A DNA stretch of 64,000 nt from Rhodoferax sp. GTDB lineage: Bacteria > Pseudomonadota > Gammaproteobacteria > Burkholderiales > Burkholderiaceae_C. The stretch lies in the NCBI GenBank assembly GCA_013791765.1, contig VMTC01000049.1, positions 62,001 through 126,000 on the forward strand, written 5' to 3'. Both the position numbers and the translations under genes were made by a program. This document shows positions 1 to 64,000 of the stretch, piece after piece. Each line of letters begins with the position of its first letter. Position 1 is the stretch's first letter. The notes beneath the pieces were generated by a model that did not search any database, was not told the DNA's origin, and saw only the letters and a list, made by a program, of their open reading frames with translations.

Positions 1-386
1 AGGGGCCAGCGGCCCACTTCGGCTTTGGCAACAAAGCGGCAATGGCAGACCGCATAAATCACGTAAATGTCGAGCCACGAGATGTGGTTGCACACCAGCA
101 TCAAAGGGCCATGCGTTGGCGGCTTGCCATTAATTTCTGATCTGATAGCAAGATGTACCAGCAGGGCCTGGGCCCAAGCCCGGATTCGTTCTTCTCTTTG
201 TATAGAGGTCAGCCCCGGAAATCGCAAAACCACGGTACACCAGCCGCTTAGCAGATGCAGCAGCACACGCGCCAGTTTCCAGCTGGCGCGAACCCGCAGA
301 GCCATCAGGTTCAACCTGGATTCAGCTAAAGAACTGACCATGACAGGATGGCGGCGTCCTGATGACATTTCCGTGAGCCAACCCAT
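1..386 (-). CDS. 1-acyl-sn-glycerol-3-phosphate acyltransferase (PlsC-like), 3' part cut by window edge
   Basis: This is the N-terminal part (about 128 residues) of a lysophospholipid acyltransferase, the family that makes phosphatidic acid at the inner membrane. The reading frame is open to the window's left edge. The diagnostic NHxxxxD catalytic box is visible as CNHISWLD near residue 97, followed by VAKAEVGRWPL, the usual continuation of this fold. Two in-frame ATGs are possible, at 386 and at 341 (MVSSLAESRL); I use the longer one without a clear Shine-Dalgarno to decide. It lies 37 bp downstream of the sixA-like gene and reads the same way, so it may be cotranscribed with ppk-sixA. The family call is firm; the exact substrate is not known from a fragment. 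Confidence 0.8.
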   Translation of the reverse strand, partial: MGWLTEMSSGRRHPVMVSSLAESRLNLMALRVRASWKLARVLLHLLSGWCTVVLRFPGLTSIQREERIRAWAQALLVHLAIRSEINGKPPTHGPLMLVCNHISWLDIYVIYAVCHCRFVAKAEVGRWP

Positions 387-423
387 AAGCGCAAGTCCGA
401 AAAGTCAAGGAAGAATCGCCGGG

Positions 424-885
424 CTAGAGCAAATCTGGCGATTGCACCGTGACGACCACGGTTTGGGACTGCGCATCAGGTTGTCGATGGCGCAGCCACC
501 AGAGCGCGCCTTTTTTGACGGCACACTCGCTCGCATTCAATCCGAGCAACGCGGCGATGGTTTGCCCCAGGACGGGTTGATGGCCGACCACCAGCACCGT
601 ACCTTTGGCCGCCGGCCATTGAACCAATTGCAGCAACTGCTCAGTGCTGGCACCGGGCGCCAATTCATCGCGCACTTTGTACTTGCGCCCCAGTGCCTGC
701 ACCGTTTGCTCGCAACGGCGGGCCGGGCTGACCAAGATGCGTGTTCCTTCGGGTAACTGGCGGTCCAGCCATTTGGCGACCCTTGCGGCTTGTTTCTCAC
801 CCCGCGCGGTGAGCGCACGGGCCAAGTCGTCGCAACCCTCCACCCAATCCTGCGCCTCGGCATGACGCCATAAAACGAGGTCCAT
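424..885 (-). CDS. sixA: SixA-like histidine phosphatase
   Basis: A 153-residue protein of the histidine phosphatase superfamily, short like SixA, which removes phosphate from phosphohistidine on signalling proteins. The N-terminus has the catalytic RHAEA box (LWRHAEAQ) within the first ten residues, an SPARRCEQT segment, and the second catalytic histidine in VVGHQPVLG. I start at the ATG at 885, which makes MDLVLWRHAE the N-terminus as usual in the family and leaves one base after the ppk stop; an ATG at 906 would overlap ppk. The tight packing with ppk suggests one transcript and a possible link to phosphate metabolism. The target of the phosphatase cannot be told from sequence. Confidence 0.85.
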   Translation of the reverse strand: MDLVLWRHAEAQDWVEGCDDLARALTARGEKQAARVAKWLDRQLPEGTRILVSPARRCEQTVQALGRKYKVRDELAPGASTEQLLQLVQWPAAKGTVLVVGHQPVLGQTIAALLGLNASECAVKKGALWWLRHRQPDAQSQTVVVTVQSPDLL

Positions 886-886
886 C

Positions 887-2989
887 TCAGACACCGCGTC
901 TTTCATCAAGGTCGGCGTAGCGTGCCATCAGGGCCGCTTGCGCGCCATGCGCCAGGCGTGGGTGTTCGGCCTTGACGCGCGCGTAGCTGCCGTCTGGCAA
1001 CAAGTCCCACGCGTCAACGCCGTCATGCAAATAGGCCACCAACTCTTCATCCACAATGCGCTGGCGCTGGACCGGATCGGTGACCGGCCAGGCCAGTTCG
1101 ACCCGACGCAGCATGTTGCGGTTCATCCAGTCGGCGCTGGACAGGTACAACTCTTGCTCCTCATCGTGGCGGAAGTAAAAAACGCGCGAATGCTCCAGAA
1201 ACCTGCCAATGATGGAGCGCACGCGGATGTTGTCGGTGACACCGGGCAACTGCGCCGGCAGCATGCAGGCACCGCGCACGATCAGGTCAATCTTGACGCC
1301 CTTCTGCCCGGCTTGAATCAGCGCGTGAATGAGGGCCTCATCGGTTAAGGCATTCATCTTGGCCACAATCCGAGCGACGCCGCCCGATGCGGCCACGCCG
1401 CCCAATTTGTTGATCTTTTCAAGCAGCTTGCGTTGCAGATAGAACGGGGCCAGCAGCACCCGGTTGAGTTTGGGTAGGCGGCTGTGGCTGGCCAGATGAA
1501 CGAATACATTTTCGACGTCGGCCGTGAGCAGCGGGTCGGCCGTGAGGTGACCCCAATCGGTGTACAGGCGCGCGGTGCGCGGGTTGTAATTGCCGGTGGA
1601 GAGGTGCGCGTAGCGCACCAGGCGCTTGCCTTCGCGGCGGGTGATCAGCATCATCTTGGCATGGGTTTTGAGGCCGACCACACCGTACAAGACCTGTGCC
1701 CCGATGGATTCAAGCATTTCTGACCAGTTGATGTTGGCCTCTTCGTCAAAGCGCGCCTTGAGCTCCACCACCACGGTCACTTCTTTGCCGCGTCGCACCG
1801 CCTCGCGCAGCAGATCCATGAGTTCAGAGTCAACACCGGTGCGGTAGATGGTTTGTTTGATTGCCAGCACCTTCGGGTCATTCACGGCTTCACGCAAAAA
1901 GGCCAAAACGCCGCCAAAACTCTCAAAAGGCTGGTGAATCAGGACGTCGCCCAGCTTGAGTTGCTCAAAAAAAGAGACGCCCGGTGTCAATTGCGTTGGA
2001 TAACAGGACTGATAAACGGGAAAGCACAAACTGGGCAAGGGCACCAGATCAATCAACTGCGTCAGACGCACCAGATTGACCGGCCCGGGCACGCGGTACA
2101 CAGACTGCTCCGGCAAATTGAACTGTTCACGCAGGAACGCCGACAAGAAATCCGAGCAACCGGCCGAAACTTCCAAACGCACCGCCTGGCCAAACTGGCG
2201 CGATTCGAGTCCTTGGCGCAAGGCCGTTCGCAAATTCCTGACATCGTCTTCATCGACCGCCAGGTCGGAATGACGGGTGACCCGGAATTGCGAGAATTGC
2301 CCGACGTCGCGCCCTGGGAACAACTCCGCGAGATGGCCCCGAATCACGCTGGAGAGCGATACAAAATGGTAGGGGTGACCTGAGATTTTCTCTGGCATGC
2401 GGATCATGCGCGGCAACACGCGCGGCACCTTCACAATGGCAATCTCATTGGCGCGGCCAAACGCGTCGTAGCCCCCCAATCGCACGATGAAATTGAGTGA
2501 TTTGTTGGCCACTTGCGGAAACGGATGCGACGGGTCCAGGCCCACAGGAATCAACAAGGGGCGCACTTCGCGCTCGAAGAACTGCTTGACCCAGCGCCGC
2601 TGCGCCTCGTTGCGATCACCATGCGACACCACTTTAATGCCCTGCGCCTCCAGCGTCGGCATCACCTGACTGTTGTACAGCGCATACTGGCTCGCGACCA
2701 AGGTTTGAGCCGCCGTGGCAAGACGCTCAAACGAGTCAGCCGTATAGGTTCCCTTGGCATCGTTGCGCTGATGCGCCTCCAGATGAGGCTCGGCCCGAAC
2801 CTCAAAAAATTCATCCAGGTTGGACGAGACAATGCACAGGTAGCGCAGCCGCTCCAGTGGCGGTACATCTTGGCGCCGGGCCCAGTCAAGCACGCGTTCG
2901 TTGAACGCAAAAATGCTGTGGTCGCGGTCAAGCAGCGTCAACGCCGCCGTGGTCGACCTTGTTTTTGGTTGACGATTTAATGAAGACAT
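887..2989 (-). CDS. ppk1: Polyphosphate kinase 1
   Basis: PPK1 reversibly polymerises the terminal phosphate of ATP into inorganic polyphosphate. The 700-residue length fits the family. The N-terminal domain opens with a DRDHSIFAFNERVLDWA segment, the middle domain carries FFEREVRPLLIPVGLDPSHPFP, and the C-terminal phospholipase-D-like halves carry the KTHAKMML and YAHLSTGNYN segments around the autophosphorylated histidine. The start is the ATG at 2989 (MSSLNRQP), after a GGGG purine run; earlier in-frame starts would add an unconserved leader. sixA follows after one base. A PHO-box-like repeat lies at 3043-3060, so phosphate-starvation control is likely. The 3166 gene is divergent. Confidence 0.96.
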   Translation of the reverse strand: MSSLNRQPKTRSTTAALTLLDRDHSIFAFNERVLDWARRQDVPPLERLRYLCIVSSNLDEFFEVRAEPHLEAHQRNDAKGTYTADSFERLATAAQTLVASQYALYNSQVMPTLEAQGIKVVSHGDRNEAQRRWVKQFFEREVRPLLIPVGLDPSHPFPQVANKSLNFIVRLGGYDAFGRANEIAIVKVPRVLPRMIRMPEKISGHPYHFVSLSSVIRGHLAELFPGRDVGQFSQFRVTRHSDLAVDEDDVRNLRTALRQGLESRQFGQAVRLEVSAGCSDFLSAFLREQFNLPEQSVYRVPGPVNLVRLTQLIDLVPLPSLCFPVYQSCYPTQLTPGVSFFEQLKLGDVLIHQPFESFGGVLAFLREAVNDPKVLAIKQTIYRTGVDSELMDLLREAVRRGKEVTVVVELKARFDEEANINWSEMLESIGAQVLYGVVGLKTHAKMMLITRREGKRLVRYAHLSTGNYNPRTARLYTDWGHLTADPLLTADVENVFVHLASHSRLPKLNRVLLAPFYLQRKLLEKINKLGGVAASGGVARIVAKMNALTDEALIHALIQAGQKGVKIDLIVRGACMLPAQLPGVTDNIRVRSIIGRFLEHSRVFYFRHDEEQELYLSSADWMNRNMLRRVELAWPVTDPVQRQRIVDEELVAYLHDGVDAWDLLPDGSYARVKAEHPRLAHGAQAALMARYADLDERRGV

Positions 2990-3042
2990 GGTGCCCCGTG
3001 TTTTTTTTGTGACCAGAAGATGACTGATTGTTGACTGCTTTG

Positions 3043-3060
3043 GTGACATTTATGTGACAA
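3043..3060 (-). promoter_or_regulatory. Candidate PHO box upstream of ppk
   Basis: On the ppk strand two 7-base units, TTGTCAC and ATGTCAC, are separated by four bases (ATAA), giving the 11-base period of a PhoB-binding PHO box (known consensus unit CTGTCAY). It lies about 54 bp upstream of the ppk start codon. Binding by PhoB is inference. Confidence 0.65.
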
Positions 3061-3068
3061 CAGCTTAA

Positions 3069-3110
3069 CCCGGAACCGGATCAACTTGGCCGTGTTGAGC
3101 CGGGTCCGGG
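3069..3110. other. Long inverted repeat in the ppk / GGDEF-EAL divergent spacer
   Basis: Two 17-base arms (3069-3085 and 3094-3110) match as an inverted repeat with two mismatches around an 8-base loop. No T-run follows on either side, so it does not look like a standard terminator. It may be an operator or an mRNA leader hairpin for either divergent gene. Confidence 0.6.
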
Positions 3111-3165
3111 TCCGGCATAAATCGAACACAAATTTGTACCGTTTTGTTGATAGACTCCGAGCGAC

Positions 3166-5790
3166 ATGATCACTGCCCAGCGCCCGAACCGCACCCGCCA
3201 ATGGCTCATGGTGTTGTGCGTCTTTGTTATTAGCGCATCAAGTGCCGCCTTATTGATCTGGCGCGGGAGCCAGCAAGACCTTGCACAAGCTCGCGCCCGT
3301 GCTGCGGATTTGGCCTCAGACCACGCACAGACCTTGCAGCGCGATATCGAACGCGCCTTGTCTGCCACCTACGCCATTGCTGCCTTGATTCGCCAGGGCC
3401 AGGGCTACGTGCCGGATTTCGAGGCTGTGGCCACGCAGATGTTGCCGTTTTACCCGGGCATTGCCGCCTTGGGACTGGCACCCGGTGGCGTGGTTCAAAA
3501 CGTGGTGCCGCTGGCCGGCAATGAAATGAGCATTGGCTTTGACCCGTTAAAGGACCTCGCCCAAAACAAGGAGGCGATCAAGGCCCGCGATACCGGCCAA
3601 CTTACGCTGGCTGGACCCGTGAATTTGACCCAAGGCGGCATGGGCATTGTGGGTCGTCTGCCGGTTTACCTCAATGTTGACCATGAGAATAAGTTTTTTT
3701 GGGGCTTCACCTACGTGATACTGCGCTTTCCAGACGCGCTGGACTCTGCCCGGCTGCCTGCGTTGATAGAGCGCGGTTATGCCTATGAACTATGGCGGAC
3801 CATGCCCGGCACTGGCGAGCGACAAAATATTGATGCCTCTGGTCGTGCTGCTCTCGAGTTACCGGTGGAGCGTACGCTGGAATTGCCCAACGGCCAATGG
3901 ACGCTGGGTGTGGCACCGATCAACGGTTGGCGCGAGACAGGCAGTGTCTGGTTTCAGGCTGCTGCCGGCTTGCTACTCAGTCTGCTGATGGCTTACCTCG
4001 CCTGGCTGCTGTATGAGATGCGCGTGCGCGATCAAGCACTGGAGTTGCAGGTGAACGCGCGCACCGCTGAAATTCTGGCCACCCAACGACAGCTCCAAGC
4101 CACGCTGAGCGCCATTCCCGACCCGCTCTTCGAATTGGGACTGGACGGGCGCTACTACAGCGCGCACTCGTCCCGCACTGGGTTGCTGGCATTGCCGGCT
4201 GAGAATCTGGTCGGCAAGACGGTCAGGCAAATGCTGCCCGCAGAGGCCAGCGCGGTCGTGCTGGAGGCCTTGCAGGAAGCGCAGCAAAAAAACTTCTCAG
4301 TCGGCAAACAAATTAAATTGCCGCTTGACAACGGAATGCACTGGTTTGAATTGTCAGTGGCACGCAAGGCAGCACTGCCTGGCGAGGCACCCCGTTTTCT
4401 GGTGCTGTGCCGCGACATCACAGAAAACAAAAAGGCGGAGCGACAAATCCGACTGCTGGCGCACTTTGACTCACTCACGGGCCTGCCCAATCGGGTGCTA
4501 TTAACCGATCGCTGTAACCTGGCGCTGCTCACTGCGCAGCGCAACAGCACGCCCCTGGCACTTATGTTTTTGGATTTGGATCATTTCAAGCACGTCAACG
4601 ACTCCTTAGGACACCGGGTGGGCGACGAATTGTTGATTATTCTGGCAGGGCGGATCAAAGGCGCCCTACGGGAGCAGGACACAGTGGCCCGACTCGGCGG
4701 CGACGAATTCATCTTGGTTTTGCCCGAAACCGATGCCACAGGTGCGGCGCACGTGGCCGAAAAGCTGCTGCAATCGGCATTGTTGCCCTTTGAAATTGAA
4801 CCGCACGAGCTCACCGTGACGCCCAGTATCGGGATCGCGCTATTTCCTGGCGATGGTTCAGACTTTGACACCCTGTCGCGCTGCGCCGATGCCGCCATGT
4901 ACCGCGCCAAGCAGGACGGCCGCAACGCTTACCGATTTTTCACCTCAGAAATGCAGGCGCGATCCGAGCGCACCCTCACGCTGGAAAATGCGCTGCGCCG
5001 GGCACTGGAACGCGACCAGCTGCGCCTGCACTACCAGCCGCAGATGTCCCTGTCCACTGGAGCCGTGGTGGGTGCAGAAGCCTTGCTACGCTGGAATCAC
5101 CCTGAATTGGGTCAGGTGTCCCCAGCCGAATTCATTCCCGTAGCGGAGAGCTGCGGCCTGATCTTGCCCATCGGCGAATGGGTGCTGCGAGCCGCAGTCC
5201 AGCAGTTCAAGTCCTGGATAGACTCTGGGATGGCGCCCATCACTCTCTCGGTCAATCTGTCATCGGTGCAATTTCGGCATGCCGATCTGCCTGAACTGGT
5301 GAGCACCATTCTGGATGAAGCCGGCCTGCCCGCCGGTTTGCTGGAACTCGAACTGACCGAGGGCGTTGCCATGACGGACCCCTTGGGGGCCATTGCCGTC
5401 ATGAATAACTTGCACGAACGCGGCGTGCGCATGTCAATTGATGACTTTGGCACCGGCTATTCGTCGCTGAGCTACCTCAAGAAATTTCAGGTTTACAAGC
5501 TCAAGATCGACCAGTCCTTTGTTCGTGACATCACCGAAGACGCCGACGACAGGGCGATTGTGGGTGCCATCATCAGCATGGCCAGCAGCCTGGGCATGCA
5601 AACGGTGGCCGAAGGCGTTGAAACCGAAGGACAGCTTGAGTTTCTGAAAGCCAAGGGCTGTAACGAAGTGCAAGGTTACTATTTCAGTCGGCCGCTGCCG
5701 ATGGACCAGTTTGAGGCATTCATGCGCTCAAGATCGCATTTCAAGCTCACGCTGCTTCCCAGTGAGGCCGATGTTGATATAAGGCTCTGA
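3166..5790 (+). CDS. CHASE-PAS-GGDEF-EAL cyclic-di-GMP protein
   Basis: An 874-residue membrane protein likely to make and/or degrade c-di-GMP in response to an extracytoplasmic signal. A first membrane segment (about residues 15-33) is followed by a periplasmic CHASE domain (about 60-250), a second membrane segment (about 265-285), a PAS domain (about 305-430), GGDEF (about 440-590) and EAL (about 610-855). The GGDEF site is intact (LGGDEF near 511) with an RxxD product-inhibition site five residues before it (REQD). The EAL site is intact (EALLR near 638, DDFGTGYSS, KIDQSF, AEGVE). Both activities are therefore possible; the net one is unknown. It is divergent from ppk and convergent, one base apart, with the next gene. 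Confidence 0.93.
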   Translation: MITAQRPNRTRQWLMVLCVFVISASSAALLIWRGSQQDLAQARARAADLASDHAQTLQRDIERALSATYAIAALIRQGQGYVPDFEAVATQMLPFYPGIAALGLAPGGVVQNVVPLAGNEMSIGFDPLKDLAQNKEAIKARDTGQLTLAGPVNLTQGGMGIVGRLPVYLNVDHENKFFWGFTYVILRFPDALDSARLPALIERGYAYELWRTMPGTGERQNIDASGRAALELPVERTLELPNGQWTLGVAPINGWRETGSVWFQAAAGLLLSLLMAYLAWLLYEMRVRDQALELQVNARTAEILATQRQLQATLSAIPDPLFELGLDGRYYSAHSSRTGLLALPAENLVGKTVRQMLPAEASAVVLEALQEAQQKNFSVGKQIKLPLDNGMHWFELSVARKAALPGEAPRFLVLCRDITENKKAERQIRLLAHFDSLTGLPNRVLLTDRCNLALLTAQRNSTPLALMFLDLDHFKHVNDSLGHRVGDELLIILAGRIKGALREQDTVARLGGDEFILVLPETDATGAAHVAEKLLQSALLPFEIEPHELTVTPSIGIALFPGDGSDFDTLSRCADAAMYRAKQDGRNAYRFFTSEMQARSERTLTLENALRRALERDQLRLHYQPQMSLSTGAVVGAEALLRWNHPELGQVSPAEFIPVAESCGLILPIGEWVLRAAVQQFKSWIDSGMAPITLSVNLSSVQFRHADLPELVSTILDEAGLPAGLLELELTEGVAMTDPLGAIAVMNNLHERGVRMSIDDFGTGYSSLSYLKKFQVYKLKIDQSFVRDITEDADDRAIVGAIISMASSLGMQTVAEGVETEGQLEFLKAKGCNEVQGYYFSRPLPMDQFEAFMRSRSHFKLTLLPSEADVDIRL

Positions 5791-5791
5791 A

Positions 5792-6124
5792 TCAGCGCTT
5801 TGGTGTGTCGCTGTGCGACACCTCGAAGCCATCGGCCACGTAGGCCGGCCCCTTCATGAGCCAGACAATCACACAGCCGATCATGACCGTCACCACCAGC
5901 GTCCACACAAAAATCACCAGGCCGATCATTACAAAATCAAACAATTGAATGTGTCGCGCCAACTCGGCCGCGCTGCCCTCGACGATGAGAAAGCGCGCGG
6001 CAAAGGCCATCAATGCCGGCAGCAACGTGCCGGCCAGGCAGACCGTGGGCATCAGGCGCAGCACGCGCCACTCCAGGCCGTAGGGCGTTTGCTGGAAGCC
6101 GGGTAATTTTTGAAGCCAGTTCAT
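5792..6124 (-). CDS. Small two-helix membrane protein, unknown function
   Basis: A 110-residue protein I do not recognise by function. It has two hydrophobic segments, one around residues 20-45 (PTVCLAGTLLPALMAF) and a longer one around 60-90 (FVMIGLVIFVWTLVVTVMIG), with a short polar tail. The ATG at 6124 (MNWLQKLPGF) is chosen because the protein upstream of it is not conserved-looking; no strong Shine-Dalgarno is visible. It is convergent with the GGDEF-EAL gene, the two stops being one base apart. Its own reading direction follows the GNAT gene but a terminator separates them. Confidence 0.65.
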   Translation of the reverse strand: MNWLQKLPGFQQTPYGLEWRVLRLMPTVCLAGTLLPALMAFAARFLIVEGSAAELARHIQLFDFVMIGLVIFVWTLVVTVMIGCVIVWLMKGPAYVADGFEVSHSDTPKR

Positions 6125-6172
6125 GCAGCAAATTCTAAGAGCACTGCAAATACCATGTTGTGGCCCAGGCCG

Positions 6173-6205
6173 AAAATACCCCAGCGCGCAAACTCTGCCG
6201 CTGGG
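6173..6205 (-). terminator. Rho-independent terminator after the GNAT gene
   Basis: On the minus strand a CCCAGCG/CGCTGGG stem (6180-6205) is followed by a TATTTT run, 5 bp past the GNAT stop codon. It would end the folP-glmM-GNAT transcript. Confidence 0.6.
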
Positions 6206-6210
6206 ACTCC

Positions 6211-6726
6211 TTAGCGCAGCCACTTTTGCAGAAACTGCGCCTGACCCACGGCGGGGTCAAGCTGGTAGTTAGCGAAGCCAAGCCGGTCATAAAGCTTGAT
6301 AGCACCCGCGTTGCCCGCCAACACCTCGAGCGTGAGTTTGCAGGCGCCCCGCTCACGCGCTATATCCTCAGCCAGAGCCAGCATCTTCTGGGCGACGCGC
6401 TGGCCCCGGTAAGCCGGCAGCACCGCCACGTCATGCACATTGACCAAAGGCTGACAGGCAAAGGTCGAGAAGCCTTCAATGCAATTGACAAAACCGACGG
6501 GGAGACCAGCGCCAAGCCCGAGCGCATCGTCAAAGGCCAACACACTGAAAATTTGCGCACGCGCTGCAAGTGCCGCAATCAGATTGTCTTTGGCGAATTC
6601 ACTCAAGGGCTCGCCGCCACCCATCGGGTCCTGCGCATAGGCATCAAGCAAACTTACCAGGGCTTGCGCATGCACCGGGTTGGCGTAATCAGCACGACAA
6701 ACGCGCAAGGAATCCTTGGGCCTCAT
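6211..6726 (-). CDS. GNAT family N-acetyltransferase
   Basis: A 171-residue acetyl-CoA-dependent acyltransferase. Motif A is visible as VHDVAVLPAYRGQRVAQKML, in which the RGQRVA stretch forms the pyrophosphate-binding loop, followed by LTLEVLAGNAGAIKLYDRLGF, the typical C-terminal motif B. The ATG at 6726 (MRPKDSLRV) lies two bases after the glmM stop, so it is probably translated with glmM. The small-molecule or protein substrate cannot be told. Its position next to glmM hints at, but does not show, a role in amino-sugar or envelope metabolism. Confidence 0.88.
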   Translation of the reverse strand: MRPKDSLRVCRADYANPVHAQALVSLLDAYAQDPMGGGEPLSEFAKDNLIAALAARAQIFSVLAFDDALGLGAGLPVGFVNCIEGFSTFACQPLVNVHDVAVLPAYRGQRVAQKMLALAEDIARERGACKLTLEVLAGNAGAIKLYDRLGFANYQLDPAVGQAQFLQKWLR

Positions 6727-6728
6727 GC

Positions 6729-8060
6729 TCAAGCCACCAGGGTGCTGGCAATGCGCTCGGCGCACGTCCTGGCCTGGAGGGCGTCGCGCGCCTCGACCAT
6801 TACGCGCACCAGAGGCTCGGTGCCGCTGGCGCGAATCAGCAGACGGCCAGTGGCCCCCAGTTCAGTCTCCACCGCCTGCGACTCGCTGGCAAGATTGGAG
6901 CTGCCCCGCCAGTCTTGGCCGGGCCGCAGGCGAACATTGATCAAGGTTTGAGGAAAAAGCGTCACGCCGGCGAGCAACTCCGCCATGCTCCTGCCGCTGC
7001 GCACGCAGGCCTGCAACACCTGCAGCGCCGAAATCAGCCCGTCACCGGTGGTGTGCTTGTCCAGTGCCAGCAAGTGGCCCGAGCCTTCGCCACCGAGCAG
7101 CCACTTGTGCTTCTCCAACTCTTCGAGCACATAACGGTCGCCCACCTTGGCGCGCACAAACTGCACGCCGCGCGCTTTGAGCGCCAGTTCCACTGCCATG
7201 TTGGTCATCAAAGTGCCCACCACGCCCGGCACCGGCTCGTCGCGGCCCAGGCGCTCGTCCGCCAACAGATACAGGAGCTCATCGCCGTTGTACAGACGTC
7301 CAGCCTGGTCAACCAATTGCAGGCGATCGGCATCGCCATCGAGCGCCACGCCAAAATCCGCATGGTGCGCCTTGACGGCTTCAACCAGTGCCTGCGGATG
7401 GGTGGCGCCCACCTCATGGTTGATATTCAAACCGTCGGGCGAACAGCCAATGGATATGACTTCTGCGCCCAGTTCGTGAAACACCTTGGGCGCCACCTGG
7501 TAGGCCGCCCCGTGGGCCGCATCCACCACGATTTTGAGGCCTTTGAGCGTGAGATCGTTGGCAAAGGTGCTCTTGCAGAATTCAATATAGCGCCCTGCCG
7601 CGTCATCAAGGCGCCGCGTCTTGCCCAGGCTGGCAGAATCGGCCCAGACCGGCACATCGTCGAGCGCCGATTCCACATCATGTTCCCAGGCATCGCTCAG
7701 CTTGTTGCCTTGCGCACTGAAAAATTTGATGCCATTGTCGGCAAAGGGGTTGTGGCTGGCGCTGATGACCACACCCAGCGAGGCCCTTTGAGCGCGCGTC
7801 AGGTAGGCGACGCCGGGCGTGGGCAAGGGACCCAGCAAGACGACATCGACGCCGGCCGAATTGAAACCACTCTCCAGCGCGCTCTCCAGCATATAGCCCG
7901 AAATACGGGTGTCCTTGCCAATCAGCACCGTCGGGCGCGCTTCGGTTCTTTTGAGTACCCGACCGACCGCATGGGCCAGGCGCAACACAAAATCAGGTGT
8001 GATTGGGGCCTGCCCCACCGTGCCGCGAATACCATCGGTGCCAAAATATTTTCTACTCAT
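6729..8060 (-). CDS. glmM: Phosphoglucosamine mutase
   Basis: GlmM converts glucosamine-6-phosphate to glucosamine-1-phosphate, feeding UDP-GlcNAc for peptidoglycan and lipopolysaccharide. The 443-residue protein starts [14 protein letters not shown], has the phosphoserine loop ISASHNP with Ser102, the metal loop DGDADR, and the sugar loop GEGSGH. The C-terminal [12 protein letters not shown] phosphate-binding loop is complete. It follows folP by 41 bp, the same order as in Escherichia coli (ftsJ-ftsH-folP-glmM). An ATG at 8060 is the only sensible start. Confidence 0.97.
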
Positions 8061-8101
8061 TGTTCTTCCCTTGCCGGTCTGTTAAACAAAACTATCACCG
8101 G

Positions 8102-8980
8102 CTATCTTATAGCGCCGAGCACCCGCAGGGCCTGCACGGTTTCTCGCACGTCATGCACACGCACAATGGCTGCACCACGCTCCACGGCCAGCAGCGCGGC
8201 CGCCACACTGGGCACCATGCGCTCATGAACATCGAGTGTGGCTACAGTGGCCAGTGAGGTGGCCGCGACTGCCGCCAACGAAGATTTTCGCGACCACCCG
8301 ACCAGCAGCGGATAGCCCGCACCTAGCAGTTCACTCTGGCGTGCCAATAATGAGAAATTCTGTGGCACGGTTTTACCAAAGCCAATGCCCGGGTCGATGA
8401 CGATACGACTCTTTTCTACCCCTAGCCCTTGCAGCGCTTGCGCCAAATACTCCAAAAACGATAAAACTTGAGGCACAACGTCACCGGCCATCGGGGCCAC
8501 TTGCATCGTCAGGGGTTCCCGGTACATGTGCATCAAACAGACGCCGCACCTGGGGTGTTGTGCCACGACTTGCATGGCGTTCAAGGACGCGGAAGCGGCA
8601 CTCGCACCCGGCTCGGTCCAGCGCAACGCCCAAATGTCATTGATGATGTCAGCGCCAATATCCAGCACGGCTTGCATGACTTGAGGCTTGTAAGTGTCGA
8701 CCGACACCGGCACGCCCAGGCGAACTGCTTCACGCACCACCGGCAACACCCGCGCCAGTTCTTCCTCCAGCGGCAATGGCAAGGCGCCGGGACGAGTCGA
8801 CTCGCCGCCAATGTCCAGAATATCAGCCCCGTCCTTGAGCAACGCCTCGCAGTGCTTCAAAGCTTGCGCCGTGCAGGTATGCTGCCCGCCATCCGAGAAC
8901 GAGTCAGGCGTGATGTTGACAATGCCCATCACCTGCGGGCGACTGAGGTCAATCAGAAATTTGGCTGTGGTCCACTGCAT
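8102..8980 (-). CDS. folP: Dihydropteroate synthase
   Basis: FolP joins 4-aminobenzoate to the pterin pyrophosphate in folate synthesis and is the sulfonamide target. The 292-residue protein has the signature loop MGIVNITPDSFSDGG near residue 18, DIGGESTRPGA, and the C-terminal VGWSRKS phosphate-binding segment and RVHDV motif. The ATG at 8980 (MQWTTAKF) gives the normal N-terminus. A terminator separates it from ftsH upstream, so it probably has its own promoter within the 109-bp gap or relies on read-through. glmM follows. Confidence 0.96.
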   Translation of the reverse strand: MQWTTAKFLIDLSRPQVMGIVNITPDSFSDGGQHTCTAQALKHCEALLKDGADILDIGGESTRPGALPLPLEEELARVLPVVREAVRLGVPVSVDTYKPQVMQAVLDIGADIINDIWALRWTEPGASAASASLNAMQVVAQHPRCGVCLMHMYREPLTMQVAPMAGDVVPQVLSFLEYLAQALQGLGVEKSRIVIDPGIGFGKTVPQNFSLLARQSELLGAGYPLLVGWSRKSSLAAVAATSLATVATLDVHERMVPSVAAALLAVERGAAIVRVHDVRETVQALRVLGAIR

Positions 8981-9042
8981 GGTGATCAAGCGCGCGAAGA
9001 AAATAGGAAACAAAGTTGCCGCAGCCAGTTGCAGCAAAGGGC

Positions 9043-9070
9043 AAAAAGAAACGGGGCGTGTTGCCCCGTT
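9043..9070 (-). terminator. Terminator-like hairpin between ftsH and folP
   Basis: On the minus strand AACGGGGC and GCCCCGTT form an 8-bp stem around a 5-base loop, followed by TTCTTTTTG. It begins 20 bp past the ftsH stop codon. The stem is strong and the T-run is interrupted once. Confidence 0.7.
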
Positions 9071-9089
9071 CTATTGATCAATGCCGCTT

Positions 9090-11009
9090 TCAGGCAGCGG
9101 TAGGTACCACATCCGGTTTCACGGCGGGAGTGCCACCACTACTGCTGTCACTGCCGGCGGGTGGAATCCGGGGCGTCCAGTCTTTCGGTGGACGCGGCTC
9201 CTTTCCGGCCATGATGTCGTCAAGCTGTTCGCTGTCAATGGTCTCCCACTCCAGCAAAGCTTTGGCCATGGCGTGCATCTTGTCGCGATTGTCTTCAATG
9301 AGCTTGCGCGCCAGAGCGTACTGCTGATCAATGATGCGCCGCACCTCGGCGTCCACCTTCTGCATGGTCTCTTCGCTCATGGTCGTGGTCTTGGTGACAG
9401 AGCGACCCAAAAACACCTCGCCCTCGTTCTCGGCGTAGACCATGGGGCCCAGGGCATCGGTCATGCCGTAGCGCGTCACCATGTCGCGGGCAATATGGGT
9501 GGCACGCTCAAAGTCGTTGCTGGCGCCGGTGGTCATCTGGTTCATGAACACCTCTTCGGCAATCCGTCCGCCAAACAGCATGCTGATCTGGTGCAACATG
9601 TATTCGCTGTCATAGCTGTAGCGGTCTTGCGCCGGCAAACTCATCGTGACACCCAAGGCGCGACCACGCGGAATGATGGTGACCTTATGCACCGGGTCGC
9701 ACTTGTCCAGCAATTTGCCGATCAAGGCGTGGCCCGACTCGTGATACGCCGTGTTCTTGCGCTCGCTCTCCGGCATGACCATGCTCTTGCGCTCGGGACC
9801 CATCAGGATTTTGTCCTTGGCCTTTTCAAAGTCCACCATCTCGACCGTGCGCGCATTGCGCCGCGCCGCCATCAAGGCCGCCTCATTGCACAAATTGGCC
9901 AGATCGGCACCCGACATGCCCGGTGTACCGCGGGCGATCACCCCGGCATTGACATCCTGACCCAAGGGCACTTTGCGCATGTGCACATTGAGAATCTGCT
10001 CACGGCCACGGATATCGGGCAGCGTGACATAGACCTGCCGGTCAAAACGGCCCGGACGCAGCAAGGCAGAGTCCAGAATGTCAGGCCGGTTGGTCGCGGC
10101 CACCACGATCACGCCGACATTGGTCTCAAAACCATCCATCTCGACCAGCATCTGGTTCAGGGTCTGCTCACGTTCGTCATTGCCACCACCGAGGCCAGCG
10201 CCCCGCTGCCGACCGACCGCGTCAATTTCATCGATAAAAATAATGCAGGGGGCATTCTTCTTGGCGTTCTCGAACATGTCGCGCACCCGGGACGCGCCGA
10301 CACCGACAAACATCTCGACAAAATCAGAGCCCGAGATTGAAAAGAAGGGCACCTTGGCCTCGCCGGCCATGCCCTTCGCCAGCAGCGTCTTGCCGGTGCC
10401 GGGTGGGCCGACCAACAGCAGGCCGCGCGGAATACGCCCGCCGAGCTTCTGGAATTTGGCCGGGTCTTTCAGGAAGTCCACCACTTCCTTGACTTCTTCC
10501 TTGGCCTCGTCGCAGCCTGCCACGTCGGCAAAGGTCACCGTGTTGGTGTTTTCGTCAAGCAAGCGCGCCTTGGATTTTCCAAAACTGAAGGCACCGCCTT
10601 TGCCGCCGCCCTGCATCTGGCGCATGAAATAAACCCAGACACCGATCAACAGGAGCATCGGCCCCCAGCTGACCAGCAGCGTCATGAGCAAGGAGCCTTC
10701 TTCGCGCGGTTTGACATCAAATTTGACATCGTTGGCGATCAGGTCGCCCACCAAGCCACGGTCCAGGTAAGTGGCGGTGGTGCGGACCCTGCGGTCATCG
10801 GTCGTGACAGCGATAATTTCAGTACCGCCCTGCCCCTCCTGGATCACGGCACTCTTGATGCGGTTGTTGCGAACTTCCTCCAAAAAGTCAGAGTAGCCCA
10901 CATACCCGGCGCTCGCGGGACCACGCGTATCAAACTGCTTGAATACGGTGAACAGCACAAGGGCAATAACAAGCCAGACGGCAATTTTTGAAAACCACTG
11001 ATTATTCAA
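9090..11009 (-). CDS. ftsH: ATP-dependent zinc metalloprotease FtsH
   Basis: FtsH is a membrane-anchored AAA+ protease that degrades misassembled membrane proteins and regulators such as RpoH and LpxC. The protein (639 residues) has membrane segments at about 7-25 and 108-128, a Walker A box GPPGTGKT near 201, Walker [12 protein letters not shown], the second region of homology, and the zinc site HESGH near residue 425. The start is TTG at 11009 ([11 protein letters not shown]), preceded five bases earlier by a GGAG Shine-Dalgarno; this matches the usual start of betaproteobacterial FtsH. rlmE lies 118 bp upstream on the same strand, and folP follows after a terminator. Confidence 0.97.
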
Positions 11010-11127
11010 GCGACGCTCCAAAGGGTGAGCAAATTAGAAGACAGAGATAACTTGGGTGGCATTTTAGGCGTTTCAAGATGCACTGGGCATCGTTTTATGC
11101 CGTTCAGCCCCAGACAAAGCATGGGAT

Positions 11128-11802
11128 TCAAGGGGCTTTCAATCCCAGCCCGACGAGGAAAGTTTCCGAGGACTTGTCACGGGATGCCTTGGGTTTGATG
11201 CGCTTGACCACGAGAAAGCTGTCCTTGAATCGTTTGACCAAGGGGTCGTAGGCAGCACCGTGAAACACTTTGACGACCAGCGCACCCTGCGGCTTCATGT
11301 GCTTCTGGGCGAATTCAAGCGCCAACTCCACCAAATTCTCTATGCGGGCCGCGTCGGCCGAGTCAATGCCTGACAGGTTGGGCGCCATATCGGAAAGCAC
11401 CACATCAGCTTGGCGCCCCTTCATTTCTGCCTCAAGCTTCTCCAAGATGTCAAGCTCCCGAAAATCCCCTTGCAGAAAGACGACGCCTTCGACCGGCTCC
11501 ATCGGCAGGATATCGAGCGCAATGATGGTGCCATTGAGCGCCCCGACCGCCGCGCCGCCGCCCGTGGCGGTCTTGGGTGACATCTTTCGGCGCACGTACT
11601 GGCTCCACGCGCCGGGCGTTGAGCCCAGATCCACCACCAGCTGGCCCGGCTTGATCAAAACCAGCGTTTCGTCAATTTCCTTGAGCTTGTAGGCAGCGCG
11701 CGCGCGGTAGCCTTCGAGCTTGGCCAGTTTGACGTAGGTGTCATTGACGTGGTCGTTCAACCAGGCCCGATTGACCTTGCTGCTTTTAGTTTGGGATTTC
11801 AT
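11128..11802 (-). CDS. rlmE: 23S rRNA (uridine-2552-2'-O) methyltransferase RlmE (FtsJ)
   Basis: RlmE methylates U2552 of 23S rRNA in the A loop late in 50S assembly. The 224-residue protein has the SAM-binding [11 protein letters not shown] motif, an SDMAPNLSG segment with the catalytic aspartate, and VVKVFHG with the catalytic lysine. It is the first gene of the rlmE-ftsH unit, an old pairing also seen in E. coli. A short insertion rich in glycine and alanine (about residues 80-95) follows the SAM motif. yhbY is divergent, only 28 bp away, so the two promoters must overlap or lie in coding sequence. Confidence 0.95.
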
Positions 11803-11830
11803 TTTGACCTTCCTCGCCGATAATACAGAT

Positions 11831-12304
11831 ATGTCTCAAATTCAACTGACCCCCGCCCAACGCAAAGAACACCGCTCCGAAGCGCATCACCTTGACCCCG
11901 TGGTCATGGTGGGTGGCGACGGGCTCACCGCCGCGGTAAAAAAAGAAGCTGATGCCGCCTTAAACGCGCACGGCCTGATCAAGATCCGTGTCTTCTCGGA
12001 TGACCGGGCCGCCCGCGAAGCCATGTTTCAAACACTGGCCGACGAACTGAACGCCGCACCGATTCAACATATCGGCAAGTTGCTGGTGCTCTGGCGACCG
12101 ATACCAGAAAAGGAAAAAACAGTTGATGAAGATCGCATGCCCGGTCCGCGCGACTTCAAGGTTCTCAAATACAGCAAACGCGGCGGCCAGCGTCCCGAAG
12201 TCAAGACCCTGCGCGTGCTGGGCAATCAGCGCCTCACCCCAGGGGGTCAGGTCAAACGCGCCAAACCCAAGCAAATCAGCATCAAGAAGCGCAGTCAAAC
12301 TTGA
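11831..12304 (+). CDS. yhbY: YhbY-family ribosome assembly RNA-binding protein
   Basis: A 157-residue protein with an N-terminal CRS1-YhbY domain (about residues 1-100), known to bind pre-50S particles. The domain shows the [23 protein letters not shown] opening and the [11 protein letters not shown] segment. The C-terminal 55 residues are lysine/arginine-rich, longer than the E. coli protein (about 97 residues), and end in [11 protein letters not shown]. The ATG at 11831 ([10 protein letters not shown]) matches the family start. It is divergent from rlmE and convergent with the DUF4149-like gene, with a REP-like element between. Confidence 0.9.
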
Positions 12305-12309
12305 GACCT

Positions 12310-12357
12310 TGCGGGACAGACCGCAGTTACGCGAAGCGAACAAGCTCTGTCCCCAAC
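12310..12357. repeat. REP-like 48-bp element, copy 1
   Basis: A 48-bp sequence bounded by the inverted 8-mers GGGACAGA (12313-12320) and TCTGTCCC (12346-12353). It is 47/48 identical to the copy at 13291-13338, in the same orientation. It sits between two convergent genes. Such palindromic-ended elements resemble REP sequences mobilised by TnpA-REP (RAYT) transposases; no such gene is in the window. Confidence 0.85.
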
Positions 12358-12370
12358 ACTTCAAGACATT

Positions 12371-12781
12371 TCAAACCCGCTGCGGCGTCAACTTCCAGAG
12401 CGTCGCCCCAGCGCACAACCATTGCAGCACATACATCGCACTGCCGACGCTGTGCCACAGGCGTAGATTCTCGCGCGCCACAATGCGGGGTGCCACGGCA
12501 AACTCAGCCAGAAACGCCAGCAACATGCCAGAAACTATAAAAATAATAGCTGCTTTCGCAGCAGGGACGGGGGCTACAGCCTGATTTTGCCTTGAACTCA
12601 TGAGCAACAGCAGCCCACAGACACACGATACCCAAGTCTGAGCGCTAAACAACCGTGCCGCCATCTGACCTGCCAGCGCTGAGCTTGGCAGAGTCGCAAA
12701 CAACAGGGGCACGACCAGAAAACCGATCGCGCTCAGGCTGCCCCACCACAGCGCTGCCGCCCAAACCGGCAACCGTGACAT
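12371..12781 (-). CDS. DUF4149-like integral membrane protein
   Basis: A 136-residue protein with four predicted membrane segments (about residues 5-30, 45-62, 82-100 and 108-130). The layout, and short motifs such as PRIVARENLRLWHSVGSAMY near the C-terminus, fit the DUF4149 family, whose function is unknown. It starts four bases after greA ends, so the two are probably cotranslated; a greA neighbour of this kind is common in Burkholderiales as far as I know. The central polar loop (SSRQNQAVAPVPAAKAAI) is encoded by a copy of the AATAGCTG repeat at 12545-12591, meaning part of this protein derives from repeat DNA. Confidence 0.75.
   Translation of the reverse strand: MSRLPVWAAALWWGSLSAIGFLVVPLLFATLPSSALAGQMAARLFSAQTWVSCVCGLLLLMSSRQNQAVAPVPAAKAAIIFIVSGMLLAFLAEFAVAPRIVARENLRLWHSVGSAMYVLQWLCAGATLWKLTPQRV
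12545..12591 (+). repeat. AATAGCTG-family dispersed repeat inside DUF4149 gene
   Basis: Begins AATAGCTGCT and ends GGGGGCTACAGCCTGATTTT. It lies fully within the coding sequence on the opposite strand and keeps the frame open. Confidence 0.75.
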
Positions 12782-12785
12782 CAGG

Positions 12786-13262
12786 CTAGACGTAACTCAC
12801 CGCCATCACTTCGTAGTGCTTGACGCCACCTGGCGCCTGCACCTCGGCTGTGTCGCCTTGGACTTTGCCGATCAGCGCGCGGGCAATCGGACTGCCGATG
12901 TTGATCAAACCCAGCTTGATGTCGGCCTCGTCTTCACCGACGATCTGGTAAGTTACGGGGGCGCCGGACGCCTCATCCTCAAGCTGCACCGTAGCGCCAA
13001 ACACCACGCGGCCTTCTGCATGAAGCTCCGCCGGATCAATGACTTGGCAGACCGAGAGCTTGCCTTCAATTTCCTGAATACGGCCTTCGATAAAGCCCTG
13101 CTTGTCCTTGGCGACCTCGTATTCGGCGTTCTCGCTCAGATCACCCTGCGCGCGCGCTTCGGCAATGGCGTTGATGACCCAGGGACGCTCAACTGTTTTG
13201 AGCCTGTGCAACTCGGCCTTGAGCTTTTCAGCGCCGCGTTTGGTGATAGGAAGGGTAGCCAC
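12786..13262 (-). CDS. greA: Transcription elongation factor GreA
   Basis: GreA rescues backtracked RNA polymerase by stimulating transcript cleavage. The 158-residue length is standard. The N-terminal coiled coil (about 1-75) holds LSENAEYEVAKDKQ, whose tip carries the acidic residues that enter the polymerase channel. The C-terminal FKBP-like domain (about 80-158) ends ARALIGKVQGDTAEVQAPGG. It lies downstream of carB after a terminator and a REP-like element, and immediately upstream of the DUF4149-like gene. Confidence 0.97.
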   Translation of the reverse strand: MATLPITKRGAEKLKAELHRLKTVERPWVINAIAEARAQGDLSENAEYEVAKDKQGFIEGRIQEIEGKLSVCQVIDPAELHAEGRVVFGATVQLEDEASGAPVTYQIVGEDEADIKLGLINIGSPIARALIGKVQGDTAEVQAPGGVKHYEVMAVSYV

Positions 13263-13290
13263 GTACTGCTCCGATAAAGAATAAGGAATT

Positions 13291-13338
13291 TGCGGGACAG
13301 ACCGCAGTTACGCGAAGCGAACCAGCTCTGTCCCCAAC
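13291..13338. repeat. REP-like 48-bp element, copy 2
   Basis: One base different from the copy at 12310-12357, same orientation, with the same GGGACAGA/TCTGTCCC ends. It lies between the greA start and the carB terminator, so the pair brackets greA and the DUF4149 gene. Confidence 0.85.
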
Positions 13339-13344
13339 TGATGA

Positions 13345-13382
13345 TGAAAAATAAAAACCGCCGAGCGTTACCGTTCGGCGGC
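13345..13382 (-). terminator. Rho-independent terminator after carB
   Basis: On the minus strand a CCGCCGAACG/CGCTCGGCGG stem (13358-13381, one non-Watson-Crick position) with a GTAA loop is followed by TTTTTATTTTT. It starts about 45 bp past the carB stop and separates carB from greA. Confidence 0.85.
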
Positions 13383-13426
13383 ATTCACAAAATCAGCTTT
13401 GATTATGCCGTGATTGTCCGCTCGTC

Positions 13427-16400
13427 TCAGACCGGAGCCAACTGGGCATGCATCTCCTGGATCGAGATGACGCTCAGATCGTCCATGCAGCGCATCCCTT
13501 GCACCGCCGCCTCGGCGCCGGCAATGGTTGTGAAGGTCGTCACTCGACTCAGCAAGGCCGAGGTTCGGATGTGGCGCGAGTCCGCAATCGCATTGCGCCG
13601 CTCCTCCACCGTGTTGATCACCAGCGCGATTTCCTGGTTCTTGATCATGTCCACAATGTTCGGCCGTCCTTCGGTCACCTTGTTGACAGTGGCACAGTCC
13701 ACGCCGGCCGCAATGATGGCCAGGGCCGTGCCCTTGGTGGCCAGCAGCGTGAACCCCAGAGCAACCAGGTCACGCGCGACTTCAATCACCCGCAGCTTGT
13801 CGTTGTTTTTGACCGAGATGAACACCTTGCCGGCCAGCTCGCCCGAAGGGGTGCGCGCTCTTGGCAATTTCGTACCAGCCCCGATCTGGGATTTGACAAA
13901 GGCCTCGCCAAAGGTCTTGCCCACGCCCATGACCTCGCCGGTGGACTTCATTTCAGGGCCAAGAATAGTATCGACGCCGGGGAATTTGACGAACGGGAAA
14001 ACCGCTTCTTTCACGCTGAAATAAGGCGGCGTGACTTCAGTCCCGATGCCCTGCGAGGCCAGCGACTGACCCACCATGCAGCGCGCCGCCACTTTGGCCA
14101 ACTGAATGCCGGTGGCTTTGGACACGAAGGGCACGGTGCGCGACGCCCGCGGATTGACTTCCAGCACAAAGATCACGTCCAAGCCGTCCAGGCTCTGAAT
14201 CGCGAACTGCACGTTCATCAGACCAACCACGTTCAAGGCCGCGGCCATGGCCGCTGTCTGGCGCTTGATTTCGCTCACGGTTGCAGTACTCAAACTGTAG
14301 GGCGGCAGCGAGCAGGCCGAGTCCCCGCTGTGCACGCCGGCTTGTTCAATGTGCTCCATGACGCCGCCGATGAAGGTTTGGCCCTGCGCATCGCGTACGC
14401 AGTCCACATCGCACTCAATCGCGTCGTTCAAGAAACGGTCCAACAGCACCGGCGAATCGTGACTGACCTTGACGGCCTCGCGCATGTAGCGCTCCAGGTC
14501 GCGCTGCTCATGCACGATTTCCATGGCGCGCCCGCCCAGCACATAGCTCGGGCGCACCACCAGCGGGTAGCCCAGCGCGGCCGCTTTCTCAAGTGCTTCA
14601 GGCTCGGTGCGCGCGGTCGCATTGGCGGGCTGGCGCAGTCCCAATTCATGCAGCAATTTTTGAAAGCGCTCGCGGTCTTCGGCGGCATCGATCATGTCGG
14701 GCGAGGTGCCAATGATCGGCACGCCGTTGGCCTCCAGCGCCAGTGCCAGCTTGAGCGGTGTCTGGCCGCCGTACTGCACGATCACGCCAAAGGGCTTTTC
14801 CTTGTCCACAATTTCGAGCACGTCTTCGAGCGTGACCGGCTCGAAATAGAGACGGTCCGAGGTGTCGTAGTCGGTCGACACGGTCTCGGGATTGCAGTTG
14901 ACCATGATGGTCTCATAGCCATCTTCGCGCATCGCCAGCGCCGCATGGACGCAACAGTAATCAAACTCAATGCCCTGGCCAATGCGGTTGGGACCGCCAC
15001 CGAGCACCATGATTTTTTTGCGCCCGGTGGGCTCGGCCTCACACTCGCTGCCGGTGTCGAAGGGGCTGGCTGACTCATAGGTGGAGTAGAGATAGGCCGT
15101 GTTGGTGGCAAATTCGGCGGCACAGGTGTCCACGCGCTTGTAGACCGGGCGCACACCGAGGGCGTGGCGCTTTTCGCGCACCGCCGTGTCGGTGGTTTTG
15201 AACTGCTTGGCCAGGCGGCGATCAGAAAATCCTTTTTGTTTCAAAGCGCGCAGGGTCGCGCCATCCATCGCATCAAGCGCGCTCCCTTGGGCTGGCACGG
15301 GCAAGTGCTCAATCTCCAACTCAATCTTGACGATCTGCTCGATTTGGACCAGAAACCAGCGATCAATCTTGGTCAGCGCAAATACCTCCTCGACGCTCCA
15401 GCCGGCGGCAAAGGCGTCGCCCACGTACCAGATGCGATCCGGGCCGGGCTCGCCCAGTTCCTTTTCGAGGATTTCACGGTCCTGGGTTTTCTCGTTCATG
15501 CCGTCAACGCCGACTTCCAGGCCGCGCAGGGCTTTCTGGAACGACTCCTGAAAGGTGCGGCCCATCGCCATCACTTCACCGACCGATTTCATCTGCGTCG
15601 TCAGACGACTGTCGGCCGCCGGGAACTTCTCGAACGCGAAGCGCGGGATTTTGGTGACCACGTAGTCAATGCTCGGCTCAAAGCTGGCCGGTGTGGCGCC
15701 GCCCGTGATGTCGTTGCGCAACTCATCGAGCGTGTAACCGACCGCCAGTTTGGCGGCGATCTTGGCAATCGGAAAACCGGTGGCCTTGGAGGCCAGCGCC
15801 GAGGAGCGGCTGACGCGTGGGTTCATCTCGATCACCACCATGCGCCCGTCATCGGGGTTGATCGAGAACTGCACGTTGGAGCCGCCGGTATCAACGCCAA
15901 TTTCGCGCAGCACGGCCAGACTGGCGTTGCGCAAAATCTGGTACTCCTTGTCAGATAGCGTCTGTGCCGGCGCCACCGTGATCGAGTCGCCGGTGTGCAC
16001 GCCCATTGGGTCCAGGTTCTCGATGGAACAAACGATAATGCAGTTGTCGGCAGAATCGCGCACAACTTCCATTTCATACTCTTTCCAGCCCAGCAGCGAC
16101 TCTTCAATCAGCAGTTCATTGGTCGGTGACGCTTCCAGACCGCGCTTGCAGATGACTTCGAATTCTTCCGGGTTGTAGGCAATGCCCCCGCCCGTGCCCC
16201 CAAGCGTGAAACTGGGCCGGATCACGGTCGGGAAACCCACCGTTTTTTGCACGCCCCAAGCCTCTTCCATGCTGTGGGCAATGCCCGAGCGCGCCGAGCC
16301 CAGGCCAATCTTGGTCATGGCATCCTTGAACTTGAGCCGGTCCTCGGCCTTGTCAATCGCCTCGGGCTTGGCGCCAATCAGCTCGACGTTGTACTTCTCT

Positions 16401-16723
16401 AACACGCCGTGGTGCCAAAGATCGAGAGCGCAGTTCAGCGCGGTCTGACCGCCCATGGTCGGCAGGATCGCATCAGGGCGCTCCTTGACGATGATCTTCT
16501 CGACCGTCTGCCAAGTGATCGGCTCGATGTAAGTCACATCCGCCGTGGCCGGGTCGGTCATGATGGTGGCCGGGTTGCTGTTGATCAGGATGACCTTGTA
16601 GCCCTCTTCGCGCAGCGCCTTGCAGGCTTGCACGCCAGAGTAGTCAAACTCGCACGCCTGGCCAATGATGATCGGGCCAGCGCCAATGATGAGGACGCTT
16701 TTGATGTCGGTACGTTTTGGCAT
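13427..16723 (-). CDS. carB: Carbamoyl-phosphate synthase large subunit
   Basis: CarB makes carbamoyl phosphate from ammonia, bicarbonate and two ATP for pyrimidine and arginine synthesis, receiving ammonia from CarA. The 1098-residue protein has the expected two homologous halves, each with an ATP-grasp unit: [15 protein letters not shown] in the first half and [14 protein letters not shown] in the second. An allosteric MGS-like domain ends the protein. The ATG at 16723 ([18 protein letters not shown]) is the family start. It is the third gene of carA-exporter-carB, 88 bp after the exporter, and ends at a strong terminator. Confidence 0.98.
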
Positions 16724-16811
16724 GTTATTGAACTGCTCTCTATTGACTGCGCGCACTCCTTGCGGATTGCAGCGACAAATTCACAAACTCAAAAAAATAA
16801 TCAGGACCGGG

Positions 16812-17495
16812 TCAACTCAGGCTGGCGGTGGCCAGCTTGGCGCCAAACCAGACAAACAAGGCACCCACCAGGCTGGAGAGCCCGCTTGAGAGCCGCTTGC
16901 GCTGGCTGAATGTCTGCGCAAGCCGAGCACCCGCAAAAATCAGCACCGTCAGGTAGGCGGCGCTGAAGCTCATCAAAATGGCACTCAAGATGAGAAAAGG
17001 CACTTCGGGCTCAGCATAGGCCGGGTCAATGAACTGCACAAAGAAAGACAACAAAAACAAAATTGCCTTCGGGTTGAGCAGACTGATCAACAACGCCCGG
17101 CGAAAGGGCCGCTGCAAGTGCGCGGCCGCTGCCGCTGCCGAACTGGGCGCCGCTGCGGGCGGGGTCGATGACAGAACTTCCGCGGGCTTGCGCAGACCTG
17201 CAATGGCACTGCGCAGCAAATTCAAGCCCACCCAAAAAAGGTAGGCCGCGCCGGCGTACTTGAGCACCATAAAAAGCGCCGGATGCGTGCGCAGCAGGCT
17301 GGCCGCGCCCAGCGCAGTACACAGCAGCAAGATCATGTCGCCTACGTACACGCCATAAGCCCCCTGAAAACCGGCACGCACACCCCTCGTGGTGGCCACG
17401 GAAAGGACGTAGAGCGAGTTGGGCCCGGGCAGCAAGATGATGCCGAACGCGCCGACCACATAAGTCCACGGGTCGGTGACGCCGTAAAAACTCAT
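16812..17495 (-). CDS. LysE/RhtB-family amino acid exporter (LeuE-like)
   Basis: A 227-residue inner-membrane exporter of the LysE superfamily. It has the six-helix layout, the N-terminal [18 protein letters not shown] motif typical of RhtB/LeuE proteins, and a long alanine-rich cytoplasmic loop (about residues 105-130). Its ATG overlaps the carA stop by four bases (ATGA), so it is translationally coupled to carA, with carB following. Sitting inside the carbamoyl-phosphate operon it may export an amino acid connected with arginine or glutamine pools; that is inference. The closest named relative by motif is LeuE, but substrate cannot be read from sequence. Confidence 0.88.
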
Positions 17496-18679
17496 CCTCG
17501 CGACTCCATGAATGCTATGAACCGGTCAAACAAGTAGCCAATATCATGCGGACCGGGAGAAGCCTCGGGATGACCTTGAAAACAGAACGCTTGCTTGTCC
17601 GTGCGCTCCAGCCCCTGCAGGGTGCCGTCAAACAGGCTGATGTGGGTGGCGCGCAAGTTGGCAGGCAGCGTCTTTTCATCCACCGCAAAGCCGTGGTTCT
17701 GGCTGGTGATGGAGACGCGGCCACTGTCCAGGTCTTTGACCGGGTGGTTGGCACCATGGTGACCAAACTTCATCTTGAAGGTGCCAGCTCCACTGGCCAG
17801 CGCCATGATCTGATGCCCCAGGCATATGCCAAAAGTCGGAATGCCGGATTCGATCAACTCAGCAGCGGCGGCAATGGCGTAGTCGCAGGGCTGCGGGTCG
17901 CCAGGTCCGTTGCTCAAAAAGATGCCGTCGGGTTGGTGCTTGAGCGCATCCAACGCAGTGGTTTGCGCTGGCACCACGGTCACCCGGCAGCCCCTCGAAG
18001 ACAACATGCGCAAAATGTTTTTCTTGACGCCAAAGTCGTAAGCGACGACATGAAATCTTGGTGATGTCAGTTCACCGTAACCGGGCTTGCCACCCAGGGC
18101 CGACTGGGACAAGCGCCACTCGGTTTGGGTCCAGGCATAGGGCGTTTTGGCTGTGACCACTTTGGCCAGATCGAGTCCGGCCATGGCGGGTGCGGCTTGC
18201 GCCAGCGCAATCGCCTGGTCAATGAGCGCCTGAGTCACAGCCTCGCCGCACGCCAAGGCCATGATGCAGGCGTTTTGCGCACCCTGGCTGCGCAACTGGC
18301 GCGTCAACTGGCGCGTGTCAATGTTGGCAATCGCCACCGTGCCTTCGCGCACCAGGTAGGCACTCAAGGACATGGTTTCACGAAAATTGGACGCCAGCAG
18401 CGGCAAGTCCTTGATGACCAGGCCCGCCACATGCACCTTGTCCCCCTCCACATCTTGATCATTGACACCATAGTTGCCAATGTGCGGATAAGTGAGGGTG
18501 ACGATTTGCTGGCAGTAGCTCGGATCGGTGAGGATTTCCTGGTAGCCGGTCATGGCGGTGTTGAACACCAGCTCGCCGACGGTGGAACCCGTGGCGCCAA
18601 TGGAATGACCAACATAGACGGTGCCGTCTGCGAGCGCCAAAAGGGCGGGGGGGGCATTTCCCTGTAAGGACAAAAGCAC
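17492..18679 (-). CDS. carA: Carbamoyl-phosphate synthase small subunit
   Basis: CarA is the glutamine amidotransferase subunit that supplies ammonia to CarB. The N-terminal half ([19 protein letters not shown]... [21 protein letters not shown]) and the C-terminal class I glutaminase with the nucleophile cysteine in FGICLGHQ and the His/Glu pair in [11 protein letters not shown] are all present. The start is GTG at 18679, seven bases after a CGGAGA Shine-Dalgarno, giving a 395-residue protein starting [11 protein letters not shown] as in relatives; an upstream TTG would add an unconserved arginine-rich leader. The 156-bp region upstream probably holds the promoter. Confidence 0.96.
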
Positions 18680-18835
18680 TGGGTTCTCCGGAAAGGGTTT
18701 TCGGGTACGCCCACGCCCGCTCAAGATGGAACTCTTGGCTTGCTGCTTGAAGGGAATTGGCTTGGGAGGGCGCTAGGCGTACAGGGTGCGATGAGGCGCC
18801 CGAGTATACCTTAGGGTAAGCCCTGAATTGCGTCG
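18680..18835 (-). promoter_or_regulatory. carA upstream region with a candidate -10
   Basis: This gap between the trmH-like gene and carA has a TATACT -10-like hexamer on the minus strand (18803-18808). I see no convincing -35 at the right distance and no clear PyrR or ArgR site, so the promoter call is weak. Confidence 0.3.
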
Positions 18836-19642
18836 CTAAAGACCTGCTGCCGCGCTGGCGTGCAGGCAAATGGCGGCGGCGGCGGCCACGTTGAGCGACT
18901 CTTCACCGCCAGGCTGCGCAATGCGCACATGCAGAGCTGCTTGGGCCTCCAAATCAAAGCTGACGCCCTGCCCTTCGTGCCCCAGCGCCCAGGCGCAGGG
19001 CATCGGCAGCTCCTGATTCTTGATCGCCTGATGCAACCAGGCGCCCCGGTGCGAGCTGGTCACCACGATCGGCACGGCCAGTCGCGCCAAATCAGCCAGC
19101 GCCACGCCTTCAATCAATTGCAGACCCCAATGCGCGCCCATGCCAGCGCGCAGCACCTTGGGACTCCACAGCGCGGCCGTTCCTTTGAGGGCGATGATCT
19201 GTTTGAAACCGAAGGCTGAGGCACTGCGCAGGATCGAACCGACATTGCCGGCGTCCTGCACCCGGTCCAGAATGACCGACGCCAACTGCGGCTGCAAAAC
19301 GGCCACCAGCGGCAAATCAAACACAAAACCCATCTGAGCGGGCGATTCCAGGCCACTGATGGCGGCGAAAAATGAATCTGGAATAACTATATTTTTAATA
19401 GCTGCTCGAGCATATTCCACGCGGGCTAGAGGCCTGGACTTGGGGTTTTGCCAATAAGACTCTGAAAATACGCCCAAAGTGGGTGTCACATGCCGGGCCA
19501 ATGCAGCACCGACCAGGTGCTCGCCTTCGACCCAGAACCGGCCCTGCTTGCGATAAGCCGTGTTGTCTTGCGCCAAACGGCGCAGGTCTTTGAGCAGGGC
19601 ATTGTCGCGCGAGCTGATGTGCTGCACTTGCGAATCGGTCAC
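18836..19642 (-). CDS. TrmH/SpoU-family RNA 2'-O-methyltransferase
   Basis: A 268-residue knotted (SPOUT) RNA methyltransferase. The three family motifs are present: [31 protein letters not shown], and [14 protein letters not shown]. An N-terminal substrate-binding domain precedes (about 1-100). The start is GTG at 19642, whose GTGA overlaps the rnhB stop by four bases; longer starts would run far into rnhB. Exact RNA target (a 23S rRNA site is likely for this type) is not decided by sequence. An AATAGCTG repeat copy at 19398-19440 encodes the [17 protein letters not shown] stretch in the linker before the catalytic domain. Confidence 0.88.
19398..19440 (+). repeat. AATAGCTG-family repeat inside the trmH-like gene
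   Basis: Begins AATAGCTGCTCGAGC and ends CGCGGGCTAGAGGCCTGG. It lies within the coding region of the opposite strand and leaves the frame open. Confidence 0.8.
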
Positions 19643-20298
19643 GGCGCCACCGCCATCAGCACCTCGGCCACCGGGCGGAAGGTCTTGCGGTGCTGCGGGC
19701 AGGCGCCATGCTCCGTCAGGGCCGCCAGATGTTGCGCCGTGCCATAGCCTTTGTGCTTTGCAAAGCCGTACTGCGGGTATTGCACATCGATGTCGCCGCA
19801 CCAGCGGTCGCGGTGCACCTTGGCCAGAATAGAGGCAGCGGAAATGGCTGCGACCAGGGCGTCGCCTTTGACAATGGCTTGCGCCCGTACGGTCAGCAGC
19901 GGTATCCGGTTGCCATCAACCAGCACCAGCGCTGGCTTGAGCCGCAAGCCCTCGACCGCCCGGCGCATCGCGAGCAGCGTGGCCTGCAAGATGTTGAGCT
20001 GCTCAATTTCTTCGACGCTGGCCTGGGCAATGCAGCAGCACAGCGCTTTGGCGCGAATCTCGTCAAACAACTGTTCTCGCCGCCGCGCGCTGAGTATTTT
20101 GGAGTCCGCCAGCCCCTTGATCGGCTGCAGCTCGTCCAGAATCACGGCGGCGGCCACGACCGGGCCAGCCAGCGGGCCCCGACCGGCCTCGTCCACACCA
20201 GCCACCAGGCCCGCAACATTCCACAAGAGCGCAGCCTGTTTGACGGCTCGCCTGTGCAGAATTTCTTTTTCAGTCTTGGAGGACTTGCTGGATCGCAT
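19639..20298 (-). CDS. rnhB: Ribonuclease HII
   Basis: RNase HII removes ribonucleotides misincorporated in DNA and RNA primers. The catalytic N-terminal motif [21 protein letters not shown] is present with the Asp-Glu pair, then [13 protein letters not shown] and [14 protein letters not shown], containing the remaining acidic residues. The ATG at 20298 ([12 protein letters not shown]) gives 219 residues and a 29-base overlap with the end of lpxB; a later start is possible because the family often begins nearer the GVDEAGRG motif. The lpxB-rnhB neighbour pairing is widespread in proteobacteria. Confidence 0.95.
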
Positions 20299-21451
20299 GG
20301 GCGGCCAATCGGGGGGTGTCGCGCAGCAACTCAGTGTGCAGTGCGGCAAATTTTTGTTGCAGGGCCGCTATTTTGTCAGGATGCGACGCGCGGGCCTCAA
20401 ACCATTGCAGCACTTCACGCGCCAGCGCCTGGGGCGTGGCAGCGTTTTGCAGCAGTTCAGGCACGACAAATTCCTGGCAAAGAATATTGGGCAAACCAAC
20501 CCAGGGCTGCAGTTGCTTGCGCCGCATGATCTGCCACGACAACCAGCCCATACGGTACGCGATCACCATCGGCCGCTTGAACAGGGCAGCCTCCAGCGTG
20601 GCGGTGCCACTGGCGATCAGTGTTACGTCGCAAGCGGCCAGCGCCGTGTGCGACTGTCCCTCAAGGATTTGCAGCTGGGCCTGCAGGCCACTGGCACGGG
20701 CCGCCTGTTCGATGCTGGCGCGCAAAGCGGGAATCGCGGGCACTACAAATCTAATAGCTGGTTGTGCTTTATGGACGAGAGCTGCAGCCTGAAAGAACCT
20801 TAAAGCCAGATGCTTGATTTCAGACTCACGGCTGCCCGGCAAGATCGCAACCACCTGATCGGCGTCAAGCAGCCCCAAGGCCGCGCGCGCTGTCAATCGG
20901 TCTGGCACCATCGGGATCACGTTGGCCAGCGGGTGGCCAACGTAGGTCGCAGCAATGCCATGCCGGGCCAGCAGAGCGGGCTCGAACGGAAAAATGCACA
21001 GCACATGGTCAACGCTGCGACGAATTTTCTCGACCCGCTCAGGGCGCCAGGCCCAAATGGAGGGCGAGACAAAATGCACGGTCTTGATGCCCTGCGCTTT
21101 CAAATCGCGCTCCAGATCCAGGTTGAAGTCGGGCGCATCCACGCCAATAAAGACATCGGGGCGCTCTTGCAACAGGCGGGTTTTGAGTTGCCGACGAATC
21201 CCGACAATCTCGCGGTAACGGCGTAGCACCTCCCAGCCAAAGCCATGCACCGACAGCTTGTCGTGCCGCCACCAGGCGACAAAGCCACGGCGCGCCATTT
21301 GAGGGCCGCCAATGCCAACTGCGCTCATGCGAGGCCATTGCTCGCGCAAACCATCGAGCAGCAAACCTGCAAGCAGATCACCCGAGGCTTCGCCGGCCAC
21401 CAGCACCACCTTGAGTTCTTGGCTCATGTCATCTGCCATCTCGGCTGCCAT
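20270..21451 (-). CDS. lpxB: Lipid-A-disaccharide synthase
   Basis: LpxB condenses UDP-diacylglucosamine with lipid X to form the lipid A disaccharide at the inner membrane. The 393-residue protein has [12 protein letters not shown] near the N-terminus, [21 protein letters not shown] and [13 protein letters not shown], all family landmarks. Candidate starts are ATGs at 21451, 21439 and 21427 (MSQELKVV); none has a good Shine-Dalgarno. It follows lpxA by 13 bp. An AATAGCTG repeat copy at 20753-20794 encodes the [14 protein letters not shown] segment between PGSR and VVP without lengthening that segment compared with the E. coli protein as I recall it. Confidence 0.96.
20753..20794 (+). repeat. 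AATAGCTG-family repeat inside lpxB
   Basis: Begins AATAGCTGGTTGTGC and ends GAGAGCTGCAGCCTGAAAG. It lies within lpxB on the opposite strand and stays in frame. Confidence 0.65.
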
Positions 21452-21464
21452 GCGCTTTTTTTGT

Positions 21465-22259
21465 TCAGCGCACAATGCCGCGCTGGGGCGATGTTTGATC
21501 CAAAAATGAGAGCATCATTTGCAAATCTGGTGCTGACTCAGGGCTGTTCTTGACCATATCCGCAATGCGTTCACGCGCCGCTTGCAGCGTCAGACCCTCG
21601 CGGTACAGCGCCTTGTGCATGGCTTTGACGACAGCAATCCGATCGGGTGAAAAACCACGACGGCGCAGTCCTTCATAGTTCATGGAACGGGCCTGCGCTG
21701 GCTGGCCCTGACACATGACGAAAGGCGGCACGTCGGCCAGCAACACCGAGGCCAACGCCGTCATGGCGTGCGCGCCGATCTTGACAAACTGATGCACCAG
21801 GGTAAAGCCGCCCAGAATCACCCAGTCGCCCACGTGGACGTGGCCCGCCAACTGCGAATTGTTGGCAAATATGGTTTTATTGCCGACAACGCAATCGTGC
21901 GCCAGGTGCACATAGGCCATCAGCCAGTTGTCATCGCCGACCCGCGTGACACCCGCATCCCCAGGAGAACCAATGTTGAAGGTGCAAAACTCACGAATGG
22001 TGTTGCGCTCGCCAATAATCAGCTCGCACGGTTCCCCCGCGTACTTCTTGTCCTGCGGTATCGCGCCCAGCGAGTTGAACTGGAAGATGCGGTTGTCGCG
22101 TCCGATCGTGGTGTGGCCTTCGATGACGCAATGCGGACCGATGGTGGTGCCCGCGCCCACCTTGACATGCGGACCAATCAGGGTGTAGGGGCCCACTGTC
22201 ACCGTGCTGTCCAGCTCGGCAGCAGGGTCAACGATGGCTGTCGCATGTATCGTCGTCAC
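21465..22259 (-). CDS. lpxA: UDP-N-acetylglucosamine acyltransferase
   Basis: LpxA transfers a hydroxyacyl chain from acyl carrier protein to UDP-GlcNAc, the first step of lipid A synthesis. The 264-residue protein is a left-handed beta-helix of hexapeptide repeats ([21 protein letters not shown]), with the catalytic histidine in [12 protein letters not shown] and a C-terminal helical region ([11 protein letters not shown]). The start is GTG at 22259 with AGGA nine bases ahead. It sits 10 bp after fabZ and 13 bp before lpxB, in the normal order lpxD-fabZ-lpxA-lpxB. Confidence 0.97.
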
Positions 22260-22269
22260 GCCTTGGTCC

Positions 22270-22710
22270 TCACGTGATCGTCCGCATGGCGCAGGTCAAC
22301 TCGGCTTCCACCGCGAGTTCATCCGCAACCAGCGCACGCGCCTTGAACTTGAAAATACCGGCTTTCCTGCGCAGCAATTCAACCTCAAGAATCAATTGGT
22401 CACCCGGCTCAACCGGCCGCTTGAAGCGCACGCCGTCGATGCCAGCGAAGTAATAAACCATTTCATCGTTCGGCGCGCTATCGAGCGCATCAAATGACAA
22501 CAGGGCCGCGGCCTGCGCCAAGGCTTCCAGCATCAGCACGCCGGGCATCACCGGGCGGTGCGGAAAATGACCTTCAAAATAAGGCTCGTTGATGGTGACA
22601 TTCTTAAGCGCCCGGATGCTCTTGCCTTTGTCGATGGCCAGGACCCGATCCACCAGCAAAAACGGGTAGCGGTGTGGCAATTGCTTAAGAATTTTGTGAA
22701 TGTCCATCAT
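22270..22710 (-). CDS. fabZ: 3-hydroxyacyl-[acyl-carrier-protein] dehydratase FabZ
   Basis: FabZ dehydrates hydroxyacyl-ACP in fatty acid elongation and balances the hydroxyacyl pool used by LpxA and LpxD. The hot-dog fold protein (146 residues) has the catalytic histidine in [20 protein letters not shown] and the catalytic glutamate in the same stretch. The ATG at 22710 overlaps the lpxD stop by four bases (ATGA), so translation is coupled; a second ATG follows directly at 22707. Confidence 0.97.
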
Positions 22711-23693
22711 GATCGTTCCAGTATTCTAATTTTGTCTTCTAGCACCCGAATGCGATCACGCAGGCCGTGCAGTTGCTTCAGTGACGCTGCATTTTTTTCC
22801 CAGGCGGCATTGTCGTCAATCGGGAAGATGCCGGTGTAGTGACCGGGCTTGCGCAGCGAGCGGGTGACCACGCTAGCGGCCGAGATATTGACCCCATCGG
22901 CCAGCGCCAGATGGCCCAACACAATGGCCCCCCCCCCAAGCGTGCAATGTGCGCCAATCGTGGCGCTGCCCGCCACACCGACGCAACCAGCCATGGCCGT
23001 ATGTTGGCCTACGTGCACGTTGTGACCGATCTGGATCAGGTTGTCGAGCTTGACGCCATCTTCAATCACCGTGTCTTGCAGGGCGCCACGGTCAATGCAG
23101 GTATTGGCGCCAATTTCAACATCGTTGCCAATACGAACCGCACCGAGTTGCTCAATTTTTTCCCAAGTGCCAGCGTTGGGTGCAAAACCAAAACCATCGG
23201 CGCCAATCACCACACCTGAATGCAGCAGACAACGCTCGCCGATGACGCAGTTCTCACTCACGGTGACGCGCGACTTGAGCACGGTGTCGGCTCCGATGCT
23301 GGCGCCGCGCTCGATCACGCACAAGGCGCCAATACAGGCGCGCGGGTGCACAAAAGCCGCCGGGTCAATGACAGCACTGGGGTGAATTGGCGCCCGCGCA
23401 ACCTGCGGCAGACTTTTCTTCCAGAGCTGAGTGACACGCGCAAAGTACAAATAGGGCTGCTCGGTCACGATGCAGGGGCCTCGCGCCAGTGCTGCATCTC
23501 GCATCGGCGGAGCCACAATGACGCACGCTGCTCTGGACGCTGCCAGTTGGCTCTGGTACTTGGGGTGGCTGAGAAAACTCAGTTGCTGTGGCGTTGCGCT
23601 CTCAAGCGGGCCCAAGCCTTCGATGCTCTGGCTGGCGTCACCGTGCAACTCACCCCCCAACGACTCAACAATGAAACCTAAAAGTAGCGTCAC
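22707..23693 (-). CDS. lpxD: UDP-3-O-(3-hydroxyacyl)glucosamine N-acyltransferase
   Basis: LpxD adds the second hydroxyacyl chain in lipid A synthesis. The 328-residue protein has an N-terminal uridine-binding domain (about 1-100), a hexapeptide-repeat beta-helix (about 105-295) with the catalytic histidine region [13 protein letters not shown], and a C-terminal coiled coil ([22 protein letters not shown]). The start is GTG at 23693 ([16 protein letters not shown]); no ATG is available nearby. It lies 22 bp after skp. Confidence 0.96.
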
Positions 23694-23715
23694 ACGTCAC
23701 TTGCCGCAGGCATCG

Positions 23716-24234
23716 TCATTTGGCGCCGTTCGAATTCAGAACCTTCAGGACTTTATCGGTGATATCCAATCTTGGATTGACGTACACCGCGTCCTGCAGA
23801 ATCAGGTCGTACTTTTCAGCTTCAGCCACTTGCTTGACGACCTTGTTTGCGCGCTCAATCACCTGCTGCAGTTCTTCATTCTTGCGCGCATTCAGATCCT
23901 CCTGAAATTCACGGCGTTTGCGCTGAAAATCACGATCCTGCTCCACCAACTGCTTTTGCTGCGCGGTGCGCTGCGCCGTTGATAAGGTCGGCGCCTCCCG
24001 CTCAAAAGTGTCAGCCAGCGCTTTCAGTGCCGCCCCTGAGTCCACGATTTCTTTTTCGCGCTTGGAAAATTCCTGCTCCAGCTTGAGCTGTGCCGACTTG
24101 GCCGTGCTGGCCTCCTTGAAGATTCGGTCGGTACTGACAAAACCAATGCGGAACTCCTGGGCTTGCAGGGGTGCCGACAGCAGTAAACCGCCCAGCGCGA
24201 GACCGGTCAAAGCGTGACGTAATAAATAATTCAT
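23716..24234 (-). CDS. skp: OmpH/Skp family periplasmic chaperone
   Basis: A 172-residue periplasmic chaperone that holds unfolded outer-membrane proteins for BamA. It has a cleavable signal peptide (about 1-26, ending PLQAQ), a short trimerisation strand (FRIGFVSTDRIF), and two long charged coiled-coil helices forming the tentacles. Its ATG overlaps the bamA stop by one base (TAATG), which couples the two in translation. lpxD follows. Confidence 0.95.
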   Translation of the reverse strand: MNYLLRHALTGLALGGLLLSAPLQAQEFRIGFVSTDRIFKEASTAKSAQLKLEQEFSKREKEIVDSGAALKALADTFEREAPTLSTAQRTAQQKQLVEQDRDFQRKRREFQEDLNARKNEELQQVIERANKVVKQVAEAEKYDLILQDAVYVNPRLDITDKVLKVLNSNGAK

Positions 24235-26525
24235 TAGAAACTCGTTCCAATTTGAAATTGAATGGTTTGTATTTTATCGCCCTCAAACTTCTTGACCGGC
24301 TTGGCAAAGGCCAGGCGCAGGGGGCCGACTGGCGATATCCAGCTCACCCCCACCCCGACGGATGCGCGCAGGCTGCCTGCATCAGCATTCACGCCGCGGG
24401 GACCGCCGACGCTGCCGGCATCAGCAAAAGCATACATCCGCAAGGTCCGGTCATTGCCAGCGCCAGGGAACGGTGAAAGTATCTCGGCGTTCAAATTCAG
24501 TTTTCTGGTGCCGCCCAAGACAGTGCCAAAGCTATCTTGTGGCCCCAGGCTGCCCTGCTCAAAGCCGCGTACCGACCCCAAACCGCCACCGTAAAAATTC
24601 TTGAACACGGGGTAGGACTTATTGCCGACGGATGCGCCCCAGCCCAATTCAGCGTTAAATGCCGCTGTGAATTGTTTGTTCAGCGGGATGAACTCCTGGA
24701 ATTGGTAAGTCGCCCGAACGTAACGGACATCACCCGCGGGTGACCACTCGGCGTTGGCGCGCTGCAGACGGCCGGAGTTGGGGGCCAGGGCACTGTCGCG
24801 GCGATCGCGTGACCACCCCACCGTCAACGGAACTGCCAGACTGGAAAGTCCATATTCATCGATGTGAGCTCGGTACGAAGTTGGCAGTAACGTCCCCTCG
24901 ACGATTGTTGTGTTCTCTACCCCCGCCCCAAAATAAACGGTATCCGTTTCAGTAAACGGCACGCCAAAACGCAGACTGCCACCCGATGTCTTGAGCTTGT
25001 AATAGCTTTCATCCTGATAGGGGCTGCTGGTGCGGTAATAGACATCAATGGTTCTGGAGACGCCGTCCGGCGTGAAGTAAGGATCGGTGGTGTTAAAAAC
25101 AAGCGCACGGTTGTACTTGCTGGTATTGACCTGCACGCCCAGGGAGTTACCCGAACCAAAAGCATTTTCCTGCTTCAAACCAAACGAAAGGCCGAGCCCG
25201 TCACCACTGGAATAGCCCGCGCCCAGACTCAGACTGCCGGTGGGCTTTTCAACCACGTTGATGCTTAAATCGACCTGATCGGGTGAGCCGGGCACTTCCT
25301 GGGTCTCGATATCGACCTCCTTGAAGTACCCGAGCCGATCGACGCGGTTACGTGACAGTTTGATCTTGTCGGCGTCATACCAGGACGCCTCAAACTGGCG
25401 AAATTCCCGGCGCACCACCACATCACGCGAGCGGCTGTTGCCGGTGACGTTGATTTTGCGCACATAGGCCCGGCGCGATGGCTCGGCCTGCAGCACCAGG
25501 GCAACACGGTTGTTGACGCGATCAATGTCTGGGCGCGCCTGCACTTGGGCAAACGCATAGCCAAAATTACCGAAATAGTCGGTGAATGCCTTGGTGGTTT
25601 TGGCCACTTCTTCCGAATTAAAGGCTTGACCGGGACGAATCGTCACAAGCGACTTGAATTCATCGTCCTTACCCAGAAAGTTACCTTCGAGCTTGATGCC
25701 GCTGACAATGAAACGCTCGCCCTCAGAAATGTTGATGGTGATGGAAATATCCGTCTTGTTCGGCAAGATGGCCACCTGCGTCGAGTCCACCTTGAACTCC
25801 AGATAGCCCCGCGTTAGGTAATACGAACGCAGTGTCTCAATATCGGCATTGAGCTTGGCGCGTGAATAGCGATCCGCCTTGGTGTACCAGCTGAGCCAGC
25901 CCCCCGTGTCCAGGTCAAACAGGCCACGCAAGGTTGACTCGTTGAAGACTTGGTTGCCAACGATCCGGATTTCACTGATTTTGGCCGGCTCACCCTCGGT
26001 CACCGTGAATGTCAGGTTGACCCGATTGCGGTCAATCGGCGTCACAGTGGTCACCACATCCGCCGCGTACAAGCTGCGGTTGATGTACTGGCGCTTGAGC
26101 TCCTGCTCAGCGCGATCGAGCTGCGCCTTGTCAAACGGGCGGCCATCGGCCAGACCGACGTCGCGCAAGGCTTTTTTGAGGACGTCTTTGTCAAACTCCT
26201 TGGTACCGACAAAATCAACCTCGGCGATCGTCGGGCGCTCCTCCACCACAATCACCAGTACATCACCGCTGACCTCAATGCGCACATCCTTGAATAAGCC
26301 CAGCGCAAACAGCGTGCGAATCGCGGAAGAGCCAACTTCGTCGTTGTAGACGTCGCCGACCCGAACCGGAAGCGACACAAAAACCGTGCCCGGTTCGATG
26401 CGCTGCAAACCTTCAATGCGAATGTCGCGCACCGTGAATGGATTGACTGCCCAAGCCGAACCGGCCATAAAAACCAGAGAAGCGACCGCCGATACGGAGT
26501 GCAGGGCAAAGCGATTAAATTGCAT
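24234..26525 (-). CDS. bamA: Outer membrane protein assembly factor BamA
   Basis: BamA is the beta-barrel core of the BAM complex that folds outer-membrane proteins. After a signal peptide (MQFNRFALHSVS... AWA, about 1-26) come five POTRA domains (about 27-350, the first starting FTVRDIRIEGLQRI) and a 16-strand barrel ending in phenylalanine (QIGTSF), the normal C-terminal signal. The VRGFEQGSLGP motif of the barrel lumen loop is present. I prefer the ATG at 26525 because it begins a normal signal peptide; an ATG at 26573 directly after the rseP stop is the alternative and would add 16 residues. Neither has a clear Shine-Dalgarno. Confidence 0.96.
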   Translation of the reverse strand: MQFNRFALHSVSAVASLVFMAGSAWAVNPFTVRDIRIEGLQRIEPGTVFVSLPVRVGDVYNDEVGSSAIRTLFALGLFKDVRIEVSGDVLVIVVEERPTIAEVDFVGTKEFDKDVLKKALRDVGLADGRPFDKAQLDRAEQELKRQYINRSLYAADVVTTVTPIDRNRVNLTFTVTEGEPAKISEIRIVGNQVFNESTLRGLFDLDTGGWLSWYTKADRYSRAKLNADIETLRSYYLTRGYLEFKVDSTQVAILPNKTDISITINISEGERFIVSGIKLEGNFLGKDDEFKSLVTIRPGQAFNSEEVAKTTKAFTDYFGNFGYAFAQVQARPDIDRVNNRVALVLQAEPSRRAYVRKINVTGNSRSRDVVVRREFRQFEASWYDADKIKLSRNRVDRLGYFKEVDIETQEVPGSPDQVDLSINVVEKPTGSLSLGAGYSSGDGLGLSFGLKQENAFGSGNSLGVQVNTSKYNRALVFNTTDPYFTPDGVSRTIDVYYRTSSPYQDESYYKLKTSGGSLRFGVPFTETDTVYFGAGVENTTIVEGTLLPTSYRAHIDEYGLSSLAVPLTVGWSRDRRDSALAPNSGRLQRANAEWSPAGDVRYVRATYQFQEFIPLNKQFTAAFNAELGWGASVGNKSYPVFKNFYGGGLGSVRGFEQGSLGPQDSFGTVLGGTRKLNLNAEILSPFPGAGNDRTLRMYAFADAGSVGGPRGVNADAGSLRASVGVGVSWISPVGPLRLAFAKPVKKFEGDKIQTIQFQIGTSF

Positions 26526-26573
26526 TTTGAGTATAAAAAAAACAAGCCGGCGATGTGTGTCTGCACCGGACAT

Positions 26574-27935
26574 TTAGCCAAATAAGCGGGTGATATCGTT
26601 GAAAAGAGCTATCGACATCAAGAGGAAAAGGATCGCAACGCCACCGCGTTGCAAGGTCTCCATCCAGGCATCCGAGACCGGCTTGCCGGTCACACCTTCC
26701 CAAAGATAATACATCAGGTGTCCACCGTCCAAAACCGGCAGTGGCAGCAAGTTCAAAACGCCCAGGCTTACACTGATCAGCGCCAGAAACAACAAGTACT
26801 GCGTCAAACCCATCGCAGCGGATTTGCCGGCAAAATCCGCAATCGTCAACGGACCGCTCAGATTTTTGACCGATGCCTCACCAATCAACATTTTGCCCAT
26901 CATTCTGAGCGTCAGGAGCGAGACATCCCAGGTGCGCGTCACGCCGCGCCACAGGCCCTCAACAGGGCCATAGCGTACCGTTACCAATTCGGGTATCGAA
27001 CCCACGTAGGCGCCGATCCGCCCCACCAGCAATTCACCATCCTGTCGAAGCTCGGGCGTAACCATGATTTCAAGTTCTGCCCCGGCCCGGTCTATTTTCC
27101 ACACAGCCGGCACGGCCTTACCGTTCACCACCGAAGCGCGAATCAACTGGCGCAACTGCTGGCCGTCCAGAACCGGCACGGAACCAATTTGACGCACCAG
27201 ATCGCCATCACGCAAGCCAGCCTTATCGGCAGCAGAGCCCGCCATGAGCTCGCCAATGACAGGCCGGGTGTACGGGCCCACGACCCCAATCTTGTAGAAC
27301 AAATCAGCATTGGCCTCGCTGGCATCCATGCTGGCGAGCCTCAAAAGCACGTCGCTCGTGTTGGCGCGGCCCGGCATCGTCAGCTCCAGACGCACGTCCT
27401 GCCCTTCCAGCGCCCCCCGGGTCAAGAGCCAGCGCAGGTCTTCAAATGAGGCCACGCTTTGCAGTTCTTCGTCGGAAAAGCCGGCGCGCTGCACCCGCTC
27501 GCCACCGACCAAACCCGCTTGTTGCGCAACCGAGCCCGCCTCTGGGCTGGCCAGAATGGCGGCCGGATAGTCCACACCGCTCCAATTCACCAGCGCGTAC
27601 AACAAGGCCGCCAGCAGCAAGTTGGCAAATGGGCCCGCCGCCACGATCAGCACGCGCGATCGCAAGCGTTGGTTGTTGAATGCGAGATGCCGCTCACTCT
27701 CAGGTACCGGTGACTCCCGCTCGTCGAGCATCTTGACGTAGCCACCCACCGGAAAAGCGCAAATAGTAAATTCGGTCGAGGAACCCTTGGGCTGCCAGCG
27801 ATACAGTGTTTTGCCAAAACCAATGGAGAAGCGCAGCACCTTGACGCCGCAGGCCACAGCCACGCGGTAGTGGCCATACTCATGAATGGCGATCAACAGT
27901 CCGAGTGCAATGACAAAGGCGGCAAGGGTTAGCAT
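26574..27935 (-). CDS. rseP: Site-2 zinc metalloprotease RseP
   Basis: RseP cleaves RseA-type anti-sigma factors and remnant signal peptides inside the membrane. The 453-residue protein has the zinc motif HEYGH at residues 18-22 in the first membrane helix, two tandem PDZ domains (about 110-310), and the third-ligand motif LDGG near 402. The order dxr-rseP-bamA-skp-lpxD is the conserved envelope-stress cluster. It follows dxr by 20 bp. Confidence 0.97.
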   Translation of the reverse strand: MLTLAAFVIALGLLIAIHEYGHYRVAVACGVKVLRFSIGFGKTLYRWQPKGSSTEFTICAFPVGGYVKMLDERESPVPESERHLAFNNQRLRSRVLIVAAGPFANLLLAALLYALVNWSGVDYPAAILASPEAGSVAQQAGLVGGERVQRAGFSDEELQSVASFEDLRWLLTRGALEGQDVRLELTMPGRANTSDVLLRLASMDASEANADLFYKIGVVGPYTRPVIGELMAGSAADKAGLRDGDLVRQIGSVPVLDGQQLRQLIRASVVNGKAVPAVWKIDRAGAELEIMVTPELRQDGELLVGRIGAYVGSIPELVTVRYGPVEGLWRGVTRTWDVSLLTLRMMGKMLIGEASVKNLSGPLTIADFAGKSAAMGLTQYLLFLALISVSLGVLNLLPLPVLDGGHLMYYLWEGVTGKPVSDAWMETLQRGGVAILFLLMSIALFNDITRLFG

Positions 27936-27955
27936 TTTTTTTGAAGGTCGAGCAA

Positions 27956-29167
27956 CTACAGGCCGACACGACGCACTGCGTCTTGCGCGGCTGCGCGCGA
28001 TAGGTCATCGAGCGCCAGCAGATCATCGAGTGAATGCGGGCTGACTGGTAAAACAGATTCGAGCGTGGCCAGATTAACCACATGAATTTGGTCAAACCGT
28101 ATCTGTCGGCCTAGAAACGCAGCCACCGCCACTTCATTTGCGGCATTCAGCACGGCGGTGGTGCCGCACGGCGCGCGCAAGACGGACCACGCCAGCCGCA
28201 AGCCAGGAAATCGTTGTTCATGACCGTTCGAGTCGAGCGACTCGAAGGTCATATCGGCCATCGCCCGAAAGTCCAGCGCGCCAGCACCCGAGAGCATCCG
28301 ATCAGGCCAGGCCAGGCCATAGGCAATCGGCACCTTCATGTCGGGCGTACCGAGTTGGGCGAGCACAGAATGGTCTTTGTACTGCACCATGGAATGAATA
28401 ACGCTCTGCGGGTGAATCACGACCTCAATCTGTTCCGGCGTGACACCAAACAAGAAGCGCGCCTCAATAACTTCCAGCGCCTTGTTCATCATGGTGGCCG
28501 AATCGACCGATATCTTGCGCCCCATCACCCAATTGGGGTGGGCGCAAGCCTGCTCCGGCGTCACGTCGCGTAGTGTGTCGGGCGCGCGCTCTCGGAACGG
28601 CCCACCAGAGGCCGTGAGTATGATCTTGTCAATCTGGCTCGCCCAAAGCGCTGAATCATCGGGCAAGGACTGAAAGATAGCCGAATGTTCGCTGTCAATC
28701 GGCAGCAGCTTGGCCCCACCCTGGCTGACCGCCTGCATAAAAAAATCGCCGCCCACCACCAAAGCTTCCTTGTTGGCCAGTAGCAAACGCTTGCCGGCCT
28801 GAGCCGCTGCCAAGCAGGAGGCCAGGCCCGCCGCGCCCACGATCGCTGCCATAACCGCATCCACCAGCTCGTGCGCGGCAATCATGGTCAAGTTAGATGC
28901 GCCCCAAAGAATCCGCGTCTTCAAGCCCAGTTCGCGACATTGGCTCTCCAGCGCGCGGCCATGGGGCTCACTGACCATGACGGCAAACACCGGCTTGAAC
29001 TGCACACACTGCTTGAGCAACAATTCGCTCTGCGTCGACGCGCTCAGGGCGAACACCTCGAACCGGTCGGGATGGCGCGCAATCACTTCGAGCGTGCTGA
29101 CCCCTATGGAACCGGTTGAGCCCAAAATAGCGACCCGCTGTTTAACCATGCTCGTCACGCCATTCAT
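27956..29167 (-). CDS. dxr: 1-deoxy-D-xylulose-5-phosphate reductoisomerase
   Basis: DXR makes methylerythritol phosphate, the committed step of bacterial isoprenoid synthesis, using NADPH. The 403-residue protein has the nucleotide-binding loop ILGSTGSIGVSTLEV near the N-terminus, NKEALVVGG, and the metal-binding LLPIDSEHSAIFQ segment. The ATG at 29167 shares one base with the cdsA stop (TGATG), which suggests translational coupling; MVKQRVAILG at 29149 is an alternative start. Confidence 0.97.
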   Translation of the reverse strand: MNGVTSMVKQRVAILGSTGSIGVSTLEVIARHPDRFEVFALSASTQSELLLKQCVQFKPVFAVMVSEPHGRALESQCRELGLKTRILWGASNLTMIAAHELVDAVMAAIVGAAGLASCLAAAQAGKRLLLANKEALVVGGDFFMQAVSQGGAKLLPIDSEHSAIFQSLPDDSALWASQIDKIILTASGGPFRERAPDTLRDVTPEQACAHPNWVMGRKISVDSATMMNKALEVIEARFLFGVTPEQIEVVIHPQSVIHSMVQYKDHSVLAQLGTPDMKVPIAYGLAWPDRMLSGAGALDFRAMADMTFESLDSNGHEQRFPGLRLAWSVLRAPCGTTAVLNAANEVAVAAFLGRQIRFDQIHVVNLATLESVLPVSPHSLDDLLALDDLSRAAAQDAVRRVGL

Positions 29168-30021
29168 CAGATTTGTGACACCGAGTAAAGCATCATCGCC
29201 AGTGGCAAGGTCGGCAGCAAAGCATCCACACGATCGAGGACGCCGCCATGCCCCGGCAGCAAGCCACTGCTGTCTTTCACGCTTGCACTGCGCTTCACCA
29301 GCGACTCAAACAAGTCACCCACCACGCTCATCGCCGCCAAAAATACGGCAACAATCAGCAGCAACCAACCGCCGTGTTGGCCCAAGTGGGTATAAAAACT
29401 CGGTACGGTACTTGCCCAGGCGCTATCCAACCAACGCCATGCAAAGGCCAACACAATGACACCCGCCATGCCGCCCCATACACCTTCCCAGCTTTTACCG
29501 GGGCTGATGCTGGGGGCCAGTTTGCTGCGGCTAAAGCGACCGCCGAAGGTGCGGCCGGCAAAATAGGCACCAATGTCTGCCACCCACACCAGCACCAAAA
29601 TAGACAGCAAAAAATTAACGCCAATCACCCGGGCCTGGGCCACGGCCAGCCAGGCCAGGCAGAGCGCCAGCAGGCCCGCGAGCAGGCGCAGCGTGCGTGG
29701 ATGAGCCGACCAGGCCGACACCCCGCGGCGCAAGACCCAGGCGCCAGCCAGCACCCAGACCGCACCAGCAACCAGCCAAAGCCCGGCCAACGATCGATCC
29801 AGCCAACCGGACCACCAAGCGGCAGCACACAGCAAGGCGCAGACCGCTCCCACAGCCAGCGAGGCCGATGGGCCGTAGCCGTTCAGGCGGGCCCACTCCC
29901 AGGCACCGGCAGCAATCAGCACCAGTGCGATGGCGCAAAAAGGCTCTGGCGAACGGTAGAACATGGCCGGCAACAAGATCAGCAGCATGATCAAGGCGGT
30001 GATGACACGTTGCTTCAACAT
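29167..30021 (-). CDS. cdsA: Phosphatidate cytidylyltransferase
   Basis: CdsA makes CDP-diacylglycerol from phosphatidic acid and CTP, the branch point to phosphatidylethanolamine and phosphatidylglycerol. The 284-residue protein has about eight membrane segments and the C-terminal family signature, seen here as SVVGDLFESLVKRSASVKDSS followed by LLPGHGGVLDRVDAL. The ATG at 30021 (MLKQRVITALI) is a normal start. The 137-bp gap upstream is where uppS usually lies. Confidence 0.96.
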   Translation of the reverse strand: MLKQRVITALIMLLILLPAMFYRSPEPFCAIALVLIAAGAWEWARLNGYGPSASLAVGAVCALLCAAAWWSGWLDRSLAGLWLVAGAVWVLAGAWVLRRGVSAWSAHPRTLRLLAGLLALCLAWLAVAQARVIGVNFLLSILVLVWVADIGAYFAGRTFGGRFSRSKLAPSISPGKSWEGVWGGMAGVIVLAFAWRWLDSAWASTVPSFYTHLGQHGGWLLLIVAVFLAAMSVVGDLFESLVKRSASVKDSSGLLPGHGGVLDRVDALLPTLPLAMMLYSVSQI

Positions 30022-30158
30022 TCAGTTGCTCTCATGCCCTAACAGGCAAAACGGTCGCTAAGGACCTGGCCACAAATGCACAGCTTATTCATGGACAGGC
30101 CCTAACACAAACCCGTTTGCAGAGTGACGCCAAAAAAGTGCGCAAAGCTTGTCGTCAA
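30022..30158. other. frr-cdsA gap without uppS
   Basis: In the usual pyrH-frr-uppS-cdsA order this gap would hold the undecaprenyl diphosphate synthase gene of about 750 bp. Only 137 bp are present. I find no UppS motif in any frame; one frame has a 17-codon open stretch that is probably chance. Confidence 0.7.
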
Positions 30159-30719
30159 TCAAACCGCCATGAGGTCTTGCTCTTTAGCAGCCACCAGTTG
30201 GTCGATCACGATGATGTGCCGATCCGTGACCTTTTGAATGTCGGTCTCGCAGCGTTTTTGCTCATCTTCAGAGGCCAGCTTGTCTTTGACAGCTTTTTTG
30301 ATTGATTCATTGGCATCGCGGCGCAAATTGCGCACGGCAATCTTGGCGCCTTCACCTTCACTGCGGACCACTTTGGTGAGTTCCTTGCGCCGCTCTTCCG
30401 ACATGGCGGGCATGGGGACGCGGATCAGGTCGCCCATGGACGATGGATTGAGTCCCAGGTCGCTGTCACGAATGGCTTTTTCTATTTTTGCGCCCATGCC
30501 CTTTTCCCACGGCTGCACACTGATGGTGCGGGCGTCTAACAAGGACACATTGGCCACTTGGCTGATCGGCAGCATGGCGCCGTAATAGTCAACGTGCACG
30601 GAGTCCAGCAACGCAGGGTTGGCGCGACCAGTCCGAATCTTGGTCAGGTTGTGCTTGAACGCTTCAATGGACTGGTCCATCTTGCCTTCCACGGTTGTTT
30701 TTATCGCGGCAATCGTCAT
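30159..30719 (-). CDS. frr: Ribosome recycling factor
   Basis: RRF splits the post-termination ribosome together with EF-G. The 186-residue protein has the standard length and landmarks: [19 protein letters not shown] near the N-terminus, the hinge region [16 protein letters not shown], and [13 protein letters not shown] in the long helical bundle. It starts at ATG 30719, 59 bp after pyrH, which is its normal upstream neighbour. Confidence 0.97.
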
Positions 30720-30778
30720 GTTATTTCCTCGCTCAACTGTTCAAAGCGTATTTTTTAAGAAGTGCGATTTTGACACGC

Positions 30779-31501
30779 TCAGGCATAAACCAGCGTGCCC
30801 TCATCCTGGCCCATCACCACACGCTTGAGGGCACCGTGCTTCAGTATCGAAAACACCTTGATCGGCAACTTCTGATCGCGGCACAGGGCAAAGGCCGTAG
30901 CGTCCATGATGCCCAGGTTTTGCGACATGGCGTCATCGAAAGATATTTTGCTGTAACGGGTGGCCTTCGGGTCCAGTTTCGGATCGGCGGTGTAAACGCC
31001 ATCGACCTTGGTCGCCTTGAGCACCACCTCGGCACCGATTTCAGCGCCGCGCAGCGCCGCTGCGGTGTCGGTGGTGAAAAACGGGTTGCCGGTACCGGCG
31101 GCAAAAATGACCACTTTGCCTTCTTCCAGGTACTGCAGCGCCTTGGGGCGCACATAGGGCTCCACCACCTGTTCAATTGCAATTGCCGACATGACGCGCG
31201 CCGTCAACCCGGCCTTGTTCATGGTATCGCCCAAGGCCAGGGCGTTCATGACCGTGGCCAACATGCCCATGTAATCGGCCGTGGCCCGGTCCATGCCGAC
31301 CGAGCCGCCCGCCACGCCGCGAAAGATGTTGCCCCCGCCAATGACCACCGCCACCTCCACCCCCAGGCGTGTGACCTCGGCAATTTCATCGACCATGCGC
31401 ACAATCGTGTCACGGTTAATGCCAAATTGGTCATCGCCCATCAGGGCTTCGCCTGACAGCTTGAGCAAAATGCGCTTATGGGCTGGTTTGGCAAGGGCCA
31501 T
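30779..31501 (-). CDS. pyrH: UMP kinase
   Basis: PyrH phosphorylates UMP to UDP in pyrimidine synthesis and is hexameric and GTP-activated in proteobacteria. The 240-residue protein has the amino-acid-kinase landmarks [21 protein letters not shown], and [27 protein letters not shown]. The ATG at 31501 follows an AGGAG Shine-Dalgarno by six bases. A 113-bp gap with a hairpin separates it from tsf. Confidence 0.97.
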
Positions 31502-31581
31502 GATGAACTCCTGGTGTGATGGACGGTTAAGCGGGATAAATCCGGTTTCAAACCGATGATTTCGATCTGATCCCGGGATTG

Positions 31582-31610
31582 CCAAGCACCTGCTTACTGC
31601 AGGCGCCTGG
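31582..31610 (-). other. Hairpin between tsf and pyrH
   Basis: On the minus strand two 12-base arms pair fully, with two G-U wobbles, around an AGTAA loop. There is no following T-run, so it is more likely an mRNA processing or stability hairpin than a terminator. It begins five bases past the tsf stop. Confidence 0.5.
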
Positions 31611-31614
31611 ATAA

Positions 31615-32538
31615 TCAGCTGGCCTGTTTGGCCGCTGCCATCTGGGCCGCCACTTCAGCGGCAAAGTCTTCGACCTTTTTCTCAATGCCTTCGCCCACCA
31701 CGTACAGCGTGAACGCCTTGACGGTGGTATCCGCAGCCTTGAGCATCTGCTCCACTGTCTGTTTGTCGTTCTTCACGAATGACTGGTTGAACAGTGACAC
31801 TTCCTTGAGGTATTTCTGAACACCGCCTTCGATGCGCTTGGCCACAATCTCGTCTGACTGAACCGGCTTGCCGGCCGCAGTGGCCACCGACGCATCTTCG
31901 GCGGCTTTGGCAGCGGCCACGGAGCGCTCCCTGGCGACCAATTCAGCAGGCACATCAGCAGCGGACAAAGCCACGGGCTTCATCGCGGCGATGTGCATGG
32001 CAACGTCCTTGGCTGCAGTGGCGTCGCCTTCATACTCGACCACCACGCCAATACGGGTACCGTGCAAATACGAAGCCAGCTTGGCGCCGGAGGCGAAGCG
32101 CTTGAAGCGGCGAAAGCTCATGTTCTCGCCGATCTTGCCGATCAGGCCCTTGCGCACGTCTTCCAGTGTTGGGCCAAATCCATCCTGCGTGTAGGGCAAT
32201 GCACCCAGCGCAGCCAAATCAGCAGGATTGTGCTGCGCAATCAGTTGCGCAGCCGTATTGGCCAAGGCCAGAAAGCTGTCGTTTTTGGTGACAAAGTCAG
32301 TTTCGCAATTGACTTCGAGCAAAGCGCCCACGTCAGCGTCCATGTGGCTGGTGATCACGCCTTCGGCGGTGATGCGACCGGCGGCCTTGCCGGCTTTGCT
32401 GCCCAGCTTGACGCGCAGCAGTTCCTCGGCCTTGACCATGTCGCCTTGCGCCTCGGTCAAGGCACGTTTGCATTCCATCATGGGCGCGTCCGTTTTGCCG
32501 CGCAGTTCAGCCACCATGCTTGCGGTAATTGCAACCAT
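31615..32538 (-). CDS. tsf: Elongation factor Ts
   Basis: EF-Ts is the nucleotide exchange factor of EF-Tu. The 307-residue protein has the N-terminal UBA-like domain ([27 protein letters not shown]) and the core domain with [15 protein letters not shown]. The alanine-rich segment around 215-235 is typical of betaproteobacteria. The ATG at 32538 follows a GGAG Shine-Dalgarno. It follows rpsB after an 85-bp gap containing a terminator-like hairpin. Confidence 0.97.
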
Positions 32539-32572
32539 TTTTTTCTCCGTCATCAAGTCAATTATTTAAAAG

Positions 32573-32606
32573 AGGACCCAAAAAAGGGGCCCACGAGCCC
32601 CCTTTT
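32573..32606 (-). terminator. Attenuator-like terminator between rpsB and tsf
   Basis: On the minus strand AAAAGGGG and CCCCTTTT form an 8-bp stem around a nine-base loop, ending in a TTTTTT run. It starts about 18 bp after the rpsB stop. Partial termination here would give more S2 mRNA than EF-Ts mRNA, as known for E. coli rpsB-tsf. Confidence 0.65.
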
Positions 32607-32623
32607 CAAGGGCGGCAGACCAC

Positions 32624-33379
32624 TCAGGCAGCTGCTTCGTTCACTTCAACAAATTCATCCGTGCTCTCAGAGGCAACCACAGCCTTGACCACATCGTCAA
32701 CCGCGTTGGAGCGGCCTTCAATGATCGCATCGGCAATGCCGCGTGCATACAGAATGACCGCTTTGGAGGAGTCATCGTTACCCGGAATGATGTATTGAAT
32801 GCCTTCGGGCGAATGGTTGGTATCGACCACGGCAATCAGGGGGATACCAAGCTTTTTGGCTTCGGCGATCGCAATTTTGTGAAAACCGACGTCAATCACA
32901 AAAATGGCGTCCGGCAAGGTCGTCATATCCTGAATGCCGCCAATGTCGCGTTCCAGCTTGGCCAGTTCGCGGGCGAACATCAGTTGTTCTTTCTTGCTCA
33001 AGCTGTCCAGACCGGCTTCTTGCTGGATCTTCATGTCTTTGAGACGTTTGATGGAGGTCTTGACCGTCTTGAAATTGGTCAACATGCCGCCGAGCCAACG
33101 CTGGTCAACATAAGGCACGCCGGCACGCTGGGCTTCCAGGGCGACGGTTTCACGCGCCTGGCGCTTGGTACCGACCATCAACACGGTGCCGCGGCGGGCG
33201 GAAACCTGGCTGGCAAACTTGGCAGCCTCCTGGAACATCGGCAGCGATTTTTCCAGGTTGATAATGTGAATCTTGTTGCGATGGCCGAAGATGAACGGGG
33301 CCATTTTGGGGTTCCAGAAGCGGGTTTGGTGGCCAAAATGGACACCGGCTTCCAGCATTTCGCGCATGGTAATTGCCAT
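32624..33379 (-). CDS. rpsB: 30S ribosomal protein S2
   Basis: S2 is a 30S subunit protein needed for S1 binding. The 251-residue protein opens [30 protein letters not shown] and has [11 protein letters not shown] and [14 protein letters not shown], the classic S2 segments. The ATG at 33379 has a GGAAA purine box nearby. It is the first gene of the long minus-strand cluster; its promoter lies in the 175-bp gap shared with the divergent amidase gene. Confidence 0.98.
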
Positions 33380-33535
33380 AATAATTTCCAAAGGTTAGGT
33401 CTAAAATCCAGTTCGTTTTTGCTACTTTTGAAGACGCTTTTAGCGGCGCCAGCGAGAGTTGCAACACCTTGATGAAACTGGTTTGCTGATTTGCTCACCA
33501 AATAGCCACAAACGGCCACCCAGCAAAGCCCGACG

Positions 33536-33541
33536 ATTATA
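33536..33541 (-). promoter_or_regulatory. Candidate -10 of the rpsB promoter
   Basis: A perfect TATAAT on the minus strand, 157 bp before the rpsB ATG, leaves a leader long enough for S2 autoregulation as known in E. coli. I do not see a good -35 at 17 bp spacing. Confidence 0.4.
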
Positions 33542-33554
33542 GCCTGCCCTTTCC

Positions 33555-34886
33555 ATGCTCTCAGACCTCCACGCCACCCGCCAGCGCTTGCGCAGCAGCC
33601 CCATCCTGGTCAGCAGCGAGATTGAGCGCGCCATTGACGCCGCGCAATCCACCGCCTGCCAGCATGCCTTCCTGCAAACCACCTTTGACGAGGCGCGCAC
33701 TGTCGCCAGCACGGCGGACATTGAACACACGCCGCTGGCGGGCCTGGCGGTTTCGGTCAAAGACCTTTTTGATGTGGCTGGACAATGCACCGGTGCCGGC
33801 TCGGTCGTCCTGCAGGACTCACCGCCCGCCCTGCATGACAGCCCGGCCGTTGCGCGCTTGCGCCGCGCCGGCGCCGCTTTCATCGGACGCACCCACATGG
33901 TGGAATTTGCATTCTCGGGTGTGGGTACCAACCCGCACTTCGCCACACCTGTGAACCCGCACAGCATCGACGTGCCCCTCATTCCTGGCGGCTCCTCGTC
34001 GGGCGCAGCCGTGTCAGTGGCCAGCGGCGCGGCCTTCATCGGCCTGGGCACCGACACCGGCGGCTCGATCCGCATCCCGGCCGCATTGTGCGGCATCGTG
34101 GGCTTCAAGAGCACCGCCCGCCTGGTGCCAACCCAGGGGGCCCTGCCCTTGTCCTCCACGCTCGATACGGTTTGCGCCCTGACCCGCAGTGTGCGCGACG
34201 CTGTTCTTGCGCACGAACTGCTGGCCCAGCGCGAGGTCACGCGCAGCGCAGCGCCCTTGGGTGCGTACCGTCTGGCAGTCGCCAGCACCCTGATGCAGGA
34301 CGACCTTGACACGACCGTATCAGCCGCCTGGCAACGCACTTTGGCGACCCTGCGCCGGGCCGGCGCCCGGATTGAAGAAATTGCTTTAACCGAACTCAAC
34401 CAACTACAGCCCATGCAGGCCGCTGGCAGCCTCGCGGCAGCCGAGAGCTACGCTTGGCATCGCGCCTTGCTCGAACAAAAGGGCGATGCCTACGACCCGC
34501 GCGTGGCGAGCCGTATCCGGCGTGGCGCCAGCATGAGCGCCTGTGACTACATCACCCTGCAGCACGCGCGGGAAGGCTGGATCAGCCAGATGACAGCCGC
34601 CCTGCACGGCTTTGACGCCGTGCTGTCGCCCACCGTGCCCATCGTGGCCCCACCGATTTCGGAAATGGCACCGGGCGCAGAGCATGACGCGGCATTTTTT
34701 CGCGTCAACGCCCTGCTGCTGCGCAACCCGAGCGTGGTCAACATGCTGGATGGCTGCGCGCTGTCTCTGCCCTGCCAGGGCCCCAACGAGTTGCCGGTAG
34801 GCTTGATGGTGTGGGCCGGTGCGCTGCGCGACGACAGCGTGCTCAACATCGCCACCCAGATCGAAAAAATACTGCAAATACAATAG
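33555..34886 (+). CDS. Amidase signature family protein
   Basis: A 443-residue Ser-cisSer-Lys hydrolase of the amidase signature family. Lys69 is in SVKDLF, the cis-serine is in the GGSSSGA stretch (145-151) and the nucleophile serine in TDTGGSIRIPAA (near 171), so the catalytic triad is complete. The substrate is unknown; the length and lack of a GatB/GatC neighbour argue against a tRNA amidotransferase subunit. It is divergent from rpsB and followed 60 bp later by dadA. Its TAG stop lies inside an AATAGCTG repeat copy (aaTAGctg), so the last codons may have been set by repeat insertion. Confidence 0.9.
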   Translation: MLSDLHATRQRLRSSPILVSSEIERAIDAAQSTACQHAFLQTTFDEARTVASTADIEHTPLAGLAVSVKDLFDVAGQCTGAGSVVLQDSPPALHDSPAVARLRRAGAAFIGRTHMVEFAFSGVGTNPHFATPVNPHSIDVPLIPGGSSSGAAVSVASGAAFIGLGTDTGGSIRIPAALCGIVGFKSTARLVPTQGALPLSSTLDTVCALTRSVRDAVLAHELLAQREVTRSAAPLGAYRLAVASTLMQDDLDTTVSAAWQRTLATLRRAGARIEEIALTELNQLQPMQAAGSLAAAESYAWHRALLEQKGDAYDPRVASRIRRGASMSACDYITLQHAREGWISQMTAALHGFDAVLSPTVPIVAPPISEMAPGAEHDAAFFRVNALLLRNPSVVNMLDGCALSLPCQGPNELPVGLMVWAGALRDDSVLNIATQIEKILQIQ

Positions 34887-34930
34887 CTGTATAGGCATAT
34901 ACCACGTGGGCTAGAGCCTGATTTGGCTTA
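34882..34930 (+). repeat. AATAGCTG-family repeat after the amidase gene
   Basis: Begins AATAGCTGTATAGGC and ends GTGGGCTAGAGCCTGATTTG. It contains the amidase stop codon and fills most of the gap to dadA. Confidence 0.85.
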
Positions 34931-34946
34931 AAAGTAAAAGGGATTC

Positions 34947-36173
34947 ATGAAGATTGCAGTTATTGGCGCGGGCATCATCGGCGTCACCACGGCCTACGAG
35001 CTCAGCCGTGACGGGCACGAGGTCATGGTGCTCGAGCGTCGCGGTGCCGTGGCCGAAGAAGCCAGTTTTGCCACTGGTGGCATCATCGCCCCGGACATGC
35101 CGAGTCGGGAGACCCGCCATTTTTTCAACCGCCCCAAGCCCATCCGGCTGCGTTGGCCAATCGCCGCTCACGAGCTGGCCTGGTTCTGGAAATGGCAGCG
35201 TGCGCGCCGCTTTGAGCGCCAACCGGGCCATCGGCAACAATTGCAGCGCCTAGCCAGCTACAGCTTGGAACGTCTGCAACAGCTCACGGCAGAGTTAAAA
35301 CTGGACTACGAACGCGCTGAAGGCCTGCTGCTGCTGCTGCGCACCGAGCAGGACAGCAAGGGTCTCCAGGCGAGCCTGCAACAACTGCGTGCGGCGGGCC
35401 GGGAGTTCAATGAACTCAGCGCGCTCGATGCCCGCAAGAAAGAGCCCGCCCTGAGCCCGGATACACCGCTGTTTGGCGCCATTGAATTGCCGGGCGCGGA
35501 AGTTGCCAACTGCCGTCAGTTTGCCTTGCTGCTCAAAAACGAGTGCCTGCGCCGTGGCGTTGAATTCGCATTCAACACCGAAGTGACGCAGCTTAACAAC
35601 GCCAGCGGTGTCACGCTCAGGGTCGTCGGCGACGCGAAGGCCTACCCCTTTGACGCTGCCGTGATCTGCGCTGGTGCGGATTCAGCGCGCCTGCTTGCGC
35701 CCCTTGGCGTTAAATTGAGACTAGCGAGCGTGCAGGGCTACTCGATCAGCGCCCAGATTCGCGAGCCGCTCAATGCGCCGCGCAGTGGCGTGGTCGATCA
35801 GCGCCACCAGGTGGCGATCACGCGCCTGGGCAACCGGGTGCGCGTGTCGGGCCTGTCTGAACTGGGCGGTGTGGCTAGCCACAAGCGCGCCGACGCGCTG
35901 CAGACGCTGTACCGGGCCTTGCACGACTGGTTCCCTGGCGCGGCCAAGCTCTCCAGCGGCGTGCAGGAGTGGCAAGGCGCACGCCCGATGCTGGCCGACG
36001 GCCTGCCCGTGATAGGTGCCAGCGGCCTTCCAGGTCTGTGGCTTAACCTGGGCCACGGAAACAGCGGCTGGGCCCACAGTTGCGGCTCGGCCCGGCTTAT
36101 GGCCGACCTGATCGCAGGCCAAGCGCCTGAGATGGACCTCCCTGGACTGGGCATCGAACGCCCGAGTCGTTAG
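34947..36173 (+). CDS. dadA: D-amino acid dehydrogenase, DadA type
   Basis: A 408-residue FAD enzyme that oxidises D-amino acids to 2-oxo acids and ammonia, passing electrons to the respiratory chain at the inner membrane. The FAD-binding GAGIIG is at residues 7-12, the DAO-family TGGIIAPDMPS follows, and the C-terminal GHGNSGWAHSCGSARL is the second FAD contact. No dadX racemase is next to it. The ATG at 34947 follows an AAAAGGG purine box. The preceding amidase might supply amino acids, but a joint pathway is only inference. Confidence 0.9.
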   Translation: MKIAVIGAGIIGVTTAYELSRDGHEVMVLERRGAVAEEASFATGGIIAPDMPSRETRHFFNRPKPIRLRWPIAAHELAWFWKWQRARRFERQPGHRQQLQRLASYSLERLQQLTAELKLDYERAEGLLLLLRTEQDSKGLQASLQQLRAAGREFNELSALDARKKEPALSPDTPLFGAIELPGAEVANCRQFALLLKNECLRRGVEFAFNTEVTQLNNASGVTLRVVGDAKAYPFDAAVICAGADSARLLAPLGVKLRLASVQGYSISAQIREPLNAPRSGVVDQRHQVAITRLGNRVRVSGLSELGGVASHKRADALQTLYRALHDWFPGAAKLSSGVQEWQGARPMLADGLPVIGASGLPGLWLNLGHGNSGWAHSCGSARLMADLIAGQAPEMDLPGLGIERPSR

Positions 36174-36230
36174 AGTCACAACGCCGGGCCTGCTACATTG
36201 ACACCCTACCCGGTCACGGAAAATCCCCGC

Positions 36231-37073
36231 ATGAGCCCTGAACTCTCTCTAAAACTGGCCGCCGCTGTCGACGGCATGCCCGCCTTTCCGAAAAGCGTGC
36301 AAAAAATCCTGGAGCTCACGCGCGACGTCAACTGCTCGCCCAAAGACCTGGTGCAGGTCATCGACAAAGACCCGGTGGTCACCGTCAAGGTGCTGCGCGT
36401 CGTCAACTCGGCCTATTACAGTCTGCCCAAGCAGATCACCTCGATCAACCATGCGGTGGTTTACCTGGGCTTTAACACCATCAAGAACCTGGCGCTGAGC
36501 ATTGCGGCCATCGGCATGTTGCCCGCCAGCAATGCCGCTGGTTTTGACGGCGCGCAATACCTGATTCACTCGCTGTCGACGGCGGCGATTGCCAAGCAAC
36601 TGGCCTTGCGTGTGGACGATGCCGACCCGATGGACTGCTTCATTGCCGGCCTGCTGCACGATTTTGGCAAGGTGGTGTTTGCGCAGTTCATGCCGGTTGA
36701 ATTTCGCAAGGCTTTGGAGACCAGCCAATGGAATGAGAGTTCGCTGCACTTGGCGCTGCGCGAGCTCATAGGCGCAGACCATGCAGTTGTCGGCGCCATG
36801 CTGGTTGAAAAGTGGCGTTTCCCGGCCGACCTGGTGGAAACCATCCGCTGCCAGTATGGCCCAGAGGTCAAAGACACACCGATGATCGCCTGCGTCTTTG
36901 CCGCCAACCAGATCAGCAAGAAGCTCGAATTTGGTTTTGCCGGCAATTGCTTTGTTGAGGAACTGCCACCGGCGATCGCGCAGCGCCTCGGTGGCACGCT
37001 GGACGAACTGATTGTCTCCTTGGGCGACCTGGCACCCCTGCTGGAAGAAGCCAAAATATTTTCAAAAGTGTGA
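36231..37073 (+). CDS. HDOD domain protein
   Basis: A 280-residue single HDOD domain, a relative of HD phosphohydrolases used as a signalling or scaffold domain in bacteria. The HDOD core LPAFPKSV-like start (MPAFPKSVQKILELT), LRVVNSAYYSLP, and the HD-like LLHDFGKVVF are clear. HDOD proteins generally lack the full metal site; here an HD pair is kept at HDFGK but the other ligands are uncertain. The ATG at 36231 (MSPELSLKLA) is preferred over a TTG at 36198. The MBL hydrolase follows after nine bases, so they are probably one operon. Confidence 0.88.
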   Translation: MSPELSLKLAAAVDGMPAFPKSVQKILELTRDVNCSPKDLVQVIDKDPVVTVKVLRVVNSAYYSLPKQITSINHAVVYLGFNTIKNLALSIAAIGMLPASNAAGFDGAQYLIHSLSTAAIAKQLALRVDDADPMDCFIAGLLHDFGKVVFAQFMPVEFRKALETSQWNESSLHLALRELIGADHAVVGAMLVEKWRFPADLVETIRCQYGPEVKDTPMIACVFAANQISKKLEFGFAGNCFVEELPPAIAQRLGGTLDELIVSLGDLAPLLEEAKIFSKV

Positions 37074-37082
37074 GGTCAGGGC

Positions 37083-37970
37083 ATGAAAGTCAGATTTTGG
37101 GGTGTGCGCGGCTCGATTGCGTCGCCCGGCCCGAGCACCGTGCGCTATGGGGGCAACACCACCTGCATCGAGATTCGAACCGACAACAACGAGCTGATCA
37201 TCCTGGACGCGGGCACCGGCATATTTCCGCTGTCACAGACGCTCTTAGCCGAATTGCCCGTCACGGCCAACGTGTTCATTACCCACTCGCACTGGGACCA
37301 TATCCAGGGCCTGCCGTTTTTCATCCCCAACTTCATCCCCGGCAACACCTTGCGCCTGCATGGCGCCTTTGACCCGGTCTCGGGCAAGGGCGTGGAGCAG
37401 GTCATGGCGGTGCAACTGCAGTACAGCTACTTCCCGGTGCGCGAGGCCGAAATGAAAGCGCGCATGGAATACGTCACTCTCAAGCCCGAGCAGCCTATCC
37501 AGATCGGTTCTGCCACGGTCACGCCGTTTCTGATGAATCACCCGGTGATTGACTTCGGCTACCGCATTGAAGCTAACGGCAAGTCGGTCTTTTTCACCGG
37601 CGACCACGAGCCGCCGCTCAACATCTACGAACCGGGCGACGAGAGCTACGGCGAGTACCAGGGCTTCATGGATGAAAAAGCGCGCAGCATCCTGCGCGCC
37701 ATGCAGGGCGTGGACGTGTTGATTGCCGACACGTCCTACACGCAAGCGGAATACCCGGCCAAAAAAGGCTGGGGCCACGGCACTTTCGACTCCAGCATCG
37801 CCTACGCCAGGGCGGCGGGCGCAAGAATGCTGTTTTGCACCCACCACGAACCCACCCGCAGCGACGACGCGCTGGAAGCTGCTCTGCGCCAGGCGCTGCT
37901 GGATAACCCACCCCAAGCCGGTGACCCCAAAATCAGCTTGGCGCGTGAGGGTGAGACTTACGAGTTTTGA
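37083..37970 (+). CDS. MBL-fold metallo-hydrolase
   Basis: A 295-residue metallo-beta-lactamase-fold hydrolase. It opens with FWGVRGSIASPGPSTVRYGGNT and has the zinc motif HSHWDH (68-73), a further metal aspartate in FFTGDHEPP, and a late histidine pair in CTHHEPTRSD. The opening resembles cyclic-nucleotide phosphodiesterase-like MBL proteins, but I cannot name the substrate. It is closely spaced with the HDOD gene (nine bases) and nnr (five bases), which suggests one transcript. Confidence 0.87.
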   Translation: MKVRFWGVRGSIASPGPSTVRYGGNTTCIEIRTDNNELIILDAGTGIFPLSQTLLAELPVTANVFITHSHWDHIQGLPFFIPNFIPGNTLRLHGAFDPVSGKGVEQVMAVQLQYSYFPVREAEMKARMEYVTLKPEQPIQIGSATVTPFLMNHPVIDFGYRIEANGKSVFFTGDHEPPLNIYEPGDESYGEYQGFMDEKARSILRAMQGVDVLIADTSYTQAEYPAKKGWGHGTFDSSIAYARAAGARMLFCTHHEPTRSDDALEAALRQALLDNPPQAGDPKISLAREGETYEF

Positions 37971-37975
37971 ATCCG

Positions 37976-39439
37976 ATGCAAAAAATTGACTTCGCATCCC
38001 GCCACGCCTTGTACAGCGTGCAAGCCACGCGCACCATCGAGCAGGCAGCACAAGACGCCCTGCCCGCGCACACCCTGATGCAGCGCGCTGGTCTGGCCGT
38101 GGCCCAACTGGCGCTGGCCCTGGCGCCGCACGCGCGGCGCATTTGGATCGCCTGCGGCCCCGGCAACAACGGCGGCGACGGCCTGGAAGCGGCCCTGCAT
38201 TTGCAACGCTGGGGCAAGCAGCCGGTCGTAACCTGGTTGGGTAGCGCAAACCAAGCGCCACCCGATGCCGCCGCCTCGTACCAGCGCGCGCTTAACGCGG
38301 GCGTGAGCTTGGCGCAGACGCCGCCCAACGATTTTGATTTCTGCATCGATGCCTTGCTGGGTATCGGCAGCCAGTTGCGCGAGCCCACAGGGCGCATGGC
38401 CGACTGGATTGCCCAGATGAACGCGGGCCCGGCGCCCGTGCTGGCCGTGGACTTGCCAACCGGCCTGCACGCCGACACGGGCGCCTTGACACAGCTCAGC
38501 GTGCGGGCCACCCACAGCCTGAGCCTGCTCACGCTCAAACCCGGCCTGTTTACCGCGCAGGGGCGCGACGCTGCGGGCAGCGTTTGGCTGGCTGACCTGG
38601 ACATCACTCAAGACCCATCAACCAGTCAAGCAGCGATGGAGCCCACAGCCTGGCTGGCCGGCGCACCGCCCACTGCCCTGCGCCTGCATGCCTCGCACAA
38701 AGGCAGCTACGGCGATGTCGCCGTCATTGGCGGGGCCGCAGGCATGAGCGGCGCGGCCCTGCTGGCGGCCTCAAGCGCGCTGCACGCTGGCGCCGGGCGG
38801 GTGTTTGTCGGCCTGCTTGACGGTGGCTCGCTGAGTGTGGACGTCAGTCAACCCGAGCTGATGTTGCGTCCGGTGGCTGAACTTGACTTGTCCACCATGA
38901 CCGTGGTGTGCGGCTGCGGTGGTGGCGACGCCGTGCGCACCCAAATTCCTAAGGTTTTATCGACCCCAGCCCCCGTCGTTATTGATGCAGATGCTATTAA
39001 TGCAATAGCGGGTGACAGAGCACTGCAAACCTTGCTGCGCGCGCGCAGCCAGCGCGGCGCGGGCACGGTGCTGACGCCGCACCCGCTTGAAGCCGCGCGC
39101 CTGCTCGGTAGCCACGTCGCCCACATCCAGGCGGACCGCCTCGGCGCTTGCGTGCAACTGGCCGAGCGCTTTGCCTGCACCGTGGTGCTCAAAGGCTCGG
39201 GCAGCGTCATCGCCGCTCCGGGCCAAACGCCGGTCATCAACCCCACCGGCAATGCCCGCCTGGCCACAGCCGGCACCGGCGATGTATTGGCAGGACTGAT
39301 CGGCGCGCGCCTGGCCGCTGGCCTGGATGCGTTTGACGCAGCGTGGCAAGCGGTGTACCAGCATGGCTTGGCGGCTGACCAGTGGCCCCAGGCGCTGCCC
39401 TTGACGGCTGGACAATTGGCTCGTTCGCTCTATTATTGA
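37976..39439 (+). CDS. nnr: Bifunctional NAD(P)HX epimerase/dehydratase (NnrE-NnrD)
   Basis: This fused enzyme repairs hydrated NAD(P)H: the N-terminal YjeF_N half (about 1-215) epimerises NAD(P)HX and the C-terminal ribokinase-like half (about 225-487) dehydrates it with ADP or ATP. Landmarks are CGPGNNGGDGLEAA (near residues 58-70), KGSYGDVAVIGGAAGMSGA, and the late NPTGNARLATAGTGDVLAG. The ATG at 37976 (MQKIDFASRH) is chosen over an upstream TTG that overlaps the MBL gene. The TGA stop runs into an AATAGCTG-like repeat copy. Confidence 0.95.
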   Translation: MQKIDFASRHALYSVQATRTIEQAAQDALPAHTLMQRAGLAVAQLALALAPHARRIWIACGPGNNGGDGLEAALHLQRWGKQPVVTWLGSANQAPPDAAASYQRALNAGVSLAQTPPNDFDFCIDALLGIGSQLREPTGRMADWIAQMNAGPAPVLAVDLPTGLHADTGALTQLSVRATHSLSLLTLKPGLFTAQGRDAAGSVWLADLDITQDPSTSQAAMEPTAWLAGAPPTALRLHASHKGSYGDVAVIGGAAGMSGAALLAASSALHAGAGRVFVGLLDGGSLSVDVSQPELMLRPVAELDLSTMTVVCGCGGGDAVRTQIPKVLSTPAPVVIDADAINAIAGDRALQTLLRARSQRGAGTVLTPHPLEAARLLGSHVAHIQADRLGACVQLAERFACTVVLKGSGSVIAAPGQTPVINPTGNARLATAGTGDVLAGLIGARLAAGLDAFDAAWQAVYQHGLAADQWPQALPLTAGQLARSLYY

Positions 39440-39480
39440 TAGCTGTTGACCTATCAAACATAAGGGCTAGAGGCAGATCT
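39434..39480 (+). repeat. AATAGCTG-family repeat after nnr
   Basis: Begins GATAGCTGTTGACC and ends AAGGGCTAGAGGCAGATCT. The nnr stop codon TGA lies at its edge. Confidence 0.8.
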
Positions 39481-39625
39481 TCTATAAATTGGCTGCGCCG
39501 ACCCCGTTGCTCACCTTGGCAGCGCAATTCACAAGCCGGGCATAATTTGGTGGCATCACTCCCAGGTGTGGCAAGGGCGGCAAGCCGCCTATCACTCAAT
39601 TCGGTACAACTTGCAGGTAAATCAT

Positions 39626-40777
39626 ATGGCGTCATTCAACTGGGGCAAGTGTTTCGAAACCGGGCTGCCCACGGTAGATGAGCAACACCGCATCCTGGTC
39701 GATTTGATCAATCACTATGGCCAATTGCTGACGGCCGGCGAACGCGTCACCGGCGAAGAAATGGCGGCGGTGCTGCAACAGCTCACAGCCTACGCCGGTT
39801 ACCATTTTGACGAAGAAGAGATATTGATGACGCAGGCCGGGCTCGACCCGCGCCATATTGAACAGCACAAACACTTTCACGCTGACTTTTTGCAAGAGGT
39901 CACGTTGATGAAAGCAGGGCTGGAGCAAGGGCAAACCAAGACCGAGCACATTCTCAAATTTCTTACCTACTGGCTGGCCTACCATATCCTGGGTACTGAT
40001 CAGTCCATGGCCCGGCAAATGTCGGTCATGGCCGCGGGTCAGAGCGCACAGCAGGCCTATCTGGCCGACCAGGAAGAGCAGGAGAGCGCCACAGAGCCAT
40101 TGCTACTGGCGCTCAACGGCCTTTTTCAGCAGATCAATCAGCGCAACCGCGAGCTACGCGAGTTAAATCAGTCGCTTGAAGTCAAAGTCCAGCAGCGCAC
40201 CCAGGCTTTGAGGCTGGCCAATGAACAACTGGAGCAACTGGCCACGACCGACGCCCTCACCGGCCTACCCAACCGGCGCCTGCTCGAAGACCGCCTGCAC
40301 CAGGCCATGGCCACCAGCCAGCGCAGTGGTCATTGGGGCGCGCTGATGTTTCTCGACCTGGACAACTTCAAGCCACTGAATGACACGCAGGGCCATGAAA
40401 TGGGCGATTTGCTGCTGATCGAGGTGGCCCGGCGGCTGAAAGCCGGCGTGCGCCAGATCGACAGCGTGGCGCGTATCGGTGGCGACGAATTTGTCGTGCT
40501 GCTCAACCAACTCGACCTGGACAAAAGCCGTTCCGACGCGCAGGCGCTCAGCGTGGCCGAAAAACTCCGCATCAGCCTGGCCGCGCCCTATGTGCTGTGC
40601 AGCAAGCACGCAGGTCAGTCCGATACCCGCCTCGAGCACCACTGTAGCGCCAGCATTGGCGTGCTGGTTTTTAACGGCACCCAGAAGAGCCAGGCCGAAA
40701 TTCTCCAAGGAGCCGATGCCGCCATGTACCAGGCCAAAGCGGCCGGTCGCAACCGGGTGCAGTTTGCAGCGGCGTGA
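39626..40777 (+). CDS. Bacteriohemerythrin-GGDEF diguanylate cyclase (candidate O2 sensor)
   Basis: A 383-residue soluble protein joining a bacteriohemerythrin domain (about 1-130) to a coiled coil (about 165-205) and a GGDEF domain (about 210-380). All seven di-iron ligands of the family are visible: His21, His60 and Glu64 (HFDEE), His81 and His85 (HKHFH), His120 and Asp125 (HILGTD). The GGDEF site is intact (IGGDEF near 285) with a RxxD inhibition site (RQID) five residues before. By analogy with the characterised Vibrio cholerae hemerythrin-GGDEF protein, the domain likely adjusts c-di-GMP synthesis to oxygen or redox state; this is inference here. ATG 39626 follows an AGG box. Confidence 0.93.
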   Translation: MASFNWGKCFETGLPTVDEQHRILVDLINHYGQLLTAGERVTGEEMAAVLQQLTAYAGYHFDEEEILMTQAGLDPRHIEQHKHFHADFLQEVTLMKAGLEQGQTKTEHILKFLTYWLAYHILGTDQSMARQMSVMAAGQSAQQAYLADQEEQESATEPLLLALNGLFQQINQRNRELRELNQSLEVKVQQRTQALRLANEQLEQLATTDALTGLPNRRLLEDRLHQAMATSQRSGHWGALMFLDLDNFKPLNDTQGHEMGDLLLIEVARRLKAGVRQIDSVARIGGDEFVVLLNQLDLDKSRSDAQALSVAEKLRISLAAPYVLCSKHAGQSDTRLEHHCSASIGVLVFNGTQKSQAEILQGADAAMYQAKAAGRNRVQFAAA

Positions 40778-41111
40778 TCTATTCAAAATTAATAGCTACA
40801 CACCCATATAGAACGCGGGCTAAAGGCCAATTGTTTATTAATTTATTGAACAACCGATGGCGATCAATCACCTCGCTCATATTCCAAAAAATGCGCTGGC
40901 GCAGGGAGAAAAGCGTCCAAACCAAGCGTAAAAACGGTGCAATTTCAGGGCAAACAGTTTTTGGTTCACGCCTTGTCCAGCATGGGTATTGCGCCTTATT
41001 AATGACTGCTCCAGCCCTATTTTCTTGATTTTTTTCAGTGCACAATGCAAGGCACCAATTGCCAAGCACCTCACGTCAAGACAATCCTCCTCGTCGCAAA
41101 TCCCAATCACC
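40778..41111. other. 334-bp intergenic region between two c-di-GMP genes
   Basis: It holds the AATAGCTG copy at 40791-40832 and then AT-rich sequence. I see no gene and no convincing terminator. A promoter for the 41112 gene is expected here but I cannot place it. Confidence 0.5.
40791..40832 (+). repeat. AATAGCTG-family repeat after hemerythrin-GGDEF gene
   Basis: Begins AATAGCTACACACC and ends ACGCGGGCTAAAGGCCAATT. It is more diverged than most copies. Confidence 0.7.
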
Positions 41112-44100
41112 ATGAACCTGCTTCACTCGCGCTCGCTCAAGACCCGGGTGACCCTTTTCACGTTGGGAATTTTTGTGCTGAGCATCTGGCTGCTGGCGTT
41201 CTACACCAGCCGGATGCTGCGCCAGGACATACAAAGCCTGATGGGTGAGCAGCAGTTCTCCAGCGTGGCTGCCCTGGCCACAGAGATTGATGACGAATTA
41301 AGCAGCCGCGTGCATGCGCTTGAAGACCTGGCCCAACAAATTGACCCGGCCATGCTGGCCGATGCGCCCGCCTTTCAGCGCTTTTTGCAAGCCCGATCCA
41401 CTTTCCAGAATTTATTCAACGCAGGCGTCTTCGTGACCCCGATCGATGGCCCGGCACGGGCTTCGACTGCGTTCGCAGCAGACCAGGGGGGCACCAGTGG
41501 CGCAGCGGTGGACGCCATCAGCGTGGCGCTCAAGCAAGGCCAAGCAACCGTGGGGCAGCCGGTGATGGGGCCAACGCTGCAAGCGCCAGTATTCGTCATC
41601 GCGGCACCCATCCACAACCCCAAGGGCATCGTGATCGGCGCCTTGAGCGGCACGATCAACCTGGCGCTGCCCAACTTTCTCCACCAGATCAAAGACAGCC
41701 ATTACGGCAAGACCGGCAGCTACCTGCTGGTCTCGCGACCCTCGCGCATGGTGCTCACCAGCACCGGCAATCAACGCGTGACCGATGCTTTGCCCGCATC
41801 GGGCGTCACGCCCTTGATTGACCGATTCATGCAGGGCTATGAGGGCTCCGGCGTTTTCACCGACAGTTTGAACGTTGAAAGGCTGGCTTCGGCCAAAGGC
41901 CTTGCCAGCGCCGATTGGTATGTCGCCGCCAATCTGCCCACCCTTGAAGCCTTCGCCCCGATCCGCGCGCTACAACAGCGCATGCTTCTGGCTGCGCTGC
42001 TGCTGACCCTGGTGGCGGGTGGCCTGACCTGGTGGATGCTGCGGCGCCAACTCGCGCCCCTGCTGGTCGCCAGCGAAACCCTGGCCAGCCTGGCTGTCGG
42101 CGGGCACTTCCCGAACGCCTTGCCCGTCAGCCGGCAGGACGAAATTGGCCAGCTGATTGGCGGCTTCAACCACCTGCTGGAGCGCTTGCGCGAACGCGAT
42201 ATCTTGCTGGCGCAAATTCTCGACAACTCCAGCGTAGCGATCTTCCTGGTTGATTTGACCGGTCGATTCACCCGTGTCAACCAGCGCATGGCCGAGATGT
42301 TCGGCACGACGATTGAGCAATTGCTGGGCAGTGAATACGTCAATCTTATCCACCCGTCGGAGCGCGAAATTGGGCGTCAATTGATGCTGCAGTTGTTTGC
42401 CAGTGCCGTCCCCTCCACCGACGTTGAGCGACTTTACTGGCGACCCGATCACACCGAATTCTGGGGTCACCTGACAGGCCGACGTTTCTTTGACAGCGAG
42501 GGGACCGACCTGGGTGTAGTCGGCGTGCTGGAGGACATCACCGAGCGCAAACTTGCGCAGGCCAAAATCAGCGAGAGCGAAGAGCGCTTTCGCACCCTAA
42601 TTGAAGAATCGCCCTCGGCGATTGCAGTACACCGCGATGGCAAGATGCTATACGTCAACCCGGCCGCCATCGAGCTGTTGGGCGCCAGCTCGGCGCAAGA
42701 ACTGCTGGACAAATCGGTACTCGATCTGGTCCACCCGGATTTCCGCCCGACTGTGCTGGCGCGTATCAAACACGGCACCGCAGTCGGGGGCGTCGCGCCC
42801 TTGATCGATCTGAAGTTTTTGAGGCTCGACGGCAGCGTGATCGACGTCGAGAGCCAGGGACGCGTGATTCTTTATGACGGGCAACCGGCGATTCGCGCCG
42901 CTTTTCGTGATGTGACCGAGCGCAAACGTGCCATCGCCCAACTCCAGCTGGCGGCCAGCGTCTACAGCCACGCGCGCGAAGGCATTGTGATCACCGATGC
43001 CGCCGGGATCATTCTGGAGGTCAACGAAGCGTTCAGTCGCATCAGCGGCTTCAGCCGCGACGACGTGCTGGGACTGGATCCGTATTTCTTGTATTCAAAG
43101 CGCCACGGCCGCGCGTTTCACGCGGCCATGCGCGCCGAGCTGGCTTCCAAGGGCCACTGGTACGGTGAAGCGTGGTGCGAGCGCAAGGACGGCGAGGTCT
43201 ACCCCGTGATGCTGACCATCAGCGCCGTGTGCGACGAGCACAACCAGTTGCAACATTACGTGTCGCTGTTTTCGGACATCACGGCACAAAAGTCGCACCA
43301 GCACGAGCTTGAGCACATTGCCCATTTTGACGCCTTGACCAACCTGCCCAACCGTGTGCTGCTGGCCGACCGCCTGCAACAGGCCATGGCCGGGGCGCAG
43401 CGCCGTAGTCAGCGGCTGGCCGTGGCCTACTTGGACCTGGACGGTTTCAAGGCCATCAACGACCGCCATGGCCATGAAGCCGGCGACTTGCTGCTGATGA
43501 CGGTGGCTGCGCGCATGAAGCAGGCGCTGCGCGAAGGCGACACGCTGGCGCGCATTGGCGGGGACGAATTTGTGGCGGTGCTGCTTGATCTGAGCGACAG
43601 CCAGGCCAGTGTGCCGATGCTGCGCCGCGTGTTGGCAGCGGCGGGGGAACCAGTGCACCTGGGTGAGCTGGTGCTGCAAGTCTCGGCCAGTGTGGGCGTG
43701 ACTTTTTATCCGCAAACTGACGAGGTCGAGGCCGACCAGTTGCTGCGCCAGGCCGACCAGGCGATGTACCAGGCCAAGCTGGCGGGCAAGAACCGCTACC
43801 ACTTTTTCGACGCGGAGCAGGACCGCAGCGTGCGCGGTCACCACGAGAGCCTGGAGCACATCCGGCTGGCGCTTGACCGGCGTGAATTTGTGCTCTATTA
43901 CCAGCCCAAGGTCAACATGCGCTCGGGCGCGGTCATTGGCGCAGAAGCCCTGATTCGCTGGCAACACCCCGAAAAAGGTCTGCTGGCGCCGGCCCAGTTT
44001 CTGCCTGTGATCGAGGACCACCCCTTGGCGGTCGAGGTTGGCGAATGGGTGATTGCCACCGCGCTGAGCCAGATCGAACGCTGGCAGGCGCAGGGTTTGA

Positions 44101-44639
44101 GCCTGCCGGTGAGCGTCAATGTGGGCGCGCGCCAGCTGCAACAAATCGACTTTGTGGCGAGCCTGCGCGAAATGCTGGCGGCCCACCCCAAGCTTGACCC
44201 ATCCCTGCTGGAGATCGAGGTGCTCGAGACCAGCGCGCTTGAAGACCTGGCCGGCGTGTCGCAGGTGATTGAAGACTGCCACCAAATGGGCGTGCTATTT
44301 GCCATGGATGACTTTGGCACCGGCTATTCGTCATTGACTTATCTCAAGCGCCTGCGCGTCACCCTGCTCAAGATCGACCAGAGTTTTGTGCGCGACATGC
44401 TCGACGACCCGGATGACCTGGCCATCTTGCAGGGCGTGATCGGCCTGGCGGGCGCATTCCGGCGCGACGTTATTGCCGAGGGGGTGGAAACCATTGCCCA
44501 CGGCACGCTGCTGCTGCAACTGGGCTGCGATCTGGCGCAGGGTTTTGGCATTGCGCGGCCGATGCCTGCTGACCTCATGCCAGCCTGGGCTAAGGCCTGG
44601 CAGCGCGATGCGGCCTGGGTTGCGGTGATCAGCAGCTAA
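41112..44639 (+). CDS. dCache-HAMP-PAS-PAS-PAS-GGDEF-EAL cyclic-di-GMP protein
   Basis: A 1175-residue membrane signalling protein. A membrane helix (about 14-34) leads to a large periplasmic dCache-type sensor (about 35-285), a second membrane helix (about 290-310), HAMP (about 310-360), three PAS domains (about 366-485, 490-610, 615-740), GGDEF (about 750-905) and EAL (about 920-1160). The GGDEF site is intact (RIGGDEF near 816) with RxxD (REGD). The EAL site is intact (EALIR near 943, DDFGTGYSS, KIDQSF, AEGVE). It may both make and degrade c-di-GMP. The ATG at 41112 is the first methionine before the membrane helix. The next GGDEF-EAL gene follows 45 bp later. Confidence 0.93.
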   Translation: MNLLHSRSLKTRVTLFTLGIFVLSIWLLAFYTSRMLRQDIQSLMGEQQFSSVAALATEIDDELSSRVHALEDLAQQIDPAMLADAPAFQRFLQARSTFQNLFNAGVFVTPIDGPARASTAFAADQGGTSGAAVDAISVALKQGQATVGQPVMGPTLQAPVFVIAAPIHNPKGIVIGALSGTINLALPNFLHQIKDSHYGKTGSYLLVSRPSRMVLTSTGNQRVTDALPASGVTPLIDRFMQGYEGSGVFTDSLNVERLASAKGLASADWYVAANLPTLEAFAPIRALQQRMLLAALLLTLVAGGLTWWMLRRQLAPLLVASETLASLAVGGHFPNALPVSRQDEIGQLIGGFNHLLERLRERDILLAQILDNSSVAIFLVDLTGRFTRVNQRMAEMFGTTIEQLLGSEYVNLIHPSEREIGRQLMLQLFASAVPSTDVERLYWRPDHTEFWGHLTGRRFFDSEGTDLGVVGVLEDITERKLAQAKISESEERFRTLIEESPSAIAVHRDGKMLYVNPAAIELLGASSAQELLDKSVLDLVHPDFRPTVLARIKHGTAVGGVAPLIDLKFLRLDGSVIDVESQGRVILYDGQPAIRAAFRDVTERKRAIAQLQLAASVYSHAREGIVITDAAGIILEVNEAFSRISGFSRDDVLGLDPYFLYSKRHGRAFHAAMRAELASKGHWYGEAWCERKDGEVYPVMLTISAVCDEHNQLQHYVSLFSDITAQKSHQHELEHIAHFDALTNLPNRVLLADRLQQAMAGAQRRSQRLAVAYLDLDGFKAINDRHGHEAGDLLLMTVAARMKQALREGDTLARIGGDEFVAVLLDLSDSQASVPMLRRVLAAAGEPVHLGELVLQVSASVGVTFYPQTDEVEADQLLRQADQAMYQAKLAGKNRYHFFDAEQDRSVRGHHESLEHIRLALDRREFVLYYQPKVNMRSGAVIGAEALIRWQHPEKGLLAPAQFLPVIEDHPLAVEVGEWVIATALSQIERWQAQGLSLPVSVNVGARQLQQIDFVASLREMLAAHPKLDPSLLEIEVLETSALEDLAGVSQVIEDCHQMGVLFAMDDFGTGYSSLTYLKRLRVTLLKIDQSFVRDMLDDPDDLAILQGVIGLAGAFRRDVIAEGVETIAHGTLLLQLGCDLAQGFGIARPMPADLMPAWAKAWQRDAAWVAVISS

Positions 44640-44684
44640 TGCAGCGCGGGCCAGGGCTGCTGCAAAAATAACAAGAATTGAGCC

Positions 44685-47027
44685 ATGCGTCCCATGAAAA
44701 AAAAGCCGACGGATCTGCCAGAGCGCTCCCCGCTGCATGCGGCCGCGCGAGTGGTACTGATCTATGCGGTCTTTGCCAGTTTGTGGATTGGCCTGTCTGA
44801 CGAAGTTCTGTCCGTGTGGGTCAGCGACCCAGCCCAGATCATCCGGCTCAGTTCCCTGAAAGGCTGGCTGTTTGTAGCGGCCACCTCCTTGCTGCTATTT
44901 GGCCTGATTCGGCGCCTGCTCGGGCAGATGCTGGCGGCAGCGCAGCGCGAGCGGGCGGCGCAAGCCGAAATACAGCGCAGCCAGCTGCTGCTGACGGCGT
45001 TGATTGACAGCTCGTCTGACGCCATCTTTGCCAAAGACCTGGCCGGGCGTTACCTGCTGTTCAATCCAGAGACCACACGCATCACCGGCAAAGGTGCCGA
45101 GCAGGCGCTCGGCCATGACGACACCGCCTTGTTTCCGCCCGAGCAGGCCGAAATAATCCGCACCAACGACTGCCGCGTCATCGACCTGAATCAGACCACA
45201 AGCTACGAGGAAACGCTGCAAACGATCGACGGAGAACGCGTCTTTCTCGCCACCAAAGGGCCACTGCGGGACGGCAATGGCCAGGTCATCGGTCTTTTTG
45301 GCATCTCCCGCGACATCACCGAGCGCAAAGCGCAGGAACAGCAGCTGCAACTCGCCGCGCAGGTGTTTGCGCAAAGCCGCGAGGGCATCATCGTGACCGA
45401 CGCCCAGGGCGACATCCTCATGGTCAACCGGGCTTTCACCGAGATCACTGGCTACAACGAAGCCCAAGCGCTGGGCCGCAACCCGCGCATCCTGAAATCC
45501 GACCGGCAAAGCGCGGCGTTTTACCTCGACATGTGGGCCGCACTGACGGCCACTGGTCATTGGGCTGGAGAAATCTGGAACCGGCACCAAAGCGGCACGC
45601 TGTATCCAGAGTGGCTGGCGATCTCAGCGCTGCGCGACGGCCATGACCAAACTACGCACTATGTCGCGAGCTTCACCGACTTGAGCAGCACCAAGGCCGC
45701 TGAAAGCCGAATCCAGTGGCTGTCGCACTTTGACCCGATCACTGGCCTGGCCAATCGCACCCTGCTGCAAGACCGCTGCGAGCAGTCGATCGCCATGGTG
45801 CAGCGCGCCGGCGAACCTCTGACCCTGCTGATGGCCAGCATTGACAATTTCAAGGCCATCAACGACATACTGGGTCATCAAGCCGGCGACGCGATCCTCA
45901 ATGAAATGGCCAAAAGACTGAGCGCAACGGTACGCGACCAGGACACCGTGGCCCACCTAAGCGGCAAGGACTTTGTGCTGGTGTTGCCCGGCACGCCCTC
46001 AGGCGGCGCGGCGCACCTGGCAGCACAATTGCTCTGGAAATTGGCGCAGCCTTACGATCTCGGCGACCAGGAGACAAACTTGAGCGCCTCCATCGGCATC
46101 GCCAGTTACCCGGACAACGGGCTTGACTTTGCCCAACTGCTCAATTCAGCAGAGGTTGCCATGCACACGGCCCAGGCCAAGGGGCGCGACTCCTTTGCTT
46201 TTTACAGTGCCGACCTGTATGTGCAAGTGCTGGCGCACGACCACATGATCAAGGCCTTGCGTCAGGCCATCACGCTGGACCAGCTGCAGCTGCTCTACCA
46301 GCCGCAGGTGGACTTGCAGAGTGGACGTATCTGCGGCATGGAGGCACTGTTGCGCTGGCAGCACCCCGAACTGGGCGCCGTATCACCGGCGCAGTTCATT
46401 CCCCTGGCCGAGGAATCGGGCCTGATCATCGGCATCGGTGAGTGGGTGTTGCGCCGCGCCTGCCAGGACATTCGCCGCTGGCTTGATCACGGAATCAAGG
46501 TCCCGCATGTGGCGGTCAATGCATCCCCGCTGCAGTTTCGCGACAACAATTTGGTGGAACAGGTTCAAGCCGCGCTGGCCGAGTCACAGATTGACCCGAC
46601 GCTGATTTACATCGAAGTGACCGAGAGCGCGCTGATGGATGATGTGCCGCAAAGCGAGGCTATGCTAAGGTCACTGAAAGAGCTGGGTATCAAGTTGTCG
46701 CTGGACGACTTTGGCACTGGCTATTCGTCGCTGAGCTACCTCAAGCGCTTTCCGTTTGACCAGGTCAAGATCGACCAGTCTTTTGTGCGCGATGTCGCCA
46801 CCAACCCGAGCGACACCATGCTGGTCAAGGTGATTGTGTCGATGGCCCATGGTTTTGGCATGAAGGTGATCGCCGAAGGGGTGGAAACCGAGGCCCAGTG
46901 CGCGATCTTGTCCAGCAGCGCTTGTGACGAAATTCAGGGCTATTTCTTTTCGAGACCGATCTCAGCCCAAGCCATGGAAGAACTTCTTGGGCAAGCGCGC
47001 CAGTTGCCGGCGCACCTGCGGCGCTGA
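44685..47027 (+). CDS. Membrane PAS-PAS-(degenerate GGDEF)-EAL protein, likely phosphodiesterase
   Basis: A 780-residue protein with two N-terminal membrane helices (about 20-40 and 60-78) of a short sensor found before many PAS proteins (SLWIGLSDEVL ... KGWLFVAATSLLLF), two PAS domains (about 95-215 and 218-345), GGDEF (about 350-510) and EAL (about 525-770). The GGDEF signature has become SGKDF near residue 426, so cyclase activity is unlikely, although RxxD (RDQD) is kept. The EAL residues are complete (EALLR near 553, NASPLQF, DDFGTGYSS, KIDQSF, AEGVE). The prediction is a c-di-GMP phosphodiesterase whose GGDEF domain is regulatory. A second ATG at 44694 is possible. Confidence 0.92.
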   Translation: MRPMKKKPTDLPERSPLHAAARVVLIYAVFASLWIGLSDEVLSVWVSDPAQIIRLSSLKGWLFVAATSLLLFGLIRRLLGQMLAAAQRERAAQAEIQRSQLLLTALIDSSSDAIFAKDLAGRYLLFNPETTRITGKGAEQALGHDDTALFPPEQAEIIRTNDCRVIDLNQTTSYEETLQTIDGERVFLATKGPLRDGNGQVIGLFGISRDITERKAQEQQLQLAAQVFAQSREGIIVTDAQGDILMVNRAFTEITGYNEAQALGRNPRILKSDRQSAAFYLDMWAALTATGHWAGEIWNRHQSGTLYPEWLAISALRDGHDQTTHYVASFTDLSSTKAAESRIQWLSHFDPITGLANRTLLQDRCEQSIAMVQRAGEPLTLLMASIDNFKAINDILGHQAGDAILNEMAKRLSATVRDQDTVAHLSGKDFVLVLPGTPSGGAAHLAAQLLWKLAQPYDLGDQETNLSASIGIASYPDNGLDFAQLLNSAEVAMHTAQAKGRDSFAFYSADLYVQVLAHDHMIKALRQAITLDQLQLLYQPQVDLQSGRICGMEALLRWQHPELGAVSPAQFIPLAEESGLIIGIGEWVLRRACQDIRRWLDHGIKVPHVAVNASPLQFRDNNLVEQVQAALAESQIDPTLIYIEVTESALMDDVPQSEAMLRSLKELGIKLSLDDFGTGYSSLSYLKRFPFDQVKIDQSFVRDVATNPSDTMLVKVIVSMAHGFGMKVIAEGVETEAQCAILSSSACDEIQGYFFSRPISAQAMEELLGQARQLPAHLRR

Positions 47028-47062
47028 AGCAGCTGCGGCAAGTCTTGGAAGTTTAAACAAAT

Positions 47063-47102
47063 ATGATAGCTGCCCGCTTAATATCCATGAGGGCTAGCGG
47101 AA
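47063..47102 (+). repeat. AATAGCTG-family repeat between convergent genes
   Basis: Begins GATAGCTGCCCGC and ends ATGAGGGCTAGCGGAA. It lies in the 92-bp gap between the GGDEF-EAL gene and the convergent SDR gene. Confidence 0.8.
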
Positions 47103-47119
47103 TTTTTCTTATATAAAAC

Positions 47120-47875
47120 CTAACCACGCCCGACAAATGGCATCTTGGTTGCCATCACGGTATGAAACAGCACATTGGCCTCCAACGGCAAATTCGCCAT
47201 GTACAGCACCGACTGGCCAACGATGGCCACATCCATCAACGGTTCCGTCGCCACCTCCCCATTAGCTTGCACAATGCCGCTCGCCATGCGCTGTGCCATC
47301 TCGGTGCCCGCATTGCCAATGTCGATCTGACCGACGGCGATGTCGTGCTTGCGACCGTCGAGCGAGGCCGCCTTGGTCAGGCCGGTGACGCCGTGCTTGG
47401 TCGCTGTGTAGGCAATCGAGTTAGGGCGCGGCGTGGTGGCAGAAATAGAGCCATTGTTGATGATGCGCCCGCCGCGCGGCGTCTGCGCCTTCATCACCCG
47501 AAACGCCTGCTGGAGGCACAAAAAAACACCCGTGAGGTTGGTATCGACCACCTGCTGCCATTGCAGGAGCGTCAGGTCTTCCAAGGCAACGGCGGGCGCG
47601 CCGACCCCCGCATTGTTGAACAGCACATCGACCCGGCCAAAGGCGTGCACCGTGGCATCAAATAGCGCCTTCACTGACTCAGCATTCGACACATCGGTGG
47701 GCACCGCCAGCGAGCGTTGTAGCGCCGCAGCCAAGGCGATCACCTCCGCCAGTGGCGCGGGGCGACGCCCGGCCAGCACCACACGATAGCCATCGTTGAG
47801 AAACGCCAGTGCAACCGCCTTACCAATGCCACTGCCGGCGCCGGTCACGATGGCGACTTTTGAATCAGAGCCCAT
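47120..47875 (-). CDS. Short-chain dehydrogenase/reductase
   Basis: A 251-residue classical SDR oxidoreductase. The nucleotide site [10 protein letters not shown] is at about residues 11-20, with an AGRR segment that favours NADP, then FNNAG, the serine in NNGSISA, and YTATK (catalytic Tyr and Lys). The substrate is unknown. It is 35 bp downstream of rnr on the same strand and convergent with the GGDEF-EAL gene. Confidence 0.9.
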
Positions 47876-47910
47876 GACTGTTACCGTTCTGAATCATCAA
47901 TGTGATCAAC

Positions 47911-50154
47911 TCAAGAACGGTGACGAGACTTGCGCCCGGTCTCCTTGCTCTTGCTCGCCGCTTTTTTGGGTGAGCGCGCATCCGGTTCTGATGGCTTGCG
48001 CGCCGGGCGTGTGCCCGCAGCGACTGCAGACTCGCCCGCAGGCGTGTCACGGCTGCCAGCGGCACGCGGCAGTTCCTTGTCTTTGCCGCTGCGTGGAAGC
48101 AGCCCCTCGCCCTCGTGAATCAGTCGAAAATCAATGCGACGCCCATCCAGATCGACGCGGCTGACCTGCACCTGCAGCCGGGTGCCGATGGCGTAGCGCA
48201 TGCCGGTGCGCTCACCGCGCAGTTCCTGGCGCATCTCGTCAAACTTGAAGTAATCGCCACCGAGCTCGGTGATGTGCACCAGCCCTTCCACATACATGGC
48301 GTCCAGCGTGACAAAAATGCCAAAGTTGGTCACGGAACTGACCACGCCGCTGTACTCCTCACCCAGGTGCTCGCGCATGTACTTGCACTTGAGCCAGGCC
48401 TCAACGTCGCGACTGGCCTCATCAGCGCGGCGCTCGTTGGCGCTGCAATGCATGCCAGCGGCTTGCCACGCCTGGGTATCAACACTGAGTTTTTTCGGCT
48501 TCTGCCCGGGCTCGGAGACTCGGGCGGCGAGACCTTTTTCGAGCCGGCGCGAGAGCTTGGCATGGGCCTCGCCCGGCGTGGGGAGCAACGGCAACTGGTA
48601 CTTGGTCTTGGCCAGAATCGCCTTGATCACCCGATGCACCAGCAAGTCAGGGTAGCGCCGGATCGGGCTGGTGAAATGGGTGTAGGCCTCGAATGCCAGG
48701 CCGAAATGGCCTTCGTTCACCGGCGTGTAGATCGCTTGCTGCATTGAGCGCAGCAGCATCGAGTGAATCTGCTGGGCGTCGGGTCGGTCCTTGGTAGCGT
48801 TGGCAATGGCCTGGAACTCTCCCGGCGAGGGATCGTCACTGATGGACAAACCGATACCGGTGACTTTGAGGTAGTTGCGCAGAATCTCTTTTTTCTCGGG
48901 CGTCGGGCCTTCATGCACGCGAAACAGGCCGGCCTGCTTGCCCTGGGCAATAAAGTCGGCGCTGCAGACATTGGCAGCGAGCATCGCTTCTTCGACGATC
49001 TTGTGGGCATCGTTGCGGGTGCGCGGGATGATCTTTTCAATCCGCCCGCTTTCGTCGCACACGATCTGCGTCTCGACCGTTTCAAAGTCGACCGCGCCCC
49101 GGCGCGCGCGCGCCTGCAACAAGGCCCGATAAACGTCGTGCAGGTTGATCAGATTGGGCACCCGCTCCTGGCGCTTGAGGGCCTCGGGTCCGCGCGTATT
49201 GGCCAGAATCGCGGCCACCTCGGTATAGGTGAAACGCGCGTGGCTCCACATCACTGCCGGGTAAAACTGGTAAGCCGTGACCTCGCCATCCAGGCTGATC
49301 ATCATGTCGCACACCATGCACAGGCGTTCAACCTCGGGGTTGAGCGAACACAGTCCGTTGGACAACTTCTCCGGCAGCATCGGGATCACACGACGCGGGA
49401 AATACACGCTGGTGGCGCGCTCATAGGCGTCGATATCGATGGCCGAGCCGTTCTCAACATAATGACTCACGTCAGCAATGGCGACCAGCAGACGCCAGCC
49501 CTCTACAGCTGCTTTTCCTTTGCCGATTTTGACCGGCTCACAGTAGACCGCATCGTCAAAATCACGCGCATCTTCGCCGTCTATCGTGACCAGCGGTACG
49601 TCGGTCAGATCAACCCGGTGCTGTTTGTCCTGCGGCCGCACCTGATCGGGCAGCGTACGCGCCAACGCAATGCAGGCGTCGGAGAATTCATGCGGCACAC
49701 TGTATTTGCGCACCGCAATTTCTATCTCCATGCCTGGGTCATCAACCTCACCGAGCACCTCCTTGATGCGCCCGACCGGCTGGCCGTACAAGGACGGGGG
49801 CTCAGTCAACTCAACGACCACGACCTGGCCCGGCTTGGCCAGGCCCGTCGCAGCCTTGGGAATCAGCACGTCCTGCCCGTAGCATTTGTCTTCCGGCACC
49901 ACAATCCAGATGCCACTTTCCTGCAGCAAGCGCCCAATGATGGTATGGCTTTTTCTCTCGATGATCTCAAGCACCCGGCCCTCGGGGCGACCCTTGCGAT
50001 CACTGCGCACAATGCGCACCTTGACCCGGTCCTTGTGCAGCACGGCACGCATCTCGTTGGGTGGCAGATAGATGTCGGGTTGGCCGTCGTCGCGGCTCAC
50101 AAAGCCATGACCATCACGATGACCCAGCACAGTTCCTTCAAATTCGTCCAGCAA
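47911..50154 (-). CDS. rnr: Ribonuclease R, without the N-terminal winged-helix domain
   Basis: RNase R is a processive 3'-5' exoribonuclease that digests structured RNA. Two cold-shock domains (about 1-150) lead to the RNB catalytic domain with the metal aspartates in DGEDARDFDDAVY, then an S1 domain (about 595-680) and a lysine/arginine-rich tail. At 747 residues it lacks the roughly 80-residue helix-turn-helix found at the N-terminus of E. coli RNase R; related Comamonadaceae proteins also seem short. The start is probably TTG at 50154; no ATG exists upstream before the divergent tRNA gene. A start at GTG 50130 is possible. Confidence 0.93.
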   Translation of the reverse strand: MLDEFEGTVLGHRDGHGFVSRDDGQPDIYLPPNEMRAVLHKDRVKVRIVRSDRKGRPEGRVLEIIERKSHTIIGRLLQESGIWIVVPEDKCYGQDVLIPKAATGLAKPGQVVVVELTEPPSLYGQPVGRIKEVLGEVDDPGMEIEIAVRKYSVPHEFSDACIALARTLPDQVRPQDKQHRVDLTDVPLVTIDGEDARDFDDAVYCEPVKIGKGKAAVEGWRLLVAIADVSHYVENGSAIDIDAYERATSVYFPRRVIPMLPEKLSNGLCSLNPEVERLCMVCDMMISLDGEVTAYQFYPAVMWSHARFTYTEVAAILANTRGPEALKRQERVPNLINLHDVYRALLQARARRGAVDFETVETQIVCDESGRIEKIIPRTRNDAHKIVEEAMLAANVCSADFIAQGKQAGLFRVHEGPTPEKKEILRNYLKVTGIGLSISDDPSPGEFQAIANATKDRPDAQQIHSMLLRSMQQAIYTPVNEGHFGLAFEAYTHFTSPIRRYPDLLVHRVIKAILAKTKYQLPLLPTPGEAHAKLSRRLEKGLAARVSEPGQKPKKLSVDTQAWQAAGMHCSANERRADEASRDVEAWLKCKYMREHLGEEYSGVVSSVTNFGIFVTLDAMYVEGLVHITELGGDYFKFDEMRQELRGERTGMRYAIGTRLQVQVSRVDLDGRRIDFRLIHEGEGLLPRSGKDKELPRAAGSRDTPAGESAVAAGTRPARKPSEPDARSPKKAASKSKETGRKSRHRS

Positions 50155-50180
50155 GCCGCTGGTTTGGCTAATATTCTTGA

Positions 50181-50186
50181 TACAAT
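50181..50186 (+). promoter_or_regulatory. Candidate -10 of tRNA-Leu promoter
   Basis: TACAAT lies 18 bp before the tRNA 5' end and also upstream of rnr on the other strand. A clear -35 is not visible. Confidence 0.35.
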
Positions 50187-50204
50187 AACTCTCTTTCCTG
50201 AAAT

Positions 50205-50289
50205 GCCCGGATGGCGGAATTGGTAGACGCGCACGGTTCAGGTCCGTGTGCCGAAAGGTGTGGAGGTTCGAGTCCTCTTCCGGGCACCA
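50205..50289 (+). tRNA. tRNA-Leu (anticodon CAG), CCA encoded
   Basis: An 85-nt class II tRNA. The acceptor stem pairs GCCCGGA with TCCGGGC, the anticodon loop TTCAGGT sits between CACGG and CCGTG, giving anticodon CAG, and the T-loop GGTTCGAGTCC is standard. A long variable arm is present, as expected for leucine, and CCA is encoded. It reads the common CUG codon, which is heavily used in this genome. Confidence 0.97.
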
Positions 50290-50302
50290 ATATTAATGAA
50301 AT

Positions 50303-50337
50303 CCAGAAATCTTTTAACAAGGTTTCTGGTTTTTTTT
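50303..50337 (+). terminator. Terminator of tRNA-Leu
   Basis: CCAGAAA (50303-50309) pairs with TTTCTGG (50323-50329) and is followed by eight T residues, 13 bp past the tRNA 3' end. Confidence 0.8.
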
Positions 50338-50402
50338 CGACCAAAATCCGCCGCTTGGGCAGTGGATGTGGGTCGGTCCTGAAATGTTCCAAGCGTTGAA
50401 TC

Positions 50403-51797
50403 TTAAAACGGCTGGGCCACGAGGTCGTGTCCCTGGGCGCCGACAATGCGCGCTTTGGTGAATTCACCCACGCGTAAAGTCTTGCTGATTTTCTCCGGCG
50501 GCAGCAGTTTCACCACACCATCAATCTCAGGCGCATCGGCATAGGAGCGACCCACGCCGCCCTTTTTGCCCAGCCCCGGCGCCGAATCGACCAGAATTTG
50601 CATCGTGCTGCCAATGCGCTGCTGCAGTTTGGCGCTTGAGATCGCCTCTGCCACTTCCATGAAGCGTGCGCGCCGCTCTTCACGCAGTTCAATCGGCAAC
50701 ATGCCGCCTAGGTCATTGGCAACAGCGCCCTGCACCGGGCTGTAGGCAAAACATCCGGCCCGGTCAATTTGAGCCTCGCGCATGAAATCGAGCAGATGCG
50801 AAAATTCTTCTTCCGTTTCACCGGGAAAGCCCGCGATAAAGGTGCTGCGCACCACAATGTTAGGACACAGTTCACGCCAGCGCTGGATGCGTTCCAGATT
50901 TTTCTCACCGCTGGCCGGGCGCTTCATGCGCCTCAGCACATCCGGATGGCTGTGTTGCAGCGGCACATCGAGGTAGGGCAACACATTGCCTGTGGCCATC
51001 AGGGGCAACAGATCATCGACGCTCGGGTACGGGTAGACATAGTGCAATCGCACCCAGGCGCCATAAGGCGCGGCCATCTCGCCCAGCGCGGTGGCGAGTT
51101 CAAGCAGGCGCGTCTTGATCGGTTTGCCGTCCCAAAAACCAGTGCGGTATTTAACATCCACGCCATACGCCGACGTGTCTTGACTGATCACCAGCAGTTC
51201 TTTCACACCGCCTTCAAACAGGGCACGCGCTTCTTTGAGAACCTCACCAATCGGGCGCGACACCAGGTCACCACGCATGGACGGAATGATGCAAAAGGTG
51301 CAGCGGTGGTTGCAGCCTTCGCTGATCTTGATGTAAGCGTAATGGCGCGGCGTGAGCTTGATGCCAGCCACGCCAAACGTATTGGGCACCAGATCAAGAA
51401 ACGGGTCATGCGGTTTGGGCAGGTTGGCGTGCACCGCATCCATCACCTCCTGCGTGGCTTGCGGGCCGGTCACGGCCAGCACGCTGGGGTGCATTTGCCG
51501 CACCAGGTTGCCGCCACCCTCGCCCGCTTTTGCGCCGAGGCAGCCGGTCACGATGACCTTGCCGTTGGCCGCGAGGGCTTCCCCAATGGTGTCCAGGCTT
51601 TCCTTGACTGCATCGTCAATGAAACCGCAGGTGTTGACGATCACCAGATCGGCGCCTTCGAACGTCTTGGAGGTTTGGTAACCCTCGGCATTCAACTGCG
51701 TCAGGATCAGTTCGGAGTCGGTCAGCGCCTTGGCGCAACCCAGGCTGACGAAACCGACTTTGGGTGCCGTATTGCTTTTTGTAATAACTTCGCTCAT
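50403..51797 (-). CDS. rimO: Ribosomal protein S12 methylthiotransferase RimO
   Basis: RimO is a radical-SAM enzyme that adds a methylthio group to Asp88 of ribosomal protein S12. The 464-residue protein has an N-terminal UPF0004 domain with cluster cysteines in SLGCAKA, NTCGFI and TGCLG, the radical-SAM motif CNHRCTFC, and a C-terminal TRAM domain (about 395-460). The ATG at 51797 (MSEVITKSN) is the family start; upstream in-frame sequence belongs to the phaR region. phaR ends 34 bp upstream on the same strand. Confidence 0.96.
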
Positions 51798-51831
51798 AAA
51801 TAAATAATTGGTCCCAGCTTTGGCTGGCGGT

Positions 51832-52365
51832 TCAGCGTTTGATACCAAAAGCGCCCAGCATCTGGCCGGTCTGCTTTTGCATTTGTTCCTGCATTTGCTC
51901 GAACAGGCTTTTGGATTGCTCCAGTTTGCCGCCCAGCATGCCCTGTAGCACGGGTGACTGCAAAGCCATGAATTGCGTCCACATTTCGGGTGACAGACTC
52001 TTGCTCTGTTCTGCAAATTTAGCCTGAACGTCCATCAATTGCTGCATGTTGTTTTCCAGGTAGCCACTCATAAAACCCTGCATCGCATGGCCATAAAAAC
52101 GGATCACACTGGCGAGCACAGGCGCAGTGAACATGGGTGAATCGTTGGATTCTTCCTCCAAAATTATTTGCAGCAGAATGTTGCGCGTCAGGTCTTCACC
52201 GGTTTTGACATCCAGCACGACAAAGGGCTCGCTGTCCATCACCAGTCGTTTGACCTGGGCCAAGGTGATGTAACTCGACGTGTCAGTGTCGTAGAGTCTT
52301 CGGTTCGGGTATTTCTTGATGATGCGCTGGGCAACGTTGGCCTCAGCAGCTTTTTTGGATGGCAT
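51832..52365 (-). CDS. phaR: Polyhydroxyalkanoate synthesis repressor PhaR
   Basis: PhaR senses polyhydroxybutyrate granules and represses phasin genes. The N-terminal DNA-binding domain with [19 protein letters not shown] (about residues 17-37) and two PHB-accumulation regulator segments (about 75-165) are present in 177 residues. The glutamine/methionine-rich tail ([15 protein letters not shown]) is typical. No phaC or phasin gene lies in the window, so it acts in trans. It is upstream of rimO on the same strand. Confidence 0.93.
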
Positions 52366-52640
52366 GTGGTTTCCCTGGACTCAGATCAAAGCTGAAATTG
52401 CTGCATTGCAGTGCAGCACATTTTAGGGATTACGCCAGCGCTAGGTTCCCGATGTTTACCCTGAGGCCAACTGCCATCAAAGGCCTTACACCAGCTCAAT
52501 GCGGCCAGATGCAGTCGAAACAATGGGACAATTTTAACCTCGCCAGAGAATACGAGGTCCAAGACCGGCTCATTTCCCCGCATTGCGGCTTCAATCGCAG
52601 TCCACGATGAGCCTGTCCAAGACGTCAAGCGAAGCGTGCG
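52366..52640. other. 275-bp gap without a supported gene
   Basis: Short open frames occur on both strands but none has a ribosome-binding site or a recognisable domain. The region must hold the phaR promoter near 52366-52440. Confidence 0.5.
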
Positions 52641-52928
52641 TCAGACTAGCGCCTGGCGTTTGGCAACCCGCTCAGCCACAAAAGCAAAGGCAAAGATCAG
52701 CCCTTCCGCCATGGCGTGTTCAATGGCATGACGTTCATGCTCGGTCAAATAGAACATCATGTCCACGTCGTGCCGGACGTATCGCGCTGGCAAGCGATTC
52801 AACGCAACGCACGCCACATCGGCCAGCATGTCGGACGTGAAGCCCGGGTGCGCCTCGGACTGGCGGGCGACCGCCTCAAACACCAAGCGTTCGTAATAAT
52901 TGTGAACCTGTTCAAAATTGATAACCAT
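52641..52928 (-). CDS. ComFB-like small protein, candidate c-di-GMP-binding regulator
   Basis: A 95-residue protein matching the late-competence ComFB family. The family pattern is visible: NYYERLVFEAV near the N-terminus, DMLADVACVALNRLPARYV in the middle (the DVxxxALNxLPxxYV core), then a helical C-terminus. The two cysteine pairs that bind zinc in many ComFB proteins are not present, so this is a cysteine-free variant. The ATG at 52928 follows GGAGA by six bases. ComFB proteins in cyanobacteria have been reported to bind c-di-GMP; whether this one does is unknown. It is divergent from an HxlR-like gene. Confidence 0.78.
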   Translation of the reverse strand: MVINFEQVHNYYERLVFEAVARQSEAHPGFTSDMLADVACVALNRLPARYVRHDVDMMFYLTEHERHAIEHAMAEGLIFAFAFVAERVAKRQALV

Positions 52929-53202
52929 GAAATTCTCCAGCGAGCGCCGGACCGGCACCCTTTAACAGAGTCACCTTAGCAGTTCCTCTTGACCCTGACA
53001 ACAAAAATATACGTAAAAACTGACGCGCCAAAGTGGAGCGATTCAAGACAACACAATTAATCACAGCTATGAAACATGTAGCATGCCTCCAATCTGCGCT
53101 ATAGTTTCGCCTGGCACCGGGAAACAGAAAAATCAAATGCTGATGTCTTTTGCCAGTCAAGGCCGCCCGGCAATCAACCAATACCTAAAGGAGAGTCGTC
53201 TT

Positions 53203-53514
53203 ATGAGTTCCAAAGAAAATGTCGCCATCGGTCAACTGCTGGCACTGCTGGAGTCCCGTTATGCCATTCGGGTGCTGTGGGCCTTGCGCGATGGTCACGC
53301 GCAGACTTTCAGACTGCTGCAAGACAGCGTGGGCACCATTACCCCCAATACACTGAACACCCGCATTAAGGACTTGCGCGCCGCCGGCCTGGTCGATCAT
53401 GGCAGTGACGGCTACGTCGTCACCCCGATGGGCGCGGATCTGCTCAAGCGCCTGGCCGACTTGCCGGCATTTGCCGCCAAGTGGGTTGTCAATCAGGTGA
53501 AGAAGGACATTTGA
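53203..53514 (+). CDS. HxlR-like winged-helix regulator
   Basis: A 103-residue single-domain DNA-binding protein. The pattern LLESRYAIRVLWALRDGHAQTFRLLQDSVGTITPNTLNTRIKDLRAAGLV is the winged-helix core of HxlR/PadR-type regulators. The ATG at 53203 follows an AAAGGAG Shine-Dalgarno by nine bases. It lacks the conserved N-terminal cysteine of many HxlR proteins, and its target is unknown. It lies 274 bp from the divergent ComFB-like gene and 95 bp before the FKBP gene. Confidence 0.8.
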   Translation: MSSKENVAIGQLLALLESRYAIRVLWALRDGHAQTFRLLQDSVGTITPNTLNTRIKDLRAAGLVDHGSDGYVVTPMGADLLKRLADLPAFAAKWVVNQVKKDI

Positions 53515-53542
53515 GCCCGGTTTGCTCAAATTATTTAGTGAT

Positions 53543-53588
53543 TACTGGCTGTTGCCCTTATTAGACGGGCGTATGCAGCTCTATTTTA
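53543..53588 (-). repeat. AATAGCTG-family repeat, degenerate, reverse orientation
   Basis: On the minus strand AGAGCTGCATACGCC and AAGGGCAACAGCC match the family ends with several changes. It fills the gap between the HxlR-like gene and the FKBP gene. Confidence 0.5.
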
Positions 53589-53609
53589 TATAGCAAAAAG
53601 GATTGAAAC

Positions 53610-53963
53610 ATGACAAGCACAGCTTCCGGACTTGAGTACGAAGACACCATCGTCGGCGCGGGCGAGCTCGCGACCAAGGGCCAAAGCGTCACGGTCCATT
53701 ACACCGGCTGGCTTTACAACGACGGCGTGCAAGGTGCCAAGTTCGACTCCAGCAAAGACCGCAATGACCCGTTTGTCTTTTCGCTGGGCGCGGGCATGGT
53801 CATTCGCGGCTGGGACGAAGGCGTCGCCGGCATGCGGGTCGGCGGCTCACGCACCCTGATCATCCCGGCCGCACTGGGCTATGGCGCGCGTGGTGCCGGT
53901 GGCGTCATCCCACCCAACGCCACCCTGAAGTTCGACGTCGAACTGCTCGGCCTATCGGGCTAA
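53610..53963 (+). CDS. FKBP-type peptidyl-prolyl cis-trans isomerase
   Basis: A 117-residue single-domain FKBP, cytosolic because there is no signal peptide. The family landmarks VTVHYTGWLYNDG, KFDSSKDRNDPF, GMVIRGWDEGVAGMRVGGSRTLIIP and LGYGARGAGGVIPPNATLKFDVELL are intact, so it should be an active isomerase. The ATG at 53610 follows an AAAGGA box by seven bases. It lies upstream of grpE and may assist protein folding, but a hairpin and a separate heat-shock promoter suggest separate transcription. Confidence 0.95.
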   Translation: MTSTASGLEYEDTIVGAGELATKGQSVTVHYTGWLYNDGVQGAKFDSSKDRNDPFVFSLGAGMVIRGWDEGVAGMRVGGSRTLIIPAALGYGARGAGGVIPPNATLKFDVELLGLSG

Positions 53964-53974
53964 GCGCTAGCAAC

Positions 53975-53994
53975 CCCGCCTTTCTGCGCGGGGC
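53975..53994 (+). terminator. Weak hairpin after FKBP gene
   Basis: CCCCGC and GCGGGG form a 6-bp stem around an eight-base loop 12 bp past the stop. There is no T-run, so termination is doubtful. Confidence 0.3.
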
Positions 53995-54059
53995 CAGCGC
54001 GGCCGCTCGGCGCCTCGTGTGCGTCATCGCGAACTTCCAGTTCGCCCCTCTGTTGCACT

Positions 54060-54086
54060 CTTGAATTGTTTGCCAATGCCCCCAAG
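54060..54086 (+). promoter_or_regulatory. Candidate sigma-32 heat-shock promoter of grpE
   Basis: CTTGAAT (54060-54066) and CCCCCAAG (54079-54086) are separated by 12 bases, close to the sigma-32 pattern CTTGAAA-N(11-16)-CCCATNT. It lies 36 bp before the grpE ATG. The -10 block overlaps a small hairpin (GCCCCC/GGGGGC). Confidence 0.5.
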
Positions 54087-54121
54087 TCGGGGGCTTAGCA
54101 TTTCATATTTGACTTATCCGT

Positions 54122-54685
54122 ATGTCTGAAACCAATCAAAACCCAAGCACCCCGCCTCTGGCCGGCTACCAGAGCACTGAAGAAATGGTCGCGGCGCAAG
54201 CTGCCTATGAAGGCGATGCCTTGTCACGGGCGCAAGCTGATCTGGCTGAACTACAAGCCAAAAGCGCTGAACTGGCCGACCAGTATCTGCGGGCCAAAGC
54301 CGAGGCCGACAATGCCCGGCGCCGCGCCGAAGACGAAATCTCCAAGGCGCGCAAATTTGCGGTGGAGGCTTTTGCTGAAAGCCTGCTGCCCGTGGCAGAC
54401 AGCCTGGAGGCCGGCCTCATCATCAAGGACGCCACCAATGAGCAGCTTCGTGAAGGCGCCCAGGCGACCCTGCGTCAATTGCTGGCCGCCTTGGAGCGCA
54501 ACAAGGTAATTGCCATCAACCCCCAACCTGGCGCCACCAAGTTCGATCCGCATCAACATCAGGCCATCAGTGTGGTGCCTTCGGAGTTTGACGCCAACAC
54601 CGTGGCCACGGTACTGCAAAAGGGCTATGCCATCGCCGATCGCGTGTTGCGCCCGGCGCTGGTCACCGTCGCTGCTCCAAAATAA
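54122..54685 (+). CDS. grpE: Nucleotide exchange factor GrpE
   Basis: GrpE releases ADP from DnaK in the folding cycle. The 187-residue protein has an N-terminal disordered part, a long coiled-coil helix (about 45-95, [31 protein letters not shown]), and the C-terminal beta domain with [12 protein letters not shown]. The start at 54122 is the first ATG after the candidate heat-shock promoter. dnaK follows 85 bp later. Confidence 0.96.
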
Positions 54686-54770
54686 TTGCCATCAGCATGG
54701 CGATCGCGACTTGAAAATTTTTTTCTTGTCCATACGTTAAAAATATCTGAATTTCATTGAAGGAAAAATC

Positions 54771-56726
54771 ATGGGAAGAATCATCGGCATCGACTTGGGC
54801 ACCACCAACAGCTGCGTCGCCATCATGGAGGGCAACACGCCCAAGGTGATCGAGAACTCTGAAGGCGCGCGCACCACACCGTCGATCATTGCTTACCAGG
54901 AAGACGGCGAAGTGCTGGTCGGCGCCTCGGCCAAACGCCAGGCCGTGACCAACCCAAAAAACACGCTGTACGCCGTCAAGCGCCTGATTGGCCGCAAGTT
55001 CGCCGAAAAAGAAGTCCAGAAAGACATCGACTTGATGCCTTTCAAGATTGCCGCTGCCGACAACGGTGACGCTTGGGTCGAAGTACGCGGCAACCGCATG
55101 GCGCCGCAACAGGTCAGCGCCGACATTCTGCGCAAGATGAAAAAGACCGCTGAAGATTACTTGGGCGAAGCCGTGACCGATGCCGTCATCACGGTACCGG
55201 CTTATTTCAACGACGCGCAGCGCCAGGCCACCAAAGACGCAGGCCGCATTGCCGGCCTGGACGTCAAGCGCATCATCAATGAGCCGACCGCAGCCGCACT
55301 GGCTTACGGCTTGGACAAAAACGAAAAGGGCGACCGCAAGATCGCCGTTTATGACTTGGGCGGTGGCACTTTTGACGTGTCGATCATCGAAATTGCCGAT
55401 GTCGATGGCGAAAAACAGTTTGAAGTGTTGTCGACCAATGGCGACACCTTCCTGGGCGGTGAAGACTTTGACCAACGCATCATCGACTACGTGATTGCAG
55501 AATTCAAAAAAGACCAGGGCGTGGATCTGGGCAAGGATGTGCTGGCCCTGCAGCGCCTGAAAGAAGCCGCCGAAAAAGCAAAGATCGAACTCTCCAGCAG
55601 TGCTCAAACCGACATCAACCTGCCTTACGTGACGGCCGACGCCTCCGGCCCCAAGCACCTGAGCATCAAGCTCACCCGTGCCAAACTTGAGTCGCTGGTC
55701 GAAGACCTGATTGAACGCACGATTGCCCCGTGCCGCACCGCGATCAAAGACGCCGGCGTCAACGTGGCCGACATTCATGATGTGATTCTGGTCGGCGGCA
55801 TGACGCGCATGCCCAAGGTGCAGGAAAAGGTCAAGGAACTGTTTGGCCGCGAACCGCGCAAGGACGTGAACCCGGACGAAGCCGTGGCTGTCGGCGCTGC
55901 CATTCAAGGCCAGGTGCTGTCGGGCGACCGCAAGGACGTGCTGTTGCTTGACGTGACCCCCTTGAGCCTGGGCATTGAAACGCTGGGCGGTGTTATGACC
56001 AAGATGATCACCAAGAACACCACCATCCCGACCAAGTTTGCACAGACGTTCTCGACCGCAGACGACAACCAGCCGGCCGTGACCATCAAGGTGTTCCAGG
56101 GCGAACGCGAAATCGCCGCTGGCAACAAGATGCTGGGTGAATTCAACCTCGAAGGCATTCCACCGTCAGCGCGTGGCACGCCGCAAATTGAAGTGTCTTT
56201 TGACATCGACGCCAACGGCATTTTGCATGTGGGCGCCAAGGACAAAGGAACCGGCAAGGAAAACAAGATCACCATTAAAGCCAATTCCGGCCTGACGGAA
56301 GCTGAGATTCAGCAAATGGTGAAAGACGCTGAACTGAACGCGGCCGACGACAAGAAGAAACTTGAACTGGTGCAGGCGAAAAACCAGGCCGATGCTAGCC
56401 TGCACAGCGTGAAGAAGAGCTTGACGGACTACGGTGACAAGCTCGAGGGCGGCGAAAAAGAAAAGATCGAAGAGGCCATCAAGCACCTTGAAGAAGCACT
56501 CAAGAGCGATGACAAGGCATCGATCGACGAGAAGAGCACCGCCTTGATGACCGTCAGCCAGAAGCTCGGTGAAAAGATGTACGCCGACCAGCAAGCCAAG
56601 CAGGCGGCTGAGGCGGGTGCTGCCGGCGCCAGTGCCCAAGCGCCCGAGGGTGCGCAAGGTGCGTCCAACCCCGCGGCTGACGACAATGTGGTCGACGCTG
56701 AAGTGAAAGAAGTCAAGAAGGGTTGA
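54771..56726 (+). CDS. dnaK: Chaperone DnaK (Hsp70)
   Basis: DnaK binds exposed hydrophobic peptides in an ATP-driven cycle with DnaJ and GrpE. The 651-residue protein has the ATPase signature [13 protein letters not shown], the second signature [13 protein letters not shown], the third [13 protein letters not shown], and the substrate-binding [17 protein letters not shown] segment. The C-terminal tail ends in an acidic [13 protein letters not shown] stretch. The ATG at 54771 follows GAAGGAAA. A hairpin separates it from dnaJ. Confidence 0.98.
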
Positions 56727-56765
56727 GCGCTTGCGCTGAACATTGTTTTAAACACTGAAAAGGGG

Positions 56766-56795
56766 CGCCGCGTTGAATATTGATTCAACGCGGCG
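56766..56795 (+). other. Perfect 13-bp hairpin between dnaK and dnaJ
   Basis: CGCCGCGTTGAAT pairs perfectly with ATTCAACGCGGCG around an ATTG loop. A weak TTTG follows. It may lower dnaJ expression relative to dnaK or mark an mRNA processing point. Confidence 0.7.
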
Positions 56796-56823
56796 TTTGC
56801 GTTGAAACCAGGCACTCAAAGAC

Positions 56824-57963
56824 ATGGCTAAAAGAGACTACTACGAAGTCCTGGGCGTTCCCAAGAACGCCCCTGACGAAGAAATCAAGAAGGCTTATCG
56901 CAAACATGCGATGAAGCATCACCCAGACCGCAATCAGGGCGACGCCTCCAAGGTGGCCGAAGAGAAGTTCAAGGAGTCCAAGGAAGCCTACGAAATGCTG
57001 TCGGACCCGCAAAAGCGTGCGGCCTATGACCAGCATGGCCATGCCGGAGTCGACCCCAACATGCGCGGCGGACCCGGTACTGAAGGCTACGGCGGTTTCG
57101 CCGAGGCCTTTGGCGACATTTTTGGCGACATGTTTGGCCAGCAGCGCGGTCGTGCGGGCGCGGGCGGGGGCCGTCAGGTCTTTCGTGGCAGCGACCTCAG
57201 CTACGCCATGGAAGTGACACTGGAAGAAGCAGCGCGGGGCAAGGATGCCCAGATCCGCATTCCCAGTTGGGACGCCTGCGACGTCTGCCACGGCAGCGGC
57301 GCCAAGGCCGGCACCCAGGCCAAGACCTGCGGTACCTGCAGCGGCTCGGGTGCGGTGCAAATGCGCCAGGGCTTTTTCAGCGTGCAGCAGACCTGCCCCA
57401 CCTGCCGCGGCACCGGCAAGGTCATTCCTGAACCCTGCACCGCCTGTCACGGACAAGGCAAGATCAAGAAGCAAAAGACCCTGGAAGTCAAAATTCCAGC
57501 GGGTATCGACGGCGGCATGCGCATTCGCAGCGCCGGCAACGGCGAGCCTGGCACCAATGGCGGCCCACCCGGCGACCTGTACATCGAAATCCGGCTTAAG
57601 AAACACGATATTTTTGAACGTGACGGCGATGATATTCATTGCTCGGTGCCGATCAGCATCGTCACGGCCTCGCTCGGTGGCGAAATTGATGTGCCGACGC
57701 TGGCCGGCAAGGCCGCCATCGACATCCCCGAAGGCACCCAGACCGGCAAGCAATTCCGCCTGCGTGGCAAGGGCATCAAGGGCGTGCGTGCCAGCTATCC
57801 CGGTGATCTGTACTGCCACATTCTGGTTGAAACGCCAGTCAAGCTGAGCGAACACCAGCGCAAGCTACTGCGCGAGCTTGACGAGTCGCTCAAGAAAGGC
57901 GGCAGCAAGCATTCACCCAGCGGCGACAGCTGGACCGACCGACTGAAAAGTTTTTTCAGTTGA
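56824..57963 (+). CDS. dnaJ: Chaperone DnaJ (Hsp40)
   Basis: DnaJ stimulates DnaK ATPase and delivers substrates. The 379-residue type I protein has the J domain with HPD (HHPDRNQGD), a glycine/phenylalanine-rich stretch (about 75-120), four zinc-binding repeats ([32 protein letters not shown]) and the C-terminal substrate-binding domain. All are complete. It starts at 56824, 97 bp after dnaK, and ends with a terminator at 58003-58040. Confidence 0.98.
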
Positions 57964-58002
57964 TGAAGATCACATAAGCCATAGAAATTGGCGGTTCTGA
58001 AA

Positions 58003-58040
58003 TGCCACGAAAGATTTAGCTGTCTTCGTGGCATTTTTTT
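58003..58040 (+). terminator. Rho-independent terminator after dnaJ
   Basis: TGCCACGAA pairs with TTCGTGGCA, with inner GA/TC pairing around a short loop, followed by a run of seven to eight T. It begins 40 bp past the dnaJ stop. Confidence 0.9.
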
Positions 58041-58084
58041 GGGCATAGTGGGGGTGTGACACCACTTGAGCGGGATATTTGCAC

Positions 58085-59449
58085 ATGAGCGTCAACATTA
58101 CTTTTCTGGGCGGCGCTGGCACCGTCACCGGTTCCAAATACCTGGTGCGCCACGGCGCCGAGAGCCTGCTGTTGGACTGCGGCCTGTTTCAGGGCTACAA
58201 GCCGCTGCGCTTGCGCAACTGGAGCCGCTTGCCGGTCGCACCGAGCCAAATTGACGCCGTTGTGCTGACCCATGCGCACCTGGACCACAGCGGTTATCTG
58301 CCCTTGCTGGTCAGAGAAGGTTTTTCGGGCCCGGTGCACGTCACCAGTGGAACGCGCGACCTGTGCCGCATCCTGTTGCCCGATAGCGGTCACATCCAGG
58401 AAGAAGATGCAGCCTTTGCCAACCGCCACGGCTTTTCAAAACACGCGCCCGCCCTGCCCCTGTACACGCGCCAAGATGCGCTCGATTGCCTGCCCCGGTT
58501 GAAGGCGGTCGACCTCGACAAAATATTTCAACCGATCCCGGGCTGGAAGGCCACGTTTTCCACCGCCGGCCATATTCTGGGCGCCGCCAGTGTGCTGCTG
58601 GAAGTGGCTGGGCGGCGAATTTTGTTCTCCGGCGATCTGGGTCGCCCCGACGATCTCATCATGAATCCCCCTGCCAACGCGCCAAAGGCCGACACGGTGC
58701 TGATCGAGTCCACCTATGGCGACCGTGAACACCCCAAGGAGGACGTGCTCGGTGAACTGGCGCCCGCGCTGCAAAGGCTGGCCAAACGCGGCGGTGTGGC
58801 GGTGATTCCGGTGTTTGCGGTGGGACGCGCCCAGGCCCTGCTGCACGCGATTCATCAGCTCAAGCTGCGCGGCGATCTGCCCACCTCGCTGCCGGTCTTT
58901 CTGGACAGCCCGATGGCCGTCCACACCACCCATTTGTTTGAACAGCATCTGGGCGAACACCGGCTCAGCAAGAAGGAAGCCCAGGCGCTGACGCACTGCG
59001 CCACCATGGTCAGCAGCACCGACGAGTCGCGTGCCCTGGCCAATCGGCATGGCCCGATGGTGATTCTGTCGGCCAGCGGTATGGCGACTGGCGGGCGCGT
59101 GCTGCATCACTTGGCGCATTACGCGGGCAACCACCGCAACATGATTATTCTGACGGGCTACCAGGCGCCTGGCACCCGGGGCGCCACCATCGCCAGTGGC
59201 GCCAAGTCGGTGCGTATCCATGGCCGCGACGTGGAACTCCAGGCTGAAGTGGTGCAACTGCAATCGGCCTCGGCACACGCCGATGCCAACCAGCTCCTGG
59301 CGTGGCTGCGCACAATGCCGGGCGCGCCGGACCAGGTCTATGTGACGCACGGCGACTTAGGCGCATCGGACGAATTTCGCAAACGCATCAAGCATGAGTT
59401 GGGCTGGCGTGCCACGGTACCGGAACATGGTTCCACCTGGCCGACTTGA
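58085..59449 (+). CDS. MBL-fold beta-CASP ribonuclease-like protein
   Basis: A 454-residue protein combining an MBL domain and a beta-CASP domain, as in CPSF-73-like nucleases and RNase J relatives of bacteria. The opening ITFLGGAGTVTGSKYLV and the metal motif HAHLDH (63-68) are clear, with GHILGAASV and the beta-CASP segments IESTYGDREHP, SGMATGGR and SAHADANQLLAWL. RNA processing or degradation is the usual role; the targets are unknown. ATG 58085 (MSVNITFLGG) is the start. The next gene lies six bases downstream. Confidence 0.9.
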   Translation: MSVNITFLGGAGTVTGSKYLVRHGAESLLLDCGLFQGYKPLRLRNWSRLPVAPSQIDAVVLTHAHLDHSGYLPLLVREGFSGPVHVTSGTRDLCRILLPDSGHIQEEDAAFANRHGFSKHAPALPLYTRQDALDCLPRLKAVDLDKIFQPIPGWKATFSTAGHILGAASVLLEVAGRRILFSGDLGRPDDLIMNPPANAPKADTVLIESTYGDREHPKEDVLGELAPALQRLAKRGGVAVIPVFAVGRAQALLHAIHQLKLRGDLPTSLPVFLDSPMAVHTTHLFEQHLGEHRLSKKEAQALTHCATMVSSTDESRALANRHGPMVILSASGMATGGRVLHHLAHYAGNHRNMIILTGYQAPGTRGATIASGAKSVRIHGRDVELQAEVVQLQSASAHADANQLLAWLRTMPGAPDQVYVTHGDLGASDEFRKRIKHELGWRATVPEHGSTWPT

Positions 59450-59455
59450 ACCGGC

Positions 59456-59995
59456 ATGAAGAAGAACTTTCAGCAATTCTTCGAGTTCGCCGCAGGCACC
59501 GGGGCGCTGGTCATCAGCTTTACCGGCGTCCTGCTGATGCTGTTGCTGGTGTTCCCTGCCCTGCCGATTAGCGGCGAGTTGATCGACTTGAAGCTGTACT
59601 ACACACTGGCCGATATTGAGGCCGCGATGCGGCAATACGGTCCCCAGGGCCGTGCCGTTTACGCCCTGGCGAGCCCGACTGTAGATACCTTTTTTCCGCT
59701 CTTATATGCCACGTTCTTTTCTGGCCTGATCTACCGCCTGCGCCCGAGGGAGAGCTTGTGGGTGATGGCATTCATCCCGGTCGTGGCCGGGCTCTGGGAC
59801 CTGTGCGAAAACGCGCAAATTACCGCGATGCTGCTGCAGTACCCGGACCTCTCGGCACCTCAGGTCGCGCTAACCTCATTCTTCACCAGCGTCAAGCACC
59901 TGCTGAGCGCGGCGTATGAACTGACAGCCCTGGTGTTCCTGGCCCTGTTTCTGCTTCGCCGCGTGAAGCGGGCGCGCCAGCCCGGCAGCTCATAG
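59456..59995 (+). CDS. Predicted integral membrane protein, unknown function
   Basis: A 179-residue protein with about four membrane segments (about 13-35, 72-90, 98-116 and 148-168) and a basic C-terminus (RRVKRARQPG). I do not recognise the family. It starts six bases after the beta-CASP gene and is probably cotranscribed with it. A terminator hairpin lies at its end, shared with the convergent secreted-protein gene. Confidence 0.7.
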   Translation: MKKNFQQFFEFAAGTGALVISFTGVLLMLLLVFPALPISGELIDLKLYYTLADIEAAMRQYGPQGRAVYALASPTVDTFFPLLYATFFSGLIYRLRPRESLWVMAFIPVVAGLWDLCENAQITAMLLQYPDLSAPQVALTSFFTSVKHLLSAAYELTALVFLALFLLRRVKRARQPGSS

Positions 59996-60037
59996 CGGGC
60001 TAGGCGGAGTTTCACCGCATCATCAGCCCGCTTTTAT
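59994..60037 (+). terminator. Terminator between convergent genes
   Basis: AGCGGGCT and AGCCCGCT form an 8-bp stem with an inner GCGG/CCGC pairing, followed by TTTTATT on the plus strand. It overlaps the stop codon of the minus-strand gene. Confidence 0.75.
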
Positions 60038-60429
60038 TGAGCCGGCGTAACCATGATGCTTTTGCGCAAGATGCCGCCGTCCGCAACCCCTTTTTCGACG
60101 TTGCCCTCGCCCAGGATGCGCGCTACACACGCGATGCGGTCGTCTCCTTGGTGGGCGTCACAGCGCTGCAGCGCGTTTTGCTGATATTGGTCGGGCGCTG
60201 CGCTGAGCTTGCCGCGCCGAGCGGCGGCGAGCGCGTTGCCTGCCTCAAGCCGGCAGGTCGCGATGGCCTGATTGGATTGTCCGCTGGTGCAGACCGCCAT
60301 ATCCTGGCGGTAGCGCGCCTGGGCATCGCTTGGGGCGTCGGCGCTGCTTGCCAGTGCCGCAGTGGCACCCAGCAGGGTGGCGCCTGCGGCAAGAACGAGT
60401 TGGCGAAGCGGAAGATAAAAAGTGCTCAT
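60034..60429 (-). CDS. Small secreted periplasmic protein, unknown function
   Basis: A 131-residue protein with a signal peptide (about 1-27, LVLAAGATLLGATAALASSA) and a mature part with four cysteines spaced so that two disulfides are possible (AVCTSGQ, ATCRLE, LQRCDAH, RIACVA). The ATG at 60429 follows AGGAG by seven bases. I do not recognise the family. The spacing resembles small periplasmic proteins of Burkholderiales without known function. It is convergent with the membrane protein gene. Confidence 0.65.
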   Translation of the reverse strand: MSTFYLPLRQLVLAAGATLLGATAALASSADAPSDAQARYRQDMAVCTSGQSNQAIATCRLEAGNALAAARRGKLSAAPDQYQQNALQRCDAHQGDDRIACVARILGEGNVEKGVADGGILRKSIMVTPAQ

Positions 60430-60668
60430 ATTGAACTCCTGGGTCATGCGGTTGGACGAATGCGATGGTCGCAACCCGTTGAGCGCCGGTCCCGTGCGGA
60501 CAAACGCGCAAGCGGCTCATGGGAGGCTCCCAATTGCATGATTGAAGAATAGGCCAATAATTTGGCGCTGTATGTGCGCTCTCGTACCGAGTGGCAACTG
60601 CACAGGTCGATAATCTGCGGCCCCTTCGACACACCCGGCGATTCGCACCAGCGACGCTTGAAATCACC

Positions 60669-61607
60669 ATGACCGACTTCCTGACCGCCGCCTTTTACAA
60701 ATTTATCGAACTAGCCGATTACGCCGAGCTCCAGGCGCCGTTGCTCACCTGCTGCGAAGCCAACGACGTCAAAGGCACGATTCTGCTGGCGACCGAGGGC
60801 ATCAACAGCACGATTGCCGGACCGACGGCGGGCGTGCAGGCCGTGCTGGCGTACCTGCGCCGCGACCCGCGTCTGGCCGACCTGCAACACAAGGAGTCAT
60901 GGTCGGCCAAAGCACCGTTTTACCGGATGAAAGTACGCCTCAAGCGCGAGATCGTCACCATGGGCGTACCCGGCATCAGCCCCACCTTGATGGCCGGCAC
61001 CTATGTCAAGCCGCAGGACTGGAACGCGCTGATCAGCGACCCCGAGGTGGTGGTGATCGACACGCGCAACAATTACGAGGTCGGCATTGGCAGCTTCGCG
61101 GGCGCCGTCAATCCGGACATCAAGAGTTTTTCAAAATTGCCGCAATGGATCGCGCAAGCACCCGCCTTGCACCCGGCCAGCGGCAAGAAGCCCAAGGTCG
61201 CCATGTTTTGCACCGGCGGCATCCGCTGCGAAAAGTCCACCGCGCTCTTACGCTCGCAAGGTTATGACGAGGTCTATCACTTAGAGGGCGGCATCCTGAA
61301 ATACCTGGAGACGGTGCCCGAGGCGCAAAGCCTGTGGCAGGGCCAGTGTTTTGTCTTCGACGAGCGGGTGTCGGTGGGCCATGGCCTCAAGCCCGAGCAG
61401 CACAGCCTGTGCCGCGCCTGCCGGCATCCGCTTGATGAGACCGACTTGGCGTCAGCGCTGTTTGAGACCGGCGTGAGCTGCCCCAAATGCCACGCAATCA
61501 CCAGCGAAACTCAAAAGAACAGCGCCCGCGAACGCCAGCGCCAATGGGAACTGGCCAAAGCCCGTCAACGGGTTCACATCGGGGAGAAGCCAAATACTAT
61601 CAATTAA
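60669..61607 (+). CDS. trhO: tRNA uridine(34) hydroxylase TrhO (YceA, rhodanese)
   Basis: TrhO hydroxylates uridine 34 of certain tRNAs, using a rhodanese-domain cysteine and oxygen. The 312-residue protein has an N-terminal acylphosphatase-like domain (about 1-95), a rhodanese domain with CTGGIRCEKS (active Cys near 181), and a C-terminal cysteine-rich tail (CRACRHP, CPKCHA) suggesting metal binding. The ATG at 60669 (MTDFLTAAF) is the family start. Its TAA stop abuts an AATAGCTG repeat copy. Confidence 0.94.
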   Translation: MTDFLTAAFYKFIELADYAELQAPLLTCCEANDVKGTILLATEGINSTIAGPTAGVQAVLAYLRRDPRLADLQHKESWSAKAPFYRMKVRLKREIVTMGVPGISPTLMAGTYVKPQDWNALISDPEVVVIDTRNNYEVGIGSFAGAVNPDIKSFSKLPQWIAQAPALHPASGKKPKVAMFCTGGIRCEKSTALLRSQGYDEVYHLEGGILKYLETVPEAQSLWQGQCFVFDERVSVGHGLKPEQHSLCRACRHPLDETDLASALFETGVSCPKCHAITSETQKNSARERQRQWELAKARQRVHIGEKPNTIN

Positions 61608-61655
61608 ATAGCTGTTAGCGCTTATTTCACGCGGGCTACAGTCCGATTAGGCACA
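61607..61655 (+). repeat. AATAGCTG-family repeat between convergent genes
   Basis: Begins AATAGCTGTTAGCGC and ends CGCGGGCTACAGTCCGATTA. It fills the 39-bp gap between trhO and the convergent flavin oxidoreductase gene and slightly overlaps both ends. Confidence 0.85.
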
Positions 61656-62612
61656 ATTTCTTGCCAATAATCGGGCCCGCGCACTGGCATACTCACGCTT
61701 GAGTTGCGCCACAAAATCAGCGGTGCTCTGAATCTTGCTGACGGCGCCAATGCCCTGGCCGCAGCCCCAGATGTCTTTCCAGGCTCGGGACTTGTCGCCA
61801 CCAAAGTTCATCTTGCTGGGGTCGCTTTCGGGCAGGTGCTCGGGGTCCAAACCGGCGGCGCGGATGCTGGGCGCCAGGTAGTTGCCGTGCACGCCCGTGA
61901 ACAGGTTGCTGTAGACGATATCGTCCGAATTGCTGTCCACAATGGCCTGCTTGTAATCCTGGGCTGCCCGCGCTTCTTCTGTGGCGATGAAGGCCGAGCC
62001 GATGTAGGCAAAGTCTGCCCCCATGGCTTGGGCGGCTAGCACGGCATCGCCACTGGCGATGGCACCGCTCAAGACCAGCGGGCCGTCAAACCACTGGCGA
62101 ATTTCCTGAATCAAGGCAAAGGGGCTCTTGAGACCGGCATGGCCGCCGGCCCCAGCAGCGACCGCGATGAGGCCGTCGGCGCCCTTCTCGATCGCTTTGT
62201 GCGCATGCTTGTTGTTGATGACGTCATGCAGCACCACACCGCCATAGGAGTGGGCGGCCGCGTTGATGTCTTCGCGCGCGCCCAAAGACGTGATGATGAT
62301 CGGCACCTGATACTTGACGCACAGCGCCATGTCGTGCTCCAGACGGTCGTTGCTCTTGTGCACGATCTGGTTGATGGCAAAAGGCGCGGCCGGTTGCTCC
62401 GGGTGCGACAGGTTGTGGGCGGCGAGCGCCTCGGTGATCTCGATCAGCCACTCTTCGAGTTGCTCGGCCGGGCGCGCGTTGAGCGCCGGCATGGCACCGA
62501 CCACACCGGCGATGCACTGGGCAATCACCAACTTGGGGTTGCTGATGATGAACAGTGGCGAGCCGATCACGGGGAACGGCAAGCGATTCAGGGGCGCAGG
62601 CAGGTGGGACAT
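61647..62612 (-). CDS. Nitronate monooxygenase / flavin oxidoreductase
   Basis: A 321-residue TIM-barrel FMN enzyme of the nitronate monooxygenase (2-nitropropane dioxygenase-like) family. The FMN segments are seen as PLFIISNPKLVIAQCIAG, GLIAVAAGAGGHAG and LVLSGAIASGDAVLAAQAMGADFAYIGSAF. It may oxidise alkyl nitronates to protect against nitro compounds; related enzymes do other reductions, so the role is not certain. The ATG at 62612 follows GGAG by five bases. A repeat copy lies between it and the acyl-CoA dehydrogenase gene on the right. Confidence 0.88.
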   Translation of the reverse strand: MSHLPAPLNRLPFPVIGSPLFIISNPKLVIAQCIAGVVGAMPALNARPAEQLEEWLIEITEALAAHNLSHPEQPAAPFAINQIVHKSNDRLEHDMALCVKYQVPIIITSLGAREDINAAAHSYGGVVLHDVINNKHAHKAIEKGADGLIAVAAGAGGHAGLKSPFALIQEIRQWFDGPLVLSGAIASGDAVLAAQAMGADFAYIGSAFIATEEARAAQDYKQAIVDSNSDDIVYSNLFTGVHGNYLAPSIRAAGLDPEHLPESDPSKMNFGGDKSRAWKDIWGCGQGIGAVSKIQSTADFVAQLKREYASARARLLARNCA

Positions 62613-62644
62613 CAATGCTCCGACAATAGAGTAGTTTATAGATG

Positions 62645-62692
62645 AAAATAGCCGCTAGCCCTTGTCAAACAAGCGCGAGCAGCTATCAAATT
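62645..62692 (-). repeat. AATAGCTG-family repeat, near-complete palindrome
   Basis: This reverse copy is the clearest palindrome of the family: GATAGCTGCTCGCGCTTGT can fold against GACAAGGGCTAGCGGCTAT. It lies between the acyl-CoA dehydrogenase gene and the nitronate monooxygenase-like gene. Confidence 0.85.
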
Positions 62693-62712
62693 AGCGAGCA
62701 ACAAGAATCAGG

Positions 62713-64000
62713 TCAGAACGCGTCCAGGGCCAGCGCCGTGACGCACTCAGCGCCATCCACAATGGCGTCGCGCATGCCAGGCGCCTTGGTCAGCAGATGG
62801 TCGGCGTAAAAACGCGCCGTGATGATCTTGGCCTGCATGAAGGACACATCCACGCCCTTGGCGATTGCATCCTGTGCCAGTAAGAGCGCGCGCGCCAGTT
62901 GCCAACCGGCCATCATGTTGCCCGCCAGCATCAGGTAGGGCACGCTGCCGGCAAACACATCTTGCGGGTGGGTCTTGGTGTTGTTTGAGACAAACTCGAC
63001 CACATCGACAAAAGCTTCACGCGCGGCCTTGAGACGCTTGGCCACGGCCAACGCGTCGGCACTGCCGCTCTTGAGTAGCAGGGCTTCGGTCGCTTCAATC
63101 TGCGCCGCAATTGCCTTGGCGGTTTGTCCACCATCACGGGCGGTCTTGCGCCCGACCAGGTCATTAGCCTGGATCGCGGTGGTGCCCTCATAAATGGTCA
63201 AAATCTTGGCATCGCGGTAATACTGCGCCGCACCGGTTTCTTCGATGTAACCCATGCCGCCGTGCACTTGCACACCCAAGGAGGTGACCTCCAGGCTCAT
63301 CTCGGTGCTGTAGCCCTTGACCAGCGGCACCATGAATTCATAAAAGGCCTGATTCTGTTTGCGTACGTCGGCATCCAGATGGTGATGCGCTGCGTCAAAG
63401 GCTGCGGCGGCCACAGTGGCCATAGCACGGCAGCCCTCGGTGTAGGCGCGCATGGTCATGAGCATGCGCTTGACATCGGGGTGGTAGATGATGGTCGCGT
63501 TGGCGGGGGCCGAGGCATCTATCGGACGGCTTTGCACCCGCTCCTTGGCGAAGGTCACCGCTTGCTGGTACGAGCGCTCGGCAATCGCCACGCCCTGCAC
63601 GCCGACGCCAAAGCGCGCGGCGTTCATCATGATAAACATGTACTCAAGGCCGCGGTTTTCTTGGCCCACCAGGTACCCCAAAGCGCGGCCATGGTCGCCA
63701 AACTGCAACACCGCGGTCGGGCTGGCTTTGATACCGAGCTTGTGCTCGATGCTGACGCACTGCACGTCATTGCGCGCGCCCAGCGAGCCGTCTTTGTTCA
63801 CCAGAAATTTGGGCACGACAAACAGGCTGATACCTTTAATGCCTTCGGGCGCCCCCGTCACTCGGGCCAGGACCAGATGGACGATGTTTTCAGCCATGTC
63901 GTGCTCACCCCAGGTGATAAAGACTTTGGTGCCAAACACTTTGTAGCTGCCGTCAGGCAGCGGCTCAGCGCGCGAACGCACAGCGGCCAGATCGCTGCCC
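62713..64000 (-). CDS. Acyl-CoA dehydrogenase, 5' end cut by window edge
   Basis: The C-terminal roughly 429 residues of an acyl-CoA dehydrogenase with a C-terminal extension, the type of about 590-600 residues found in proteobacterial fatty acid or related acid degradation. The frame is open to the right edge (GSDLAAVRSRAEPLPDG), so the N-terminus is missing. Landmarks are VFITWGEHDMAENI, FIMMNAARFGVGVQG, VHGGMGYIEETGAAQYYRDAKI, and the catalytic glutamate in LTIYEGTTAIQANDL. The substrate acyl chain is not known. The nitronate monooxygenase-like gene lies downstream on the same strand. Confidence 0.93.
   Translation of the reverse strand, partial: GSDLAAVRSRAEPLPDGSYKVFGTKVFITWGEHDMAENIVHLVLARVTGAPEGIKGISLFVVPKFLVNKDGSLGARNDVQCVSIEHKLGIKASPTAVLQFGDHGRALGYLVGQENRGLEYMFIMMNAARFGVGVQGVAIAERSYQQAVTFAKERVQSRPIDASAPANATIIYHPDVKRMLMTMRAYTEGCRAMATVAAAAFDAAHHHLDADVRKQNQAFYEFMVPLVKGYSTEMSLEVTSLGVQVHGGMGYIEETGAAQYYRDAKILTIYEGTTAIQANDLVGRKTARDGGQTAKAIAAQIEATEALLLKSGSADALAVAKRLKAAREAFVDVVEFVSNNTKTHPQDVFAGSVPYLMLAGNMMAGWQLARALLLAQDAIAKGVDVSFMQAKIITARFYADHLLTKAPGMRDAIVDGAECVTALALDAF

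Follow-up and report, generated by a model that had tools for sequence, protein, structure and literature searches.

The window, a 64-kb stretch of a Rhodoferax genome, contains ten copies of a dispersed repeat, all of them at the positions and in the senses given in a preliminary description. That description put the length at 40–48 bp; when measured, the unit spans about 70 bp, from position -14 to position +55 relative to the R of RATAGCTG. The copies, with their scores in bits, are as follows:

Copy 1, 12530–12599, plus strand: inside a DUF4149 ORF (12371–12781, minus strand; gene identified by Pfam), antisense; 54 bits
Copy 2, 19382–19451, plus strand: inside a SpoU-type rRNA methylase gene (18836–19801, minus strand), antisense; 49 bits
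Copy 3, 20738–20807, plus strand: inside lpxB (20270–21475, minus strand), antisense; weaker, 26 bits
Copy 4, 34867–34936, plus strand: its TAG is the stop codon of an amidase gene (33555–34886, plus strand); 54 bits
Copy 5, 39423–39492, plus strand: overlaps the stop of a YjeF/NAD(P)H-hydrate dehydratase gene (37967–39439, plus strand); 40 bits
Copy 6, 40776–40845, plus strand: 3’ end of a GGDEF gene (39566–40777, plus strand); 34 bits
Copy 7, 47050–47119, plus strand: between an EAL gene (end at 47027) and a convergent SDR gene (47120–47875, minus strand); 35 bits
Copy 8, 53529–53598, minus strand: between HxlR-like and FKBP genes; weak, 14–15 bits
Copy 9, 61592–61661, plus strand: overlaps the convergent 3’ ends of a rhodanese gene (60591–61607, plus strand) and a nitronate monooxygenase gene (61647–62615, minus strand); 51 bits
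Copy 10, 62633–62702, minus strand: between two tandem minus-strand genes; the only strongly palindromic copy in the window; 47 bits

Within the unit the order is GCTAY, RATAGCTG, 18 bases, GGGCTA and an AT-rich end, with fixed internal spacing and a G+C content of about 41% (over 74 bp, 36 copies). Columns 17–22 and 26 are highly variable within one genome while adjacent columns are fixed, and some neighbouring columns covary in two versions (columns 24–25 are CG or TA, columns 18–19 are TA or AT). The information profile of the repeat showed no periodicity of about 10 bp. Covariance models of Rfam, run over the window at the gathering threshold, matched a tRNA alone, and the repeat corresponds to no Rfam family.

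Several positions hold the repeat in more than one species. The copy 1 site is in the same place, with its length unchanged, in the relatives G076 and G062. The copy 4 site is common to G076, G062, G095 and G032 and absent in G096, which is without 65–67 bp there, a difference compatible with either insertion or deletion. At the place of copy 8, G076 and G062 carry related sequence scoring 37.5 and 15.4 bits, respectively.

Copy number, placement and folding

A seed model built from the ten copies recovered them with E-values of 1.5e-9 to 3.4e-16, a result that is circular for those ten. In the whole genome (4.17 Mb), the pattern AATAGCTGN{12,28}GGGCTA has 60 matches, 59 of them with a spacer of exactly 18, and RATAGCTGN{20}GCTA (11 fixed bases plus one A/G) has 101. 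Neither pattern matches the reversed genome at all, so the genome search proposed in the preliminary description gave a large excess over chance. A profile found 130 matches of at least 10 bits in the window and in further loci, most of which had been chosen as copy-bearing, and none in the same DNA reversed. The chromosome carries at least 150 copies, a lower bound in that 150 of 1620 candidates were scored and all 150 matched (five of the ten window copies among them); this corresponds to a site roughly every 28 kb, or to a higher density. The window itself is copy-rich, with 7 of the 101 exact RATAGCTGN{20}GCTA matches versus 1.6 expected, though the region was picked after the fact.

Placement was classified for the 120 copies scoring at least 20 bits, a set that leaves out weaker ones such as 53529 and includes five without a second neighbour. 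Thirty copies lie between convergent genes (12.8 expected) and only 4 between divergent promoters (16.5 expected); coding copies occur on both strands (14 antisense, 11 sense). The copy at 12530 was counted as intergenic in these classes because the ORF caller missed the DUF4149 ORF. The copies at 12530, 19382 and 20738 lie inside genes, and the preference for convergent intervals agrees with the placement first reported. There was no sign of replication polarity, adjacent copies being co-oriented in 26 of 47 pairs here and 21 of 43 in G062, nor of regular spacing, the 44 exact copies on the main contig of G062 being uniformly distributed.

The copy at 62645 had been described as a palindrome, and it does fold significantly as RNA (z -3.22, with 0 of 200 shuffles as good). 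For the other nine copies of the window, shuffled sequences fold equally well. Mutual information across 92 copies revealed no coherent helix, though adjacent columns correlate, and a 17-pair palindrome counted on 48 copies had 56.1% of its cells paired versus 56.7% in shuffles, with no covariation; the usual GCGC..GGGC arms retain G opposite G. For this genome, the view that the family consists of degraded hairpins is not borne out. Of the two properties by which the family was to be judged, an excess of matches over chance was strong and conservation of structure between copies was absent.

An intrinsic terminator or an mRNA 3’-end hairpin would fit the excess between convergent genes, and the copy at 34867 does overlap a terminator-like site. 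This explanation is scarcely credible, given the nine unfolded copies, the intragenic copies on both strands and a frequency of terminator-like sites close to that of shuffles (16 vs 13.3 and 14 vs 12.6) in the two regions scanned, 34500–47500 and 53000–63500, which hold seven copies and exclude those at 12530–20807. There a G+C stem followed by a T run coincided with a copy at 34867 alone; otherwise there was only edge contact, at 53509–53531, touching 53529.

The lpxB and spoU sites

DNA alignments across 29 relatives were used to compare the copies in lpxB and in the SpoU-type methylase gene (spoU). Together with the genome itself, these 29 matched best among the 88 genomes that gave a match. 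Both sites have a constant length across the 29 relatives; the spoU of the present genome has 18 extra bp. At lpxB and at spoU alike, the motif scored at least 10 bits in all 11 relatives with 20 or more genomic copies, versus 2 of the 18 relatives with 8 or fewer (Fisher 2e-6), and site score followed genome copy number with a rho of 0.84 at spoU and 0.88 at lpxB. As a control, similarity to the present genome was compared with copy number in 253 windows of the same 2.6 kb, which gave a median rho of 0.19 and a 95th percentile of 0.74. Each of the 14 highest-ranking windows overlaps the lpxB or the spoU copy.

Repeat-free relatives and the LpxB of solved structure align without the 70-bp gap expected from insertion, and the alignment to the solved LpxB is gap-free within the copy. 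Judged by these alignments, the lpxB and rRNA methylase copies are not insertions. Nor is a copy in Lnt an insertion. In other genera, where 15 high-copy and 15 zero-copy genomes were hand-picked by copy number and the lpxB translations were read, 10 of the former and none of the latter reached 10 bits at the lpxB site. Of six genomes whose dialect is known, four have at lpxB the dialect that is their own; G062 and G032 do not.

High- and low-copy states interleave on the gene tree, with 7 Fitch changes. This is fewer than in most shuffles (36 of 1000 had as few), the relatives being phylogenetically non-independent, and support at the deep nodes is weak (UFBoot 25–63).

Many close relatives are nearly free of the repeat. 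This near absence, together with the lack of any sign of insertion in the two best-studied genes, suggests a reader in the cell, and we think it probable that the repeat serves as a long recognition motif in DNA, held in place by a putative trans-acting reader. Plain decay of copies fits poorly, since motif columns are conserved across species and the variable ones change: in 22 pairs of orthologous copies from different species, informative columns were 87% identical versus 65% for uninformative columns, a comparison biased by the need for the model to detect both orthologs of each pair. Concerted evolution without a reader, through ectopic gene conversion between copies, could produce a lineage-specific consensus, in-place changes and the linked columns 24–25 and 18–19. 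It should also homogenise every column, but 17–22 and 26 vary beside fixed ones, and it leaves the joint loss at both coding sites with the genome-wide number unexplained; we regard it as very improbable.

Lengthened proteins and Y1 transposases

Dispersed bacterial repeats are usually classed as mobile debris. The two coding sites have another history, in which the DNA letters, and not the protein length, track the repeat content of the genome. A mobile hairpin of REP or MITE type, multiplied by a transposase (Y1, that is RAYT, or another) and now largely degraded, is an unlikely source of the family as a whole, though several observations agree with it. Some copies are palindromic: besides that at 62645, there are two sites in G061 where both strands matched, and hairpin dialects occur in other genera. 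Coding segments at the copy are longer by 6 to 22 residues than in solved homologs in DprA (about 22), Cca (about 18), PurL (about 14), ThiL, a CoA-transferase and LeuRS, so insertion may have produced some copies. The extra lengths range from about 0 to 22 residues, however, rather than being one unit length, and the lpxB, spoU and Lnt copies, the absence of covariation and the sites common to different species argue against mobility.

The association with Y1 genes is similarly mixed. The RAYT gene of this genome is flanked by copies, one of which overlaps its stop (L059), and repeat-like 3’ parts lie over RAYT stops at three other loci (L115 and L116 at 9–11 bits, L114 by eye). All 35 genomes of the genus with at least 20 copies have a Y1 gene, and repeat number rises weakly with the number of Y1 genes (rho 0.30, P 0.004, n=89); but Y1 genes are present in 79 of the 89 genomes, including 40 of the 48 with 8 or fewer copies. 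A different palindrome, AATTGGGGTCAGATTCCAATT, stands beside RAYT genes of about 240 codons (after the gene in 8 of the 8 loci read, before it in 5 of 8), and its number is unrelated to that of the repeat (rho -0.02). REP sequences are short palindromes scattered through genomes, commonly close to the 3’ ends of genes. The present repeat differs from REP/RAYT systems in this separate palindrome and in the lack of a conserved hairpin in its own lineage, where 1 of 10 copies folds significantly and pairing is at shuffle level.

Related repeats and a putative reader

The suggestion that other Comamonadaceae carry similar repeats proved correct: the family occurs in Rhodoferax, Polaromonas, Acidovorax, Simplicispira, Giesbergeria, Paenacidovorax, Comamonas and Variovorax, among at least 80 loci listed. 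Two matches (L241 and L280) among the contig-scan matches listed look like chance.

Searches of an open-licence library gave two relevant prior reports, on the Betaproteobacterial repeat element (BRE) and on the spaced motifs of a 2017 survey. BRE is likewise dispersed in Comamonadaceae, mainly intergenic and in part intragenic, and has been called possibly mobile (PMC3110155). By its description there, it is about 90 bp long, has 69% G+C in Bordetella, forms tandem arrays at some loci and has 4 copies in Rhodoferax ferrireducens; the present repeat, at about 70 bp and 41% G+C, is commoner and does not agree with BRE in length or base composition. In a paper on R. ferrireducens, the relevant passages mention CRISPR alone (PMC2755013).

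The survey lists the motif pair ATAGCT(N)22CAAAAG in Polaromonas naphthalenivorans (125 copies) and GCTTAT(N)5AAGCG in Acidovorax ebreus (114 copies), both termed unexplained ‘potential novel motifs’, and the count of significant motif pairs was highest, at 140, in R. ferrireducens T118 (PMC5217627). To judge by their spacing, the two are very probably other dialects of the same family: the C...G of the second block is in register with CTAGAG of the present repeat. Placement agrees as well: convergent intervals hold 34 of 125, and the survey also counts 44 convergent, 4 divergent and 59 co-oriented (PMC5217627). The passages of the survey on these motifs do not connect the two pairs, describe no unit of 70 bp and offer neither an in-place test nor a reader.

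The putative reader would most likely be a sequence-specific DNA-binding protein, acting on DNA and not RNA. It would recognise a double-stranded motif of about 70 bp in which AT-rich flanks accompany two strong blocks, RATAGCTG and GGGCTA, with a spacer of 18 bases in nearly all cases. Its preference may drift between lineages, so that the copies of one genome share a dialect, and where a lineage lost the reader, copies would decay under the remaining coding constraint. More tentatively, its most likely role may be to mark or organise the chromosome at the ends of transcription units. To our knowledge, protein binding sites are all far shorter than this motif, which counts against a reader.

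If the repeat is a recognition motif, the main alternative is that it biases the transfer of its own DNA. USS and DUS are dispersed signals in and between genes, with lineage variants, that accumulate in place; the repeat shares these features, the last of them at the two coding sites only. Motif alleles favoured in transfer, accumulating by point mutation and recombination, would fit the in-place behaviour, the dialects, the repeated changes of state and the use of both strands, but such a signal is quite unlikely here, given the length of 70 bp, the low density, and an lpxB site kept across genera. Known uptake signals have a short core at high density (USS, AAGTGCGGT, about 1300 copies in H. 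influenzae; PMC5217627), a pattern that the repeat does not show. The one uptake gene tried, comEC, is present in 83 of 89 genomes and is therefore uninformative as a discriminator of repeat-rich genomes.

A broader version of the reader hypothesis can be put forward only tentatively: a 70-bp signal across the Comamonadaceae, in which a sequence-specific reader, its preference drifting between lineages, holds one to several hundred sites and, at constant protein length, shapes even codons of lpxB and the methylase gene; many lineages would have lost it. Such a genome-wide signal lends itself to testing, since within a single genus there are species with many copies and species with almost none, a natural contrast of presence and absence for a search for the reader.

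With one copy as query, a phage search returned no match, and 1 of 72,556 plasmid records, from Rhodoferax antarcticus, matched in 2 places. Seven stretches of viral contigs match the exact pattern.

Repeat unit, copy number and placement

All ten copies reported for the window in a preliminary description were found there (start coordinates, except for the last):

12530
19382, within a SpoU-type methylase gene
20738, within lpxB
34867
39423
40776
47050
53529
61592
62633–62702 (-), between two tandem (-) genes

They do share a common start and end, but the unit is longer than the 40–48 bp first given: the aligned copies are ca. 70 bp. In an alignment with copies from elsewhere, the unit starts 15 bases 5' of the initial A/G in RATAGCTG and ends 23 bases past GGGCTA. 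Block spacing is fixed – 18 bases in 59 of the 60 exact AATAGCTG...GGGCTA matches in the Rhodoferax sp. genome containing the window. A genome-wide search had been proposed earlier, and the excess over the reversed control is large, both for this pattern (60 vs 0) and for the looser RATAGCTGN{20}GCTA (101 vs 0). Among the looser matches listed, all but three keep GGGCTA, including two G that the pattern does not require. A sequence-only model was used to score 150 of 1,620 first-look candidates, and all 150 match it (E < 1e-9), a lower bound on the copies in this genome. The actual number is above 150, since half of the window copies (39423, 40776, 47050, 53529 and 20738) were absent from those scored. 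Nineteen copies off the pattern give the same consensus; for instance, positions 27–31 read G, G, G, C, T in 18 or 19 of the 19.

Of the 89 genomes in the genus, 69 have at least one match, as do 90 of the 250 from the family, though single matches are near chance, and for some genomes a few arise in the reversed control too. Copy number reaches 20 or more in 35 of the 89 genomes of the genus and is none or one in 34. Of other families in the order, 24 were searched with the stricter pattern, one genome each, and none matched. The family has very probably been seen before, in a 2017 survey (PMC5217627), as unnamed spaced motifs of similar placement in Acidovorax ebreus and Polaromonas naphthalenivorans. 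For the unit, the joining of the dialects (lineage-specific consensus sequences) in one family and the in-place behaviour, no description was found in the open-licence literature searched.

Placement was counted for the 120 copies in this genome of at least 20 bits (profile score), with genes from our own ORF caller. Twenty-five lie inside genes (14 antisense, 11 sense), all in one reading frame per strand, the one in which the consensus has no stop. Of the other 95, convergent genes flank 30, co-oriented genes 56 and divergent genes 4, and 5 have no class; the numbers expected from the lengths of intergenic DNA in 427 kb, taken from the window and relatives, are 12.8, 60.7 and 16.5 (chi-square P 6e-8). 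The copies had been placed mostly at gene 3' ends, between convergent genes or inside genes, and all three settings were recovered. Nineteen same-strand genes end inside a copy, some, as at 34867, with the motif's own TAG as stop. The copies had no polarity. Window positions 39566–47027 encode three GGDEF or GGDEF/EAL signalling proteins in a row; copies lie close to the end of the first and of the third.

Pairing within the copies

The family had been described as degraded hairpins. The copy at 62633 is the only one of ten to fold significantly against its own shuffles (z −3.22); the other nine window copies do not (z −0.95 to +0.22, no excess over shuffles). Structure was not conserved between copies in this genome: mutual information in 92 copies gave no helix, and in 48 copies 56.1% of full palindrome pairs were formed, versus 56.7% in shuffles. 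In the consensus, G faces G near the middle of the would-be stem. Adjacent columns co-vary – 24–25 are CG or TA, 18–19 are TA or AT – which would fit the presence of two sub-versions, ACGNGGG and ATAAGGG. Palindromic versions one compensated pair apart occur in two relatives, G061 and G024 (GCCCTT..AAGGGC), and in several other genera (GCGCTT..AAGCGC). Since the copies in this genome show no conserved pairing and palindromes are found in other lineages, pairing belongs to some dialects and not to the family here.

Origin and age of the copies

Sequence comparison indicates that the copies in lpxB and the methylase gene arose in place, without insertion. Solved LpxB aligns through copy 20738 gap-free, and both sites are constant in length in 29 relatives; the methylase gene of this genome has an 18-bp extension. 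At each site, all 11 genomes with at least 20 copies had a motif of at least 10 bits, versus 2 of the 18 with 8 or fewer (G083 and G008 at the methylase site, G083 and G096 at lpxB). Shared ancestry alone is an insufficient explanation: when similarity to this genome's sequence was compared with copy number in 253 sliding windows over the same 2.6 kb (median rho 0.19, 95th percentile 0.74), the top 14 all overlapped the two copies. High- and low-copy genomes interleave on a locus tree built without the copy columns, which has weak deep nodes; the 7 parsimony changes are fewer than in most shuffles (9.6 on average, with 7 or fewer in 36 of 1000). Outside the genus, among 30 genomes that we chose from the 250, the lpxB site has the motif in 10 of 15 with high copy number (at least 39) versus none of 15 with zero copies, and the protein is still recognisable as LpxB in all 30. 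In six genomes with dialects tabulated from 16–17 listed copies per dialect, the genome's own dialect fits best at lpxB in four (G143, G349, G336, G023) and not in G062 or G032.

An in-place origin is not claimed for every copy. The copy segment differs from solved homologs by ca. −1 residue in Lnt, +6 in LeuRS, +10 in a CoA-transferase, +11 in ThiL, +14 in PurL, +18 in CCA/poly-A polymerase and +22 in DprA, approximate lengths from our reading of the alignments. Unit insertion would add ca. 23 residues each time and pure in-place change none; insertion may thus have contributed at some coding sites, in loops and linkers.

Syntenic blocks from six relatives, compared for five window copies (the flanks of the other five did not pair), indicate that the positions are old. 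G076 and G062, whose identity to this genome is 89% and 84% across the 2.6-kb spoU-lpxB locus, have copies 12530, 19382, 20738, 34867 and 53529 in the same positions. All of these except 53529 are likewise shared with G095 and G032 (flank identity 67–84%), with low scores in G095 at 12530 (12.9 bits) and 20738 (11.7 bits). In 22 orthologous copy pairs, a sample biased because both orthologs had to be detectable, informative columns were 87% identical, uninformative columns 65% and flanks 81%. At 34867, G096 is shorter by 65–67 bp, which fits either insertion elsewhere or deletion in G096. G096 has only 2 exact copies, yet its block (L213-L215) has two weak ones (16 and 25 bits) at sites occupied in other species, as if maintenance had stopped recently.

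Proposed mechanism and RAYT transposases

In the simplest account, a putative reader, a trans-acting factor, holds the repeat as a recognition motif at the level of DNA. DNA is the proposed level because sense and antisense copies in genes are similarly frequent, with no conserved RNA structure. A reader is proposed because conserved columns are held as adjacent ones drift, some lineages have a fading set, and lineages differ in the letters they prefer. The reader would hold the motif columns in place, with a preference differing between lineages, and sites would be kept either for a function, in organising the chromosome or transcription ends, or through transfer bias. The presence of comEC does not separate high- from low-copy genomes.

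A role for RAYT, a Y1-type transposase, is possible but has little support. One of the two Y1 transposases in this genome lies between two copies, the downstream copy overlapping its stop, and weak repeat-like 3' parts lie over the RAYT stop at loci L114 (judged by eye), L115 and L116. All 35 genomes with at least 20 copies have a Y1 gene, as do 40 of the 48 that have no more than 8, and copy number correlates weakly with Y1 count (rho 0.30, n = 89). The RAYT loci have a different palindrome in common, AATTGGGGTCAGATTCCAATT, which follows the gene at all 8 loci read and precedes it at 5 of them; it occurs 0–21 times per genome, in numbers unrelated to the repeat's (rho −0.02).

The RAYT at these loci (L059:1444-2169, L109, L110, L112-L116) is ca. 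240 aa long, is near gltB or a methyltransferase/slyB-like gene and looks vertically kept; AATTGGGGTCAGATTCCAATTAATT is 3' of it at all 8 loci and, inverted, 5' of it at 5 of them, and past its stop lies a segment with GGGACA. Among 72,556 plasmid records, one, NZ_CP019241.1 of Rhodoferax antarcticus, has two repeat-like places (20359–20409). A second repeat family in the window, at 12309–12380 and 13290–13361, is a 72-bp direct repeat, 85% identical, with TTGCGGGACAGACCGC...CTGTCCC, and a related hairpin-like sequence sits past the amidase gene in G076 and G062.
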